Source of the DNA: Myxococcota bacterium
Lineage (GTDB): Bacteria > Myxococcota_C > UBA6777
Reading direction: 5' to 3'
Length of the DNA stretch: 47,436 nt
NCBI GenBank assembly: GCA_023150835.1
Contig: JAKLKB010000037.1
Location: 1 to 47,436 of the forward strand
Numbering within the stretch: position 1 is the stretch's first letter; each line of letters begins with the position of its first letter. Made by a program: the position numbers and the translations under genes. Below are positions 1 through 47,436 of the stretch, in pieces. The notes below the pieces were generated by a model. It had not been told where the DNA came from and made no database searches. It saw only the letters and a program-made list of their open reading frames with translations.

Positions 1-42
1 TACGTACTCTCCTTTGTGTACACATCATTCGGATATCGTATA
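1..42 (+). repeat. Family-1 dispersed repeat, copy A (right part only)
   Basis: The segment ends in GGATATCGTATA and carries TTTGTGTACACATC before it. This matches the right-hand part of the roughly 113-bp repeat seen complete at 11887, 27526, 31378, 41013 and 43793. The left part lies beyond the window edge. Confidence 0.7.
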
Positions 43-128
43 AGGTACCTCACGGGCGACGTTTTTGATCGAGTGGGTCCGTTCAAACCAACGCCATGAG
101 AGAGGTATCAAGAGGTAACACTTCTCAG

Positions 129-209
129 CGAGGGCAACCATGTGTGGTTGCCCCTACGTGTTGGAAATCACATGGTGTTTTGTAGGGGCAGGCCCCGTGC
201 CTGCCCTCG
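129..209. repeat. REP-like pair of inverted GC-rich hairpins
   Basis: Two palindromes face each other. The first (129-158) has arms GGGCAACCA and TGGTTGCCC. The second (182-209) has arms GGGCAGGC and GCCTGCCC. The first reads CGAGGGCA...GCCCCTACG and the second GTAGGGGCA...GCCCTCG, so they are inverted copies of one unit, as in bacterial BIMEs. The GTAGGGGCAG core also occurs inside the family-1 repeats. The rest of 1-597 (about 210-597) shows no supported gene; long open frames there have no ribosome-binding site and non-protein-like composition. Confidence 0.65.
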
Positions 210-597
210 ACCTGTTGCGTCGGTGACCTCTTCATCGCTATCTGTTTTGAACGAACCCCCGAGAGTTTTCGTTGTTTTCTTCAACTGTCATGTCGCGAGA
301 CGTTCCTCTGAGACCTCTCATGTCAAGGGCAAACAAGCCATGAAGCCCGAGGATACCACGTTTTTAAAAAAAGACCTCAAAACACAACATGAGCCCGTGC
401 TGTTTGTCTTGCGTGACCAAAACTCTCGCAGCATTCACGACTCCTTCCCGTGGTCTTCACATCTTTCTCGTCTTGACTTGTTCTATTGCAGTGTACTAGG
501 TACGATCGACGCTCGAACATCACGCATCTGCGCCGTTTCGTCAACCCAAGCCTTCAAAAGACCGTACCACCGAGCCAATCACTCACAGGAGTTTTCG

Positions 598-1119
598 ATG
601 ACCGCAAATCGCGCCTATCCCGCTCGTCTCTCTCTCTCGCGCCTTGGCTCGCTTCGCCGCTGCGTTTGGCCTCTTGGCCTGTTCGCGATCTTGCTGCTGC
701 ACGCTTGCGCCCCCAAACTGTATGCCCGCTTCAGCTTCAATCAGGCCAACAACGATATCCCCGTCGCCGAAGGCAACGTTGCCCTTCCTACGGGCGAAAG
801 CATCGACATCAACGAGATCTTAAAGAAAGAAAACAAAAAGCCTGAAAAGGTCGCGGTCACGCGGATCTTCGGGGTCTACTTGTTGACCGCAGAGGGATTC
901 CAACACGTTTGGCAGCTTCAACCCGCAGGACGCGAAGAAGCCACCTACACTCCGCTCACCCTCCCCAACACCAAGACCATCACAAGTCCCAAGTTCAGCC
1001 ACAGCACTACTCACAACTGCGCAACCCTCGAAGTCACCGAAGGTACTAACGCTGTGCGTTGGCAGATCCACGCATCCGGAAGCATCGACAAGACGTGTAG
1101 CGACACTTCAACGAAATAA
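598..1119 (+). CDS. Small lipoprotein of unknown function
   Basis: A 173-residue protein. The reading frame stays open upstream to 142, but the start at 598 is preceded by AGGAG at 587-591 and opens directly onto a type II signal sequence: a basic n-region, a hydrophobic stretch near residues 23-34, and Cys37 in LLHAC as the probable lipidated residue. The mature part holds a short charged segment (KKENKKPEK) and one beta-rich domain with two Cys residues near its C-terminus. No family was recognised. The next gene starts 40 bp downstream on the same strand, so the two may be co-transcribed and both act at the envelope. Confidence 0.8.
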   Translation: MTANRAYPARLSLSRLGSLRRCVWPLGLFAILLLHACAPKLYARFSFNQANNDIPVAEGNVALPTGESIDINEILKKENKKPEKVAVTRIFGVYLLTAEGFQHVWQLQPAGREEATYTPLTLPNTKTITSPKFSHSTTHNCATLEVTEGTNAVRWQIHASGSIDKTCSDTSTK

Positions 1120-1159
1120 CGTTTCGCACAACCTTACTCTTTGAGCAAAAGGACACACC

Positions 1160-2716
1160 ATGTCTCCAACTCTCCGAACCTTCCGCATATTTTCGTTGGC
1201 TACGGGTTGCCTGATCGCGCTGTTAGCGACACCCGCCCAAGCCAACCTCGATCAACTCCAACAAGAAGCCCAAACGATGGAAAAACAACGCGATTGCGAA
1301 GGGGCTTACAAAAAATACGAAGAGATGCAAACGCAGCTTCGCAGCGGCCCGAAAAATCGCAGTTCGCTGAACTTGTTGGCGCTGACGGCCACCAAAATGG
1401 CCCGTCTCAAGGGCTGTTATGAAAAGTGCAACCCCACTCCCGAAGAAAAAGCCAACCTCGACAAGATCAACGAATACGAGAGCAAAAGCCAATACAAGCG
1501 CGCCCATCGGATGATCTTGCGGATGCTACGGGGCAAAAACCCCCGTTGTACGACTTGGCGCGCAGCCCTCGAAAAGCGCGATGCCCTTTCCGCCAAGCTG
1601 CCCCGCACCAGCCGCGCCAAAGCCGCTGCTGTGGACCCTTGCGCAATGGAAGACAACACGCGCACCTCGCTGTCTGAACTCAAAAGCCGTATCAACGCTT
1701 TGGAAACCAAACTGGCCAACCTTGAAAAACCACTCGAACTCCCCGCACCACCCGATCCGCCCAAATGGGCCCGCACTGATCGCCAAAAGCGTTGGTGGCT
1801 CCAACGTTGGAAAAAGCGCAAGATCCGTGAGATGCAAAAAAAACAAGGCGCACACCAAACCGAACGCCTTCAACAGATCCTCGCGTCCTACCGACAGATC
1901 AACCAATACCGCGAGCAACTCTTTAACTGGCGCGAGTCCTTCCAAGATTGCGATGAGGTCTACACCGATCTCAAAAACCAAAGCAACTCCCTGCGCAAAA
2001 CCCAAGATCGCGCCCATGAAGCCGTCGTCTCGCTTTATGACAGCCGCATCAAACGCATCAGCGGCTCGATGAACTGGTACGCCAGCCAATACCGCAAAAG
2101 CCAAAACAACAAAAACACCGACAACAACACCATCCAATCCCTGCGCCAAACACTCCAAGATCAACGCGAACTCCTCGACAACGTCACGCAAGATCTTGTG
2201 ACACTTTCCACGCTGCTCGTCTTCAAGCCCGAAAAAGGCCAAGAAGGCTCGTTGCTCAACACCAGCCTTTCTTCCATGCAAAAACTGATGGGCAACCAAG
2301 GCGACCTACTCAAGGCCATGCGCGAACGCTACCCCCAGTACATGAACTCCAACCAAGGCCGTCTCGCTCTTCAACGACACATCTCCACCCTTGAGCGCTT
2401 TGAGAAAGTCCTTGAACGCTTCCAAGGACAACAAGGCGGCCAAAAGTCCGAAGAAGTCGAAAAGACCCTCCAAGCCGTCCGCTCGTCGATCTTGTTGTTT
2501 GAAAAGGCCGAAGAAGGCGTCGCGAAAGCCACAGCCAACGCTCCAAATACCCCGACTAGCGGCGTGATGCAAGCCTCGACATCAGGTGGAGGCGACAACG
2601 CTCCCGCCCAACGCTCTCCTTGGGGATGGATCTTGTTGATCAGCGGAATGCTCCTTGGGATCGGCGCATTCGGCTATCTACTTTACGAACGCCGAAAACA
2701 ACAACGCTCTTTCTAG
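1160..2716 (+). CDS. Exported coiled-coil protein with C-terminal membrane anchor
   Basis: A 518-residue protein with AAAAGGA at 1147-1153 six bases before the ATG. A signal peptide ends near ATPAQA (residues 24-29). The body is almost entirely alpha-helical, rich in Q, K, R and E, with heptad-like stretches around residues 165-215 and 330-470. Before the end is a short T/S/G/N-rich linker and one transmembrane helix (about residues 489-510, WGWILLISGMLLGIGAFGYLL) followed by a basic tail, RRKQQ. This topology places the coiled-coil in the periplasm with a short cytoplasmic tail. The first 70 residues after the signal could be a TPR-like helical pair. No named family was recognised. Confidence 0.85.
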   Translation: MSPTLRTFRIFSLATGCLIALLATPAQANLDQLQQEAQTMEKQRDCEGAYKKYEEMQTQLRSGPKNRSSLNLLALTATKMARLKGCYEKCNPTPEEKANLDKINEYESKSQYKRAHRMILRMLRGKNPRCTTWRAALEKRDALSAKLPRTSRAKAAAVDPCAMEDNTRTSLSELKSRINALETKLANLEKPLELPAPPDPPKWARTDRQKRWWLQRWKKRKIREMQKKQGAHQTERLQQILASYRQINQYREQLFNWRESFQDCDEVYTDLKNQSNSLRKTQDRAHEAVVSLYDSRIKRISGSMNWYASQYRKSQNNKNTDNNTIQSLRQTLQDQRELLDNVTQDLVTLSTLLVFKPEKGQEGSLLNTSLSSMQKLMGNQGDLLKAMRERYPQYMNSNQGRLALQRHISTLERFEKVLERFQGQQGGQKSEEVEKTLQAVRSSILLFEKAEEGVAKATANAPNTPTSGVMQASTSGGGDNAPAQRSPWGWILLISGMLLGIGAFGYLLYERRKQQRSF

Positions 2717-3004
2717 CCGTCACGTTGCTTCCAGCCATTTGCTGATTGTTTCGTGCGCGGATCGTTTGGCAGTTTTCTGATCGTTTCGAGCCGTCGGCTG
2801 AAGGTCTGCGATCGCAGCACGCCCTCCCACAACGAACGCGATACTCCCTCCCGACAAGATGCGCCCCCCCTCTGTTTGTTTCGGTCGCAAACCCTTCCGA
2901 AAACAAGCCTCTGCCACAACACTTGCACTTTTCTAGACGCCTCCCCAAGATTTTTGGCATGATAGGGCCACTTTGCTGCGTCCAACGATAGAGTGCCTCG
3001 CGCT

Positions 3005-3102
3005 CTCGTTGAGGCAGCGGATCTCTCGCGTCCGTTGTCTCGTTGAGGCAGCGGATCTCCCGCGTCCGTTGTCTCGTTGAGGCAGCGGATCTCTCGCGTC
3101 CT
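3005..3102. repeat. Three 34-bp tandem repeats in the 2717-3192 gap
   Basis: Units begin at 3005, 3039 and 3073, each opening CTCGTTGAGGCAGCGGATCT; the third is slightly shorter. They lie in a 476-bp gap that I read as non-coding. Open frames across the gap on the minus strand merely translate the repeat and are considered spurious. The gap also has the leader of the next gene, with AAAAGGAG close to 3180-3187. Confidence 0.85.
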
Positions 3103-3192
3103 TTGAGAACAAAGAAATCCTCTGTTGAGGGACTGCGCTGAGCAGGTGTTGAAAATCTGCCCACGAAGACGTCGCAGCGAAAAGGAGTCCGT

Positions 3193-4479
3193 ATGCGTGC
3201 TATCCACCAACAACACCACAACCGACCCTCCCCTTTGATTGTGTTGTTTTGGGTCTGTTGTTTTGGGTTGGGCCTTCCTTGGTTGGGCTTTGAGGGACGT
3301 TGGATCACAAACACAGCCCACGCTCAATCCGCCCAAAAGAAAGCCTACACGTCCCAAAAGCGGCACACACGGCGCATCGCACGCGCACAAACACCCCACC
3401 GACCGCTTCCTTACAAAAGGTATGCAGCCAAACGCTACAAAGCGCGAAACAAAGCCAAGCGCCGATACAGCCGTCGATACAGCCGTCGATACAGCCGTCG
3501 GTACAGCCGCCGATACAGCCGTCAGGTCTCCAGACGGGTCGCGGTACTTTCCCACGCTCCGGGCGGCCCACGGACCGCGTTTTGCGCGCAGCTTTTGCGC
3601 CGCGAAACAGCCCTCGCTTATGTCAAGTCTGATCGCCCCTTGCAAACGAGCCTTCGCTTGTATATCGGGCATCTGCGAAGCTGCGGTTGGTTGCGGCCTC
3701 AAGAACAAGCCCGCGTGTTTGTCTTCGATCATCGAGGCCGCCAACTCGCCAATATCCAAGCCCAACACAAAACCTCCGCAGCAAGCCTGATTAAACCCTT
3801 TGTGATGTTCGCTGCGTACGACAAAGCTCACCGTCAAGGTATCGCGCCTCATCGCTTTCCAGCAGCACTCCAGATCCAGATCGACCGCATGATGCGCGTG
3901 AGCAGCAACAGCGCCACCAATACGATGATCCGTTATGTCGGCGATGGCAGCGCCCAAAAAGGGTTTCAACGCATCCATCAATTGTTGAGACGCCACGGGA
4001 TGAAACATACGCAGCTTGTGGAGTTGATCCCCCGCAATGGCCGAACGTACCGCAACACCACAACCGCCCAAGATCTCAACACCCTGCTTTCCATGATATA
4101 CCGACGACGCGCTGTATCCGCAGCGTACTCGGGCCTGATGCTGCGTGTCATGCTATTCAGCCGAGACAATCGAGGGCGTACCCCTTATCTACGCAGCCAC
4201 TACCACGTCACCGCCGCCACCAAAACAGGCTACACACGCCGAACCAACGGAGTCGCAGGGATTATCATGGCAGGGCGACGCCTTGGCCGCGCAGCCTACA
4301 ACCTGATCGCCGTCGTCACCCGATCTTCGGGCGCACCCAATGAATGGGTCTGGAAGCGCACATCAAGCCCCATCGTTCGGCGTTTTTCAGAGATGACTTA
4401 CCACTATTACGCCACTGGCGGCGCACAAAAAGCACTCCGCCAAACCAAACGCCGCACACGCATCGCTGGCACTCGCTGA
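3193..4479 (+). CDS. Class A beta-lactamase-like serine hydrolase, exported
   Basis: A 428-residue protein. An N-terminal hydrophobic segment ends near THAQS (signal peptide or anchor). A very basic linker follows, including five RRYS repeats (about residues 90-109). The catalytic domain (about residues 125-410) has the three motifs of the serine beta-lactamase/D-Ala-D-Ala peptidase fold in order: Ser198-x-x-Lys201 (SLIK), Ser237-x-Asn239 in SSNSATN, and Lys344-Thr-Gly346 (KTGYT). These match the Beta-lactamase2 family. SDN is changed to SSN and no clear omega-loop ExxLN was seen, so a peptidoglycan or peptide hydrolase role is at least as likely as antibiotic resistance. The polybasic linker may bind anionic wall or envelope polymers (inference). 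Confidence 0.85.
   Translation: MRAIHQQHHNRPSPLIVLFWVCCFGLGLPWLGFEGRWITNTAHAQSAQKKAYTSQKRHTRRIARAQTPHRPLPYKRYAAKRYKARNKAKRRYSRRYSRRYSRRYSRRYSRQVSRRVAVLSHAPGGPRTAFCAQLLRRETALAYVKSDRPLQTSLRLYIGHLRSCGWLRPQEQARVFVFDHRGRQLANIQAQHKTSAASLIKPFVMFAAYDKAHRQGIAPHRFPAALQIQIDRMMRVSSNSATNTMIRYVGDGSAQKGFQRIHQLLRRHGMKHTQLVELIPRNGRTYRNTTTAQDLNTLLSMIYRRRAVSAAYSGLMLRVMLFSRDNRGRTPYLRSHYHVTAATKTGYTRRTNGVAGIIMAGRRLGRAAYNLIAVVTRSSGAPNEWVWKRTSSPIVRRFSEMTYHYYATGGAQKALRQTKRRTRIAGTR
3460..3519 (+). repeat. Five in-frame 12-bp repeats encoding RRYS
   Basis: Units of the form CGTCGATACAGC (variants CGCCGATACAGC and CGTCGGTACAGC) run head to tail inside the serine hydrolase gene. Each encodes Arg-Arg-Tyr-Ser, so copy-number change would lengthen or shorten the linker without shifting the frame. 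Confidence 0.9.
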
Positions 4480-4676
4480 TCCACTTTTGTTCACCCAACA
4501 CGCCCAATACACCGCCCCCCTCGAACTCTTCTTTTCCACATTGCAACCATTTTGCAGCACAACCCGATAACTCGATCCTCTGGCCTTGACCAAGGCGCAA
4601 AAGCAGCGCATCCTCAGCGGCTTCGTTCTGCGGCCTTTTTTGTCGACGGCATACGTCTTCTTTGGAGAATGATCGA

Positions 4677-6830
4677 ATGCGAAAAAATCTCTTGTTTGGG
4701 TGGCCTTTGTGGCTGTTGTGCGGCCTTGTTGTGTGGAGCGCCGAAGGGTGCGGGGGCGACTCTCAATGCAGTAGCAACGCCGATTGTCAAGGAGGTAAGA
4801 TCTGCCGCCAAACCAACGGCAAAGGCGTTTGCGTCGATCCAAACGCCAGCCCATGCCAATCCAAAACGGATTGCACCGCTCCCCAAGCGCAATGCGATCT
4901 TCTCCGAAACGTCTGCGTCGGATGTCTCGATGACAGCCATTGTTCGGGAACCAAGCTCTGCAAAAACAAAGTCTGCGCCGAACCCAACGCATGCCAATCC
5001 AATAACGATTGTGCCGCTCCTACGGGGGTTTGCTCTTTTGCCCTCGGAAAGTGCGTTGGATGCGTCGGAAACAACGACTGCGCCAACGGCCAAGTCTGCA
5101 CAAACAGCCAATGCACTTCACCTCCAGCCGAAACCACCGCCGAATCCACCTCCGAAGCTCAAACTGAACCACAGACCGAGCCTCTAGCAGAAGCTCAAGC
5201 CGAACCCCTCTCGGAGCCTCAAACTGAACCACAGGCCGAACCCCAAGCCGAACCCACGCCCGAGCCACAGGCCGAACCCACTCCTGAGCCGCAGACCGAG
5301 CCGCAGGCCGAGCCAACGCCCGAAACTACCGCAGAGATCATCCCCGAAGCAGGTCCTGAGTCCGAGATGATCTCAGAGCCCACTTCCGAAGCAGGTCCTG
5401 AGTCCGAGATGATCTCAGAGCCCACTTCCGAAGCAGGTCCTGAGTCCGAGCCGATCGCCGAGATCACTTCCGAAGCAGGTCCTGAGTCCGAGCCGATCGC
5501 CGAGATCACCCCCGAACAGCCGCCTTGCACACCCGGCAGCGTGGGTTGTGCCTGTGCGACAGGAAGCCAATGTACAGCAGGGGCCGTCTGCGTCGCGCTT
5601 GGAAGCGGCCAAGGCGAGTTCTGCTACCAAGACTGCACACAAAACCGAGGATCTTGCGCTGTGAATGTGGACGGGCGAACCACTTGCATCGACTTCGCAA
5701 CCGATGGGCAAGGCAACACCATCGCCGTTTGTTTGAAAGAGGTTCTCAAAAACCAAACCTGCGATCTTGCCCAAGGCACCTTGTGCAAACGCAATCAATC
5801 ACCCGCGCTCTATTGCAGCCAAACGCTTGCGCCCAAAACCTGCCTAGAAGCTCAGGTCCAAACCACCGTAGGAGCCGATTGCAACGACCCCAACAACAGC
5901 ACCGAACCGATCAAGATCTGCGATCCCCAAAAACAAAGCGACGGGACGTATCTTGTGTGCCGCAACCAAAAGTGCGCCAAAGAACAACCCGCCGCCCGCC
6001 ACGGTGCTTGTGGTGGAAACAACCCTGTCTGCGATGTCGCGGATACCTGCTTGCAGCTTTCCCAAGACGCCCCGGCCTATTGCTTTGAACGCTGCACCAC
6101 CCCGGGACAACCTTGTGCAAACGGCAAAGGCAACTGTGAATCCATCCAAGCGGGCGGCGGCGCTTGTGTGTACGGAGACGCCAAAGAAGACGAGCTTTGC
6201 GGCCCGATCGCCAATACTCCGACGCGCTACGATGTGGCCAAAGTCTGTGGGACCGGACTCACCTGCATCTCCTTTGACAGCAATACGATCGTGGGAGCTT
6301 GTTTACGCAGCGTGTCGGGCTGCACGCCTTCGACGATCTGCGGAACAGGACGCACCTGTCTTCCCCTTCAATCGGGCGGAGCCGTTTGTGGAAAACAATG
6401 CACCACCACCGCCTCCTGCGGAACAAACTTCACTTGCGCCTCGCTTGGCGGCAGCTTTGGCAGCGTCTGTGCGCCCGTAGACAAGGGGGGCATCCTCCCT
6501 TATGGCGCGATCTGCGATCCCCGCAGCGTGCTCGAAACCGCACGTTGCTGCAACGGCTCCCTCCAACAAAGCGCCTGTACTGCGGGCGGGCGTTCCGATT
6601 ATAGCGGACTGTGTTTGCGCCGAGACGCCAACTCGACCTCTGGTTTTTGTTCTGCCGATTGCGATCCGCTGTTTCCCAACTGCCCGCCCTTCGGTGGCTC
6701 TGCGACACGTTGCGTCAGTTCGGGAACAGGCGGCTTTTGCGTCATTCCTTGTACCAGTACAGCCAACTGTCCCACAGGACTTTCTTGTGTCAACCAAACA
6801 GGCATCGGCCAGATCTGCGTCGCCCCCTGA
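4677..6830 (+). CDS. Cys-rich lipoprotein with E/P/T-rich stalk
   Basis: The ATG at 4677 is preferred over a TTG at 4662 because GGAG (4664-4667) then sits nine bases upstream; this gives 717 residues. A signal sequence leads to Cys25 (AEGC), probably lipidated. About residues 30-140 hold three Cys-rich modules with the pattern CxxNxDC...G..C.....C, resembling the short disulphide knots common in myxobacterial surface proteins. About residues 145-285 form a Glu/Pro/Thr/Ala-rich stalk made of TEPQAEP and EAGPESE repeats. The rest is a long Cys-rich region. The likely location is the outer-membrane surface, with the stalk pushing the Cys-rich domains outward (inference). Partners and function are unknown. 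Confidence 0.85.
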   Translation: MRKNLLFGWPLWLLCGLVVWSAEGCGGDSQCSSNADCQGGKICRQTNGKGVCVDPNASPCQSKTDCTAPQAQCDLLRNVCVGCLDDSHCSGTKLCKNKVCAEPNACQSNNDCAAPTGVCSFALGKCVGCVGNNDCANGQVCTNSQCTSPPAETTAESTSEAQTEPQTEPLAEAQAEPLSEPQTEPQAEPQAEPTPEPQAEPTPEPQTEPQAEPTPETTAEIIPEAGPESEMISEPTSEAGPESEMISEPTSEAGPESEPIAEITSEAGPESEPIAEITPEQPPCTPGSVGCACATGSQCTAGAVCVALGSGQGEFCYQDCTQNRGSCAVNVDGRTTCIDFATDGQGNTIAVCLKEVLKNQTCDLAQGTLCKRNQSPALYCSQTLAPKTCLEAQVQTTVGADCNDPNNSTEPIKICDPQKQSDGTYLVCRNQKCAKEQPAARHGACGGNNPVCDVADTCLQLSQDAPAYCFERCTTPGQPCANGKGNCESIQAGGGACVYGDAKEDELCGPIANTPTRYDVAKVCGTGLTCISFDSNTIVGACLRSVSGCTPSTICGTGRTCLPLQSGGAVCGKQCTTTASCGTNFTCASLGGSFGSVCAPVDKGGILPYGAICDPRSVLETARCCNGSLQQSACTAGGRSDYSGLCLRRDANSTSGFCSADCDPLFPNCPPFGGSATRCVSSGTGGFCVIPCTSTANCPTGLSCVNQTGIGQICVAP
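5346..5513 (+). repeat. Four 42-bp tandem repeats encoding EAGPESE units
   Basis: Units begin at 5346, 5388, 5430 and 5472, each starting GAAGCAGGTCCTGAGTCCGA. They encode 14-residue blocks of the type EAGPESExISEPTS or EAGPESEPIAEITS. The first two and the last two are more alike within each pair, suggesting duplication of a two-unit block. Confidence 0.9.
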
Positions 6831-6883
6831 CCCCCCGCCACCCCTTGACACCCCCTGCCCTCCTTGCTTCCGCTCAAAAAAGA

Positions 6884-7981
6884 TCAAAAGATATCGGTGG
6901 TAAAGCTCAAGACAAGGTTGTTGGAGACCTGCCATTTTTCGGTCAACAACGGAGTGCGTTGTGCGCGGAAAATATAGTTCAAGGCAGCCCACTTCGATAG
7001 GTTCAAGTTGACCTTGAACTGCACGTCTGCATTCAACAGATCAAACCCTTGAAGCGCCGTGGGAACGCTCGTATAGAAGGGCATCATCAACTTGATCAAG
7101 AATGCGTAATCAATGAAGGTATCGAGCTTTCCAGCAAATCCAAGCTTCAGCTCACCACCAAACTGCACAAAGTCCCGAATCTGCTTGAACTCAAGACGTG
7201 GGGTTGCCGCGTCGTCTTGCAACACATACCCTGCCGCCCACGTTTGCTCCGCGCTAAGGTTCAATTCAACCGTCAGCAGCGTGAACTTGTTGCGGAAAGG
7301 CTCCGAGATCAGCCCTACGGACTGACCGAAGGTCAACGGCGCAAACGGCAACGTTAGCGAAAAGGCTTCTTCCTTTTGTAAACTGCGCTGGATCTGTGTG
7401 TTATCGACGTTCAGCAGCGTGATCTCCGCCGCCGCCGCAGGGATATAATTTCCGGGGAAAAGTTGCGTTGTCAGCGTCAATCCCGCCCGAATCCCGAGGT
7501 TGATCGTTTCCACGAATTGATACGAGTAAGAACTTTTGAAATCGAGATTGTCGGCTGTCTTAATAAAAGACTCGATCTGCGGTGTTTTGCTTTGGGTGTG
7601 GATGATCTTGAGCGTGGACTCCCACTTGTGCCGGCCAAAACGCATCAACAAGCCACCATCCAAAACGCCGCCCAAGCTAAAGGTGATCCCGTTTTCGACG
7701 CCCGGCACGTTGTTGCTGCTCGAAAGCGAGATATTGACCCCCAAAGACAACTTCGGAAACCAACCATCTTTGGGCTTTTCAGGCTTTTTCTCGGCGGGCT
7801 TGGTGGTGGGCTTGGTCGCTGCGGTGGTGGTCGGTTTGGTCGCTGCGGTGGTGGTCGGCTGTGTCGTCGGAACAACGGGCTTCTTCGCAGGCGTCGTTTG
7901 TGCAAAAGCAGTTGCGCCGAAAACCATCCATGAAGCACTCAACAAAAACAGGAGTCGCATCCTCTTTTGTACGATAAGCAT
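6884..7981 (-). CDS. Outer-membrane beta-barrel-like protein (DUF3078-type), paralog 2
   Basis: A 365-residue protein. The start at 7981 has AAGGAG eight bases upstream. A signal peptide ends near AFAQ. A low-complexity linker of TTAATKP repeats follows, then KDGWFPKLSLGVNISLSSS and alternating amphipathic strands up to the C-terminal Phe (SFTTDIF), a usual ending for barrel assembly. The DGWxxxLxxGxN(F/I)S opening resembles DUF3078-type barrels, but the assignment is by eye. The neighbouring gene 12 bp upstream is a clear paralog (both have QSVG, NNLVLSFT and DDAAT), so this is a tandem duplication transcribed as one unit. Confidence 0.8.
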   Translation of the reverse strand: MLIVQKRMRLLFLLSASWMVFGATAFAQTTPAKKPVVPTTQPTTTAATKPTTTAATKPTTKPAEKKPEKPKDGWFPKLSLGVNISLSSSNNVPGVENGITFSLGGVLDGGLLMRFGRHKWESTLKIIHTQSKTPQIESFIKTADNLDFKSSYSYQFVETINLGIRAGLTLTTQLFPGNYIPAAAAEITLLNVDNTQIQRSLQKEEAFSLTLPFAPLTFGQSVGLISEPFRNKFTLLTVELNLSAEQTWAAGYVLQDDAATPRLEFKQIRDFVQFGGELKLGFAGKLDTFIDYAFLIKLMMPFYTSVPTALQGFDLLNADVQFKVNLNLSKWAALNYIFRAQRTPLLTEKWQVSNNLVLSFTTDIF

Positions 7982-7993
7982 GGTATGGACTCC

Positions 7994-9037
7994 TTACAGA
8001 ATGTTGATCGTGAAGCTGAGGACGAGGTTGTTGATCACCTGTAGATCAGGCTGGATCAACGGCGCTCGGATCAGGCTGAGGTTGTAATTGATGGAGAGCC
8101 ACTTGGCGACTTTGATTTGAAGTTGCAATACCCCCTTGACATTCAACAAGTCCACGGGCGACTTGCCCGTATCGACGCTGGTGACCAACGGCAACATCAC
8201 TTCTCCAAGCAGTGAGTACGTCAGGATCTTGTTGAATAAGGTTCCGCTCAGTACAAGCTGAAGCTCCAAACCTGCCTGCACATAATCGAACAACTGCGAC
8301 ACTTCAAATGTGGTCGCAGTTGCCGCATCATCCGCAGCGCGCAACCCTCCTTGAACCCATGCTTGACCGGCCCCACCGCCCACTTTGATATCCACATCTA
8401 AAAACGGCTTGCTGTAGGGGTTAAAAGCCACTCCCACCGATTGTTTGAACAACAAAGGCGCAAACGGCTTGGTCAACTGAAACGGGATCTGCGCAAGGGC
8501 TTGAGCGCGACGAACTTCGGCTCCTGTTCGATCCAACACACGGATCTCCGTATTTTCTTCGCGCACCAAAAATCCGTCCAACAGCGCCGTGTTCATCTTG
8601 AGACCGACAAACAGCCCCAGCCACGGCAGTCCCTTAAAACGGTACAAGTACAACGTCTCAAGATCGAGCGCATCCGCTGCTTTGAGAAAAGGCTTCAGGT
8701 TTGGCAGCTTGGTTTGCGTGTGGACCACGTTGATGCTGCTGCGCCACTCGTGGCCGCCATGCGCAAACAACAACGAGCCTTGCACTTGCAGCCCCAAACT
8801 CAGCGTCGTCCCGTCGGGAACCCCCACCACACCGTCACTTTGCGCGAATGAAAAGTTCAAACCCGCCTTTAATTTCGGAAACCAACCATCTTTCTTCGCA
8901 GTCTTTTCAACCTTCAATTTGTCAGGGATATAATCTGCATCTGTTTGGGCAAATCCAAAAGAAGCCCATGACATCGGCAAGATCGCAATCAACATTCCCA
9001 AAAGCACGCGCCACCGCGTTTTCTGCCACTGATTCAC
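7994..9037 (-). CDS. Outer-membrane beta-barrel-like protein (DUF3078-type), paralog 1
   Basis: A 347-residue protein with a GTG start and GGAGG six bases before it. A signal peptide ends near FGFAQ. The mature sequence opens KKDGWFPKLKAGLNFSFAQS and then has the same strand pattern as the next gene, including HTQTKLPN, LTKPFAPLLFKQSVGV and VINNLVLSF. It lacks the long Thr/Ala/Pro linker of its partner and ends in Leu instead of Phe. It is the first gene of a two-gene unit. The 270-bp region upstream (9038-9307) probably holds the promoter; I could not pick out a convincing -35/-10 pair. Confidence 0.8.
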   Translation of the reverse strand: MNQWQKTRWRVLLGMLIAILPMSWASFGFAQTDADYIPDKLKVEKTAKKDGWFPKLKAGLNFSFAQSDGVVGVPDGTTLSLGLQVQGSLLFAHGGHEWRSSINVVHTQTKLPNLKPFLKAADALDLETLYLYRFKGLPWLGLFVGLKMNTALLDGFLVREENTEIRVLDRTGAEVRRAQALAQIPFQLTKPFAPLLFKQSVGVAFNPYSKPFLDVDIKVGGGAGQAWVQGGLRAADDAATATTFEVSQLFDYVQAGLELQLVLSGTLFNKILTYSLLGEVMLPLVTSVDTGKSPVDLLNVKGVLQLQIKVAKWLSINYNLSLIRAPLIQPDLQVINNLVLSFTINIL

Positions 9038-9307
9038 GAAACACCTCCATCCATTCCATCCATCGGGATATGCTTAAAAAATCTCAACATGGGACTCAAA
9101 AAGAGACTCCTTTCTTGGTACTCTGCTGCCGTTTTTTTCTGTGGTGCGAGAGATCGCGCAAAAAAAACATACACAGAGAAAATACCCGTTCTATTTTGAG
9201 GGTATGTGTGGACCATCGATCTCACTGTTGCTGCGGGGAGCAGGCCGATTGCAAAGCCTAGGCCACCCCCGCCACAGCTTTCTGCCTGCGGAGATGGAAC
9301 GGAAGGA

Positions 9308-10216
9308 TTAGGGCTGGGTGGTGGGGGTATGCGGTAAGCGGAAAAGGTCGCGTGTGGTGAAGGTCCATTCGGGGGTTTGGATGGTGCCTCGGTATGGGAA
9401 CGTAAACCAAGCGGTATGGGGTTTTTCAGGATTGCGCAGGATGTGGAAAGATTGTGCGGGCATATAGCTTTGACCGAGTAAATAGTATGCCCGCCCTTGT
9501 TTGTCACGGGCGATATCGAGCAATAATACGGCGTGACCGTATTGACCGTCACGCCAACCTTGCAACAACAGATCACCCGGCTGCGCCTCTTGGATGGGGA
9601 TATTGCGCAACTGGCGCACCAAAGACGACGTATTGGCCCACGCCATCGCAAAACGCAGATACCGCTGGTAGTTTGCATAAGAAGAGTTTTTTCGTGCCAC
9701 CCGTCGACGCCAGATCACCGTCTCCCCATCCACGCGGATCCGATCGCCACGCGCCCACCAGACCCAAGGGTTTCGCATACCGCTCAAAAGGTGAAAGTCT
9801 GCTTGATGCGCCAGCTTTCGGGTCCACAGGTATTCCCCCCACAAGCGCATCACGACATCGGCGCATTGTTGGAGATCGCGCTTGCCGATATCGAGATCAA
9901 CCACCGCAGCATGGACATCTTGGCGACGTTTTTGCCGCCCGTTAAACAACATCACAGGCGCGTTCGGCGGCAACAGCGGCAATCGGCGCAGCCACCAAGC
10001 AAAACTATGGCGTCGTAGTCTCGGGCGTTTTGCTCCACGAGGCGCGGGGAAACGCTGAGACAAGCTCTGATGGTTTTTTTGCTGTTTTTTCCAGAAAAAC
10101 AACGGCGCAGCAGAACCGACGCTTGCGCTGCTCGCCAGCACACAAAACACCAACAACGCGATACCTTTGCTAGCGAACAAACTGCCTGCAAGCAGGACAA
10201 CGATCTTGTCGAACAT
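9308..10216 (-). CDS. DUF4846 family exported protein
   Basis: The start at 10216 has AAGGAGG four bases upstream and gives 302 residues; a longer open frame to 10297 lacks such a site. A signal peptide ends near GSAAP. The body shows hallmarks I associate with DUF4846: SFAWWLRRLPL, HAAVVDLDIGKRDLQQCADVVMRL, a WARGDR segment, GDLLLQG..YGHAVLLLDIA, and LGQSYMPAQSFHILRNP...TPEWTF. The family's biochemical role is unknown. The conserved Gln-Ser-Tyr and Gly-His-Ala segments suggest a cysteine-peptidase-like or transglutaminase-like fold, but that is speculation. It is divergent from the PP2C gene. Confidence 0.85.
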   Translation of the reverse strand: MFDKIVVLLAGSLFASKGIALLVFCVLASSASVGSAAPLFFWKKQQKNHQSLSQRFPAPRGAKRPRLRRHSFAWWLRRLPLLPPNAPVMLFNGRQKRRQDVHAAVVDLDIGKRDLQQCADVVMRLWGEYLWTRKLAHQADFHLLSGMRNPWVWWARGDRIRVDGETVIWRRRVARKNSSYANYQRYLRFAMAWANTSSLVRQLRNIPIQEAQPGDLLLQGWRDGQYGHAVLLLDIARDKQGRAYYLLGQSYMPAQSFHILRNPEKPHTAWFTFPYRGTIQTPEWTFTTRDLFRLPHTPTTQP

Positions 10217-10559
10217 ACGGCCTCCTTCAAGACATCGCGTTCTTTGCAACAACGCCCATCCGTCGCCAAGACACACAAAATACCATCGCCCCGCCAAACA
10301 AGCAAAAAGCTAGACAAAGCGCCCCCCACGCCCCCCACCACCGCCAAGACCAACGCAGGATCGCAACCGTTCGCAAAAAGGATTCTTGCCTTTTTGCTGG
10401 TGTTCTGAGATATCTCGGAGTCACGCAATTCTATCGGTCGCGTTTCACTCTGCACAGGGTCACGCTATCGTTGTTTATGACTGTTTTTGGGAGCGGATTC
10501 GCTGCGCGATGCGTATGGCCATCTCACTCCGTTTGGGGCCCCCTTAGCGGATCTTTGAT
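10217..10559. other. Divergent intergenic region
   Basis: A 343-bp gap between two divergently transcribed genes. It should contain a promoter for each, but no convincing -35/-10 pair, operator or hairpin stands out. Open frames within it have no ribosome-binding sites or recognisable products. Confidence 0.5.
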
Positions 10560-11885
10560 TTGAGGCGTCAGGGTACATTGAAACAACTCGTCAACGAATC
10601 CTTTGAAGTCGCAGCACTCGCCGATATCGGCCCTCGTTTTGAGCAACAAGACAGCATCTACATCCACGCAGGTCCCGGTCGTTTGAGCGCGCTGTTTGCT
10701 GTCAGCGATGGGCACGGTCCCCTCGGAGGATGCAGCGAAGATGTGATCGCGATCTTTGCAGAACACGTCGCCCGTTCGCTTGATGCGCTTCCTGAGGAGG
10801 ATCCTGTCCTCTCCGCCCAAGTGATCGAGATCCTTCGTGAGGCCGTGAAGCACACCGACGAAGAGATCTGCTTGCGCTTGCGGCGCAATGTCGAACGCAT
10901 CCTTCAAAGTTGGCTCGCAAGCAACGCCGAAGCCGAGAGTGCGTTGTCTGTGCTTGGAGAGGACTTTTTTCACGGCGAACTCAGCAGCGGTGCCACGATG
11001 ACCGCCCTGCTTCAGATCGAAGGCGCTTTTTACATCACCCACGTCGGTGATAGCCAAGCCTTCTGGCTCAACGACCACGATCCCTCCCCCAAAGCCCTCA
11101 CCATCGATCACAATTGGAAAGAAGACGAAGACACCGAAGTTTTTGGCGGCGTCGTGTACAAACACGATCTCGCCGTCGCAAGGGCATTTGGGCACCCCCG
11201 ATTGAAAAAGAAGAACCTTCTCACCGCGCAGCCCGATATCTTCCGTCTCGAAGGCATCCAACGCGGTGATGCTTTTGTCCTTGCTTCCGACGGTATCCTC
11301 GCTCTGCTTGAAGAGCACGGCCTAAACATCCTCCAGCTCGCTCTCCAAAAACCGAACCCCCGCAACGCGGCCTTGGCCTTGCTCCAAGCCGGCCAAGATA
11401 TCACCACCGACAACATCTCGATCATCGTCATCCGCTACCGCGATCCAGATGCCGAAACGGGCGACGCCGACCCCATCACCGAAGAACTCACCTTGGGCTT
11501 GCACGAAGACCTTGACACCCTCTCCGTCAACTTCTCCCTCTCCACCGAGCGTTCCTCGGCCCTTGATGACTTTCCCACATCCGATCTATCTCAAAGCATC
11601 GAAGAAGTCCGACAGCGCTTCTTTCCAGCCGCCGAACAAGCCACCCTCGAACTGGATTCTTGGGACGAAGAAAGCCTTGCCCCCCCACAAAGCCGAATCA
11701 ATATCCCTACACCCACGAGCGGATTGCCGCACATCGATCCCACCGAAGACATCGAGATCGATCCTGAAGAACGCGCCCATTTGGTGTCGCCTTACGCGGT
11801 GTCCTCACCCTCCGAAAAATCCGCATCTTCCGAGTCCGCTCTGCCTCTCCCCCCCCAAAGCGATCCCCACAATCCCTCCAAATAA
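10560..11885 (+). CDS. PP2C-family Ser/Thr protein phosphatase
   Basis: About 441 residues. No in-frame ATG lies near the 5' end, so the start is a TTG, either at 10560 or at 10578 (AGGG five bases upstream); an in-frame stop at 10545 limits the choice. Metal-binding motifs of the PPM/PP2C fold are present in order: Asp50 in SDGHG, SGATMTALL, VGDS at 162-165, Asp244 in LASDG and Asp284 in TTDNIS. The enzyme would dephosphorylate phospho-Ser/Thr proteins using Mn or Mg, and could oppose the two kinases at 17.8-23.2 kb (inference). After about residue 295 a 145-residue acidic, low-complexity tail follows, with no transmembrane segment, so the protein is probably cytoplasmic. Confidence 0.92.
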   Translation: MRRQGTLKQLVNESFEVAALADIGPRFEQQDSIYIHAGPGRLSALFAVSDGHGPLGGCSEDVIAIFAEHVARSLDALPEEDPVLSAQVIEILREAVKHTDEEICLRLRRNVERILQSWLASNAEAESALSVLGEDFFHGELSSGATMTALLQIEGAFYITHVGDSQAFWLNDHDPSPKALTIDHNWKEDEDTEVFGGVVYKHDLAVARAFGHPRLKKKNLLTAQPDIFRLEGIQRGDAFVLASDGILALLEEHGLNILQLALQKPNPRNAALALLQAGQDITTDNISIIVIRYRDPDAETGDADPITEELTLGLHEDLDTLSVNFSLSTERSSALDDFPTSDLSQSIEEVRQRFFPAAEQATLELDSWDEESLAPPQSRINIPTPTSGLPHIDPTEDIEIDPEERAHLVSPYAVSSPSEKSASSESALPLPPQSDPHNPSK

Positions 11886-11886
11886 G

Positions 11887-12000
11887 ACGAAATCCGCAGG
11901 GAGCATGATCGTAAAACGTAGGGGCAGCCACAGGGGCTGCCCAAGGATTGGGCGTCTGGGCGCTATCCTTCTTCGATCATAGATCACTCGGCTATCGTAT
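11887..12000 (+). repeat. Family-1 dispersed repeat, copy B
   Basis: A complete copy, ACGAAATCCGC at the left and GGCTATCGTA at the right, with an internal hairpin GGGGCAGCC/GGCTGCCC. The left end begins one base after the PP2C stop codon (TAA at 11883-11885). It fills most of the gap between two convergent genes. Confidence 0.85.
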
Positions 12001-12027
12001 ACCGCCCGCAAAAGATATCGGCGAAGA

Positions 12028-13056
12028 TTACGGAGCGGGTGTTGTGGCAGATCGGGAGGCGGGAACAACGGGCTGAGAAGCGGGAGGAGATATCTTTGCA
12101 GGAGTCGTCGCGGGGAGATAGGCGGCAGGGGCGCGGATATCTGTCACGATACCGTAGTGATCGGACAAGGCATCTTTAAAGACGCGAAACGAGGTAAATT
12201 CGAAGCCTTTGGGTACGAAGACCCAGTCGAAGCGTTTTTTGAAGCGGGGAAAAGTGTAAAGGTACGGATTGAAGGGCTGATGCGTCGTTAAGTTCAGGGC
12301 TTTTGCAAAAGAACGCAACGGCGAGTTTTCCTTGAACCATTCGTTGTTAAAGTCGCCTGTCAAGATCACAGGGTTTTTGCGTGTGCGTACGATATCGATG
12401 ATCTCTTGAAGTTGCGAGCGCTGCATGTGATTGCGCAGCGGATCAAGGTGCAGCGTGATCAGATCGACCTTGAGCGTTGGGATCTCCGGCCACTCGATGG
12501 TTGCAACCACAAAGCCTTTTCCCGGCATGGGAAAAGACGGCTTAAAGATATGTGATATCGTCTTTTTCATCGGGATCAGCGAGATAAATCCCGTTCCATA
12601 GCGCAAGCCCATCTTTTGGACATGTTCGCCAAGCAGGCTGAAGGGATACCCCGACTGTTCGGCAAGATAATCGACATGATGGAATTGACCGCTCCAATTG
12701 GAGGGAGCATCGGCTTCTTGGAAGGCTGCGATATCGGGTTGTTCACGCCGAATTACTGCCGCGATATCGCGGAGGTTGCTTTCAAACGTCGGCTTGCTGA
12801 GCAGATACTGATGAACCGAGCGTTTGCGACCATGTGCAAGATTGAGCGTCAAGATGCGCAGCGTTCCTTTGGGGCGCTCACGTGTGAGTTTTAAGGGGGC
12901 GACACGGATCACGGTTTGCGGGACACTTGTGGTTCTTGGAGTTTGCGCACGCGCCGCGATCAACGGAAGTGCAACCCCCCATCCCAACGCGATCAACAAC
13001 ACTCCCCATCCTGTCCACTGAATTCTCCGACGTAATTGCGTCTTGCTTGCTTGCAT
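12028..13056 (-). CDS. Endonuclease/exonuclease/phosphatase-family protein, exported
   Basis: The start at 13056 (GAGGAG seven bases upstream) gives 342 residues. One hydrophobic segment at about residues 17-37 (WGVLLIALGWGVALPLIAARA) is a signal peptide or anchor. The catalytic domain has the EEP-fold motifs in order: TLNLAHG (Asn), AFQEAD (Gln-Glu), LHLDPL (His), LTGDFNNEW (Asp and Asn), FDWVFV (Asp) and LSDHYG (Asp-His). These residues coordinate Mg and cleave phosphodiester or phosphoester bonds in DNA, sphingomyelin or inositol phosphates. The export signal argues for an extracellular or periplasmic DNase- or phospholipase-like role. A short Pro/Ala/Ser-rich tail ends the protein. Confidence 0.88.
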   Translation of the reverse strand: MQASKTQLRRRIQWTGWGVLLIALGWGVALPLIAARAQTPRTTSVPQTVIRVAPLKLTRERPKGTLRILTLNLAHGRKRSVHQYLLSKPTFESNLRDIAAVIRREQPDIAAFQEADAPSNWSGQFHHVDYLAEQSGYPFSLLGEHVQKMGLRYGTGFISLIPMKKTISHIFKPSFPMPGKGFVVATIEWPEIPTLKVDLITLHLDPLRNHMQRSQLQEIIDIVRTRKNPVILTGDFNNEWFKENSPLRSFAKALNLTTHQPFNPYLYTFPRFKKRFDWVFVPKGFEFTSFRVFKDALSDHYGIVTDIRAPAAYLPATTPAKISPPASQPVVPASRSATTPAP

Positions 13057-13232
13057 CTGCGAACTCCTCACAAAAGAGCCAACCATCCGAAGCGATCCTC
13101 CACATCCGCATCTCTACGTTTGGAGATCGCCACATTTAGCCAAAAACAAAACTGTAGCGCAAGAGTCCGCATCCTTGCGGGTTGCGGGGCCGCACGCAAC
13201 CAGCCCAGACCCAAAAGCCGATGCGATGGGGT

Positions 13233-13802
13233 TCAGAACGTGGAGAAGTGGATGCGGCGCCCGGGTTGGAAGCCTGTGCTGTCGATGCGAAGGGCTTGGA
13301 TCTGCGCGTCGTTGAGTCCGGGGATGCGCATTTGAAGGGCGGAAACAGCTTCGGTGCAGAAGTGGTGGCCGTAGGATGGGGAGAGGCGTTCGGAAGCAAG
13401 GGTGATCTTGTCGCAGAGATGCTGAAAAAGAGCCTTCCACCGTTCGTAAGCAACCGGTTTATCCGCACGCATCAGCGTGTGGCTCGATACACGGATCTCC
13501 AATCCGACATGTTGCGCGACGATGAACATCAGGTTTCGCTTCCAAGGTTCGGAAGGAACGGCATGCAAGCTATCGATCCGCATCGTGGAGAGGTCGGGCG
13601 TGAGAGGTCGGGCTTTGACGCGTTCATCGAGCGTCGTCAACTGCATCAAAAGGGCGGCATCTTCGCCGAGTTCTTCTTTGGTGATGCCGTACTTGCCCAT
13701 CAATTGGAGAGCATGGAGACGGGCAGACTCCCCTTCGGGCCGTCCCACTTGATCGTGGGCCAAACGAAGCAAGGCGCGGACTTTTTCAATCTTGTTCATC
13801 AT
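13233..13802 (-). CDS. DUF2786-like protein
   Basis: About 189 residues. Two adjacent ATGs at 13802 and 13799 share the upstream GGAAGG; the open frame extends to 13970 but has no such site there. The N-terminus (about residues 1-45) reads KIEKVRALLRLAHD...EGESARLHALQLMGKYGI, closely matching the DUF2786 pattern of a K-I-x-K-L-L-x-L-A helix and an A-x-x-L-M-x-K-Y-G-I helix. The remaining region, with GHHFCTEAV, resembles the rest of many DUF2786 proteins. The function is unknown; some members occur near phage or stress genes. There is no signal peptide, so it is probably cytoplasmic. Confidence 0.78.
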   Translation of the reverse strand: MMNKIEKVRALLRLAHDQVGRPEGESARLHALQLMGKYGITKEELGEDAALLMQLTTLDERVKARPLTPDLSTMRIDSLHAVPSEPWKRNLMFIVAQHVGLEIRVSSHTLMRADKPVAYERWKALFQHLCDKITLASERLSPSYGHHFCTEAVSALQMRIPGLNDAQIQALRIDSTGFQPGRRIHFSTF

Positions 13803-13994
13803 CGCCCTTCCGTCGCTTAGAAAAGCGCGTAAAGAAACCCACGCATACACGGTGTGTTGAGCCTTTCTGCTGTCTTTGGGTGTCGTATCGAGGCGGAGCG
13901 GTGAGGCTTTGGGGTCGTTTGGGGACGAGAGAAAGCCGCGTCCGTTCGTGGAGTATCGGCGTGCGAGCATACGCCGAAGAAAAAGCGGTGTAAA

Positions 13995-14474
13995 CTACAA
14001 AAGATCGATCCAAGCCTCCCACCATACGGGACATCGCCCATGAATCGCGATCTGGATCTCGCGCTGCTCTGGGCTTTTGGAAAGCAGACGGATCGCAATG
14101 TAGTCAGCAGGCAAGTAGCCCTCCAATCGATCTGCCCATTCGACGGCCACCACCGCCTCACCATCCAAGCAATCACGCCAACCAATGCTCTCCAGTTCAT
14201 CAACATCCGAAATTCGATACAGGTCGAGGTGATACACAGGCAAACGACCTTCGTACTGTTCGATCAAAGAAAAGGTTGGGCTGCGCACATAAGCTTCCTC
14301 GGGGATCTCTAGCCCGCTCGCGAGTCCTTGGACAAAACAGGTTTTTCCTGCCCCCAGATCCCCGATAAGCGCCAAGACTTCGCCGCCTTGCAACAAGCGC
14401 CCCAAAGCTTCCCCAACAGAGGCTGTTTCGGAAGGTGAGCAGGTCCAGATCGAATCGCTGCGTGTTTCGCTCAC
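13995..14474 (-). CDS. tsaE: tRNA threonylcarbamoyladenosine biosynthesis ATPase TsaE
   Basis: A 159-residue protein. Walker A GDLGAGKT is at residues 38-45. SPTFSLIEQYEG, HLDLYR (82-87) and VEWADR (111-116) are all characteristic of TsaE. TsaE is the ATPase that, with TsaB and TsaD, makes the t6A modification at position 37 of ANN-decoding tRNAs. The start overlaps the end of nnr by four bases (ATGA), so translation is coupled. The nnr-tsaE pairing is common in bacteria and supports both calls. Confidence 0.97.
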   Translation of the reverse strand: MSETRSDSIWTCSPSETASVGEALGRLLQGGEVLALIGDLGAGKTCFVQGLASGLEIPEEAYVRSPTFSLIEQYEGRLPVYHLDLYRISDVDELESIGWRDCLDGEAVVAVEWADRLEGYLPADYIAIRLLSKSPEQREIQIAIHGRCPVWWEAWIDLL

Positions 14475-16153
14475 CGCTGTCCTCCCAAACCACCCGTCGG
14501 GTGAGCTGTTGCGTTTGTCACGAAAACATCGGCCCGTTGTGCAAGCGTGTCAGCCCCTTGCTCAAAAGCTGCGAGCGCTTGGGGCCACATCGCCAAAAGA
14601 TCCGAAGCGATCAATGCCGAAGCAGCGGCTCTTGTAGCCCACAGATCACCCGCCCAACCATGCAAAAAGACCCCCAAACACGCGGAATCTTCGGCTTTGT
14701 AGCCTTGGGCCAACAGACCACCGATCAGCCCGGCCAAGACATCTCCGCTTCCTGCGGTCGCCATCCCCGCATGCCCTGTGGGGTTCAACCAAACTTTGCC
14801 CGTTGGCGTCGCGATCAACGTTCTTGCGCCCTTCAAAACCACGATCGCACCGCTGTTTTCGGCAAGTTGTTTTGCGTACATCAAGCGATCACCTTGGATA
14901 TCTCGCGTCGAACAACCACACAACCTCGCCATCTCACCCGGGTGAGGCGTCAAGATCGTCGCCGCACGCCGCGCACGTAAACACTCGACGCGGCCCACCA
15001 ACAGATTCAAACCATCCGCATCGATGACTGTGGGCTTTTGAACCCCAAGCAACGCCTCAAGTAAGCTCCCCGTAACAGCGGTTTGCCCCAAGCCCGGCCC
15101 TATCACCATGATATCCCGCGCCTCCGCCAGCTCGGCCCCTCGCCGACAAGCCTCCGCCAGTTCGACCCCTCGTCGCCCTGTCTCTGTCTGTTCAAATGTC
15201 CCTTCCCACGGAACAAGGCGCTCCGTCATCACTTCCAAGATCCGCCCTTCTGCGGCATCCACCGCTGCGGGTTCGCTCGCCAACGTACATAACCCCGCCC
15301 CGCTGCGCAGCACCGCAAGGCAGGCCAACAACGCAGCCCCCAGCTTGCCCCGTGATCCCGCAACCACCAAGACATGGCCATAACTGCCTTTGTGCGTATC
15401 CTGCTCACGTGGACGCCATCGCTCGCGCAACGCCTCAGCCTCCAAAACCTCGCAACGCGCAACTGCCGCCTCGATCAGCTCTTTCGGTGCGCCGATATCC
15501 ACACAGACTTCTTGCCCCACAAACGCCGCAGCATGGGGCATCCACAACCCCACCTTGCGCATCGCAAAAGTAATCGTCAGATCCGCCCGAAAACACAGGG
15601 GCATCGGATGTCCCGTCTCTGCGTGCATTCCCGAAGGAAGATCCACCGCAACGCGAAAAGGTCCGTCTATCCGACTCAATCGTTCCAAAACTTGACGCAT
15701 CCACCCATCGACAGGGCGCGAAAGCCCCGTTCCAAGCAGCGCATCCACCAGCACCGCACAACGAGACAACTGCGACGCAGCTTGATCCAAAGCCGACTCA
15801 TCCAAACAAGGATGCACCACCCCACCCATCTTTTGCCAGATCGCCAGATTGCTCGCGGCATCTCCCCGAACATCGGACTCTTCAACGCATCGGTACACTT
15901 CGACGTTGTAGCCGCAGTTGTGCAAGTGTCGAGCGATAACGTAGCCATCCCCCCCGTTGTTTCCCGGCCCTGCCATGATACAGATCTTGCCATCCCCACG
16001 CATCGGGCTTTTTCGCACATATTCGTCGATCAAGCGCGCCGCCCCTCCGCCCGCGTTCTCCATCAACACGATCCCCGCGATCCCGTACGCCATCGCTTGT
16101 TGATCGAGACGACGGGCCTGTTCGACCGAATAAAGCTTCTTCAAACGATCCAT
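14471..16153 (-). CDS. nnr: Bifunctional NAD(P)H-hydrate epimerase/dehydratase
   Basis: A 560-residue protein with both domains. The N-terminal epimerase (about residues 1-215) has MENAGGGAARL and AGPGNNGGDGYVIARHL. The C-terminal dehydratase (about residues 230-540) has KGSYGHVLVVAGSRGKLGAA, a PHPGEMARL segment and NPTGHAGMATAGSGDVLAG, the ribokinase-like nucleotide-binding signature. The enzyme repairs NADH and NADPH damaged by hydration: it interconverts R and S hydrates and dehydrates the S form using ADP. Residues around 325-344 carry a duplicated ELAEACRRG-type segment from a 30-bp tandem repeat, an apparent insertion in the dehydratase domain that probably lies in a surface loop. Confidence 0.96.
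   Translation of the reverse strand: MDRLKKLYSVEQARRLDQQAMAYGIAGIVLMENAGGGAARLIDEYVRKSPMRGDGKICIMAGPGNNGGDGYVIARHLHNCGYNVEVYRCVEESDVRGDAASNLAIWQKMGGVVHPCLDESALDQAASQLSRCAVLVDALLGTGLSRPVDGWMRQVLERLSRIDGPFRVAVDLPSGMHAETGHPMPLCFRADLTITFAMRKVGLWMPHAAAFVGQEVCVDIGAPKELIEAAVARCEVLEAEALRERWRPREQDTHKGSYGHVLVVAGSRGKLGAALLACLAVLRSGAGLCTLASEPAAVDAAEGRILEVMTERLVPWEGTFEQTETGRRGVELAEACRRGAELAEARDIMVIGPGLGQTAVTGSLLEALLGVQKPTVIDADGLNLLVGRVECLRARRAATILTPHPGEMARLCGCSTRDIQGDRLMYAKQLAENSGAIVVLKGARTLIATPTGKVWLNPTGHAGMATAGSGDVLAGLIGGLLAQGYKAEDSACLGVFLHGWAGDLWATRAAASALIASDLLAMWPQALAAFEQGADTLAQRADVFVTNATAHPTGGLGGQR
15121..15180 (-). repeat. In-frame 30-bp tandem duplication in nnr
   Basis: Two 30-bp units (15121-15150 and 15151-15180) begin CCTCCGCCAG on the + strand and differ at a few positions. 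On the coding strand they produce the repeated Arg-Arg-Gly-x-Glu-Leu-Ala-Glu-Ala motif. Confidence 0.85.
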
Positions 16154-16178
16154 CCTTTGTTTTTTGATTTGTTTTTTG

Positions 16179-17684
16179 CTAGTAGCTGTTGATGGCGTAG
16201 CGTTCGACGTGGAAAGACTCGCGTGGGCGGATCAAGATCTTGCGATTCAAGAGTTTTTCTAACCAGTCCACCACGCCGCGCTCTTGACTGAAAAGCTGCT
16301 CAACCACTGAAGGATGAGCGTTGACTTGGATGGTTCGACCTTCCATCGCGTCGGCCATCCGCATCAATTCACGAAAGATCTCGTAGCAGATCGTGGTTTT
16401 GGATTTGAGCATCCCCGTTCCGTTGCAATAAAAACAGGGCTCCGTCAAGGTCCGACCGAGACTTTCACGCACACGCTTTCGGGTCATCTCGACCAAACCG
16501 AGTTCTGAGATCTTTAAGACGTTGGTTTTTGCACGATCGGCTTTGAGTGCCTGAACAAGCGCAGCACAGACCCGATCGCGATGTTCTGTGCGTTCCATGT
16601 CGATAAAGTCGATGATGATCAACCCGCCGATATTGCGCAAACGAAGCTGATACACCACCTCTTGGACGGCTTCGAGGTTGGTTTGTAGGATCGTATCTTG
16701 GAGATTGCGGCGTCCGACATAGCGGCCCGTATTGACGTCGATGGCGGTCAATGCTTCGGCTTGATCGATCACCAAGTACCCGCCACTTTTCAGCCAGACC
16801 TTGCGCGCAAGCGCACGGGAGATCTCGTGCGAGATCCCAAAAGTGTCAAAGATCGGATCGGGCCGTTGATACAGTTCGACAGCAAACTGTGCCTCGGGCA
16901 TATACGAGTCCAAAAAGCGCCGTACGCGATAAAACTCTTCGGGATTATCGAGCAAGACGCGCTCGGTCTCGTCGTTACAAAGATCGCGGATCGATCGCAG
17001 CGCAACGTTCAGATCGTAGTGCAAAAGCTCGGGAGCTTGGGCGCTTTCTTCTCTTCGTTGGATCTCTGTCCACATCCGTAGCAAAAAATCGACATCACGG
17101 CGCAGTTGTTCTTCGGAGGCTCCTTCGGCCACCGTACGAACAATAAAGCCGCCTTCGGAAGGGCGTACGCCTTCCATCAGTTTTCGTAAGCGTTCGCGCT
17201 CTTCGGCGTCTCCGATGCGACGAGAGATCCCGATATGCGAAAAGCGCGGAAGATACACAAGATAGCGCCCGGGCAACGTGATGTGCGTGGTGAGGCGCGC
17301 TCCCTTGGTTCCAAGGGGGTCTTTGGAGACTTGGACCGTGATGGTTTGGCCCTCTTGAAGGATATCTTCGATACGGAGTTCTTCTTTTCCTTCTTCTTCG
17401 TGGTGGTGGGGATGTTCGGTTTCGCTCTCCTCTCCAAGTTCGACATCACCTTCTGCGGCCATACGCGCATCGCCGACGTACAAAAATGCTGCCTTCTCTT
17501 GTCCGATATCGACAAAAGCGGCTTGCATCCCCGGCAAGACACGGACCACACGACCTCGATAAATATTGCCTACGATACCACGTTCATGCTCCCGTTCGAT
17601 ATACAGCTCAGCCAGACGACCATATTCCAGCAAGGCGACACGAACCTCGGGTAGCATGGAGTTGATGACGAGCATATTGCCCAT
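16179..17684 (-). CDS. rng: Ribonuclease G (RNase E/G family)
   Basis: The start at 17684 is favoured because GGAG lies six bases upstream; an ATG at 17696 has only AAGGG immediately before it. This gives 501 residues. The order is an S1-like RNA-binding domain (about residues 35-140), a 5'-sensor/RNase H-like region, and the catalytic DNase I-like domain with Asp316 (AIDVNTGRYVG) and Asp359 (IIIDFIDM). CFYCNGTG (Cys417, Cys420) forms the zinc-link used for dimers. The enzyme cleaves single-stranded A/U-rich RNA and processes 16S rRNA. An acidic, His-rich insertion (EHPHHHEEEGKEE, about residues 90-102) interrupts the S1 domain. No C-terminal degradosome scaffold is present, so it is G-type rather than E-type. 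Confidence 0.96.
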   Translation of the reverse strand: MGNMLVINSMLPEVRVALLEYGRLAELYIEREHERGIVGNIYRGRVVRVLPGMQAAFVDIGQEKAAFLYVGDARMAAEGDVELGEESETEHPHHHEEEGKEELRIEDILQEGQTITVQVSKDPLGTKGARLTTHITLPGRYLVYLPRFSHIGISRRIGDAEERERLRKLMEGVRPSEGGFIVRTVAEGASEEQLRRDVDFLLRMWTEIQRREESAQAPELLHYDLNVALRSIRDLCNDETERVLLDNPEEFYRVRRFLDSYMPEAQFAVELYQRPDPIFDTFGISHEISRALARKVWLKSGGYLVIDQAEALTAIDVNTGRYVGRRNLQDTILQTNLEAVQEVVYQLRLRNIGGLIIIDFIDMERTEHRDRVCAALVQALKADRAKTNVLKISELGLVEMTRKRVRESLGRTLTEPCFYCNGTGMLKSKTTICYEIFRELMRMADAMEGRTIQVNAHPSVVEQLFSQERGVVDWLEKLLNRKILIRPRESFHVERYAINSY

Positions 17685-17846
17685 ACAGATCTCCATACCC
17701 TTGTCAATCGGGGATAATCATTCGGTGGACGTGCCACAGGCCGATCTATCCGCAAAGTTGTAAAGAATCGCATAACTTCATATCCAAAAAACGTTATTGT
17801 ACACGTTGAGGCCAACTCACAAACGCCGAATCTCGGTGATTTTGGC

Positions 17847-20800
17847 CTATACACGGTTAAGCAAGTAATGTTCGCGTTCGATCTTGGCGAGCAGTCGGCG
17901 ATTACCGATCTGTCCGGCCAGATAGCGCGCAGCAACCAGCGCATCATACGCGTCGCGTTTCATTTGCAGCAAACGGAAGATATGCGCAGAGACCAATTTG
18001 CACAACAGGACAACTTCCATCGCTTCCATCTGTTCGCTTAAACGCAAGATCCTGTGCATCTCTTCCAAGACTTCTTCTGCCTCCTGACGGCCTTCTCGCA
18101 AAGACACGATACTCAGATGGCAGCGGATCCACAGCTCCAACAATCGATCGCCCACAAACTGGGCGCGCTGGATGCCTTCTTCGAGATAAAGGCGCGAAGC
18201 CTCCAAGCGATCAAGCTGATAACACAACACCCCCAACCAACTCAACAACTCCCCCTCTGTTCGCTGATCGCCGAGTTCTTGGCTGATCACCAACGCGGCC
18301 TCAAGGGTTTCTTGGGCCTGATCGAACAAACGGCGGTCGCTTTGAAGCTGCCCAAGCAAGGCCATCGCGGTACATTCCATCCGACGATCACCTAGAGAAC
18401 GCGCAAAAGCAGTCGCTTTTTCAAAGCGCACAAGAGAAGCCGGCACATCCCCACCATCCAACTCCAACGTACCCAACTTGCACAGCGCCTCGATCTCGCC
18501 CCGCCGATCGCCTCCTTGGGTCGCGATCTCCAACGATTGCAAGTAGTACGCTTCGGCTTCGGGAAACTCGCCGCGTTGGTGCAACACTTGGCCGATCATA
18601 CCCGACAATCGGCCTTGTTCCCACACCAACTTTCGCGAAACCGCCCACGCAAGAGCCTCGCGATAAGCCTCCAAAGCAGCCCCATAACGCCCTTGCGATC
18701 GATAGATCCGACCCGCTTCCTGCAAAAGATACAGCCGCAGATCTTCTTCGACGGTCTCTTCGGCAAGTGCGGTCTTTACACAAGACAACGCCTCGCGATA
18801 GTTGCCGACTTCTCGCAAGAAAGTGGCTTTCCAACGCAGCAGCGGCGTGACGTCGCTTCCGGTGGGAAGGCTTTGCAGCGCATAATCCGCCATCTCCAAG
18901 CCCTGTCGGTATTGCGCCACCGCTTCCATCAATTCCAGATAAGCAAGATGATAGCGCCACCACCATGCCGAAGCGGGCGCAAACAAGGGCGCGTCGGTAT
19001 GGCGATGAAAAAGCTGTTGACAACGCTCCAGCAACTCCCATGTGCTGCGATGCGCAAAAGCCCGCAGCTGCCGCTCTGCGGCGAGCAACAGAAACCACGC
19101 CGCGTTCAGATCATCCCCCCCCGCCAAGAAGTGATGCCCCAACAGCTCAAAAGCTCCCTCTGTTGCGCTCGAACGCTGCAAAGCATAAGCAACCCCCAGA
19201 TGGTAGCGTTTTCGGGCCTCTTCGCTCAACTGGAGATACACCGCTTCTCGGATGCCCGGGTGATCGAATCGATAGCGCTCGGCTCCTGTGGCCCAATCTT
19301 CGGCGAGGATCTTTTGTTGGATCAACTCGTCCAAAAGCTGCAACAGTTCTTCTTCGGGAAGCCCGGACACTTCCGACAAGATCTCAAACGAGACATCCTG
19401 ATCCAAGACGGCGATCCACTCGCTTAATCCGCGTGCTTGAGTAGACAAGCGCTCAAATCGCCGCGCCAGTCGGTTGCGGATCGCTGTGGGCAAGAGCCCT
19501 CGGGTCACGCCCTCTTCTTCGGCCTCTTTGCCCTCTTGGACCACATAAAACTGCGTGTCTTCTTCGTAGAGCAGCCCTTCTTCGTGCCACGCCTTGACCC
19601 ATTCCTTGACAAAAAAGGGAATGCCTTGGCTCTTGATCATCAACTGCGCCAACGTCGGCGGGGCAGGTGGCAAGCCCACCATCGAAGTCACCATCTCCGA
19701 CACCTGCTCGATCGCAAGCGGCTTGAGATCGTGGATCGAGTACAACTGTTGGGGTGTCAAGCGCACCATCAAGTGATTGAGCGGATGATCCGACCCCACA
19801 TCCTCGCTGCGAAAAGTCCCCAACAACAACAACCGATACGGCGAAGGAGCATGCGCCAAAGACCGCACCAAAAACTCGGTCAGTTCGAGTGAAGTCTCAT
19901 CCGCATACATCAAGTCGTCCAGAAAAAACAGCAACGGCTCGGTTTCCAAAACCCGCGCAATCATCAAGCGCACCGCTTCAAAAAGACCTGCCTTCTCCTC
20001 TTCGGGTCCGCCGCTGTTGGTGGGAGTAAGCGTGACGTCTTCGTTGGAAGGGCGGTTTTCGATGCGTCCTCCGCTGTCCAACAAAGCTTGGGCTTTTTCT
20101 TTTTCTTTGATCTGCCCGATCAACGGGGCTTCCATCATCCGAAACCACAGATCCCCTTCACGCCCCCACAAACGCTGCGGAAGATCCGTATCGCGCAACA
20201 TCAACGAAGTTCGGAGCTGTTCAAAAAGTTCTTGATACGCCGCGTAGGGAGGCGAATCGCTCAAACAACGCACCGTACAACATTCGATCTGCTGTGCGCG
20301 TGCCGAGGCCAAGAACTCGCGTGCAAGGCGCGTTTTGCCCATCCCTGTATGGCCGCTGAGCAACAACAGCGTTCCCGCGCCATGACGCTGGCCCTCCAAG
20401 TGTTCCAAAAAAAGCTGACGCTCTTGTTGGCGGCCCACAAAAGAAGGCTCGGTCACGATCCGCTCACCGCTGGCGGCTTCGATCAACCATCCCGAAGCAT
20501 GGCGGTGTCCCGGCATACAGTCTTCAAGAGCTTGACGCAGATCTTCGGCCCGCTGAAAGCGGTTCGTTGGATCTTTTTCAAGCAGCCGCAAGACGATCTC
20601 TTCAAGACGCGGATCAAGTTGCGGGTTCCAGTTTCGCAACGGTGGTGCAGGCTTGTTCATGTGCATAAAGATCCGACCGATCGGCTCGGCAGAAACAAAC
20701 GGCGGGCGCCCTGTCAACAACTCGTAAAGGATCACACCCAACGCATACAGATCCGAACGGCCATCCACATCCTCGCACAACGCCTGCTCAGGGCTCAGAT

Positions 20801-21374
20801 ACGAAAACGTCCCAAGAATCGAGCGAGACTGCGTCAGATCGCCTCCGCCCAAGCGCTTGGCGATCCCAAAGTCCAGCAACTTCAAACGACCGTCTTGCTT
20901 GACCAACAAGTTCTCAGGCTTGAGATCGCGATGGACGATATTGAAGCTATGGATCCACGCCAGCGCATCGCAGATCTGAAGCATCGTTTGGAGTACAGCC
21001 TCTCGGCGTTCGGGTTGGTTGATATACGCCAACCATGCGGGATCTTGGGGGCTATCGTCGGTGTAGTTTCGCTCCAAAAACCGTTGCCTCAGATGGGCTC
21101 CATTGATGTACTCCATCACAAAATAAAGGCTGTCGTCGTACAGCCCTGATTCGTAGACTTCGACGATATTGGGATGCCGCAAGCGACTCATGGTCATAAA
21201 CTCGCGGCGAAAACGCCGGATTTCCCGTTCGGTCAGCGTCAAAGAAGGCGAAAGCAGCTTGAGTGCGTATTGCCCCCCCGCCTCCATGTCTTCGACGAGG
21301 TACACCACCCCCATCCCACCGCCACCTAGCGACTTCAACACGCGATAATTACCGATCTGCTTCTGCTCGCTCAT
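17847..21374 (-). CDS. Ser/Thr protein kinase fused to AAA ATPase and TPR domains
   Basis: A 1175-residue protein. Residues 10-285 are a complete Hanks-type kinase: glycine loop GGGGMG, Lys39 (YALKLL), HRDLKPEN at 148-155, DFG at 168-170 and SPEQ. About residues 310-600 form an AAA_16/STAND-type ATPase beginning SFVGRQQERQ, with Walker A GHTGMGKT (341-348) and Walker B LLFFLDDL. The C-terminal half (about residues 700-1175) is helical, with TPR units such as GNYREALSCVKTAL and GRYGAALEAYREALA. There is no transmembrane helix. Such proteins are large cytoplasmic signalling switches in which TPRs sense a partner and the ATPase may gate kinase activity. The gene follows another Ser/Thr kinase gene with a 92-bp gap. 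Confidence 0.95.
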   Translation of the reverse strand: MSEQKQIGNYRVLKSLGGGGMGVVYLVEDMEAGGQYALKLLSPSLTLTEREIRRFRREFMTMSRLRHPNIVEVYESGLYDDSLYFVMEYINGAHLRQRFLERNYTDDSPQDPAWLAYINQPERREAVLQTMLQICDALAWIHSFNIVHRDLKPENLLVKQDGRLKLLDFGIAKRLGGGDLTQSRSILGTFSYLSPEQALCEDVDGRSDLYALGVILYELLTGRPPFVSAEPIGRIFMHMNKPAPPLRNWNPQLDPRLEEIVLRLLEKDPTNRFQRAEDLRQALEDCMPGHRHASGWLIEAASGERIVTEPSFVGRQQERQLFLEHLEGQRHGAGTLLLLSGHTGMGKTRLAREFLASARAQQIECCTVRCLSDSPPYAAYQELFEQLRTSLMLRDTDLPQRLWGREGDLWFRMMEAPLIGQIKEKEKAQALLDSGGRIENRPSNEDVTLTPTNSGGPEEEKAGLFEAVRLMIARVLETEPLLFFLDDLMYADETSLELTEFLVRSLAHAPSPYRLLLLGTFRSEDVGSDHPLNHLMVRLTPQQLYSIHDLKPLAIEQVSEMVTSMVGLPPAPPTLAQLMIKSQGIPFFVKEWVKAWHEEGLLYEEDTQFYVVQEGKEAEEEGVTRGLLPTAIRNRLARRFERLSTQARGLSEWIAVLDQDVSFEILSEVSGLPEEELLQLLDELIQQKILAEDWATGAERYRFDHPGIREAVYLQLSEEARKRYHLGVAYALQRSSATEGAFELLGHHFLAGGDDLNAAWFLLLAAERQLRAFAHRSTWELLERCQQLFHRHTDAPLFAPASAWWWRYHLAYLELMEAVAQYRQGLEMADYALQSLPTGSDVTPLLRWKATFLREVGNYREALSCVKTALAEETVEEDLRLYLLQEAGRIYRSQGRYGAALEAYREALAWAVSRKLVWEQGRLSGMIGQVLHQRGEFPEAEAYYLQSLEIATQGGDRRGEIEALCKLGTLELDGGDVPASLVRFEKATAFARSLGDRRMECTAMALLGQLQSDRRLFDQAQETLEAALVISQELGDQRTEGELLSWLGVLCYQLDRLEASRLYLEEGIQRAQFVGDRLLELWIRCHLSIVSLREGRQEAEEVLEEMHRILRLSEQMEAMEVVLLCKLVSAHIFRLLQMKRDAYDALVAARYLAGQIGNRRLLAKIEREHYLLNRV

Positions 21375-21377
21375 CCA

Positions 21378-21476
21378 TCTGCCTATGTGCGGTTGTTCTT
21401 GTAGGCAGACCTATCAAAGGGTCGCCCTGCTGCATATGCAGCACTCGTCCGTCTGCCTGAGTGCGGTTATTCTTGT
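21378..21476. repeat. Direct repeat with 74-bp period plus perfect palindrome
   Basis: A 25-bp sequence beginning TCTGCCTATGTGCGG (21378-21402) recurs at 21452-21476 with three mismatches. The second copy spans the stop codon of the 592-residue kinase gene. Between them, 21428-21443 is a perfect 16-bp palindrome, TGCTGCATATGCAGCA, which could be an operator or an RNA hairpin between the two kinase genes. Confidence 0.75.
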
Positions 21477-23245
21477 GGGGTCGGGCTTGGCGCGATAGAA
21501 CGTTGCGGGGTCTTGTCTTTGTTTTCTCTCCTTCTGTCAGACGGTTCTGTCGGCGAAGGCTGTGCGCCCTCTTTGGTTTTCGTCGGCGGTTCTTCGGACA
21601 AAGGCGCTTCGCTGCGCCCGTTTCCATCGGACAGCCCGCCTCCATCGTGGTGTTCGACAAGGCCGTCAGGTGACGGGCCTTCGCTTGTAGGAACAACAGC
21701 ACCATCCAAAAGCGCGCCACCCTCGGCCATTTGACCAACCTGCGGAGCCGTTGGAACCGTCGGATTCGGTGGTTTGGCAGGTTTCGGCTTTTTCAAGTGC
21801 GGCATCCAATCCACGTCGGTCGCCTTCGACCAGATATGCGTCGCAGCCGCCCAATCCGCATCAGAAACCAGCGGCTCCTCCTCGACGGGTGCCAAAAAGA
21901 CGGCAGCCCCAAACAGCCCCGTCAACACGATCATCCCCAAGCCCACCACATACCACCAACGGCGGCTTCCGAGATCCGCCCACACTTCCGCCCACGAACG
22001 CTTGGGCTCGGGATCAGGGATATGATCGTCGCGTTGGAAACGACGGGCGCGCAACGCTCGCTTTTCCGCCTCAAGGTTTTGGATCTGTGCCGCATCGCGT
22101 TGCACCAACGGATGCTCTCCGCCCGAAGGCTCGCGCAAGGAAACACGTTCTCGGCGCTCGGTTTGTGCAAAGTTCAGCCGATAAGAGCCGATGCCCTCTT
22201 CGACAGGCTCTTCTTTTTTTACCTCGATGGCCTGCTTGACCGTTTCGGGCAACGCGATCCCCTCATCCACGAGACTTTGCACAAACCGATCGCGAAACAC
22301 CAACATCGTTTCCGGTCGGTGTTCAGGGTGTTTTGAGAGGCAATCCGCAAGCAACTCCTCGATCCCCTGAGGATAAGTCCCAATCCCCGCAACTTCTGAC
22401 AAAAAGGGTGGGTCCGTAAAGACGTGTTGACTCATGTACTCTGCGGGATTATCTGCTTTAAACAGCGGTCCCCCCGTCAAGATCTCAAACAGGATCACCG
22501 CCAACGAATAGATATCTGTACGTCGATCCAACGGTGTTCCCACGGCTTGTTCTGGAGAAATATAGCGCGGTGTCCCCACCGTCTTTCCGTGCTGTGTGAT
22601 GGCGTTCACTTTGTCTTGGACGATCTTTCCAACCCCAAAATCCAAGATCTTCAATCGCTCAAAGCCTTGAACGGGCTGCAAAATAAAGATGTTTTCGGGC
22701 TTGAGATCGCGGTGCAACACGCCCTCTTCGTGGGCGTAGTGCATCCCCTCACAGATCTGCACAAAGATGTGGCACAACACATCCAACGGCATCTGCCCTT
22801 GGTAAAGCTGAAGGTACACATCCAAGCCACAGCCATGCAAAAGCTCCATCACAAGGTAAAACCCCAGATCATCCTCAAAACCAAACTCGTACACCGAAAC
22901 GATGTTGGGATGACGCAAGCGCTGGAGGATGCGCGCTTCATGATAAAAACGATCGATGTGCAGACTGTCCATCCGTAGCACTGTTTGGAGGATCTTGACC
23001 GCGACACGTTGCATCCGCTGGTGGTGCGTGGCCTCATAGATCACGCCCATCCCACCTTCCGCAAAACGCCGCTCCATCCGCCACTGCCCGCCCACCAAAC
23101 GCCCTATCAACGGATCTTTGGCCTTTTGTGTGGGCTGGACGGGTGTTGATTCCTCGATGATATAATCTCCAGAAGACGAATACTCCGGGCCTTCAGAGAT
23201 GCCAATGTCGTCGTACGATGGATTTTTTGGGTTGCGTCCGTTCAC
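21467..23245 (-). CDS. Transmembrane Ser/Thr protein kinase
   Basis: A 592-residue protein. A 45-residue disordered N-terminus precedes the Hanks-type kinase domain (about residues 50-320): glycine loop AEGGMG, Lys84 (VAVKIL), HRDLKPEN at 178-185 and DFG at 202-204. A linker leads to one transmembrane helix (about residues 430-452, WWYVVGLGMIVLTGLFGAAVFLA), and a 140-residue Pro/Ser/Glu-rich extracytoplasmic tail without a recognisable sensor domain. The likely role is signal transduction across the inner membrane. It starts 10 bp after the stop of the lipoprotein gene and precedes the larger kinase, so the three form a probable operon. Confidence 0.94.
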   Translation of the reverse strand: MNGRNPKNPSYDDIGISEGPEYSSSGDYIIEESTPVQPTQKAKDPLIGRLVGGQWRMERRFAEGGMGVIYEATHHQRMQRVAVKILQTVLRMDSLHIDRFYHEARILQRLRHPNIVSVYEFGFEDDLGFYLVMELLHGCGLDVYLQLYQGQMPLDVLCHIFVQICEGMHYAHEEGVLHRDLKPENIFILQPVQGFERLKILDFGVGKIVQDKVNAITQHGKTVGTPRYISPEQAVGTPLDRRTDIYSLAVILFEILTGGPLFKADNPAEYMSQHVFTDPPFLSEVAGIGTYPQGIEELLADCLSKHPEHRPETMLVFRDRFVQSLVDEGIALPETVKQAIEVKKEEPVEEGIGSYRLNFAQTERRERVSLREPSGGEHPLVQRDAAQIQNLEAEKRALRARRFQRDDHIPDPEPKRSWAEVWADLGSRRWWYVVGLGMIVLTGLFGAAVFLAPVEEEPLVSDADWAAATHIWSKATDVDWMPHLKKPKPAKPPNPTVPTAPQVGQMAEGGALLDGAVVPTSEGPSPDGLVEHHDGGGLSDGNGRSEAPLSEEPPTKTKEGAQPSPTEPSDRRRENKDKTPQRSIAPSPTPQE

Positions 23246-23255
23246 AAAAAACCTC

Positions 23256-23726
23256 TTATTTTCGCTGTCTAGGGGGTTGTGTGGTTTGGCGTGCCTTCTT
23301 GGGGCTTCGGTTTTGGCGCTTTTGGTGGAGCGCGTGGATCATCGCCCCCGGTCGAAAGGCCCCCTCCAGACGCCGCGCAAAGGAAAGTTCCGCACGTTCA
23401 AGTTCTTGAAGCGAAGACTGGATATCCTTGCGTTCAAACAACCATGTCTCGTAGCGCACAAATTCACCTTGAGCCTTTGCCACTTGCAAGCGACCGTAGG
23501 TGCGCCATGTTGCAAGCAACGCCCGACATTGACGGGTCGAAGCACCGCCGCTTTCGGCAGCTTCACGCACCGAACGACAAGCACGCGGTAGTGACCGCAT
23601 CTCCATACAGATCTTGAGCGCCAACTCCCGACACGGCGATTGGCAACCGCTCAAGGTTGACGCTCCCAACCACAACACCACCCACGCCCATCCGCCAAAA
23701 CGGACCGCGCTTCTTTCCTGCGCCAT
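23256..23726 (-). CDS. Small lipoprotein of unknown function
   Basis: A 156-residue protein with a textbook lipobox, LSGC, at Cys28. The mature part has a Cys-containing helical region (ELALKICMEM, ACRSVREAAE, QCRALLATW) and a basic C-terminus (RQNRSPKKARQ). No family was recognised. It is the first gene of a run with the two kinases; the 10-bp spacing suggests co-transcription. A link to the kinase pathway, for example as an envelope-side partner, is an inference from position alone. Confidence 0.8.
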   Translation of the reverse strand: MAQERSAVRFGGWAWVVLWLGASTLSGCQSPCRELALKICMEMRSLPRACRSVREAAESGGASTRQCRALLATWRTYGRLQVAKAQGEFVRYETWLFERKDIQSSLQELERAELSFARRLEGAFRPGAMIHALHQKRQNRSPKKARQTTQPPRQRK

Positions 23727-23860
23727 CGCACTCTCCTATGCCCCAATGCCGCCAAAACCGATACCCACACAACGCGCCTCGCATCCTAACACCCAAACTG
23801 CCGCCGGTCTAGTCCAATCCTTTCCCATCCTCCCTCGCCTGTCTCCAATGCCTGCGCTCA

Positions 23861-24010
23861 GCCCGCTCCCTCTCCCCTCCAAAGCCCCCACACAACCGAG
23901 CCGATCCCTCGCCCGCTCCCTCTCTCCTCCAAAGCCCCCACACGACCGAGCCGATCCCTCGCCCGCTCCCTCTCTCCTCCAAAGCCCCCACACGACCGAA
24001 CCAATCAATC
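23861..24010. repeat. Three 50-bp tandem repeats in the 23727-24044 gap
   Basis: Units start at 23861, 23911 and 23961 with GCCCGCTCCCTCT and contain CTCCAAAGCCCCCACAC. The second and third are nearly identical until the end; the first differs at a few sites. They occupy about half of a 318-bp gap upstream of the lipoprotein gene and downstream of the small hypothetical gene, both on the minus strand. Nothing else was recognised in the gap. Confidence 0.88.
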
Positions 24011-24044
24011 ACCGCTGCTTCGATCCACACAAGCCTCCCATCCC

Positions 24045-24413
24045 TCAATCCCACGGGCGTTCGTTCGCTTTGATCTCTTGGCGTTCCGCCGCATTTAACC
24101 CCACATGCGTCACCGTATAAGCCGGACATCCCAAGGCTTCGGCGATCTCATGCCCGACCCGCACCAACACATCCTCGGTCTCGCACAATTCGGTGATCAA
24201 GATCAACGCAGGCTCGCCGTCGGGTGCTTCTGTCTTGCTCACCCCAAACGGACGCGCCCACAGATGCAAACGCGCCAAATACGGCTGCCAAAAGGCACGC
24301 GACCGCAAAAATCGCTCCTGTATCAAAACCATCTCTTCTTCCGTACCTTCGGGCAAAAGAAACAAGATCGCTGAAAACATCAACTCTCGCGGATCATTTT
24401 TTCGCAGACTCAT
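24045..24413 (-). CDS. Hypothetical protein
   Basis: About 122 residues from the ATG at 24413 (MSLRKNDPRE); the frame remains open to 24470, but that stretch lies in a tandem repeat. The ribosome-binding site is weak. The product is soluble and mixed alpha/beta, with FSAILFLLPEGTEEEMVLIQ, ALILITELCETEDVLVRVGHEIAEALG and TVTHVGLNAAERQEI as the most protein-like parts. No family was recognised. The gene is bracketed by the 50-bp and 55-bp tandem arrays. Confidence 0.6.
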   Translation of the reverse strand: MSLRKNDPRELMFSAILFLLPEGTEEEMVLIQERFLRSRAFWQPYLARLHLWARPFGVSKTEAPDGEPALILITELCETEDVLVRVGHEIAEALGCPAYTVTHVGLNAAERQEIKANERPWD

Positions 24414-24420
24414 CCGATCT

Positions 24421-24570
24421 CTCGCTTCTACGGCCTCTTCAAACAAGGCCACACCGAACAGGCAACCCACGCTCGCTCGCTTCTTCGGTCTTTACAAACA
24501 AAGCCACACCGAGCAGACCACCTACATATACTCGCTTCTGCGGTCTCTTGAAACGAAGGCCACACCGTTG
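24421..24570. repeat. Three diverged 55-bp tandem repeats in the 24414-24742 gap
   Basis: Units start at 24421, 24476 and 24531, each opening CTCGCTTCT or CTCGCTTCTT and containing AAGCCACACCG or AGGCCACACCG. They have diverged by several bases per unit. The remainder of this 329-bp gap, up to the Nif3-family gene, shows only the leader of that gene. Confidence 0.82.
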
Positions 24571-24742
24571 ACAACCAGCGCACCGTGCGCAACATCCTCT
24601 CCAAAATGCGCGATGATGCAACACACCGCAGCCAAGGGCAAGCCACAACCCAGCCCACCGACCCACACGCCATAGAAGAGGCGTGTGCTGGAGGCTTCGC
24701 TCACGGCCTCCCTACGCGCAAGTCCAACAAGGAGTCTTTCGG

Positions 24743-25507
24743 ATGATCAAACTGCCCGCACTCTGCGAATACCTTGACGGCTTCCTCCAGATCAAAGCCT
24801 TCCGCGATATCGCGCAAAACGGACTCCAAGTCGAAGGAGCCGAAGAGGTCCGACACATCGCCGTCGCTGTCGACGCCCGCCAACAAACATTCCAACAAGC
24901 TGCCGCTTGCGGAGCGCAACTGTTGATCTGCCATCATGGCCTATTTTGGGGGCGCAGCGAACTTCTTTGCGGAACGCACTATCAACGCATCAAAACGCTC
25001 ATCCACAACGATCTCGGACTATACGCCGCCCATCTCCCCCTTGATGCTCATCTTGAAGTCGGCAACAACGCAGTCCTCGCACGCGCTCTCCAACTCCAAG
25101 ATCTCGAACCTTGGGGCGATTACAAAGGACAGACCATCGGCATACGTGGGCATTTGCCTCGCGCCATCAAAACGACAACGTTTGTCGACCGTGTGGCACA
25201 AACACTCCGCCCCTTCGATGGATTTGCCAAGCTCTTTGGCCAAGGCAAGCCCTCCATCCGCGAGATCGCGATCCTCACAGGCGACGCCGCCATGGATATC
25301 CATCAAGCCGCCCAAGACGGGATCGATCTACTGCTCACAGGAGAGACCAACCACGTTGCAGCTGTCATGGCTCACGAACTCCCCACCTATCTGCTTTGTG
25401 GAGGGCACTACGCGACGGAAGTCTGGGGCGTTCGCGCTCTCGCCGATCACCTCAAAGCCCGCTTTGACCTCCACACCACCTTTTTGCATCTCCCCACCCA
25501 AGTCTGA
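24743..25507 (+). CDS. Nif3-like dinuclear metal centre protein
   Basis: The start at 24743 has AAGGAG upstream and gives 254 residues (MIKLPALCEYLDGFL). Conserved Nif3/YbgI/YqfO features are AQNGLQVEG, LLICHHGLFWG (paired His metal ligands), AAHLPLDAH, LLLTGETNH and CGGHYATE near the C-terminus (His and Glu ligands). Family members form hexamers with a two-metal centre; the substrate is uncertain, with a GTP cyclohydrolase I-related role suggested for some. The length of about 250 residues fits the short form without the inserted PII-like domain. The 3' end of the gene is duplicated downstream. Confidence 0.93.
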   Translation: MIKLPALCEYLDGFLQIKAFRDIAQNGLQVEGAEEVRHIAVAVDARQQTFQQAAACGAQLLICHHGLFWGRSELLCGTHYQRIKTLIHNDLGLYAAHLPLDAHLEVGNNAVLARALQLQDLEPWGDYKGQTIGIRGHLPRAIKTTTFVDRVAQTLRPFDGFAKLFGQGKPSIREIAILTGDAAMDIHQAAQDGIDLLLTGETNHVAAVMAHELPTYLLCGGHYATEVWGVRALADHLKARFDLHTTFLHLPTQV

Positions 25508-25579
25508 AACCTCGCTCAACTCTCCGAATATGCGAACGTTTGGGTTCACACCACCTTTTTGTATCTCCTCACCCAAGTC
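25472..25579. repeat. Duplicated 3' end of the Nif3-family gene (75-bp period)
   Basis: A 33-bp sequence at 25472-25504, ending just before the TGA stop, recurs at 25547-25579 with two mismatches (opening CACACCACCTTTTTG). The second copy is entirely intergenic. Confidence 0.85.
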
Positions 25580-25708
25580 CAAAAACCCCAAGGGAATTTC
25601 TTTGACAGGTCATGCGTTCTCCGTCATCCTTGCCACACGACGAGGCCAACCCGACCGCGCCAGTCCCCTGAGAATGCTTGTTTTCCTTTGTTTGAGGAGT
25701 AAAGAACC

Positions 25709-26479
25709 ATGTCATCTTGCGCCGTTTTCTCCAAGTTTCGCGACGATCTTTTTCTTTTGTTTGCCCCGTCCTCCCGAGGCTTCCGTCCTTTTGCACTATT
25801 GGCCTTTTCCGCATTAGCCCCCGTGCTTGCGGGATGTTCTGTGAATGTCAAAGGCATCATGTACATCCACAAAGAACCTGTTGCCCGCTATGTCGCCGAA
25901 CAAAAACCAACGGGCAAAGATGCCCTCGTCAAAGAGAAATTCCAAGAAACCCTCAAAGAAGTCCCTGACGGCGAGCGTATCCTTGGCGGCTTTTGCACCA
26001 ACGAAGAGATCGCCAAAGAGATCGAGATGTTGCGCGGGCTTACACAAGCCTGTCATCGCAAGCTCCAAAAGTACCAACAGGACGGCAGCTACAACGGAAA
26101 CGTCTACGTTGGCCTGCTCGCAGGCACGATCGGCGCGGGCCTTTTGACCATCACTGCTGGCGTCCTCGGCGCAATCAAAGCCTTTGGCACAGATTCCGAA
26201 AACATCGGTGGCTGGTTGGTCTTGGGCTTTGGTGTCCCGACGTTGGCGCTTTCGCTGGCCAACAGCATCGGTGGTTTCAACTACCGCTACCGCGAAAACC
26301 ACCGCCAAGCCACACGCCTCGACAACTTGATGTGGACCATGCGCCTGCGCCTTGGTGTCGAAGTCTGCAACGCCCGAAACGTCGAACGCGCTCGCGTCAA
26401 AGTCGCCAACATCCGGCACATGATGGAGATGACCTGCTCGGAAAACTTTAGCGATGATGGAACCTACCGCCCTCGCTAA
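25709..26479 (+). CDS. Lipoprotein with two membrane helices
   Basis: A 256-residue protein; GAGGAG lies near 25697-25702. A good lipobox, LAGC, places the lipidated residue at Cys43. The mature N-terminal part (about residues 44-125) is hydrophilic and helical. Two hydrophobic helices follow (about residues 131-154, VGLLAGTIGAGLLTITAGVLGAI, and about 166-187, WLVLGFGVPTLALSLANSIGG), then a basic helical tail with two Cys. A lipoprotein with internal membrane helices is unusual. No family was recognised. Confidence 0.8.
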   Translation: MSSCAVFSKFRDDLFLLFAPSSRGFRPFALLAFSALAPVLAGCSVNVKGIMYIHKEPVARYVAEQKPTGKDALVKEKFQETLKEVPDGERILGGFCTNEEIAKEIEMLRGLTQACHRKLQKYQQDGSYNGNVYVGLLAGTIGAGLLTITAGVLGAIKAFGTDSENIGGWLVLGFGVPTLALSLANSIGGFNYRYRENHRQATRLDNLMWTMRLRLGVEVCNARNVERARVKVANIRHMMEMTCSENFSDDGTYRPR

Positions 26480-26487
26480 AACCCCCG

Positions 26488-26584
26488 CCTTCTCACCCCG
26501 ACACTCGCCGCCAACGAGTGCTTAGAACGTGTATGGGCGACACCAACTCACGAACTCCCACCTTCTCGCCCCGACACCCGCCGC
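26488..26584. repeat. Two-copy 24-bp direct repeat (73-bp period)
   Basis: CCTTCTCACCCCGACACTCG and four further bases at 26488-26511 recur at 26561-26584 with two mismatches. It begins nine bases after the stop codon of the preceding lipoprotein gene and lies wholly between genes. Confidence 0.75.
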
Positions 26585-26684
26585 TCGACCTTGCTTTTGC
26601 CATGACCACGATCCTTGACATTTGCTGCAATGGCCCCATAAGAAAGGGGCCTTTGCAATGGCCTTTGACCAAGGAGACGATACG

Positions 26685-27437
26685 ATGGGTTTCTTGAGCA
26701 ATCTTTTCGGCGGTTCCGAAGAAAGCTTTGTCAAAAAGCATGTGAATCGCATCCTCAACAAATACGCCCAAAAAGAACTCCGCGATGAGTCCTTTCACGC
26801 GCTCGCCCAAAAAGCAACCCCTGCCTCCATCTACGGGCTATTGCAGCGTTTTACCTACGATCATCCTGAAAGCATCGTCGACGAAAACGAAAAGTACAAA
26901 GTCATCGCTTTGCTTGAGTCTCTTGGAGAGGAGAGTGTCGGAGAGCCCCTGCGCCGTTATCTCAAAGAGCAAAACCAAGTATCGATGGCCTTGATCGCTC
27001 TCGAAAGTATCGAAGGCCCCGAAGAAACCGAAGCCGAGATCATGCGGCAACTCGCCCAAGCCGATCCGAGCGATAGCTGGAGTACAGAACGAAAACTCCA
27101 ACTGATCAATCACCTCGATAACTACGACGCGATCGAAGATCCCTCCACCTTGTTTGTTTTTCTTGACGACGTGAACGACGACGTGATCTTTCGTTGCATC
27201 GATATCCTCGAAAAATCACTACAAAAGAGCGAAGAACTCCGCAATCAGATCCGCGAACGGCTGGTCCAACAACTCGCCCACGAAGACACCAGCGCTCGCA
27301 TCCGCGCCCGTATCCTCGACCTTTCGATCCAATGCAAGTGGTACGTCGGCGATCTGCGAAAAGAACTCGAAGAAAAACTCCCCGACGGCTACTTCTTCGA
27401 CAAGCGCGGCCACATCAAGGTCCGCGAACGCTCTTAA
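26685..27437 (+). CDS. HEAT-repeat-like cytoplasmic protein
   Basis: The start at 26685 has AAGGAG eight bases upstream and gives 250 residues (MGFLSNLFGGSEESF). The open frame to 26622 has no ribosome-binding site. There is no signal peptide. The protein is all-helical and acidic, with repeated helix pairs such as KYKVIALLESLGEESVGEPLR, QVSMALIALESIEG and NDDVIFRCIDILEKSLQ that fit HEAT/Armadillo-like repeats. A phosphatase- or kinase-scaffold role is possible but unsupported. It ends in a convergent gap filled by family-1 repeats. Confidence 0.85.
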   Translation: MGFLSNLFGGSEESFVKKHVNRILNKYAQKELRDESFHALAQKATPASIYGLLQRFTYDHPESIVDENEKYKVIALLESLGEESVGEPLRRYLKEQNQVSMALIALESIEGPEETEAEIMRQLAQADPSDSWSTERKLQLINHLDNYDAIEDPSTLFVFLDDVNDDVIFRCIDILEKSLQKSEELRNQIRERLVQQLAHEDTSARIRARILDLSIQCKWYVGDLRKELEEKLPDGYFFDKRGHIKVRERS

Positions 27438-27474
27438 ACACGACCAGAGATCGACAGCGAGCGTTTCTGCTCAG

Positions 27475-27709
27475 ACGAAATCCACCCACGTCGTGACCGC
27501 AAAATGTGGGGGCAGCAAGGTGTGATACGAAATCCGCAGGGTGTGTTACCGTAACGGTGTAGGGGCAGACAGGTGTGGCTGCCCAAGAATCGGGCGTCTA
27601 CGCCTATCTTACGATCACACATCGCTCGGATATCGTATAACTGCCCAACCACAGGGCGTCTACAGCGGATGGCACCTACCCTTCGAGTACACTTCTCTCG
27701 GATATCGTC
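27475..27709 (+). repeat. Older family-1 repeat split by copy C (nested insertion)
   Basis: The left half (27475-27525, from ACGAAATCC through GTGGGGGCAGCAAGGTG) and the right half (27639-27709, from CTGCCCAACCACAGGGCGTC through CTCGGATATCGT) line up with one intact element when the 113-bp copy between them is removed. The break is in the hairpin loop, between the arms GGGGGCAG and CTGCCC. The right end abuts the stop codon of the GGDEF-EAL gene (27710-27712). Confidence 0.8.
27526..27638 (+). repeat. Family-1 dispersed repeat, copy C (inserted copy)
   Basis: A complete 113-bp element: TACGAAATCCGC at the left, GGATATCGTAT at the right, and an internal hairpin GGGGCAG/CTGCCC. TA occurs at both boundaries, as would be expected for a TA target duplication. 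Confidence 0.85.
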
Positions 27710-29899
27710 TCAGCCGACAAAGTCTTTGGGGATCAAGGGTTGGTTTTTCATTAAGACGGCAAATTCATGGGCAGGAAGGGGAGGACTAAACAGGTAGCCT
27801 TGCAAGCGATCGCATTGGATGGAGCGGAGGTAGTTGAGTTGGCTGCGGTTGTGGACGCCTTCTGCGACCACCGTCAATCCGAGACTATGGGCTAAAGCAA
27901 CGATACCTTTGGTGATGGCGGAGTCTTCGGGCTTGTCGGTGAGATCCTTGATAAAGGATTGGTCTACTTTGAGGATCTGTACGGGGAAACGCTTGAGGTA
28001 GAGCAAGCTGGAGTATCCCGTACCAAAGTCGTCGATGGCGATATGAACGCCCATCGCGTGCAAAGCCCGCATTTTTTGGCGAGTCGCCTCTTCGTCTTGG
28101 AGAAAGATATTCTCGGTGATCTCCAGTTCGAGCAGCGAGGGATCAAAGCCCGTCTGTTCGAGGGTACGCGACACCACTTCGACAAAGTTGGCGCGCAAAA
28201 AATGCCACGGCGAGATGTTGACGGACACCATCAGACGGGGGAATCCTTCGGCTTGCCAGACCTTACATTGTCGACAGGCTTCTTGGAGCACCCACTCTCC
28301 GATCGCAACGATCAAGCCCATATCTTCGGCGATCGGGATAAAACGCGCAGGCGAGACCAGTCCAAGATCGGGGTGTTTCCAACGCAGCAACGCTTCCATC
28401 CCTGCGATACGATAATGCGTGGAAGCAGGCGTGGCATGGAGGGTTTGTTGCACCAAAAAGTTTACTGGGATCTCGTTAACGACCTTGACTTGGGGCTGAT
28501 AATACAACTCGAACTGCCCGCGCTCGATCGCCCGACGTAGGCTGTTTTCGAGGGCGAGTCGCTCAAACGCAGCCACGTTGAGCGCAGGTGTGTACAAGTG
28601 GAAGGTGTTTTTGCCTTGCTCTTTGGCTTCGTACATCGCGCTGTAGGCGTTTTTGAGTAGCGCCTGAAAGTCTTCGCCGTCGATCGGATAAAAACTGATG
28701 CCGATGCTTGCGGTCAAGAAAAGCTCGTGGCCGTCTTTTTCAAAGGGTTCTTCAAGGCTGCGCAGCAACATCTGTGCGCTCCGCACCGCAGCTTGGGGTT
28801 CTTTGAGCGAGGGTATCATCACGGCGAATTCGTCTCCACCGAGACGCGAGATGCTTTCGTCTTGGCGGATCGTTTCTTTGAGCCGTTCGGCGACGGAGAG
28901 CAACAATTGGTCGCCAGCGGAGTGGCTAAAGGTATCATTGATCCGCTGGAAACGATCGAGATCAAAGCAAAGCACCGCGACCATCTGACCCGTCTGTGCG
29001 GCTTGGAGGATGGCTTGGCGGAGGCGGTCTTGAAAGAGCAATCGATTGGGAAGCCCTGTGAGTGCGTCGTGTTGGGCAAGGTGTTCAAGGCGTTCAAGAC
29101 TGTACTGGAGTTTTTCTTCGGCTTCTTTGCGCTTGGTGACGTTGCGCGAGATGGATTGAAGCCCGACCACCTGATCCTCTTGATCCAAGATCGGTGAGAG
29201 CGTGGTCTCAAACCACTTGTATCCGCCCTCTCGCAAACGCGACCGCGACATCAACGTCACTTTTTGACCTTGAAGGACTTGCTCGTGCGAGCGTTGGATC
29301 ATGACCCGATCTTCGGGATGAAACAGCACATCATACAGGTTGACTCCGATCAACTCGGAGGGAGCAAACCCCAACAGCCGCTCGCACGACGGACTCACAT
29401 AACGAAACCGCCCATCCACGTAGTGCAACGCCACCATATCGCTTGCATGTTCCGTCACAAGACGAAAGAGCTGTTGCTCTTTGCGCAGTTGTTCGAGTTT
29501 TTCTTGTTCGAGGGTGATATCTTGCAAGACGCCATAAATCAAAACGGCGTCTGCATCGGTGGGATGCGGTTCGGTTTGTGTAAACAAGCGCATCCAACAC
29601 AAGGCGCGATCACGCAGATACGCCCGAAAGTCCAAACAACTGCGCGATCCGATCGGCAGATCCCGCAAAAAGCCTTCGACCAAGGGGCGCTCTTTTTCGT
29701 AGACCCAACGCAAGATCCGATCGGGATCATGCGCTCTCTCGCCCGCCTCAATGCTCTTCTGATGACGGTGATCTTTGAACCATAACAGCCCGATTTCCGC
29801 GCCTTTGCGATGAAACTCCATCGTGTACGCAGAGAGCAACCCTGCAAGCTTTTCGTAATGTGCGATCTGAGGTGTCGAGGGGCGTTTGTTTTCCGTCAT
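27710..29899 (-). CDS. PAS-GGDEF-EAL cyclic di-GMP signalling protein
   Basis: A 729-residue protein without signal peptide or transmembrane segments. A degenerate first sensor (about residues 1-130) is followed by a PAS/PAC domain (about 140-257; FRYVSPSCERLLGF, FHPEDR, SISRNVTKRKEAEEK). The GGDEF domain (about 270-435) has DALTGLPNR and GGDEF intact at 354-358; the inhibitory RxxD site is RQDE, so product inhibition may be altered. The EAL domain (about 450-710) has EAL at 502-504 and DDFGTGYSSL, so phosphodiesterase activity is plausible. About 15 extra residues precede EAL. It could make or degrade c-di-GMP. It follows the acyl-CoA gene cluster by 55 bp, but the start has only a weak ribosome-binding site. 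Confidence 0.95.
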   Translation of the reverse strand: MTENKRPSTPQIAHYEKLAGLLSAYTMEFHRKGAEIGLLWFKDHRHQKSIEAGERAHDPDRILRWVYEKERPLVEGFLRDLPIGSRSCLDFRAYLRDRALCWMRLFTQTEPHPTDADAVLIYGVLQDITLEQEKLEQLRKEQQLFRLVTEHASDMVALHYVDGRFRYVSPSCERLLGFAPSELIGVNLYDVLFHPEDRVMIQRSHEQVLQGQKVTLMSRSRLREGGYKWFETTLSPILDQEDQVVGLQSISRNVTKRKEAEEKLQYSLERLEHLAQHDALTGLPNRLLFQDRLRQAILQAAQTGQMVAVLCFDLDRFQRINDTFSHSAGDQLLLSVAERLKETIRQDESISRLGGDEFAVMIPSLKEPQAAVRSAQMLLRSLEEPFEKDGHELFLTASIGISFYPIDGEDFQALLKNAYSAMYEAKEQGKNTFHLYTPALNVAAFERLALENSLRRAIERGQFELYYQPQVKVVNEIPVNFLVQQTLHATPASTHYRIAGMEALLRWKHPDLGLVSPARFIPIAEDMGLIVAIGEWVLQEACRQCKVWQAEGFPRLMVSVNISPWHFLRANFVEVVSRTLEQTGFDPSLLELEITENIFLQDEEATRQKMRALHAMGVHIAIDDFGTGYSSLLYLKRFPVQILKVDQSFIKDLTDKPEDSAITKGIVALAHSLGLTVVAEGVHNRSQLNYLRSIQCDRLQGYLFSPPLPAHEFAVLMKNQPLIPKDFVG

Positions 29900-29954
29900 G
29901 TTTTTGCACGCAGGCCGTTAGTGGTTTGTCAACAAAAGACACAAAAGAGCCGTG

Positions 29955-30728
29955 TTACCGCCCTTTCCAAGACGGCTCACGCTTTTCCATAAAGGCCGCG
30001 ATCCCCTCCATCGCATCTTCCGTTTGGATCAACTTATACAGGGCAGCCGCCAATTCTTCAACAGCTTCTTCAAAAGGACGTCCCGCGACCGCACGCATGG
30101 CGCGCTTGCCTTCTTGTTGCGCCAGCGGTCCGCCGCCCAACAGCGCCTTGAGCACGCCCTCCACCGCCTGATCCAAAGCCTCGGCAGGGACGACTTGGTT
30201 GACGAGATGGTACGCAAGCGCTTCTTGGGCGCTGAGGCGTTCACCACACAAGATCATCCGCATGGCGGCTTTGCGCGGCATCTGCTGCAAGATCAGCGGC
30301 GAGATCATCATCGGAAACAATCCCACACGCACTTCGGGCGTGCCGATCTTGGCGTCCTCTTGGGCGATCACGATATCACACGCCAACATCAAGCCCATGC
30401 CTCCCCCCAACGCAAGCCCATTGACCCGCGCCACCGTAGGCTTTGAAAACGATTGCATCGCTTGGAGCAGCTTGGCGTACGCTTTGGTTCCTGCGGTGGG
30501 ATCTTCCCCCCCCGAAAAACCAGACCCCAGATCCGCTCCTGACGAAAACGCCTTCTTTCCTGCACCCGTCAAACAAACCACGCGCACCGCTGGATCTTGC
30601 TCTAGCGACACAAACACCGAAAGCATCTCTGCGATCAAAGAATCACTTAACGCATTGCGCCGTTCTTCTCGGTTGATCGTCAACCATGCCACACCATCCG
30701 CACGCCGTTGACACAAAAGCTCTGTCAT
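29955..30728 (-). CDS. Enoyl-CoA hydratase/isomerase, LiuC-like
   Basis: A 257-residue crotonase-fold protein with GGGAAGAG before the start. Oxyanion-hole segments are AFSSGADL and NGLALGGGMG; the second catalytic Glu is Glu132 (GTPEVRVG). The position of the first catalytic Glu of classical crotonase is Gly112 (ALGGGMGL). Together with LFPMMISPLIL this resembles 3-methylglutaconyl-CoA hydratases of the LiuC type. Its place after carboxylase subunits supports a role in leucine/isovalerate breakdown, hydrating 3-methylglutaconyl-CoA to HMG-CoA. A general enoyl-CoA hydratase/isomerase cannot be excluded. Confidence 0.9.
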   Translation of the reverse strand: MTELLCQRRADGVAWLTINREERRNALSDSLIAEMLSVFVSLEQDPAVRVVCLTGAGKKAFSSGADLGSGFSGGEDPTAGTKAYAKLLQAMQSFSKPTVARVNGLALGGGMGLMLACDIVIAQEDAKIGTPEVRVGLFPMMISPLILQQMPRKAAMRMILCGERLSAQEALAYHLVNQVVPAEALDQAVEGVLKALLGGGPLAQQEGKRAMRAVAGRPFEEAVEELAAALYKLIQTEDAMEGIAAFMEKREPSWKGR

Positions 30729-30792
30729 ACCACTCTTCCCTCGAATTCTTTTGGTTCACACAAAAACTCTACCACACCACTCTTCCCTCGGA

Positions 30793-31293
30793 TTATTCGG
30801 GCTTTGTGGCTTCTGCAAAGTCCACCAGATGCTGACCTGCATTCACTTGATCGCCTTCTTTGACCAATATCTTTTGCACGACAGCTTCACGCGGCGCATA
30901 CAAGGTGGTTTCCATCTTCATCGCGCTCATCACCAACAACTCTTGATTCTTTTTGACCTGTTGGCCTTCTTTGACCAAGATCCGCACGATCACCCCGGGC
31001 ATCGGCGGCGTGACATGGGCTTGATCTCCGCCCGCCCCTCGCCCTCGACGACGTGAAGCGTCTTGAAGAGTGTAGGATTGTCCACGAAAGAACACCGTCT
31101 TTTCCGCAGGATCGCTGATCACGGCGAAGTGATGGCGCTTTCCATCCACCAACGCAGACAAACGCCGATCAGGCAGGCGCGTGGCTTCCACCTGATAATG
31201 GCGATCCCCCACCTGCATCACAAATCCGCCATCTTCGCGCTTTTTGACCAACACTTCGTGCGTCTCTTCACCCACTTTCACTTTGTACTGCAT
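30793..31293 (-). CDS. Biotin carboxyl carrier protein of acyl-CoA carboxylase
   Basis: A 166-residue protein with AAGGA before the start. The C-terminal biotinyl domain (about residues 93-163) opens PPMPGVIVRILVKEGQ and has the biotin site AMKM with Lys126, then DQVNAGQHLVDF. The N-terminal part (about 1-85) resembles the BC-CT-mediating region found between the domains of long acyl-CoA carboxylase alpha subunits. It would carry carboxybiotin from the biotin carboxylase to the carboxyltransferase. In many methylcrotonyl-CoA carboxylases this domain is fused to the carboxylase; here it is separate. Confidence 0.95.
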   Translation of the reverse strand: MQYKVKVGEETHEVLVKKREDGGFVMQVGDRHYQVEATRLPDRRLSALVDGKRHHFAVISDPAEKTVFFRGQSYTLQDASRRRGRGAGGDQAHVTPPMPGVIVRILVKEGQQVKKNQELLVMSAMKMETTLYAPREAVVQKILVKEGDQVNAGQHLVDFAEATKPE

Positions 31294-31377
31294 CCCTGTT
31301 CCTTTCCACCTTCCAACCTACATCCGCGTGCGATACGCAGATCGACTCAATTTCCAAGACCACCGCTCTAGGGGTGA

Positions 31378-31490
31378 TACGATATCCGAGTGATGTGTAC
31401 ACAAAGGATCGTACACAGACGCCCTGTCATTGGGCAGCCACACCTGTCTGCCCCTACGCCTTTGCGGTAACACAACGGGCGGATTTCGTG
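31378..31490 (-). repeat. Family-1 dispersed repeat, copy D
   Basis: A complete copy in minus orientation: TACGATATCCGAG at its left and GCGGATTTCG at its right. It lies in the 374-bp gap between the biotin carboxylase and biotin carrier genes, directly beside a family-2 element. With that element it occupies most of the gap. Confidence 0.85.
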
Positions 31491-31502
31491 TGACTTGTTG
31501 CC

Positions 31503-31636
31503 AAAAAAGCCGTGTTCGCGAATGCTCAAGCGACAGAGTTGTCTGTGTAAAAAACGATCGATCTCTTCGCCCCTCACGGGGTCAAGGGGACAAAGTTCCC
31601 TTGCGGGGTTTGGGGCAGCGCCCCAACAAACCAACC
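31503..31636 (+). repeat. Family-2 multi-hairpin repeat, copy R1
   Basis: The element opens AAAAAAGCCGTGTTCGCG and ends in hairpins: CCCC/GGGG around 31570-31580, GGGGAC/GTTCCC, then TTGGGGC/GCCCCAA. It lies 31 bp beyond the biotin carboxylase stop codon (the gene is on the minus strand). Confidence 0.8.
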
Positions 31637-31667
31637 ATCCACTCCGAGGCTGTTCGCAAAAGCCCGA

Positions 31668-33173
31668 TTATTCGTTCATTCGCCAAGATCCAAGCGTCTG
31701 CCAAGGTGAAGGCGGCACGCCCTCTCCCCCGCCCGAGCGCGCACTTGCCGCGTTGTTTGCGGCAGGAAACATCTCATCCAAGACGTACGCAAGACAAGCC
31801 AGATCGACTTGGTCTTGTGAAGGCTGCCAGTTGGAAAAGTAATCCTTCAAAAAGTGCGTGCTGAGTTCTCCACGCCCAAAGGCTTCGTGTTGCATCACAT
31901 CGATCAGATAAGCTACAGGCGTTTGAATCCCCAAGACGGCGTACTGTCGCAAAGCCTCGATCATGCGTTCGCGTGCAGCTTGTCGGGTGGGTCCATGCGC
32001 GATCAGCTTCGCAAGGATCGGATCGTAGTACACAGGCACTTCGACTTCGGCGTAGACACCGATGTCGTGGCGGATCCCCGGACCTTGGGGCAGATGGATC
32101 TGGCGGATCTTTCCCGGACTGGGTGCAAAGCCGTGAGCAGGATCTTCGGCGTAGATCCGACACTCAAAAGCATGACCTTGGGCGCGGATATCTTGTTGTT
32201 GGAGCCTCAATGGTTGCCCTGCTGCGATCTCGATCTGCAAGCGCACCAGATCCAGCCCTGTGACGGCCTCTGTCACGGGATGCTCGACTTGCAAGCGCGT
32301 ATTCACTTCCAAGAAATAAAAATCGCGGGTTTGACCATCCAGCAAAAACTCGACCGTTCCGGCGTTGACGTAGCCTGTCGCCCGCACCACTTCGACCGCT
32401 GCCTCACCCATCCGATCACGCAACGCCTGATCCAAGATCGGCGAAGGCGTCTCCTCGATGATCTTCTGATAACGCCGCTGTATCGAGCATTCTCGTTCCA
32501 AAAGATGGATCGCATGGCCGTATTTGTCTGCGAGGATCTGGAACTCGATGTGGCGGGGTTGTGCGATGTACTTTTCAACGTACACTCGACTGTCGCCAAA
32601 GGCCGCCATCGCTTCGCTTGCGGCTTGTTTGCATGCAGCATCAAAGTCTTCTGGGCGCTCGACGATCCGCATCCCTTTTCCACCGCCGCCCGCTGCTGCT
32701 TTGATCAACACAGGATATCCCACCGCTGCCACCGCTTGTTTGGCTTCTTCGGGAGGTGTGCCTTCTAACAAAACCCCCGGAGTGACGGGAACACCTCGCG
32801 ATTGCATCAACGCACGCGCCACCAACTTGTCTCCAAGCTGATCGATCACTCCTGCCGATGGACCGATAAACACGATCCCTGCTTCTTCGCATGCCTTTGC
32901 AAAAGGCGCTCGTTCCGACAAAAACCCATACCCGGGATGGATCGCTTCGGCTCCTGTCTTGCGGGCCGCTTCGATGATCCGATCGATCCGCAGATAACTT
33001 GCTTGCGGCTCCGATTCACCGATGTATACGGCCTCATCCGCTTCCAAGACGTGCAAGGCTGCTTTGTCTGCCGCTGAATACACCGCAACCGTCGCGATCC
33101 CCATCACTTTGCAAGTGCGCATCACACGCACCGCGATCTCTCCTCGATTGGCTACCAAGATCTTGCGAAACAT
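31668..33173 (-). CDS. Biotin carboxylase subunit of acyl-CoA carboxylase
   Basis: The start at 33173 (MFRKILVANRGEIAVR, GAGGAG ten bases upstream) gives 501 residues; an upstream extension to 33245 lacks family similarity. Biotin carboxylase signatures are ANRGEIAVRVMRTC, HPGYGFLSE, the ATP-grasp loop AAAGGGGKGM, ERECSIQRRYQKIIEE, TVEFLL and EVNTRLQVEHPVTE. It carboxylates biotin on the carrier protein using ATP and bicarbonate. With the neighbouring carboxyltransferase it most likely belongs to a methylcrotonyl-CoA carboxylase. The last 25 residues are low-complexity (SARSGGGEGVPPSP). Confidence 0.96.
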   Translation of the reverse strand: MFRKILVANRGEIAVRVMRTCKVMGIATVAVYSAADKAALHVLEADEAVYIGESEPQASYLRIDRIIEAARKTGAEAIHPGYGFLSERAPFAKACEEAGIVFIGPSAGVIDQLGDKLVARALMQSRGVPVTPGVLLEGTPPEEAKQAVAAVGYPVLIKAAAGGGGKGMRIVERPEDFDAACKQAASEAMAAFGDSRVYVEKYIAQPRHIEFQILADKYGHAIHLLERECSIQRRYQKIIEETPSPILDQALRDRMGEAAVEVVRATGYVNAGTVEFLLDGQTRDFYFLEVNTRLQVEHPVTEAVTGLDLVRLQIEIAAGQPLRLQQQDIRAQGHAFECRIYAEDPAHGFAPSPGKIRQIHLPQGPGIRHDIGVYAEVEVPVYYDPILAKLIAHGPTRQAARERMIEALRQYAVLGIQTPVAYLIDVMQHEAFGRGELSTHFLKDYFSNWQPSQDQVDLACLAYVLDEMFPAANNAASARSGGGEGVPPSPWQTLGSWRMNE

Positions 33174-33278
33174 CCGCTTGTTGCTCCTCTTCTCGCGCTT
33201 CCTCGACTCGTCTTGCGCTGGCTTCTTAAACAAGAACATCCTCAAAACACGAAGCTCACGCCAAATTCACTTGTCGAC

Positions 33279-33412
33279 AAAAAACCCCGTGCTCGGGGAC
33301 GTTCGAGCGGCAGCACCGTGCATTTGAAAAACACCTGCTCGCTCCGCCGATACGGGGTCAAGGGAGCCGCGCTCCCTTGTGGGGCGTGGGGCAAAGCCCC
33401 ACCAAACCACCC
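33279..33412 (+). repeat. Family-2 multi-hairpin repeat, copy R2
   Basis: A copy similar in length to R1, with GGGAGC/GCTCCC and GTGGGGC/GCCCCAC hairpins. Several stem bases differ from R1 in compensating pairs. It ends 15 bp beyond the stop of the carboxyltransferase gene (minus strand) and lies within the 254-bp gap before the biotin carboxylase start. Confidence 0.82.
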
Positions 33413-33427
33413 GACAAGTCAGTGCCA

Positions 33428-35041
33428 TTACATACGAAACACGCCAAATCCCGAATAATCGGGGATCTCTGCATTGAGCGCAGCCGCAAGCGAAAGCGCC
33501 AAGACCTCACGAGAACGGGCGGGATCCACCAAACCATCGTCCCACATCCGCGCCGTACTAAAATACGCGTTGCTCTCTTCCTCACTGGTTTCGACGGTAA
33601 ATTGGCGCAACCCCTCGACTTGATCGGGTGGAAGAGGCGGCTCGCCATCGCGCATCAACTGATCTTGTTTGACCGAGATCATCACGTCCGCAGCTTGTTC
33701 GCCCCCCATCACCGAGATCTGCGCATTCGGCCACATCCACAAAAATCGCGGACTGTAGGCTCGACCACACATCGCATAATTGCCCGCGCCAAACGAACCA
33801 CCCACCACCATCGTAATCTTCGGAACTTCGGCCAAGGACACCGCAGCCACCATCTTGTGGCCTTCTTTGGTGATGCCTTCTTTTTCGTACTTGCTGCCGA
33901 TAATGAAGCCGCTGATGTTTTGCAAAAAGATCAAGGGGATCTTGTCTCGGTTGCAAAGTTGAATGAACTGTGTTCCTTTGCGCGCACTTTCGGGGAACAA
34001 CACGCCGTTGTTCGCCAAGATCCCCACAGGATAGCCGTGAAGATAGGCCCAACCGCATACCAAGGTCGAGCCGTACATCGGCTTGAACTCCAAAAACTCG
34101 CTGCCATCGACGACGCGAGCGATCACTTCGCGGCAGTCGTAAGGGACACTCAGGCGCTCGGGGATGACGCCATAAAGCTCTTTGGGATCGTAGAGTGGGG
34201 GTTTGGGGGTGCGCATCGGCAAGGCGCATTTTTTGGTGGGCGGTAAGCGACTGACGATCTGCCGAACGAGGCGGATCGCATCCGCATCATCGTCCGCTGG
34301 AAAGTCCGAAACCCCCGATATCGCGCAATGTGTGTCTGCTCCCCCCAACTCTTCGGCGCTGACGATCTCGCCCGTAGCAGCGCGCACCAACGGCGGCCCC
34401 CCCAAAAACACGGCTCCTGTATTTCTCACATGCACCACATAGTCGGACATCGCAGGGATATACGCACCGCCTGCCGTGCAAAGGCCCATCACAGCGGTCA
34501 CTTGGGGAATGCCCATCTTAGACATCCATGCTTGGTTGTAAAAGATCCGTCCACCGTGTTGTGCATCCGGGAAAACTTCGGATTGCAGCGGTAGGAACGC
34601 TCCCCCTGAGTCGATCAGGTTGATGCAAGGAAGGCGGTTTTGCATCGCGATCTCTTGCAGACGCAAACTTTTTTTGACGCCCATCGGATAGATCGTACCG
34701 CCTTTGATCATCGCATCGTTGGCGTTGATCATCACTTCCCGCCCCTCGACGACGCCGATCCCACCGATGATTCCTGCGCTATACACGCGCTCGTCATACA
34801 TCTTCCAAGCCGCCAGCGCACCGATCTCCAAAAACGGGCTGTCTCGATCTAGCAGCAACCCCAAACGCTCTCGCACAGGGAGTTTCCCTTGGGAGACGTG
34901 TCGCTCATAAGCCTTTGGTGAGCGATCTTCGATCGCTGTTTGCAGTTCTTTGCGCATCCGCGCCACTTTTTTTTCCATCGCTTCTGCGTTGCGCTTGAAC
35001 TGGTCGCTGCTTGTGTCCACACGCGTCTCTAGAACATCCAT
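33428..35041 (-). CDS. mccB: Methylcrotonyl-CoA carboxylase-type carboxyltransferase (beta subunit)
   Basis: A 537-residue protein of the normal length for MCC beta. Diagnostic segments include KGGTIYPMGVKKSLRLQEIA, LIDSGGAFLPLQ, GLCTAGGAYIPAMSD, GPPLVRAATGE, FLQNISGFIIGSKYEKEGI, GNYAMCGRAYSPRFLWMWPN and VMGGEQAADV. This pattern fits methylcrotonyl-/geranyl-CoA carboxyltransferases better than propionyl-CoA ones. It transfers CO2 from biotin to 3-methylcrotonyl-CoA in leucine degradation. It is the first gene of a minus-strand run: CT, biotin carboxylase, carrier protein, enoyl-CoA hydratase. Confidence 0.95.
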   Translation of the reverse strand: MDVLETRVDTSSDQFKRNAEAMEKKVARMRKELQTAIEDRSPKAYERHVSQGKLPVRERLGLLLDRDSPFLEIGALAAWKMYDERVYSAGIIGGIGVVEGREVMINANDAMIKGGTIYPMGVKKSLRLQEIAMQNRLPCINLIDSGGAFLPLQSEVFPDAQHGGRIFYNQAWMSKMGIPQVTAVMGLCTAGGAYIPAMSDYVVHVRNTGAVFLGGPPLVRAATGEIVSAEELGGADTHCAISGVSDFPADDDADAIRLVRQIVSRLPPTKKCALPMRTPKPPLYDPKELYGVIPERLSVPYDCREVIARVVDGSEFLEFKPMYGSTLVCGWAYLHGYPVGILANNGVLFPESARKGTQFIQLCNRDKIPLIFLQNISGFIIGSKYEKEGITKEGHKMVAAVSLAEVPKITMVVGGSFGAGNYAMCGRAYSPRFLWMWPNAQISVMGGEQAADVMISVKQDQLMRDGEPPLPPDQVEGLRQFTVETSEEESNAYFSTARMWDDGLVDPARSREVLALSLAAALNAEIPDYSGFGVFRM

Positions 35042-35187
35042 CGCCGCACCTCCGATCGCTTGTTGTCTTGGCCTTTGCGCAGTGTTGCCTTCTTCGGCTT
35101 TTCTGAACGCGAGGATTTCTTCACGGATTTGCCCGCGCTGTCAAGACAAAGCAACCGCTCGCTTGATTTTCCTCGGATTTACGCGAT

Positions 35188-35244
35188 TGGTTTGCGTGAT
35201 GGGGCGCTGCCCCATACCCCGCTTCCTTAGCGCGAGGCTTTTTG
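35188..35244 (-). repeat. Family-2 multi-hairpin repeat, copy R3 (short)
   Basis: Read on the minus strand it has AAAAAGCCTCGCGCT, GCGGGGT and the hairpin ATGGGGC/GCCCCAT, with the middle part of R1/R2 missing. It sits three bases beyond the stop of the gene fragment at 35248, and between that and the carboxyltransferase start. Confidence 0.7.
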
Positions 35245-35247
35245 CGG

Positions 35248-35670
35248 TCAGTTGGGATCGCAAGGTCCGTCACAAGGCGAGGCGATCTGACCGCCTTCTT
35301 TGAGGAAGTCCACAAGAGTCTGGATCACGTTTTCGCGATCGCGGATATCAAAATGCACCGAATTCACGGGTGCAGGGATGTTGGCATCGGGCGGAAAAGG
35401 CGAAGGGCGCGGCCCAAATTGGAGATACCCCCATCCAGTCAACGGTCCAGTTTCTTGAGGAAGACCATACACAGGCTCAAACGCCGACACCAACGAGGGG
35501 ATCTGCATCGTACGCATCAGCAAGCGCGTGGTTAGGTTGTTCACAAGAGCATCACCGATGGCCTCGTGATACATGATGGTTTTGGCGGGGATACCGAGCT
35601 TTTGGGGTTCATTTTTGAGATAAGGAGCAAAGGTGATGGGGTCGATCTGATCAAAGAAGGGTTGAAGCAT
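35248..35670 (-). pseudogene. C-terminal fragment of a hydrolase-like protein
   Basis: 140 codons without a ribosome-binding site before the first ATG. The sequence starts abruptly inside what looks like a folded domain (IMYHEAIGDALVNNLTTRLLMRTM) and ends in a typical exported-protein C-terminus with two Cys (ASPCDGPCD). The EAIGDALVNNLTT and SVHFDIRDRENVIQTLVDFL segments resemble the final, His-containing part of alpha/beta-hydrolase or lipase-like surface proteins in myxobacteria. The upstream 84 bp to the next gene is a repeat and cannot hold the rest. I read it as a remnant left by deletion. A short functional gene is less likely. Confidence 0.55.
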
Positions 35671-35675
35671 GGCAA

Positions 35676-35740
35676 GATAGGAGTGGAAAGGGCCGACGCA
35701 TCGCGTCGATAGGAGTGGAAAGGAGCCGACGCATCGCGCC
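35676..35740. repeat. Two 32-33-bp tandem repeats
   Basis: Units at 35676-35707 and 35708-35740 open GATAGGAGTGGAAAGG and contain CCGACGCATCGCG. They lie between the hydrolase-like fragment and the Ig-like lipoprotein gene. Confidence 0.8.
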
Positions 35741-35754
35741 GAGGTGTGAGGAGA

Positions 35755-37329
35755 TCAGATGCAGATCGATCCAACCCCGCTGATGCTGCGGCAAGCACCG
35801 TAGCTGATGCAGTAAGGTGCGCTACAGCTTCCGTTGGTACAGGTTTGTCCAGCAACACAGTCTTTGTCGGTGGTGCAAGTACCTTGGCAACGCTCGACGC
35901 AAACACCTGTTTCGCACTTTCCGCTGACACACTTGAGTCCTGTTGGACATTGCGCGTCGGTGGTGCAGGAATTCGACGAGGTGGTGCGCAAACATTGGTA
36001 TCCTTGCGTTGCACAGGGCTTGTTGTAATCGGAAGCAGGGCAAGATTGAAGACAGAAGCTGTCTCCTGTGCCTGCTCCTGTGCAGACCAACCCTTGGTTG
36101 CAGGCAACGGCTCCGCCGCATTTGGAAAACAGCGTACCTGCGGGACGATCCGCATTCAAGCAAGCGCCGCGTGTTGTGCCTGTTTGGGCAGGCTCGCACT
36201 GCGTACTTTTTCCCGGGACGATCGGGCACACCGTCAACGGGCCACCGACGACGCAGTTCTTATAGCAAACGGGCTTGGGATTGACAAAGCTGATCAACAA
36301 GCACGAATGACCGGCGATACAGCGTTGTTGGGCATCGGTGTTGTTGCATTCTTGACCGAGGGTCTTGGGTCCGGGTGCGGGGTCATGGCTCACCCACAGG
36401 ATCGCGCTGCTTGTGAGGTTGTTGTTGTTTTCGGCGACCACTTCCATCGGGAGGCTATCATAGGGCTTGCCGCTTGGATCGACGGTTGCTTTGTAAACGC
36501 CGTTGGTGCTGGAGGTCCAAGTCATGGTCGTACCATCCACATTGAGCTTGACCGAACCTGTCTTGACACCAGCGGGATCGGCTACGGTCACTTCGATATC
36601 AAATGCGGCGGAGACTGCGGCGTTTGCAGCGGGTTTCACAAACAGGATCTTGGGGCCTTTGTTGGAAAACTTGACGGTCACTTCGCTGAAACCTTGTTTG
36701 AGGCCTGTGCTAAAGGCGGTCGCTTTGATGCGGCGATCCCCATCATCGTAGGCTGAGGAGCTGATCTCGAAATCAAACGGACTGGTGGCTTTTTCGTCGA
36801 TCTTGTTGTTATCCACATAAACTTCGACGCGATCGATCGACAAGCCACCGCCAACCGTGGCATCTACCTTGAGCGTAAAACGCCCTGTCAACACCGCATT
36901 GGCCGCAGGTGCTGTGATCTTGACGACTGGATCAGGGCCCGTCGGTTCCGTGATCACTTCGGGCAAGCCTTCGGTCGTGGGTTCCGAGACCGCTTCTTCT
37001 TGCGCGGAACCATCGGCTTCTTTGATAGGCTCAACACCAGTTTTTTCTTCAGGTGTTGCAGATTCTTCGGGTGTAGCGGCCTCTTCGGGATTGCTGACAG
37101 GTTCTTCGGGAGTGGGTTCGCTGCTCGCGGGTTCTTCGGGGGTCGATTCGCTGCTCGCGGGTTCTTCGGGGGTCGATTCGCTGGTCTTTTCGGGCTGGGT
37201 CTCCACAAGACTCTCGTTGTCCGTCGGAGAAGGGCAGCCCATCGTCAGAGAAGTCAGCATGAACGCAAACAAAACAACAAACATCCAAGGCAACCATGAT
37301 CGCCATACATACATATACTTCCTCATCAT
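35755..37329 (-). CDS. Ig-like and Cys-rich surface lipoprotein
   Basis: The ATG at 37329 has AAGGAG nine bases upstream; this gives 524 residues. A signal sequence ends at Cys32 (TMGC), probably lipidated. An E/P/S/T-rich stalk (about residues 40-125) has repeated STPEEPASSE units. Two Ig-like beta-sandwich domains follow (about residues 130-325), the first reading KITAPAANAVLTGRF...DRVEVYVDNNKI, typical of bacterial Ig domains. About residues 330-524 are Cys-rich, with CTTDAQCPTGLKCVSGKC and CTTDKDCVAGQTCTNGSC modules like those in the lipoprotein at 4677-6830. The architecture suggests an outer-surface adhesin or structural protein. Confidence 0.88.
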   Translation of the reverse strand: MMRKYMYVWRSWLPWMFVVLFAFMLTSLTMGCPSPTDNESLVETQPEKTSESTPEEPASSESTPEEPASSEPTPEEPVSNPEEAATPEESATPEEKTGVEPIKEADGSAQEEAVSEPTTEGLPEVITEPTGPDPVVKITAPAANAVLTGRFTLKVDATVGGGLSIDRVEVYVDNNKIDEKATSPFDFEISSSAYDDGDRRIKATAFSTGLKQGFSEVTVKFSNKGPKILFVKPAANAAVSAAFDIEVTVADPAGVKTGSVKLNVDGTTMTWTSSTNGVYKATVDPSGKPYDSLPMEVVAENNNNLTSSAILWVSHDPAPGPKTLGQECNNTDAQQRCIAGHSCLLISFVNPKPVCYKNCVVGGPLTVCPIVPGKSTQCEPAQTGTTRGACLNADRPAGTLFSKCGGAVACNQGLVCTGAGTGDSFCLQSCPASDYNKPCATQGYQCLRTTSSNSCTTDAQCPTGLKCVSGKCETGVCVERCQGTCTTDKDCVAGQTCTNGSCSAPYCISYGACRSISGVGSICI

Positions 37330-37505
37330 CAAACACGTCTCCTTCGGGGTATCCGTGCCGTCGTGCGGTGGACGGCTCCTTCAAAACACAGAGGCTTCAG
37401 AGTATGGTATGTTGGCTTTTCCGTCAACACAGCGTTGTCTTTCGTTCGTCCACAAAAGCGCTGCCCTTGGCGCGCTGCTCTCGGTATGTTGGGAAGGGAA
37501 ATTGT

Positions 37506-39230
37506 ATGTTTGCAGATTCCATCACACGCAAGATGCGGGGGTTTGTGTCTTCGCTTTCTCCTCTGCTGCGGCCAACCTCGATCACGCGCAGGATGCGATG
37601 GTTCGCGTTCTTTCTTTGCTCTGCGTTTCTCTTTCAGTCCCCAAAGAGTTCCGCAGAACCAAACCTCCTTCGAGGTTGGCCCGCAGGGCTAAGTGATTTC
37701 TGTCTCGACTATCTCAAAGGATGTCATCGACGGTGCTTCAAGCAAAAACAGCATGTCCGAGATCCAAACGGCAAGCTTTATCCCCCCTTCGTTGTCGGCT
37801 TCCTCTGTCGGCGAATCTGCTGGAACACCCCTCAACGACAACAGATCTGCCAGATGAGCGAAGCCCAGTTCCGCTCCTTTGCACGCAAATTTGAGCATGA
37901 AGAACGGGAAAAGCTCAAAAAAGAAGCACTCGAACAAGAACAAAACCGCCAAGAAGAAACCAATCGCCAACAAGCCGAAAAACGAAGACTCCAAAGACTC
38001 CAAGAACAGCGTCAAGAAGAAGAAGAACGATTGCAGGCCCAACGCCAACAACTCGAAGAGCAAAAGCGCAAGATCCAAGCCCAGCAAAAGGCCGAAGAAC
38101 AGGCCCGAAACGCAATCAAGACCAAAGCCCAAGCTGAGGCCAAAGCCCAACAGATCGAGATCGATCGGATGCGCAAAGCCCTCGCAGAACAAAGAAAAGC
38201 GATGGAACTCCAACGCCAGATGGTCGAAGAAGAACAGAAACGCCTCGCCGTGATCAAGAAAAAAGCGGAAGAACGCAAACGCCTCGAAGAAGAACGCCAA
38301 CAAATCGAGGCCAAACGCCTTGCCGAATGGGAACGTTTGCGACTGGAGCGCGAAAAACAACTCGAAGCCCTGCGCAAACAAAGCGACGAAGAACAAAAAC
38401 GCATCACTGAGATGCGCAAACATACCGAGCGCGAAAAACAACTTGCCGAAGAACGCAACCGCCTCGCCGCCGAACAAGCCGCTGCCGAACAACAAAAAGA
38501 AGCCGATCGTCTCGCCGCCGTCCGACGCGCCAACAAAGAACTCAAACGCAAGATGGCTCGCCTCAAGCTCCGAAAACAACGCCTCCAAAAACAGCGTGAA
38601 CTCGCACGCCAAAACCAAAAAGCACGCATTGAGCGCATGAAACGCCTCGCCCTTGCCTCCAACAAACAGCGCACCCGAAAAATCAAACGCCCCAAAGTCT
38701 CCCCCGGACTCCGACTTTTCCGAAACGGCCAACTCAACGAAGCCGTCGCCGAATTTGAAAAAGAAGGCAGCACAGAAAAAGCTGAGCAAATCAAAGAATT
38801 TCAACAATACTACCGACGCGGCACCGAAGCCTACCAACGCCGCAACGCCAACGAAGGCATCCCCGCCCTCGAACGCGCCTTTACACTTGATTACGATCTC
38901 AGCGAAGGCTCTAGCAACTACACGCCCCTGCTCCGGCGTATGCTCTCCCGTATGCACACCATGCGCGGTATGCTCTCCATGAGCCAAAACGAATACCCCG
39001 CCGCCTTCAACGCCTTCTCTTCTGCTCACAAACACGATAAAAAAAACGACACGGCCCTACAGCAACTCGCCAAGATCCGCGAAGTCGCCAACCAACGCTA
39101 CCAACAAGGCATCCAACTCAAATCTTCAAACCCCCAAGCCTCTCGTCACCTCATGCTCCAAGTCTGTCGACTCGTCCGCCCCTCCGATCCCCTTTGCAAA
39201 CAAACCAAAAAAGAACTCAACGAACTCTGA
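37506..39230 (+). CDS. Secreted long coiled-coil protein
   Basis: The ATG at 37506 has AAGGG eight bases upstream and gives 574 residues. A signal sequence (RMRWFAFFLCSAFLF) ends near SSAEP. A Cys-rich N-terminal patch with six Cys (FCLDYLKGCHRRC... FLCRRIC...QIC) precedes a very long charged coiled-coil (about residues 115-390) rich in E, Q, K, R and A. The C-terminal part (about 395-574) looks like TPR-type helices: FRNGQLNEAVAEFEKEG, YRRGTEAYQRRNANEGIPALERAF. It is probably a periplasmic or extracellular structural or assembly protein. A long antisense open frame opposite it is an artefact of its composition. Confidence 0.85.
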   Translation: MFADSITRKMRGFVSSLSPLLRPTSITRRMRWFAFFLCSAFLFQSPKSSAEPNLLRGWPAGLSDFCLDYLKGCHRRCFKQKQHVRDPNGKLYPPFVVGFLCRRICWNTPQRQQICQMSEAQFRSFARKFEHEEREKLKKEALEQEQNRQEETNRQQAEKRRLQRLQEQRQEEEERLQAQRQQLEEQKRKIQAQQKAEEQARNAIKTKAQAEAKAQQIEIDRMRKALAEQRKAMELQRQMVEEEQKRLAVIKKKAEERKRLEEERQQIEAKRLAEWERLRLEREKQLEALRKQSDEEQKRITEMRKHTEREKQLAEERNRLAAEQAAAEQQKEADRLAAVRRANKELKRKMARLKLRKQRLQKQRELARQNQKARIERMKRLALASNKQRTRKIKRPKVSPGLRLFRNGQLNEAVAEFEKEGSTEKAEQIKEFQQYYRRGTEAYQRRNANEGIPALERAFTLDYDLSEGSSNYTPLLRRMLSRMHTMRGMLSMSQNEYPAAFNAFSSAHKHDKKNDTALQQLAKIREVANQRYQQGIQLKSSNPQASRHLMLQVCRLVRPSDPLCKQTKKELNEL

Positions 39231-39245
39231 TCCCCTGCCCTGAGA

Positions 39246-39932
39246 TCACGACCACAACAGCCCCAAAAACCGACTGCGCCTCGGCTCCAAAGCGACGAGC
39301 AACGACTCCCGCTGGGCTTGTGTGACACCCGCCAACAACAACGGCTTCCAACGCGGCAGTGCGCTACGCCACGCCTCGATCGCCTCCAAGACTTCCTCCC
39401 AATCCCCTAGATCTCCCTCTGCATCCGAAAGATCCGCGATCCAAAAATCACAGCCCAGATGACGGAATGTTTCGATCTCATACGAAGAGGGCACTCGCAT
39501 CTGTTCCCACGTCACCACCGCCCCTTTCTCCCCATGATACGGCTGCGCAACGTCGCTTTGCTCCAAGCAACGCCACCACACCGCCTGCATCGCCAACACT
39601 TCTGTGTGCGTCTCCTGCGCCAAGGACGCCCATTCCAATAGCGCTTCCGCCATCGGCTCGCCCTGTTCGATGGTGCTCACAGGCCACAACACCCGCTTGC
39701 TGCGGCGTTGTTTCGCACGCACTTCATCCAACCAAGCAACCACCCACTCCCGTTGCTCTAGCGCTCCCGCCTCGCCTGATGGCACCTTCAGCACCAGCCA
39801 ACCCGCTTTCTGTTCGACCGCTCTCTCTAAAAGCCCCGTCACCTCGACCGACAACGCTTCGTGCGCCTCTTGCCCTGACATCCCCGCACTCTCTGACCGT
39901 CCCCTCGCGATCAAACCTTGTACAACCAACAT
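39246..39932 (-). CDS. Hypothetical protein, faintly SppA-like N-terminus
   Basis: The ATG at 39932 has AAAGGAG six bases upstream, so I prefer it to a TTG at 39971; this gives 228 residues. The opening MLVVQGLIARGR and LLERAVEQKAGWLVLKVPSG resembles in outline the start of S49 (SppA-like) peptidase domains, but the catalytic Ser segment is absent, so any relationship would be to an inactive or diverged form. No signal peptide is present. It follows the collagen-like/FGE gene by 51 bp on the same strand. Confidence 0.68.
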   Translation of the reverse strand: MLVVQGLIARGRSESAGMSGQEAHEALSVEVTGLLERAVEQKAGWLVLKVPSGEAGALEQREWVVAWLDEVRAKQRRSKRVLWPVSTIEQGEPMAEALLEWASLAQETHTEVLAMQAVWWRCLEQSDVAQPYHGEKGAVVTWEQMRVPSSYEIETFRHLGCDFWIADLSDAEGDLGDWEEVLEAIEAWRSALPRWKPLLLAGVTQAQRESLLVALEPRRSRFLGLLWS

Positions 39933-39983
39933 CTTCCGCTCCTTTCGTTTCAGAAAATCAAACCACGCCAACTCCCCGCTTCC

Positions 39984-40985
39984 TCACGGAGAAGGGGGTG
40001 CAGACAAAGCCACCCCTCGCGTTAAACAACAGCGAAACCCCACCGCAGGCGAAGAGGCTTGCGGCCCAAAACGAAGATCAAGTGCATGGATCCCCGCTGC
40101 TTCGGCAGCATTGTAATCTCCGCCACGCACCGCTGCGGCGGGTAGCCCGGGCGTACTGTTGTTTCCAACCGCTGTCAACGATCGACCATTGAGATTCCAC
40201 GTCCCATCTTTCCCATCCACCGAAAGACTTCCCCACGGCGACAGCAACAGCGCCCCTTCCCACTTCGCAAGATCCGCCTCCGCAAGCCCTCCCGCGATAT
40301 ACCACTCATCGACCCACTCACCGACGTTGCCGATGCCATCGAAGACGCCGAGCCGTGACTTGCACAACGCCTGATTTCCCGAAACCAACGCACCTGCCGC
40401 ACTCACATTGCAAGCGCCGTTGGTGCTACTTGCACCCGGGTCGGGTGTTCCCGCAACACCCAACAGCCACTCTTGCCGAGAACACAAACGCTTGCCTGCG
40501 TTGGCACAAGCACGAGCGGCTTGAAACCATGTGATCCGCGTCTGAGGGATGCGGCTTCTTGAACCAGCAACTGCTGTCGTGTCGCTGCCATCGGCTTTTC
40601 CAAGTTTGCTCGAATCATCTACACTCGCTTCGTAGAGATCGATGCAAGAACGACCGATCATCGCCATCCCTTGGGGACATTGGCTCGCCACCTGAAGCTC
40701 CGTCCGCAGATCGTCGATCTTCTTTTGCAGCGCGTCGATCTGCGCCTTCATCGCTTGTTGAACAAGCTGCTCCACTTTTGTGGCTTCGACTTCTCCGGGC
40801 GGACCTTGGGGACCGGGTGGACCTTGAGGACCTGTAGGCCCCGTCACTCCGGGATTTCCTTGAGGCCCTGTCGCTCCCACAGGACCGACATCGCCACGCG
40901 GACCCACCTTCCCGGGAGGGCCACAGTTCACGAACACCACACAACACACAACCAAGATCACCCAGCTTCGGAGCTTTGCAATCAT
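39984..40985 (-). CDS. Collagen-like lipoprotein with FGE-sulfatase domain
   Basis: The ATG at 40985 has AAGGG eight bases upstream (GTG codons before it are possible starts); this gives 333 residues. A signal sequence leads to a probable lipidated Cys21 (FVNC). Residues 22-66 are 15 uninterrupted Gly-X-Y triplets with frequent Pro and Gln, a collagen-like stalk. A short helix follows ([26 protein letters not shown], about residues 72-97), which could trimerise the stalk. The C-terminal domain (about residues 103-325) is of the FGE-sulfatase type: [59 protein letters not shown] and VGFRCC. FGE-like domains in such contexts are often binding rather than catalytic. Confidence 0.9.
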
Positions 40986-41012
40986 CACCACATCCCTTTT
41001 CTGTAGGATTAA

Positions 41013-41126
41013 TACGATATCCGAGTGATGTGTACACGAAGGGTCGTACGTAGACGCCCTATTATTGGGCAGACACAGGGGTCTACCCCGACATCCTTAC
41101 GATCACACAACGGGCGGATCTCGTCT
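41013..41126 (-). repeat. Family-1 dispersed repeat, copy E
   Basis: A complete copy in minus orientation: TACGATATCCGAG on the left, GGGCGGATCTCG on the right. The interior matches copy D closely (GTGATGTGTACAC then TAGACGCCCT). It lies just upstream of the collagen-like/FGE gene. Confidence 0.85.
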
Positions 41127-41190
41127 AAGATCTTCGATTCTTTCCAACCTCACGCAGCAAACGATCCCCTTCAACCTGACAGTCTTCACT

Positions 41191-42309
41191 TCAACGCAGA
41201 TCGATCAAGCGCACGCCACACAAAGAGGCCGATGTTTGGACGCCGCCTAGAGACTGAGGAAAAGCCCCACCATGCGCTTTGTTGCGGTGTTGGTGCGCTG
41301 ACACACACGACGATCTGCGCCCGCTTGCAGTGATGTTTCTTTCGGACGTTGTGGTGCTTGAAGTATCGGGGTCTTTCGGTTTCGGTCGAAACATCGGCGC
41401 AACCAACATCGCAACCCCCGCTCCAAACAACAGCGCCCCCAAAGACAGTCCACCCCATCCAAGCGAATAATCCAAGACGATCTGTTCGCGGATCACTTCG
41501 GATTCTTCGAGATTGATCGTGTTGTTCCAGCGCTCGATGCCTTCGTTCGATCGCAAAAAAAACACGCCTCCCGCGATCATCAGCCCTGCTCCCACCGCGA
41601 TCAACGCTCCGCCCGCGATCAACAACGGGCTTGGACCTTTGCCCTCCAACTCCAACACACGCGGCGAGACCTCGCTCCCTGCCGCATAACTCCGATTCCC
41701 CGCACAATCCGACGCCACGATATAATAAGCCACATACTTGCTCTGCTGTATCTGCTCCGCCGACAGCCCCACCCGATAACGATCCTCTCCGATCGGCTCC
41801 ATCGACAAACGCTCCCACGCCGCTTTCGGTCGATAACGAACGTATGCCTCGACCCGCAAGACCTTCATGTCGTCCGTCACTTTGGCCGTCAACACAGGTT
41901 CTTTCAAGGCCGTGACTGTATCCATCGGTGTATGCGAGATCATCGGCCCCCCCGCATCACCGCGCAAGATCCGCTTGCGGGCCGCCAAAAACACTCGCCT
42001 CGCCTCGCCTTGTAGCCCGGGGATCATCGACACACACGCATCTCGACGCAGCATCTCGATCACGATCGCATAAGCTTCTTTCTCCCGCCCTAACGCCACA
42101 TACGCCCCCGCAAGACGCCCCGTAATGCGTTGTCGCTGTGTGGTCGAAAGCGTCGTATCATTCGAGCGCAGCCATGCCACGCCTTGCTGAACGCACCACG
42201 CATGTTGCTCGTCTTCACACCGCTTCTCATAACGCTCCAACGCATCGCTCTCCAACGGAGCCATCATCCACGGCAGAGACCACCACAACCACCACGCCAA
42301 ACTCGCCAT
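41191..42309 (-). CDS. Membrane protein with helical N-terminal domain
   Basis: About 372 residues from the ATG at 42309 (GGAGG four bases upstream; an adjacent ATG at 42312 is possible). A longer open frame to 42474 covers a repeat and lacks a ribosome-binding site. An N-terminal hydrophobic helix (LAWWLWWSLPWMMAPL) acts as signal or anchor. About residues 20-115 are TPR-like helices; about 120-215 look like a beta-sandwich (VLTAKVTDDMKVLRVEAYVRY). Two hydrophobic helices follow (SPLLIAGGALIAVGAGLMIAGGVFFL and LGWGGLSLGALLFGAGVAMLVAPMF). The final 55 residues are low-complexity and of uncertain reality. No family was recognised. Confidence 0.75.
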   Translation of the reverse strand: MASLAWWLWWSLPWMMAPLESDALERYEKRCEDEQHAWCVQQGVAWLRSNDTTLSTTQRQRITGRLAGAYVALGREKEAYAIVIEMLRRDACVSMIPGLQGEARRVFLAARKRILRGDAGGPMISHTPMDTVTALKEPVLTAKVTDDMKVLRVEAYVRYRPKAAWERLSMEPIGEDRYRVGLSAEQIQQSKYVAYYIVASDCAGNRSYAAGSEVSPRVLELEGKGPSPLLIAGGALIAVGAGLMIAGGVFFLRSNEGIERWNNTINLEESEVIREQIVLDYSLGWGGLSLGALLFGAGVAMLVAPMFRPKPKDPDTSSTTTSERNITASGRRSSCVSAHQHRNKAHGGAFPQSLGGVQTSASLCGVRLIDLR

Positions 42310-42322
42310 CATCCCTCCAAAC

Positions 42323-42445
42323 ACACCTAAACTTGCCAAGGCTGAATATGCCCAACCATCGGCACAAATCGCACAGAACAAATTCCAAACACCACACCTA
42401 AGCTTTCCAAGGCTGAACATGCCCAACCATCGGCACAAATCGCAC
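42323..42445. repeat. Duplicated 3' end of pcm (71-bp period)
   Basis: A 52-bp sequence beginning ACACCTAA and containing CCAAGGCTGAATATGCCC (42323-42374) recurs at 42394-42445 with a few mismatches. The latter copy covers the end of pcm, including its stop codon; the former is intergenic. Confidence 0.85.
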
Positions 42446-43066
42446 TGCGCAAAGATGCTCTTCCTCAAAAACATCCCCCCGCCGTGTCACGCGCAACAAG
42501 CTCTGATCGGGCGCCATGCCCACAGGGATGATCATCCGCCCGCCCTCTCGTAGCTGCGCACACAACGCAGAAGGCAGATCCGCAGGAGCTGCAGTCACCA
42601 AGATCGCATCAAACGGCGCTGCATCCGACCATCCCAATGCACCATCTCCTGCCCGCACGTGGATCTGCTTGTAACCCATCGATTCTAACCGCCATGCCGC
42701 TTCTTCGGCCAACTCCCGCACGATCTCGATCGTGTACACCTCTGCGCCCATCTCCGCCAAGATCGCCGCACTATAGCCCGATCCTGTCCCGATCTCCAAG
42801 ACGCGACACGACCCCTCGGGCAGTCTTGCGGCTTGGCTCATCAATGCGACCATATAGGGCTGCGAGATCGTCTGCAAAGGCCCCAACGGAACAGGGCGAT
42901 CCGCATAAGCGCTCTCCACCTCGTCCTTGGGCGTAAACAGATGCCGAGGGACACGCAGCATCGCGGCCAACACGCGCTCATCTTGCACACCACGGTGTCT
43001 CAATTGTTCCCTCACCATCTTCTCTCGATCGCGCTGTTGGCCTGTCTGGTCTTTTCCTTTGCTCAT
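42398..43066 (-). CDS. pcm: Protein-L-isoaspartate O-methyltransferase
   Basis: The ATG at 43066 gives 222 residues, the normal length; the open frame to 43225 is not conserved in the family. Motifs are PRHLFTPKDEVESAYADRPVPLG, QTISQPYMVALM, the SAM-binding VLEIGTGSGYSAAILAEMG, and post-I VYTIEIV. It methylates isoaspartyl residues in damaged proteins to start their repair. A GGGGGA lies just before the start. The 225-bp gap upstream (43067-43291) shows nothing else. Confidence 0.95.
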   Translation of the reverse strand: MSKGKDQTGQQRDREKMVREQLRHRGVQDERVLAAMLRVPRHLFTPKDEVESAYADRPVPLGPLQTISQPYMVALMSQAARLPEGSCRVLEIGTGSGYSAAILAEMGAEVYTIEIVRELAEEAAWRLESMGYKQIHVRAGDGALGWSDAAPFDAILVTAAPADLPSALCAQLREGGRMIIPVGMAPDQSLLRVTRRGDVFEEEHLCAVRFVPMVGHVQPWKA

Positions 43067-43291
43067 GATTCCCCCAAACCCTTGATGGGTTCGCTGCTTG
43101 CTTTGCAAAACACTTCGCACTACGCCAGCGCCTTTGCAAGCAACACCTTGCCAAGCACAACACACGACTTCTACAATGGCGACGCTTGGCGCATACAACA
43201 TAACGGCCTCGCACACCAAACACAAAGAAAACCTCCCGCACCACCTTCGTTGTGCCTCGACACGGCACTCCTCAACAAGAAAGGATGCACC

Positions 43292-43693
43292 ATGGCAAAA
43301 TACAAAGCTGCCCGACCTTCTGCTCCCCGCTTCTCTTTACCCATCAACGGACCAATGATCGGCCTCCTACTTGTTCTTGCTGTAGGGGGCTACTTTGTGT
43401 ACGCCTACGTCCCTCCTTGGGTCAAAAGCCTCAATGCCAAGTCCAAAGTCAAAGATATCCTTGGAGAACTTTCCCTGCGGGATGTCCAAGAAGACAGCCT
43501 TGCAGAAACCGTCTCTCGCGAGATGACCAAGATGGGCGTCGAGGTCTCCCAAGCCGACGTCCGCGTCGAAGTCAACCGAGATTCTCGGATTGTTCGCGTC
43601 TGGTTCGATTGGAATACCGATATATCCTTCCCTTTTATCGAGAAAAAACACCGCGTCAAATACGGTTTCGATATCGAACGCAAGATGCAGTAA
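43292..43693 (+). CDS. Small membrane-anchored protein
   Basis: 133 residues from the ATG at 43292 (AAGGA seven bases upstream, GAAAGGATGCACC). A basic N-terminus precedes one transmembrane helix (about residues 22-42, MIGLLLVLAVGGYFVYAYVPP). The remainder is a soluble alpha/beta domain with KVKDILGELSLRDVQEDSLAETV and VRVWFDWNTDISFPF, resembling in outline the small DUF4845-like membrane proteins, though that is not secure. No known role is assigned. Confidence 0.8.
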   Translation: MAKYKAARPSAPRFSLPINGPMIGLLLVLAVGGYFVYAYVPPWVKSLNAKSKVKDILGELSLRDVQEDSLAETVSREMTKMGVEVSQADVRVEVNRDSRIVRVWFDWNTDISFPFIEKKHRVKYGFDIERKMQ

Positions 43694-43698
43694 AGGCT

Positions 43699-43743
43699 CC
43701 CCAACAGCAAGCGAGGTCGGAAGGAGCGGGCCTGCTGTTGGGG
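43699..43743 (+). terminator. Perfect 11-bp inverted repeat after the small membrane protein gene
   Basis: CCCCAACAGCA (43699-43709) and TGCTGTTGGGG (43733-43743) are exact inverted repeats with a 23-base loop, five bases after the stop codon. No T-run follows, so if it terminates it would be factor-assisted or would protect the mRNA 3' end. Confidence 0.45.
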
Positions 43744-43794
43744 TCGAAGGCTTTGTGTGGGGTCGAGGGCTTTGTGTGGGGTCGAAGGCTTGTA
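43740..43794 (+). repeat. Three 19-bp tandem repeats
   Basis: Units starting at 43740, 43759 and 43778 open GGGGTCGA(A/G)GGCTT; the third is truncated where the family-1 copy F begins. Confidence 0.85.
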
Positions 43795-43904
43795 CAAAAT
43801 CCGCCCAGCGTGTGCTCCTAAAACGTAGGGGAAGACAGGTGTAGCGCCCTACCACAGGGCGTCTACGCACGACCCTTTGATCACACATCTCTCGGGTATC
43901 GTAT
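43793..43904 (+). repeat. Family-1 dispersed repeat, copy F
   Basis: A complete copy: TACAAAATCCGCC at the left and GGGTATCGTAT at the right, whose last base overlaps the stop codon of the convergent DUF2325 gene (43904-43906). The internal hairpin is partly changed (GTAGGGGAAGACAGG). Confidence 0.82.
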
Positions 43905-45079
43905 CAGTCCGGGGTGGAGGGCGGATTCAGCAGAAATTGCGTGACTTCGCGCAACATACTCGCAAGCCCACGTGTTTGCGCCACAACGAGCTTGGTGTTA
44001 AAAAGATGCTGTTGTTCGGTGTAGAGGTCGGATATCTTGTGCTGTAGCATCGTTGGAGCCCAGATGATCACGAGTTCTGCGCCCCGCATATCGTTCGCAG
44101 CCTGCTGAAGATCACGACGTTGCTTGCCATCCACAAGGGTAAATCGAATCCGTTGGAGCGGTTGGAGTTGCTGTATCTCAGCGTGCGTGGTAGGACTCCC
44201 TCCAACCAAAACCACCCGATAGATCCGCTTCTTTAGGCAAAGTCGGCCAAGACGTGTTGCAAAACGCCGACTCTCCGTGTTTTGGCAACACTCGCATTCG
44301 GACGGATCGGCGACCTTCAACGGACAACTTTCTTGCTCCTGTAGCTCTTGTTCGCAGATCGGATCGCCACAACTCAGCCGCAGCCGCTTTTTCAGCAAAG
44401 GTCCCAACTCATGGGGATCACCGCGCAGCAGACCAAGGAACGATTCACCGCTTTTCAACAGATGTTGTATCGCTTCGTTGAAAAGTGACGCCGGTACACC
44501 CCGTTGTTCGAGCAAAGAGGCCAACGGAAGATATCGCTCCGAATGACGGGACAGCGCCTCACAACGTTCCAGCGTTGCAGTATGCTGCTGCGATATCTGC
44601 TCGAAACGTTGGGATTCGGCAGTAAGATGCTCTTTCAACAACCCGATTTCTTGAACTTGTGCGATCACCATCCGCTCTTTTTCAACGATCTCTTGGCGCA
44701 AACGCTCGTTTTCCTCGCGCAAAGATTCTTTCTCTTGGCGCAATTGATCGGCTTCTTGGGAGGGTTCGCTTGGGTTCGGTGGGATGGCTGTTTTGGCCGA
44801 AGGAGTGTCGGGTTTTTTTTGTGCAGATCGGGTGGAAGACGAAGGTGGCGGTTTTGTGGGTTTGCCAAAAACCGATATCTCGGAAGGTGCGGGTTGTTCT
44901 TCGGCAAGCCAAAGGCGAGCTTCGGGACTCATCAAAAACGCCGAAGAGGTCTCAGCGCGCTTGACTGGAGGCGGAGGCGTGGGAGGATTGGGACTCGGTT
45001 TGACTTTCTTGAGGGGTTCCGCAAGCGAGCGGAATCCGCCCTGATCGCTAGAAGGTTTGGAAGATTTCTGTTTGCCCAT
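43904..45079 (-). CDS. Coiled-coil protein with DUF2325-like C-terminal domain
   Basis: 391 residues from the ATG at 45079 (MGKQKSSKPSS); the open frame to 45295 reads through the intergenic region. A Pro/Ser-rich disordered N-terminus (1-115) is followed by a coiled-coil (about residues 118-185, QLRQEKESLREENERLRQEI). About residues 210-285 have several Cys (LSCGDPIC, SCPLK, CECC, LCLKKR) that could bind metal. The C-terminal 95 residues (VVLVGGSPTTHAEIQ...FTLVDGKQRRDLQQAANDMRGAELVIIWAPTM...HNTKLVVAQTRGLASMLREV) match the pattern of DUF2325: GG near the start, D-G-K-x-R-R-D, and an R-G-x-x-S/A-x-L-R-E end. The function is unknown. It is divergent from rocD. Confidence 0.85.
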   Translation of the reverse strand: MGKQKSSKPSSDQGGFRSLAEPLKKVKPSPNPPTPPPPVKRAETSSAFLMSPEARLWLAEEQPAPSEISVFGKPTKPPPSSSTRSAQKKPDTPSAKTAIPPNPSEPSQEADQLRQEKESLREENERLRQEIVEKERMVIAQVQEIGLLKEHLTAESQRFEQISQQHTATLERCEALSRHSERYLPLASLLEQRGVPASLFNEAIQHLLKSGESFLGLLRGDPHELGPLLKKRLRLSCGDPICEQELQEQESCPLKVADPSECECCQNTESRRFATRLGRLCLKKRIYRVVLVGGSPTTHAEIQQLQPLQRIRFTLVDGKQRRDLQQAANDMRGAELVIIWAPTMLQHKISDLYTEQQHLFNTKLVVAQTRGLASMLREVTQFLLNPPSTPD

Positions 45080-45224
45080 GGATGCGCTCTTTGTGTAGAA
45101 AGGACTTACCTCGAAAACAGCAAAGCTATCACCGCCCGCACGAAGTGTAAAGCTGCACACGAACGACTTGTGTTCTTGAAAGATCGGGCCGTAAAAGATC
45201 AGATCTAGCGTTTGACTGCAAGGT

Positions 45225-45240
45225 TGCATAACATTATGCA
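45225..45240. promoter_or_regulatory. Palindromic operator-like site between the DUF2325 gene and rocD
   Basis: TGCATAA and TTATGCA are perfect inverted repeats separated by CA. TTGACT at 45212-45217 lies just upstream on the + strand, placing the palindrome where a -10 region would be for rocD transcription. The element loosely recalls ARG boxes (TGAAT...ATTCA) but spacing and bases differ. The 281-bp gap 45080-45360 contains nothing else recognisable. Confidence 0.4.
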
Positions 45241-45360
45241 GCCAATGCAAGGCGGCTGACCAAAGGACGAAACAACGCCCCTTGCAGATCTTCACTCCAT
45301 TAGATCAAACCATCCCACCACGCCGAAACGATCGGCAAAAAAGCTATATAGGAGACACCG

Positions 45361-46581
45361 ATGACAGAACATTCTGAGACGATGATCGCACAGACCGAGC
45401 GGTACAGCGCCCACAACTACAAGCCTTTGCCCGTGGTTATCGCGGAAGGTGCGGGGTGTTGGGTGACGGATGTAGATGGGAAGCGTTACCTCGATATGCT
45501 CAGCGCGTACTCCGCCCTCAACCAAGGACACCGTCATCCCCGAATCATCGGAGCGATGAAGCAACAATTAGAGCGCGTGACCCTGACTTCACGGGCTTTT
45601 TACAACGATCAGATGGGCGGTTTATGCGAAGATCTTGTCGCATTGACGGGCTTGGATCGGGTCCTTCCGATGAACTCAGGAGCCGAAGGCGTTGAGACCG
45701 CGTTGAAAGCGGCGAGAAAATGGGGTTACGAAGTCAAAAAAGTCGCAGCAAACCAAGCGGAGATCATCGTGTTTTCGGGCAACTTTCATGGCCGCACGAT
45801 CTCGATCGTCAGTTTTTCCACAGAACCACAAAACCAAGCAGGCTTTGGCCCGTTGACACCGGGGTTTCGCGTGGTCCCCTTTGGAGATATCACGGCGTTG
45901 GAAGCCGCGATCACGGCGAACACTGTGGGCGTACTGATCGAGCCGATCCAAGGCGAAGGCGGTGTGATCATGCCGCCCGAAGGATTTTTGCGCGATGTCC
46001 GTGCGCTTTGCACAAAACATCGCGTGTTGATGATCAACGATGAGATCCAAGTGGGATTGGGGCGAACGGGCCGGATGTTTTGCTACGAACACGAAGACGC
46101 CAAACCCGATCTACTGATCTTGGGAAAAGCCCTTGGTGGCGGCCTCTACCCTGTCTCTGCGGTGATCGGCATCGAAGAAGTCATGGCGGTGTTTCGACCG
46201 GGCGATCACGGCAGCACCTTTGGCGGAAATCCACTGGCCTGTGCTGTGGCCCGTGAGTCGTTGCGGGTGTTGAAAGACGAACGCTTGGCAGAACGTGCCG
46301 CAGAGATGGGCGTTTACTTTCGCCAACGGCTTGTCGCGATGAACAGCCCACACGTAGAAGAAGTCCGTGGCAAGGGGCTTTTGATCGGCGTACAGATCAA
46401 AAAATCCGCAGGTCTCGCCAAACCTTATTGCTACGCGATGATGAAAGAAGGCATCCTCGCCAAAGATACCCACGAACAAGTCATCCGTTTTGCCCCGCCT
46501 CTGGTCATCACCCAAGAAGAACTTGATTGGGCCTGCGAACGCATCGAGCGCATTCTCTGTGGTGCTGCTCTCCACAAATAA
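45361..46581 (+). CDS. rocD: Ornithine aminotransferase
   Basis: 406 residues, with AGGAG before the ATG. It is a class III PLP aminotransferase: YLDMLSAYSALNQGHRHP, RAFYNDQ, MNSGAEGVETALKAARKWGY, FHGRTISIVSFS, EPIQGEGGV, INDEIQVGLGRTG with Asp227, and the PLP Lys256 in LLILGKALGGG. This pattern is typical of ornithine-oxo-acid aminotransferase, which converts ornithine to glutamate semialdehyde in arginine/proline metabolism. No partner genes of that pathway are nearby. Confidence 0.96.
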   Translation: MTEHSETMIAQTERYSAHNYKPLPVVIAEGAGCWVTDVDGKRYLDMLSAYSALNQGHRHPRIIGAMKQQLERVTLTSRAFYNDQMGGLCEDLVALTGLDRVLPMNSGAEGVETALKAARKWGYEVKKVAANQAEIIVFSGNFHGRTISIVSFSTEPQNQAGFGPLTPGFRVVPFGDITALEAAITANTVGVLIEPIQGEGGVIMPPEGFLRDVRALCTKHRVLMINDEIQVGLGRTGRMFCYEHEDAKPDLLILGKALGGGLYPVSAVIGIEEVMAVFRPGDHGSTFGGNPLACAVARESLRVLKDERLAERAAEMGVYFRQRLVAMNSPHVEEVRGKGLLIGVQIKKSAGLAKPYCYAMMKEGILAKDTHEQVIRFAPPLVITQEELDWACERIERILCGAALHK

Positions 46582-46613
46582 GAGGGTCTCTAGAAAAAGG
46601 TTTATGTTGGAGA

Positions 46614-46722
46614 GTCGCGACCGATCTGGGTATTGCTTGATGGGGCGAGGACAAACAACAGGCACCGCAGGCACACTACAAGTTGGTCGCGACCGATCTG
46701 GGTATTGCTTGATGGGGCGAGG
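46614..46722. repeat. Two-copy 37-bp direct repeat (72-bp period)
   Basis: GTCGCGACCGATCTGGGTAT and 17 further bases at 46614-46650 recur identically at 46686-46722, separated by unrelated sequence. It starts 32 bp after the rocD stop codon. The 46582-46902 gap contains this, a family-2 element and nothing else recognised. Confidence 0.9.
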
Positions 46723-46838
46723 TACCAAGCCCCGCTTCCAAGGGCGCGGCTCTATGGACCCCGTATGGACGGGGCGATCAGCGTTTTTCAAAGCCAACAG
46801 AGCTATCGCTTGAACGCTTGCGAACACGGCTTTTTTGG
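46711..46838 (-). repeat. Family-2 multi-hairpin repeat, copy R4
   Basis: Read on the minus strand, AAAAAGCCGTGTTCGC then AGCGTTCAAGCG matches the start of R1/R2, followed by CCCCGTCCATACGGGG as a clear hairpin and a degraded 3' part. It lies in the convergent gap between rocD and the edge gene. Confidence 0.75.
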
Positions 46839-46902
46839 CTACGTATCGCTCCAGTAGATGTACGCTTCCAACAGATATCGCTGCTTTAGACACCCCCCAA
46901 GA

Positions 46903-47436
46903 TCACCGAATCGACCCTGTAGAAGAATTTCTCTCCCGAAATTTTCGCCAGTCTTCAAGAGACAGTTCGGTTGCTTTTTGTTGCTTTGCGGGTTGTTTTT
47001 CCATTTTTTCTGGCTTCTTGCTGAGCTGATCGCCCAACCATTCTCCCAATTTCACAAGAAGACCAAAGCCAGACTTTTTAAAGCGCTCCACCAATTTTTC
47101 AAGCTGCTTGAGATCTCCCCCGTGTTTGAGGAGAGTCACAAGGGTATCAATTCCTTTCGCTCCCAACTCCAAAGGATCGAGATTCGCCAAGACCTGCCAG
47201 ATCAGGCGGGGTTTTCGGATTTTTATCCCCCATCTTGCTGCTGTCGCAGAGGGGAGAGAAAAGCAGAAAGTCCGAGCGAAGAAAGAACCCACCGTCGCCG
47301 TACTTTCCGTACTTTCCGTACTTTCCGTACTTTCCGTACTTTCCGTACTTTCCGTACTTTCCGTACTTTCCGTACTTTCCGTACTTTCCGTACTTTCCGT
47401 ACTTTCCGTACTTTCCGTACTTTCCGTACTTTCCGT
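46903..47436 (-). CDS. Partial gene with Glu-Ser-Thr repeat, 5' end beyond the window
   Basis: 178 codons to the window edge without a stop. The outermost 45 or so codons, on the 9-bp array, read (Glu-Ser-Thr)n, then ATVGSFFARTFCFSLPSATA, then a helical, amphipathic C-terminal part (RLIWQVLANLDPLELGAKGI, LLKHGGDLKQLEKLVERFKK, FGLLVKLGEWLGDQL) and a basic tail. A GTG at 47292 could start a 129-codon version, but its ribosome-binding site is poor. EST repeats would fit the S/T/E-rich stalks of other envelope proteins here. No family was recognised. The start and full length cannot be known from this window. Confidence 0.55.
   Translation of the reverse strand, partial: TESTESTESTESTESTESTESTESTESTESTESTESTESTESTESTATVGSFFARTFCFSLPSATAARWGIKIRKPRLIWQVLANLDPLELGAKGIDTLVTLLKHGGDLKQLEKLVERFKKSGFGLLVKLGEWLGDQLSKKPEKMEKQPAKQQKATELSLEDWRKFRERNSSTGSIR
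47301..47436. repeat. 9-bp tandem array, at least 15 units, running off the window
   Basis: TACTTTCCG repeats without a single interruption from 47301 to the edge. The period is a multiple of three, and all six reading frames are open (Glu-Ser-Thr in the minus-strand frame used by the adjacent gene). Perfect identity of the units suggests recent expansion, or an assembly collapse/edge artefact. Confidence 0.95.

Follow-up and report, generated by a model that had tools for sequence, protein, structure and literature searches.

A new MITE family with a three-base TNA target and a REP-like hairpin core in a Myxococcota genome

The 113-letter non-coding element dispersed over the window analyzed here, which is the whole of a 47,436-bp contig (C192) in a Myxococcota assembly of 7.56 Mb and 239 contigs that is 93% complete (G000), represents a new MITE family of an already known kind that has moved recently. 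It is short and non-coding, carries terminal inverted repeats, duplicates its target and is missing from individual sites in a relative, and a DDE-type transposase acting in trans very probably inserts it into the triplet TNA, which is duplicated in the process. For specialists, the interest of the family lies in its use of stop codons via the TNA target, its copy number and the combination of a REP-like core with target duplication.

Anatomy, copies in the window and abundance

A profile search of the window recovered all seven copies and pieces of the original prediction, whose coordinates were off by 1 to 2 bp at most and were redrawn with element ends set from 90 copies. Complete copies scored with E values of 5e-33 to 4e-41 and the pieces at 27470-27524, 27640-27713 and 1-47 with 3e-6 to 2e-11. 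On the forward strand, a complete copy at 11886-11999 follows a TAA (11883-11885) that is the stop codon of an ORF at 10560-11885, and another at 43793-43903 is followed by a TCA (43904-43906) that is the reverse-strand stop codon of an ORF at 43904-45295. The complete copies at 31378-31490 and 41013-41125 lie on the reverse strand within duplicated TCA and TTA targets, respectively. An older forward-strand copy at 27474-27709 has TCA on both flanks (27471-27473 and 27710-27712), the right one being the reverse-strand stop (TGA) of a GGDEF-EAL gene at 27710-29899, and is split by a complete inner copy of the same strand (27526-27637) that sits in its hairpin loop at a TGA (27523-27525) and has TAA on its right flank (27638-27640). 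The right-hand part of a further forward-strand copy at 1-40 (nhmmer 2.8e-10), followed by a TAA at 41-43, is truncated by the end of the contig, which the window spans in full.

The typical element is 112 to 113 bp long and, as predicted, holds no gene. Its ends are imperfect terminal inverted repeats that are real and, at ca. 31 bp, longer than first described, with TACGAWATCCG as the outer sequence, TACGAAATCCGCCCGTTGTGTGATCGTAA as the left repeat and TACGATATCCGAGTGATGTGTGATCGTAG as the right one (reverse complement, read inward). The core consists of GTAGGGGCAG, a loop and CTGCCC, after which comes another short arm, GGGCGTCTAC, and the internal GGGCAG/CTGCCC hairpin already noted in the window is found in nearly all copies. 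A subset of 119 to 123 bp, including the outer copy in the window, has a longer right half (GTCTACAGCGGATCGCA...). With its GTAG followed by a hairpin, the core has the form of a REP and resembles REPs of the GTAG type. The original label of "MITE or REP-type" thus holds for the MITE part by the ends and the target duplication and for the REP part by the form of the core, but the element is not a stand-alone REP or REPIN, which would be a REP or inverted REP pair lacking terminal repeats and a target duplication: both terminal repeats flank 91 of 131 cores, and just 9 strong core matches have neither end. Some copies have a reverse-complemented hairpin loop in the alignment (CCCCCTGTGG versus CCACAGGGGG), as though it had been flipped, and tandem duplications of ca. 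58 to 67 bp lie inside copies at L082 16111-16335 and L090 3500-3733.

Copies are abundant far beyond the window, with 140 to 141 matches, 90 of them full length, in a 1.25-Mb sample of the assembly and 69 more in a further 0.37 Mb from twenty contigs picked by number alone, blind to matches. These matches are not due to chance, since a reversed-sequence control gave none in 1.2 Mb. Together with 736 candidates in the initial whole-genome search, this suggests a genome-wide total of roughly 700 to 1,400 copies, fragments included, or a genome share on the order of 1%. The range is wide as the contigs of the large sample were chosen for having matches and repeats may be overrepresented on short contigs.

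Target duplication and movement between two species

The duplicated target is the 3-bp TNA and not the dinucleotide TA. Across 90 copies, the flanks follow the pattern TNA-element-TNA, with the same middle base left and right in 54 (23.3 expected by shuffling) and identical whole triplets in 36 (13.5 expected). The nested copy leads to the same result: removing 27526-27637 together with one TGA restores GGTGTGACTGCCC, where the family has GGTGTGGCTGCCC, and leaves an outer core of normal length, so that this site needs 3 bp because a TA duplication would leave surplus bases. Beyond the triplet itself, we found a weak preference for GNNTNANNC, with G at position -3 at a frequency of 0.60 (background 0.30) and C at position +3 at 0.48 (background 0.29).

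Movement is seen directly as empty sites in both directions between G000 and its nearest relative compared, a congeneric genome that is 86% complete (G001), which bears out the original prediction of a non-autonomous mobile element. The sites of the window copies at 31378 and 43793 and of a sample copy at L101:19372 are empty in the congener, with a single TNA remaining, and the site of the window copy at 41013 is likewise empty with a few bases different at the junction. Sites private to the congener were sought with a 1,301-nt query of the flanks of its copies (part of 12 flank pairs) and rechecked by alignment. This uncovered a copy (L039) in a TGA where G000 is unoccupied and reads ATCAAG-TGA-GCGAG, and another at L142:19116 that is private to the congener and has a short tandem repeat at its site. 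Three sites are filled in both genomes (L101:1696, L101:8329 and the outer copy at 27474-27709), and these shared sites together with the private ones imply that the family was present before the two species diverged and continued to move afterwards. Some sites are therefore not shared between relatives, copies occur genome-wide and the ends of the element line up with empty sites, each of which goes against what would be expected of an immobile sequence in this one window.

At the nested site, the same TGA also holds an inner copy in the congener, but in reverse orientation. Judging from sequence similarity, the two inner copies more likely arose by independent insertions than by inversion in place, since the inner copy of G000 is closer to another G000 copy (L060:18364; 109 of 111 positions identical) than to the inner copy of the congener (99 of 113); inversion is disfavored by the same identities.

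Insertion at stop codons and beside older copies

All TNA triplets are TAA, TGA or their reverse complements TTA and TCA, and insertion into a stop codon would duplicate the triplet and thereby rebuild the stop. Rebuilt stop codons are indeed observed, in the window at 11886, at 43793 and at the outer copy of 27474-27709. Among lone intergenic copies, the target triplet is the stop codon of a gene in 21 of 74 cases, while 7.4%, the share of non-coding TNA sites that are stop codons, would be expected (p 6e-8). Of 68 copies, 32 lie in convergent gaps, a class that makes up 108 of 578 gaps overall, and only one of 75 lone copies lies inside a called gene, with genes called roughly, by codon usage within the sample. 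Since any TNA reads as TAA or TGA on one of the two strands, the overrepresentation at stops and in convergent gaps is most readily explained by the survival of insertions that do no harm, which requires no special targeting.

True targeting as opposed to selection, with a transposase that would recognize sequence or gene ends, is a variant of our explanation and strikes us as a rather unlikely source of the stop-codon excess. It may nonetheless contribute, as insertion within occupied gaps favors stop codons over other TNAs roughly two-fold (21 copies versus 11.9 of 65 expected if all TNAs within the same gaps were equally likely), and the weak target consensus GNNTNANNC points the same way. 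Selection against insertions into promoters or terminators would yield the same pattern, however, and a consensus this weak does not suffice to single out stops. We prefer survival of harmless insertions. The family provides a clear example of a target choice that can lower the burden imposed by a mobile element, as a copy inserted into a stop codon restores it, and the two congeneric genomes make this idea testable through counts of filled and empty sites.

Full copies also occur side by side, and all nine pairs at most 40 bp apart are arranged head-to-tail. Five of them are separated by exactly one TNA and are not local duplications because neighbors are only 77% to 87% alike. An array at L047, with gaps of 12 bp and copies up to 97% alike, looks like a duplication. 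The element end GTATNA provides the preferred G at position -3, and old copies may attract new ones in this way. Random insertion does not account for the uniform head-to-tail orientation, which counts against our best explanation. A more tentative proposal would be that the TNA target makes insertion at the 3' ends of genes silent and so allowed the family to reach ca. 1,000 copies, with the transposase also adding copies head-to-tail via a common TNA.

The mode of transposition and its alternatives

The transposase acting in trans would be of the DDE type, recognize the ca. 31-bp ends (TACGAWATCCG...) and insert the element into TNA with the weak preference GNNTNANNC, duplicating the triplet. 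By analogy, it probably resembles enzymes of the IS1031 group of IS5, for which insertion at TNA with a 3-bp repeat has been described (PMC12016507), and it may have been lost, be rare or be absent from the assembly. Searches of G000 for the domains DDE_3, DDE_Tnp_1, DDE_Tnp_4, DDE_Tnp_1_2 and DUF4096 retrieved no transposase with the ends of the element. DUF4096 and DDE_Tnp_4 had no match in either genome, and the 86% complete congener gave no match to DDE_Tnp_1, DUF4096, DDE_Tnp_4, DDE_Tnp_1_2 or Y1_Tnp. Likewise, no gene-bearing long copy was seen in the ca. 21% of the genome read directly (assembly 93% complete). The five DDE_Tnp_1 matches in G000 comprise one IS982, one IS4, one unclassified element and two whose reading frames are broken or short. 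A single IS5-type remnant was found in G000 (C238); its ends are GAGGGTGTTTGCGAAAAAGTG, and it sits in a TTA beside an element copy. The ends of the IS982, the IS4, the unclassified DDE element and the IS5 remnant do not match those of the element, and these candidates were rejected as its partner. We therefore file the family as a MITE working like an IS1031-group element and not as a member of IS5/IS1031, as its ends are not shared with the IS5-type remnant found.

The original prediction had taken TA at most boundaries, where it is indeed present, as a hint of an IS630/Tc1-like transposase, and G000 does encode one whole and one partial IS630 with an IS630-like transposase at C225. A MITE of this type with TA duplication is nevertheless very unlikely, given that the middle base of TNA agrees left and right well above chance, that both the empty sites and the nested copy require 3 bp rather than 2, and that the only intact IS630 found has ends of its own (CTCCCCGATTGACATAAGCAC), by which it was also rejected as a partner. 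Mobilization as a REP or REPIN by a RAYT, a tyrosine transposase, would fit the GTAG and GC-rich hairpin of the core. It would also fit a RAYT-like frame at C113 (near 53317; L110 1092-2214), which contains hairpins of the same kind and adjoins a tandem array of bare cores but does not itself have the ends of the element. We still regard this route as improbable, considering that most cores are flanked by both terminal repeats and few strong ones stand without either, and that Y1_Tnp is without a match in the 86% complete congener even though it has private copies. A 3-bp target duplication would, moreover, not be expected of a tyrosine transposase, going by IS200/IS605. As a side observation, GTAGGGGCAGGCCCCTGTGCCTGCCC hairpins and a 15-bp repeat have expanded in frame within the RAYT-like gene, whose reading frame stays open.

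A regulatory or terminator RNA conserved at orthologous places would be compatible with the hairpin, the intergenic position, the excess in convergent gaps and the three shared sites. The several sites private to one genome make it extremely improbable and, being empty in the other genome, refute it as the main explanation, although individual copies could serve as terminators. Pairing of the ends and the hairpin is retained in 92.7% of cells in the alignment, but two-sided changes are not above shuffles (covariation term -0.19), and selection on an RNA structure is thus not apparent. A search of the window against Rfam gave no match. Transposition as a MITE by a DDE-type enzyme thus accounts best for the family.

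The known distribution of the family is narrow. Among 60 genomes searched as relatives, matches were confined to its own genome and the congener, with none in three genomes of the same family. The exact pattern of the right end, sought in 84,980 genomes, was found in the congener KLAP109 and as single, chance-like matches in five unrelated genomes. In viral contigs, a shorter pattern matched nine times but never as part of a complete element, plasmids gave no match, and a literature search on GTAGGGGC returned unrelated matches only among the 20 listed of 440.

Among known systems, the IS1031 group of IS5 and its derived MITEs share the 3-bp TNA duplication (PMC12016507) and terminal inverted repeats with the element but differ in sequence, as illustrated by the 17-bp ends of ISLrh, GAACCTGTCTAGTATCT (PMC12016507), compared to TACGAWATCCG. 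MITEs of the ERIC/Correia type, compared by features, are similarly short, near-palindromic, intergenic, geneless and of high copy number, with 711 copies of ERIC in Photorhabdus (PMC10969869), but they reside in a different host phylum, and the element stands apart by inserting into TNA and exploiting stop codons. GTAG-tagged REPs and REPINs with their RAYTs (PMC3733652, PMC3116915) resemble it in the GTAG tag, the hairpin core and the presence of a RAYT-like gene in the genome, whereas the core of the element lies inside terminal inverted repeats with target duplication and forms no inverted REP pair. QMITE2 of Coxiella burnetii is likewise a MITE carrying a GTAG REP but differs by its 7- to 9-bp repeats, ends of 23 to 29 bp, length of ca. 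190 bp and 78 copies (PMC10969869). A REP-like hairpin can thus ride in a MITE that duplicates its target, and a GTAG hairpin alone is no proof of movement by a RAYT.

Other repeats were seen along the way. A second family (ACGGGGTCAAGGGG...GGGGTTTGGGG) occupies 31500-31640, 33270-33420 and 46740-46900 of the window and has many matches in the congener. Another MITE-like unit, TAGGACTTACGCAGTT...AACTGCGTAAGTCCTA, with a hairpin core of the GTAGGGGC type lies near 19400-19950 in L067 and L083, and a run of the 9-bp repeat CCGTACTTT at 47298-47436 reaches the end of the contig.
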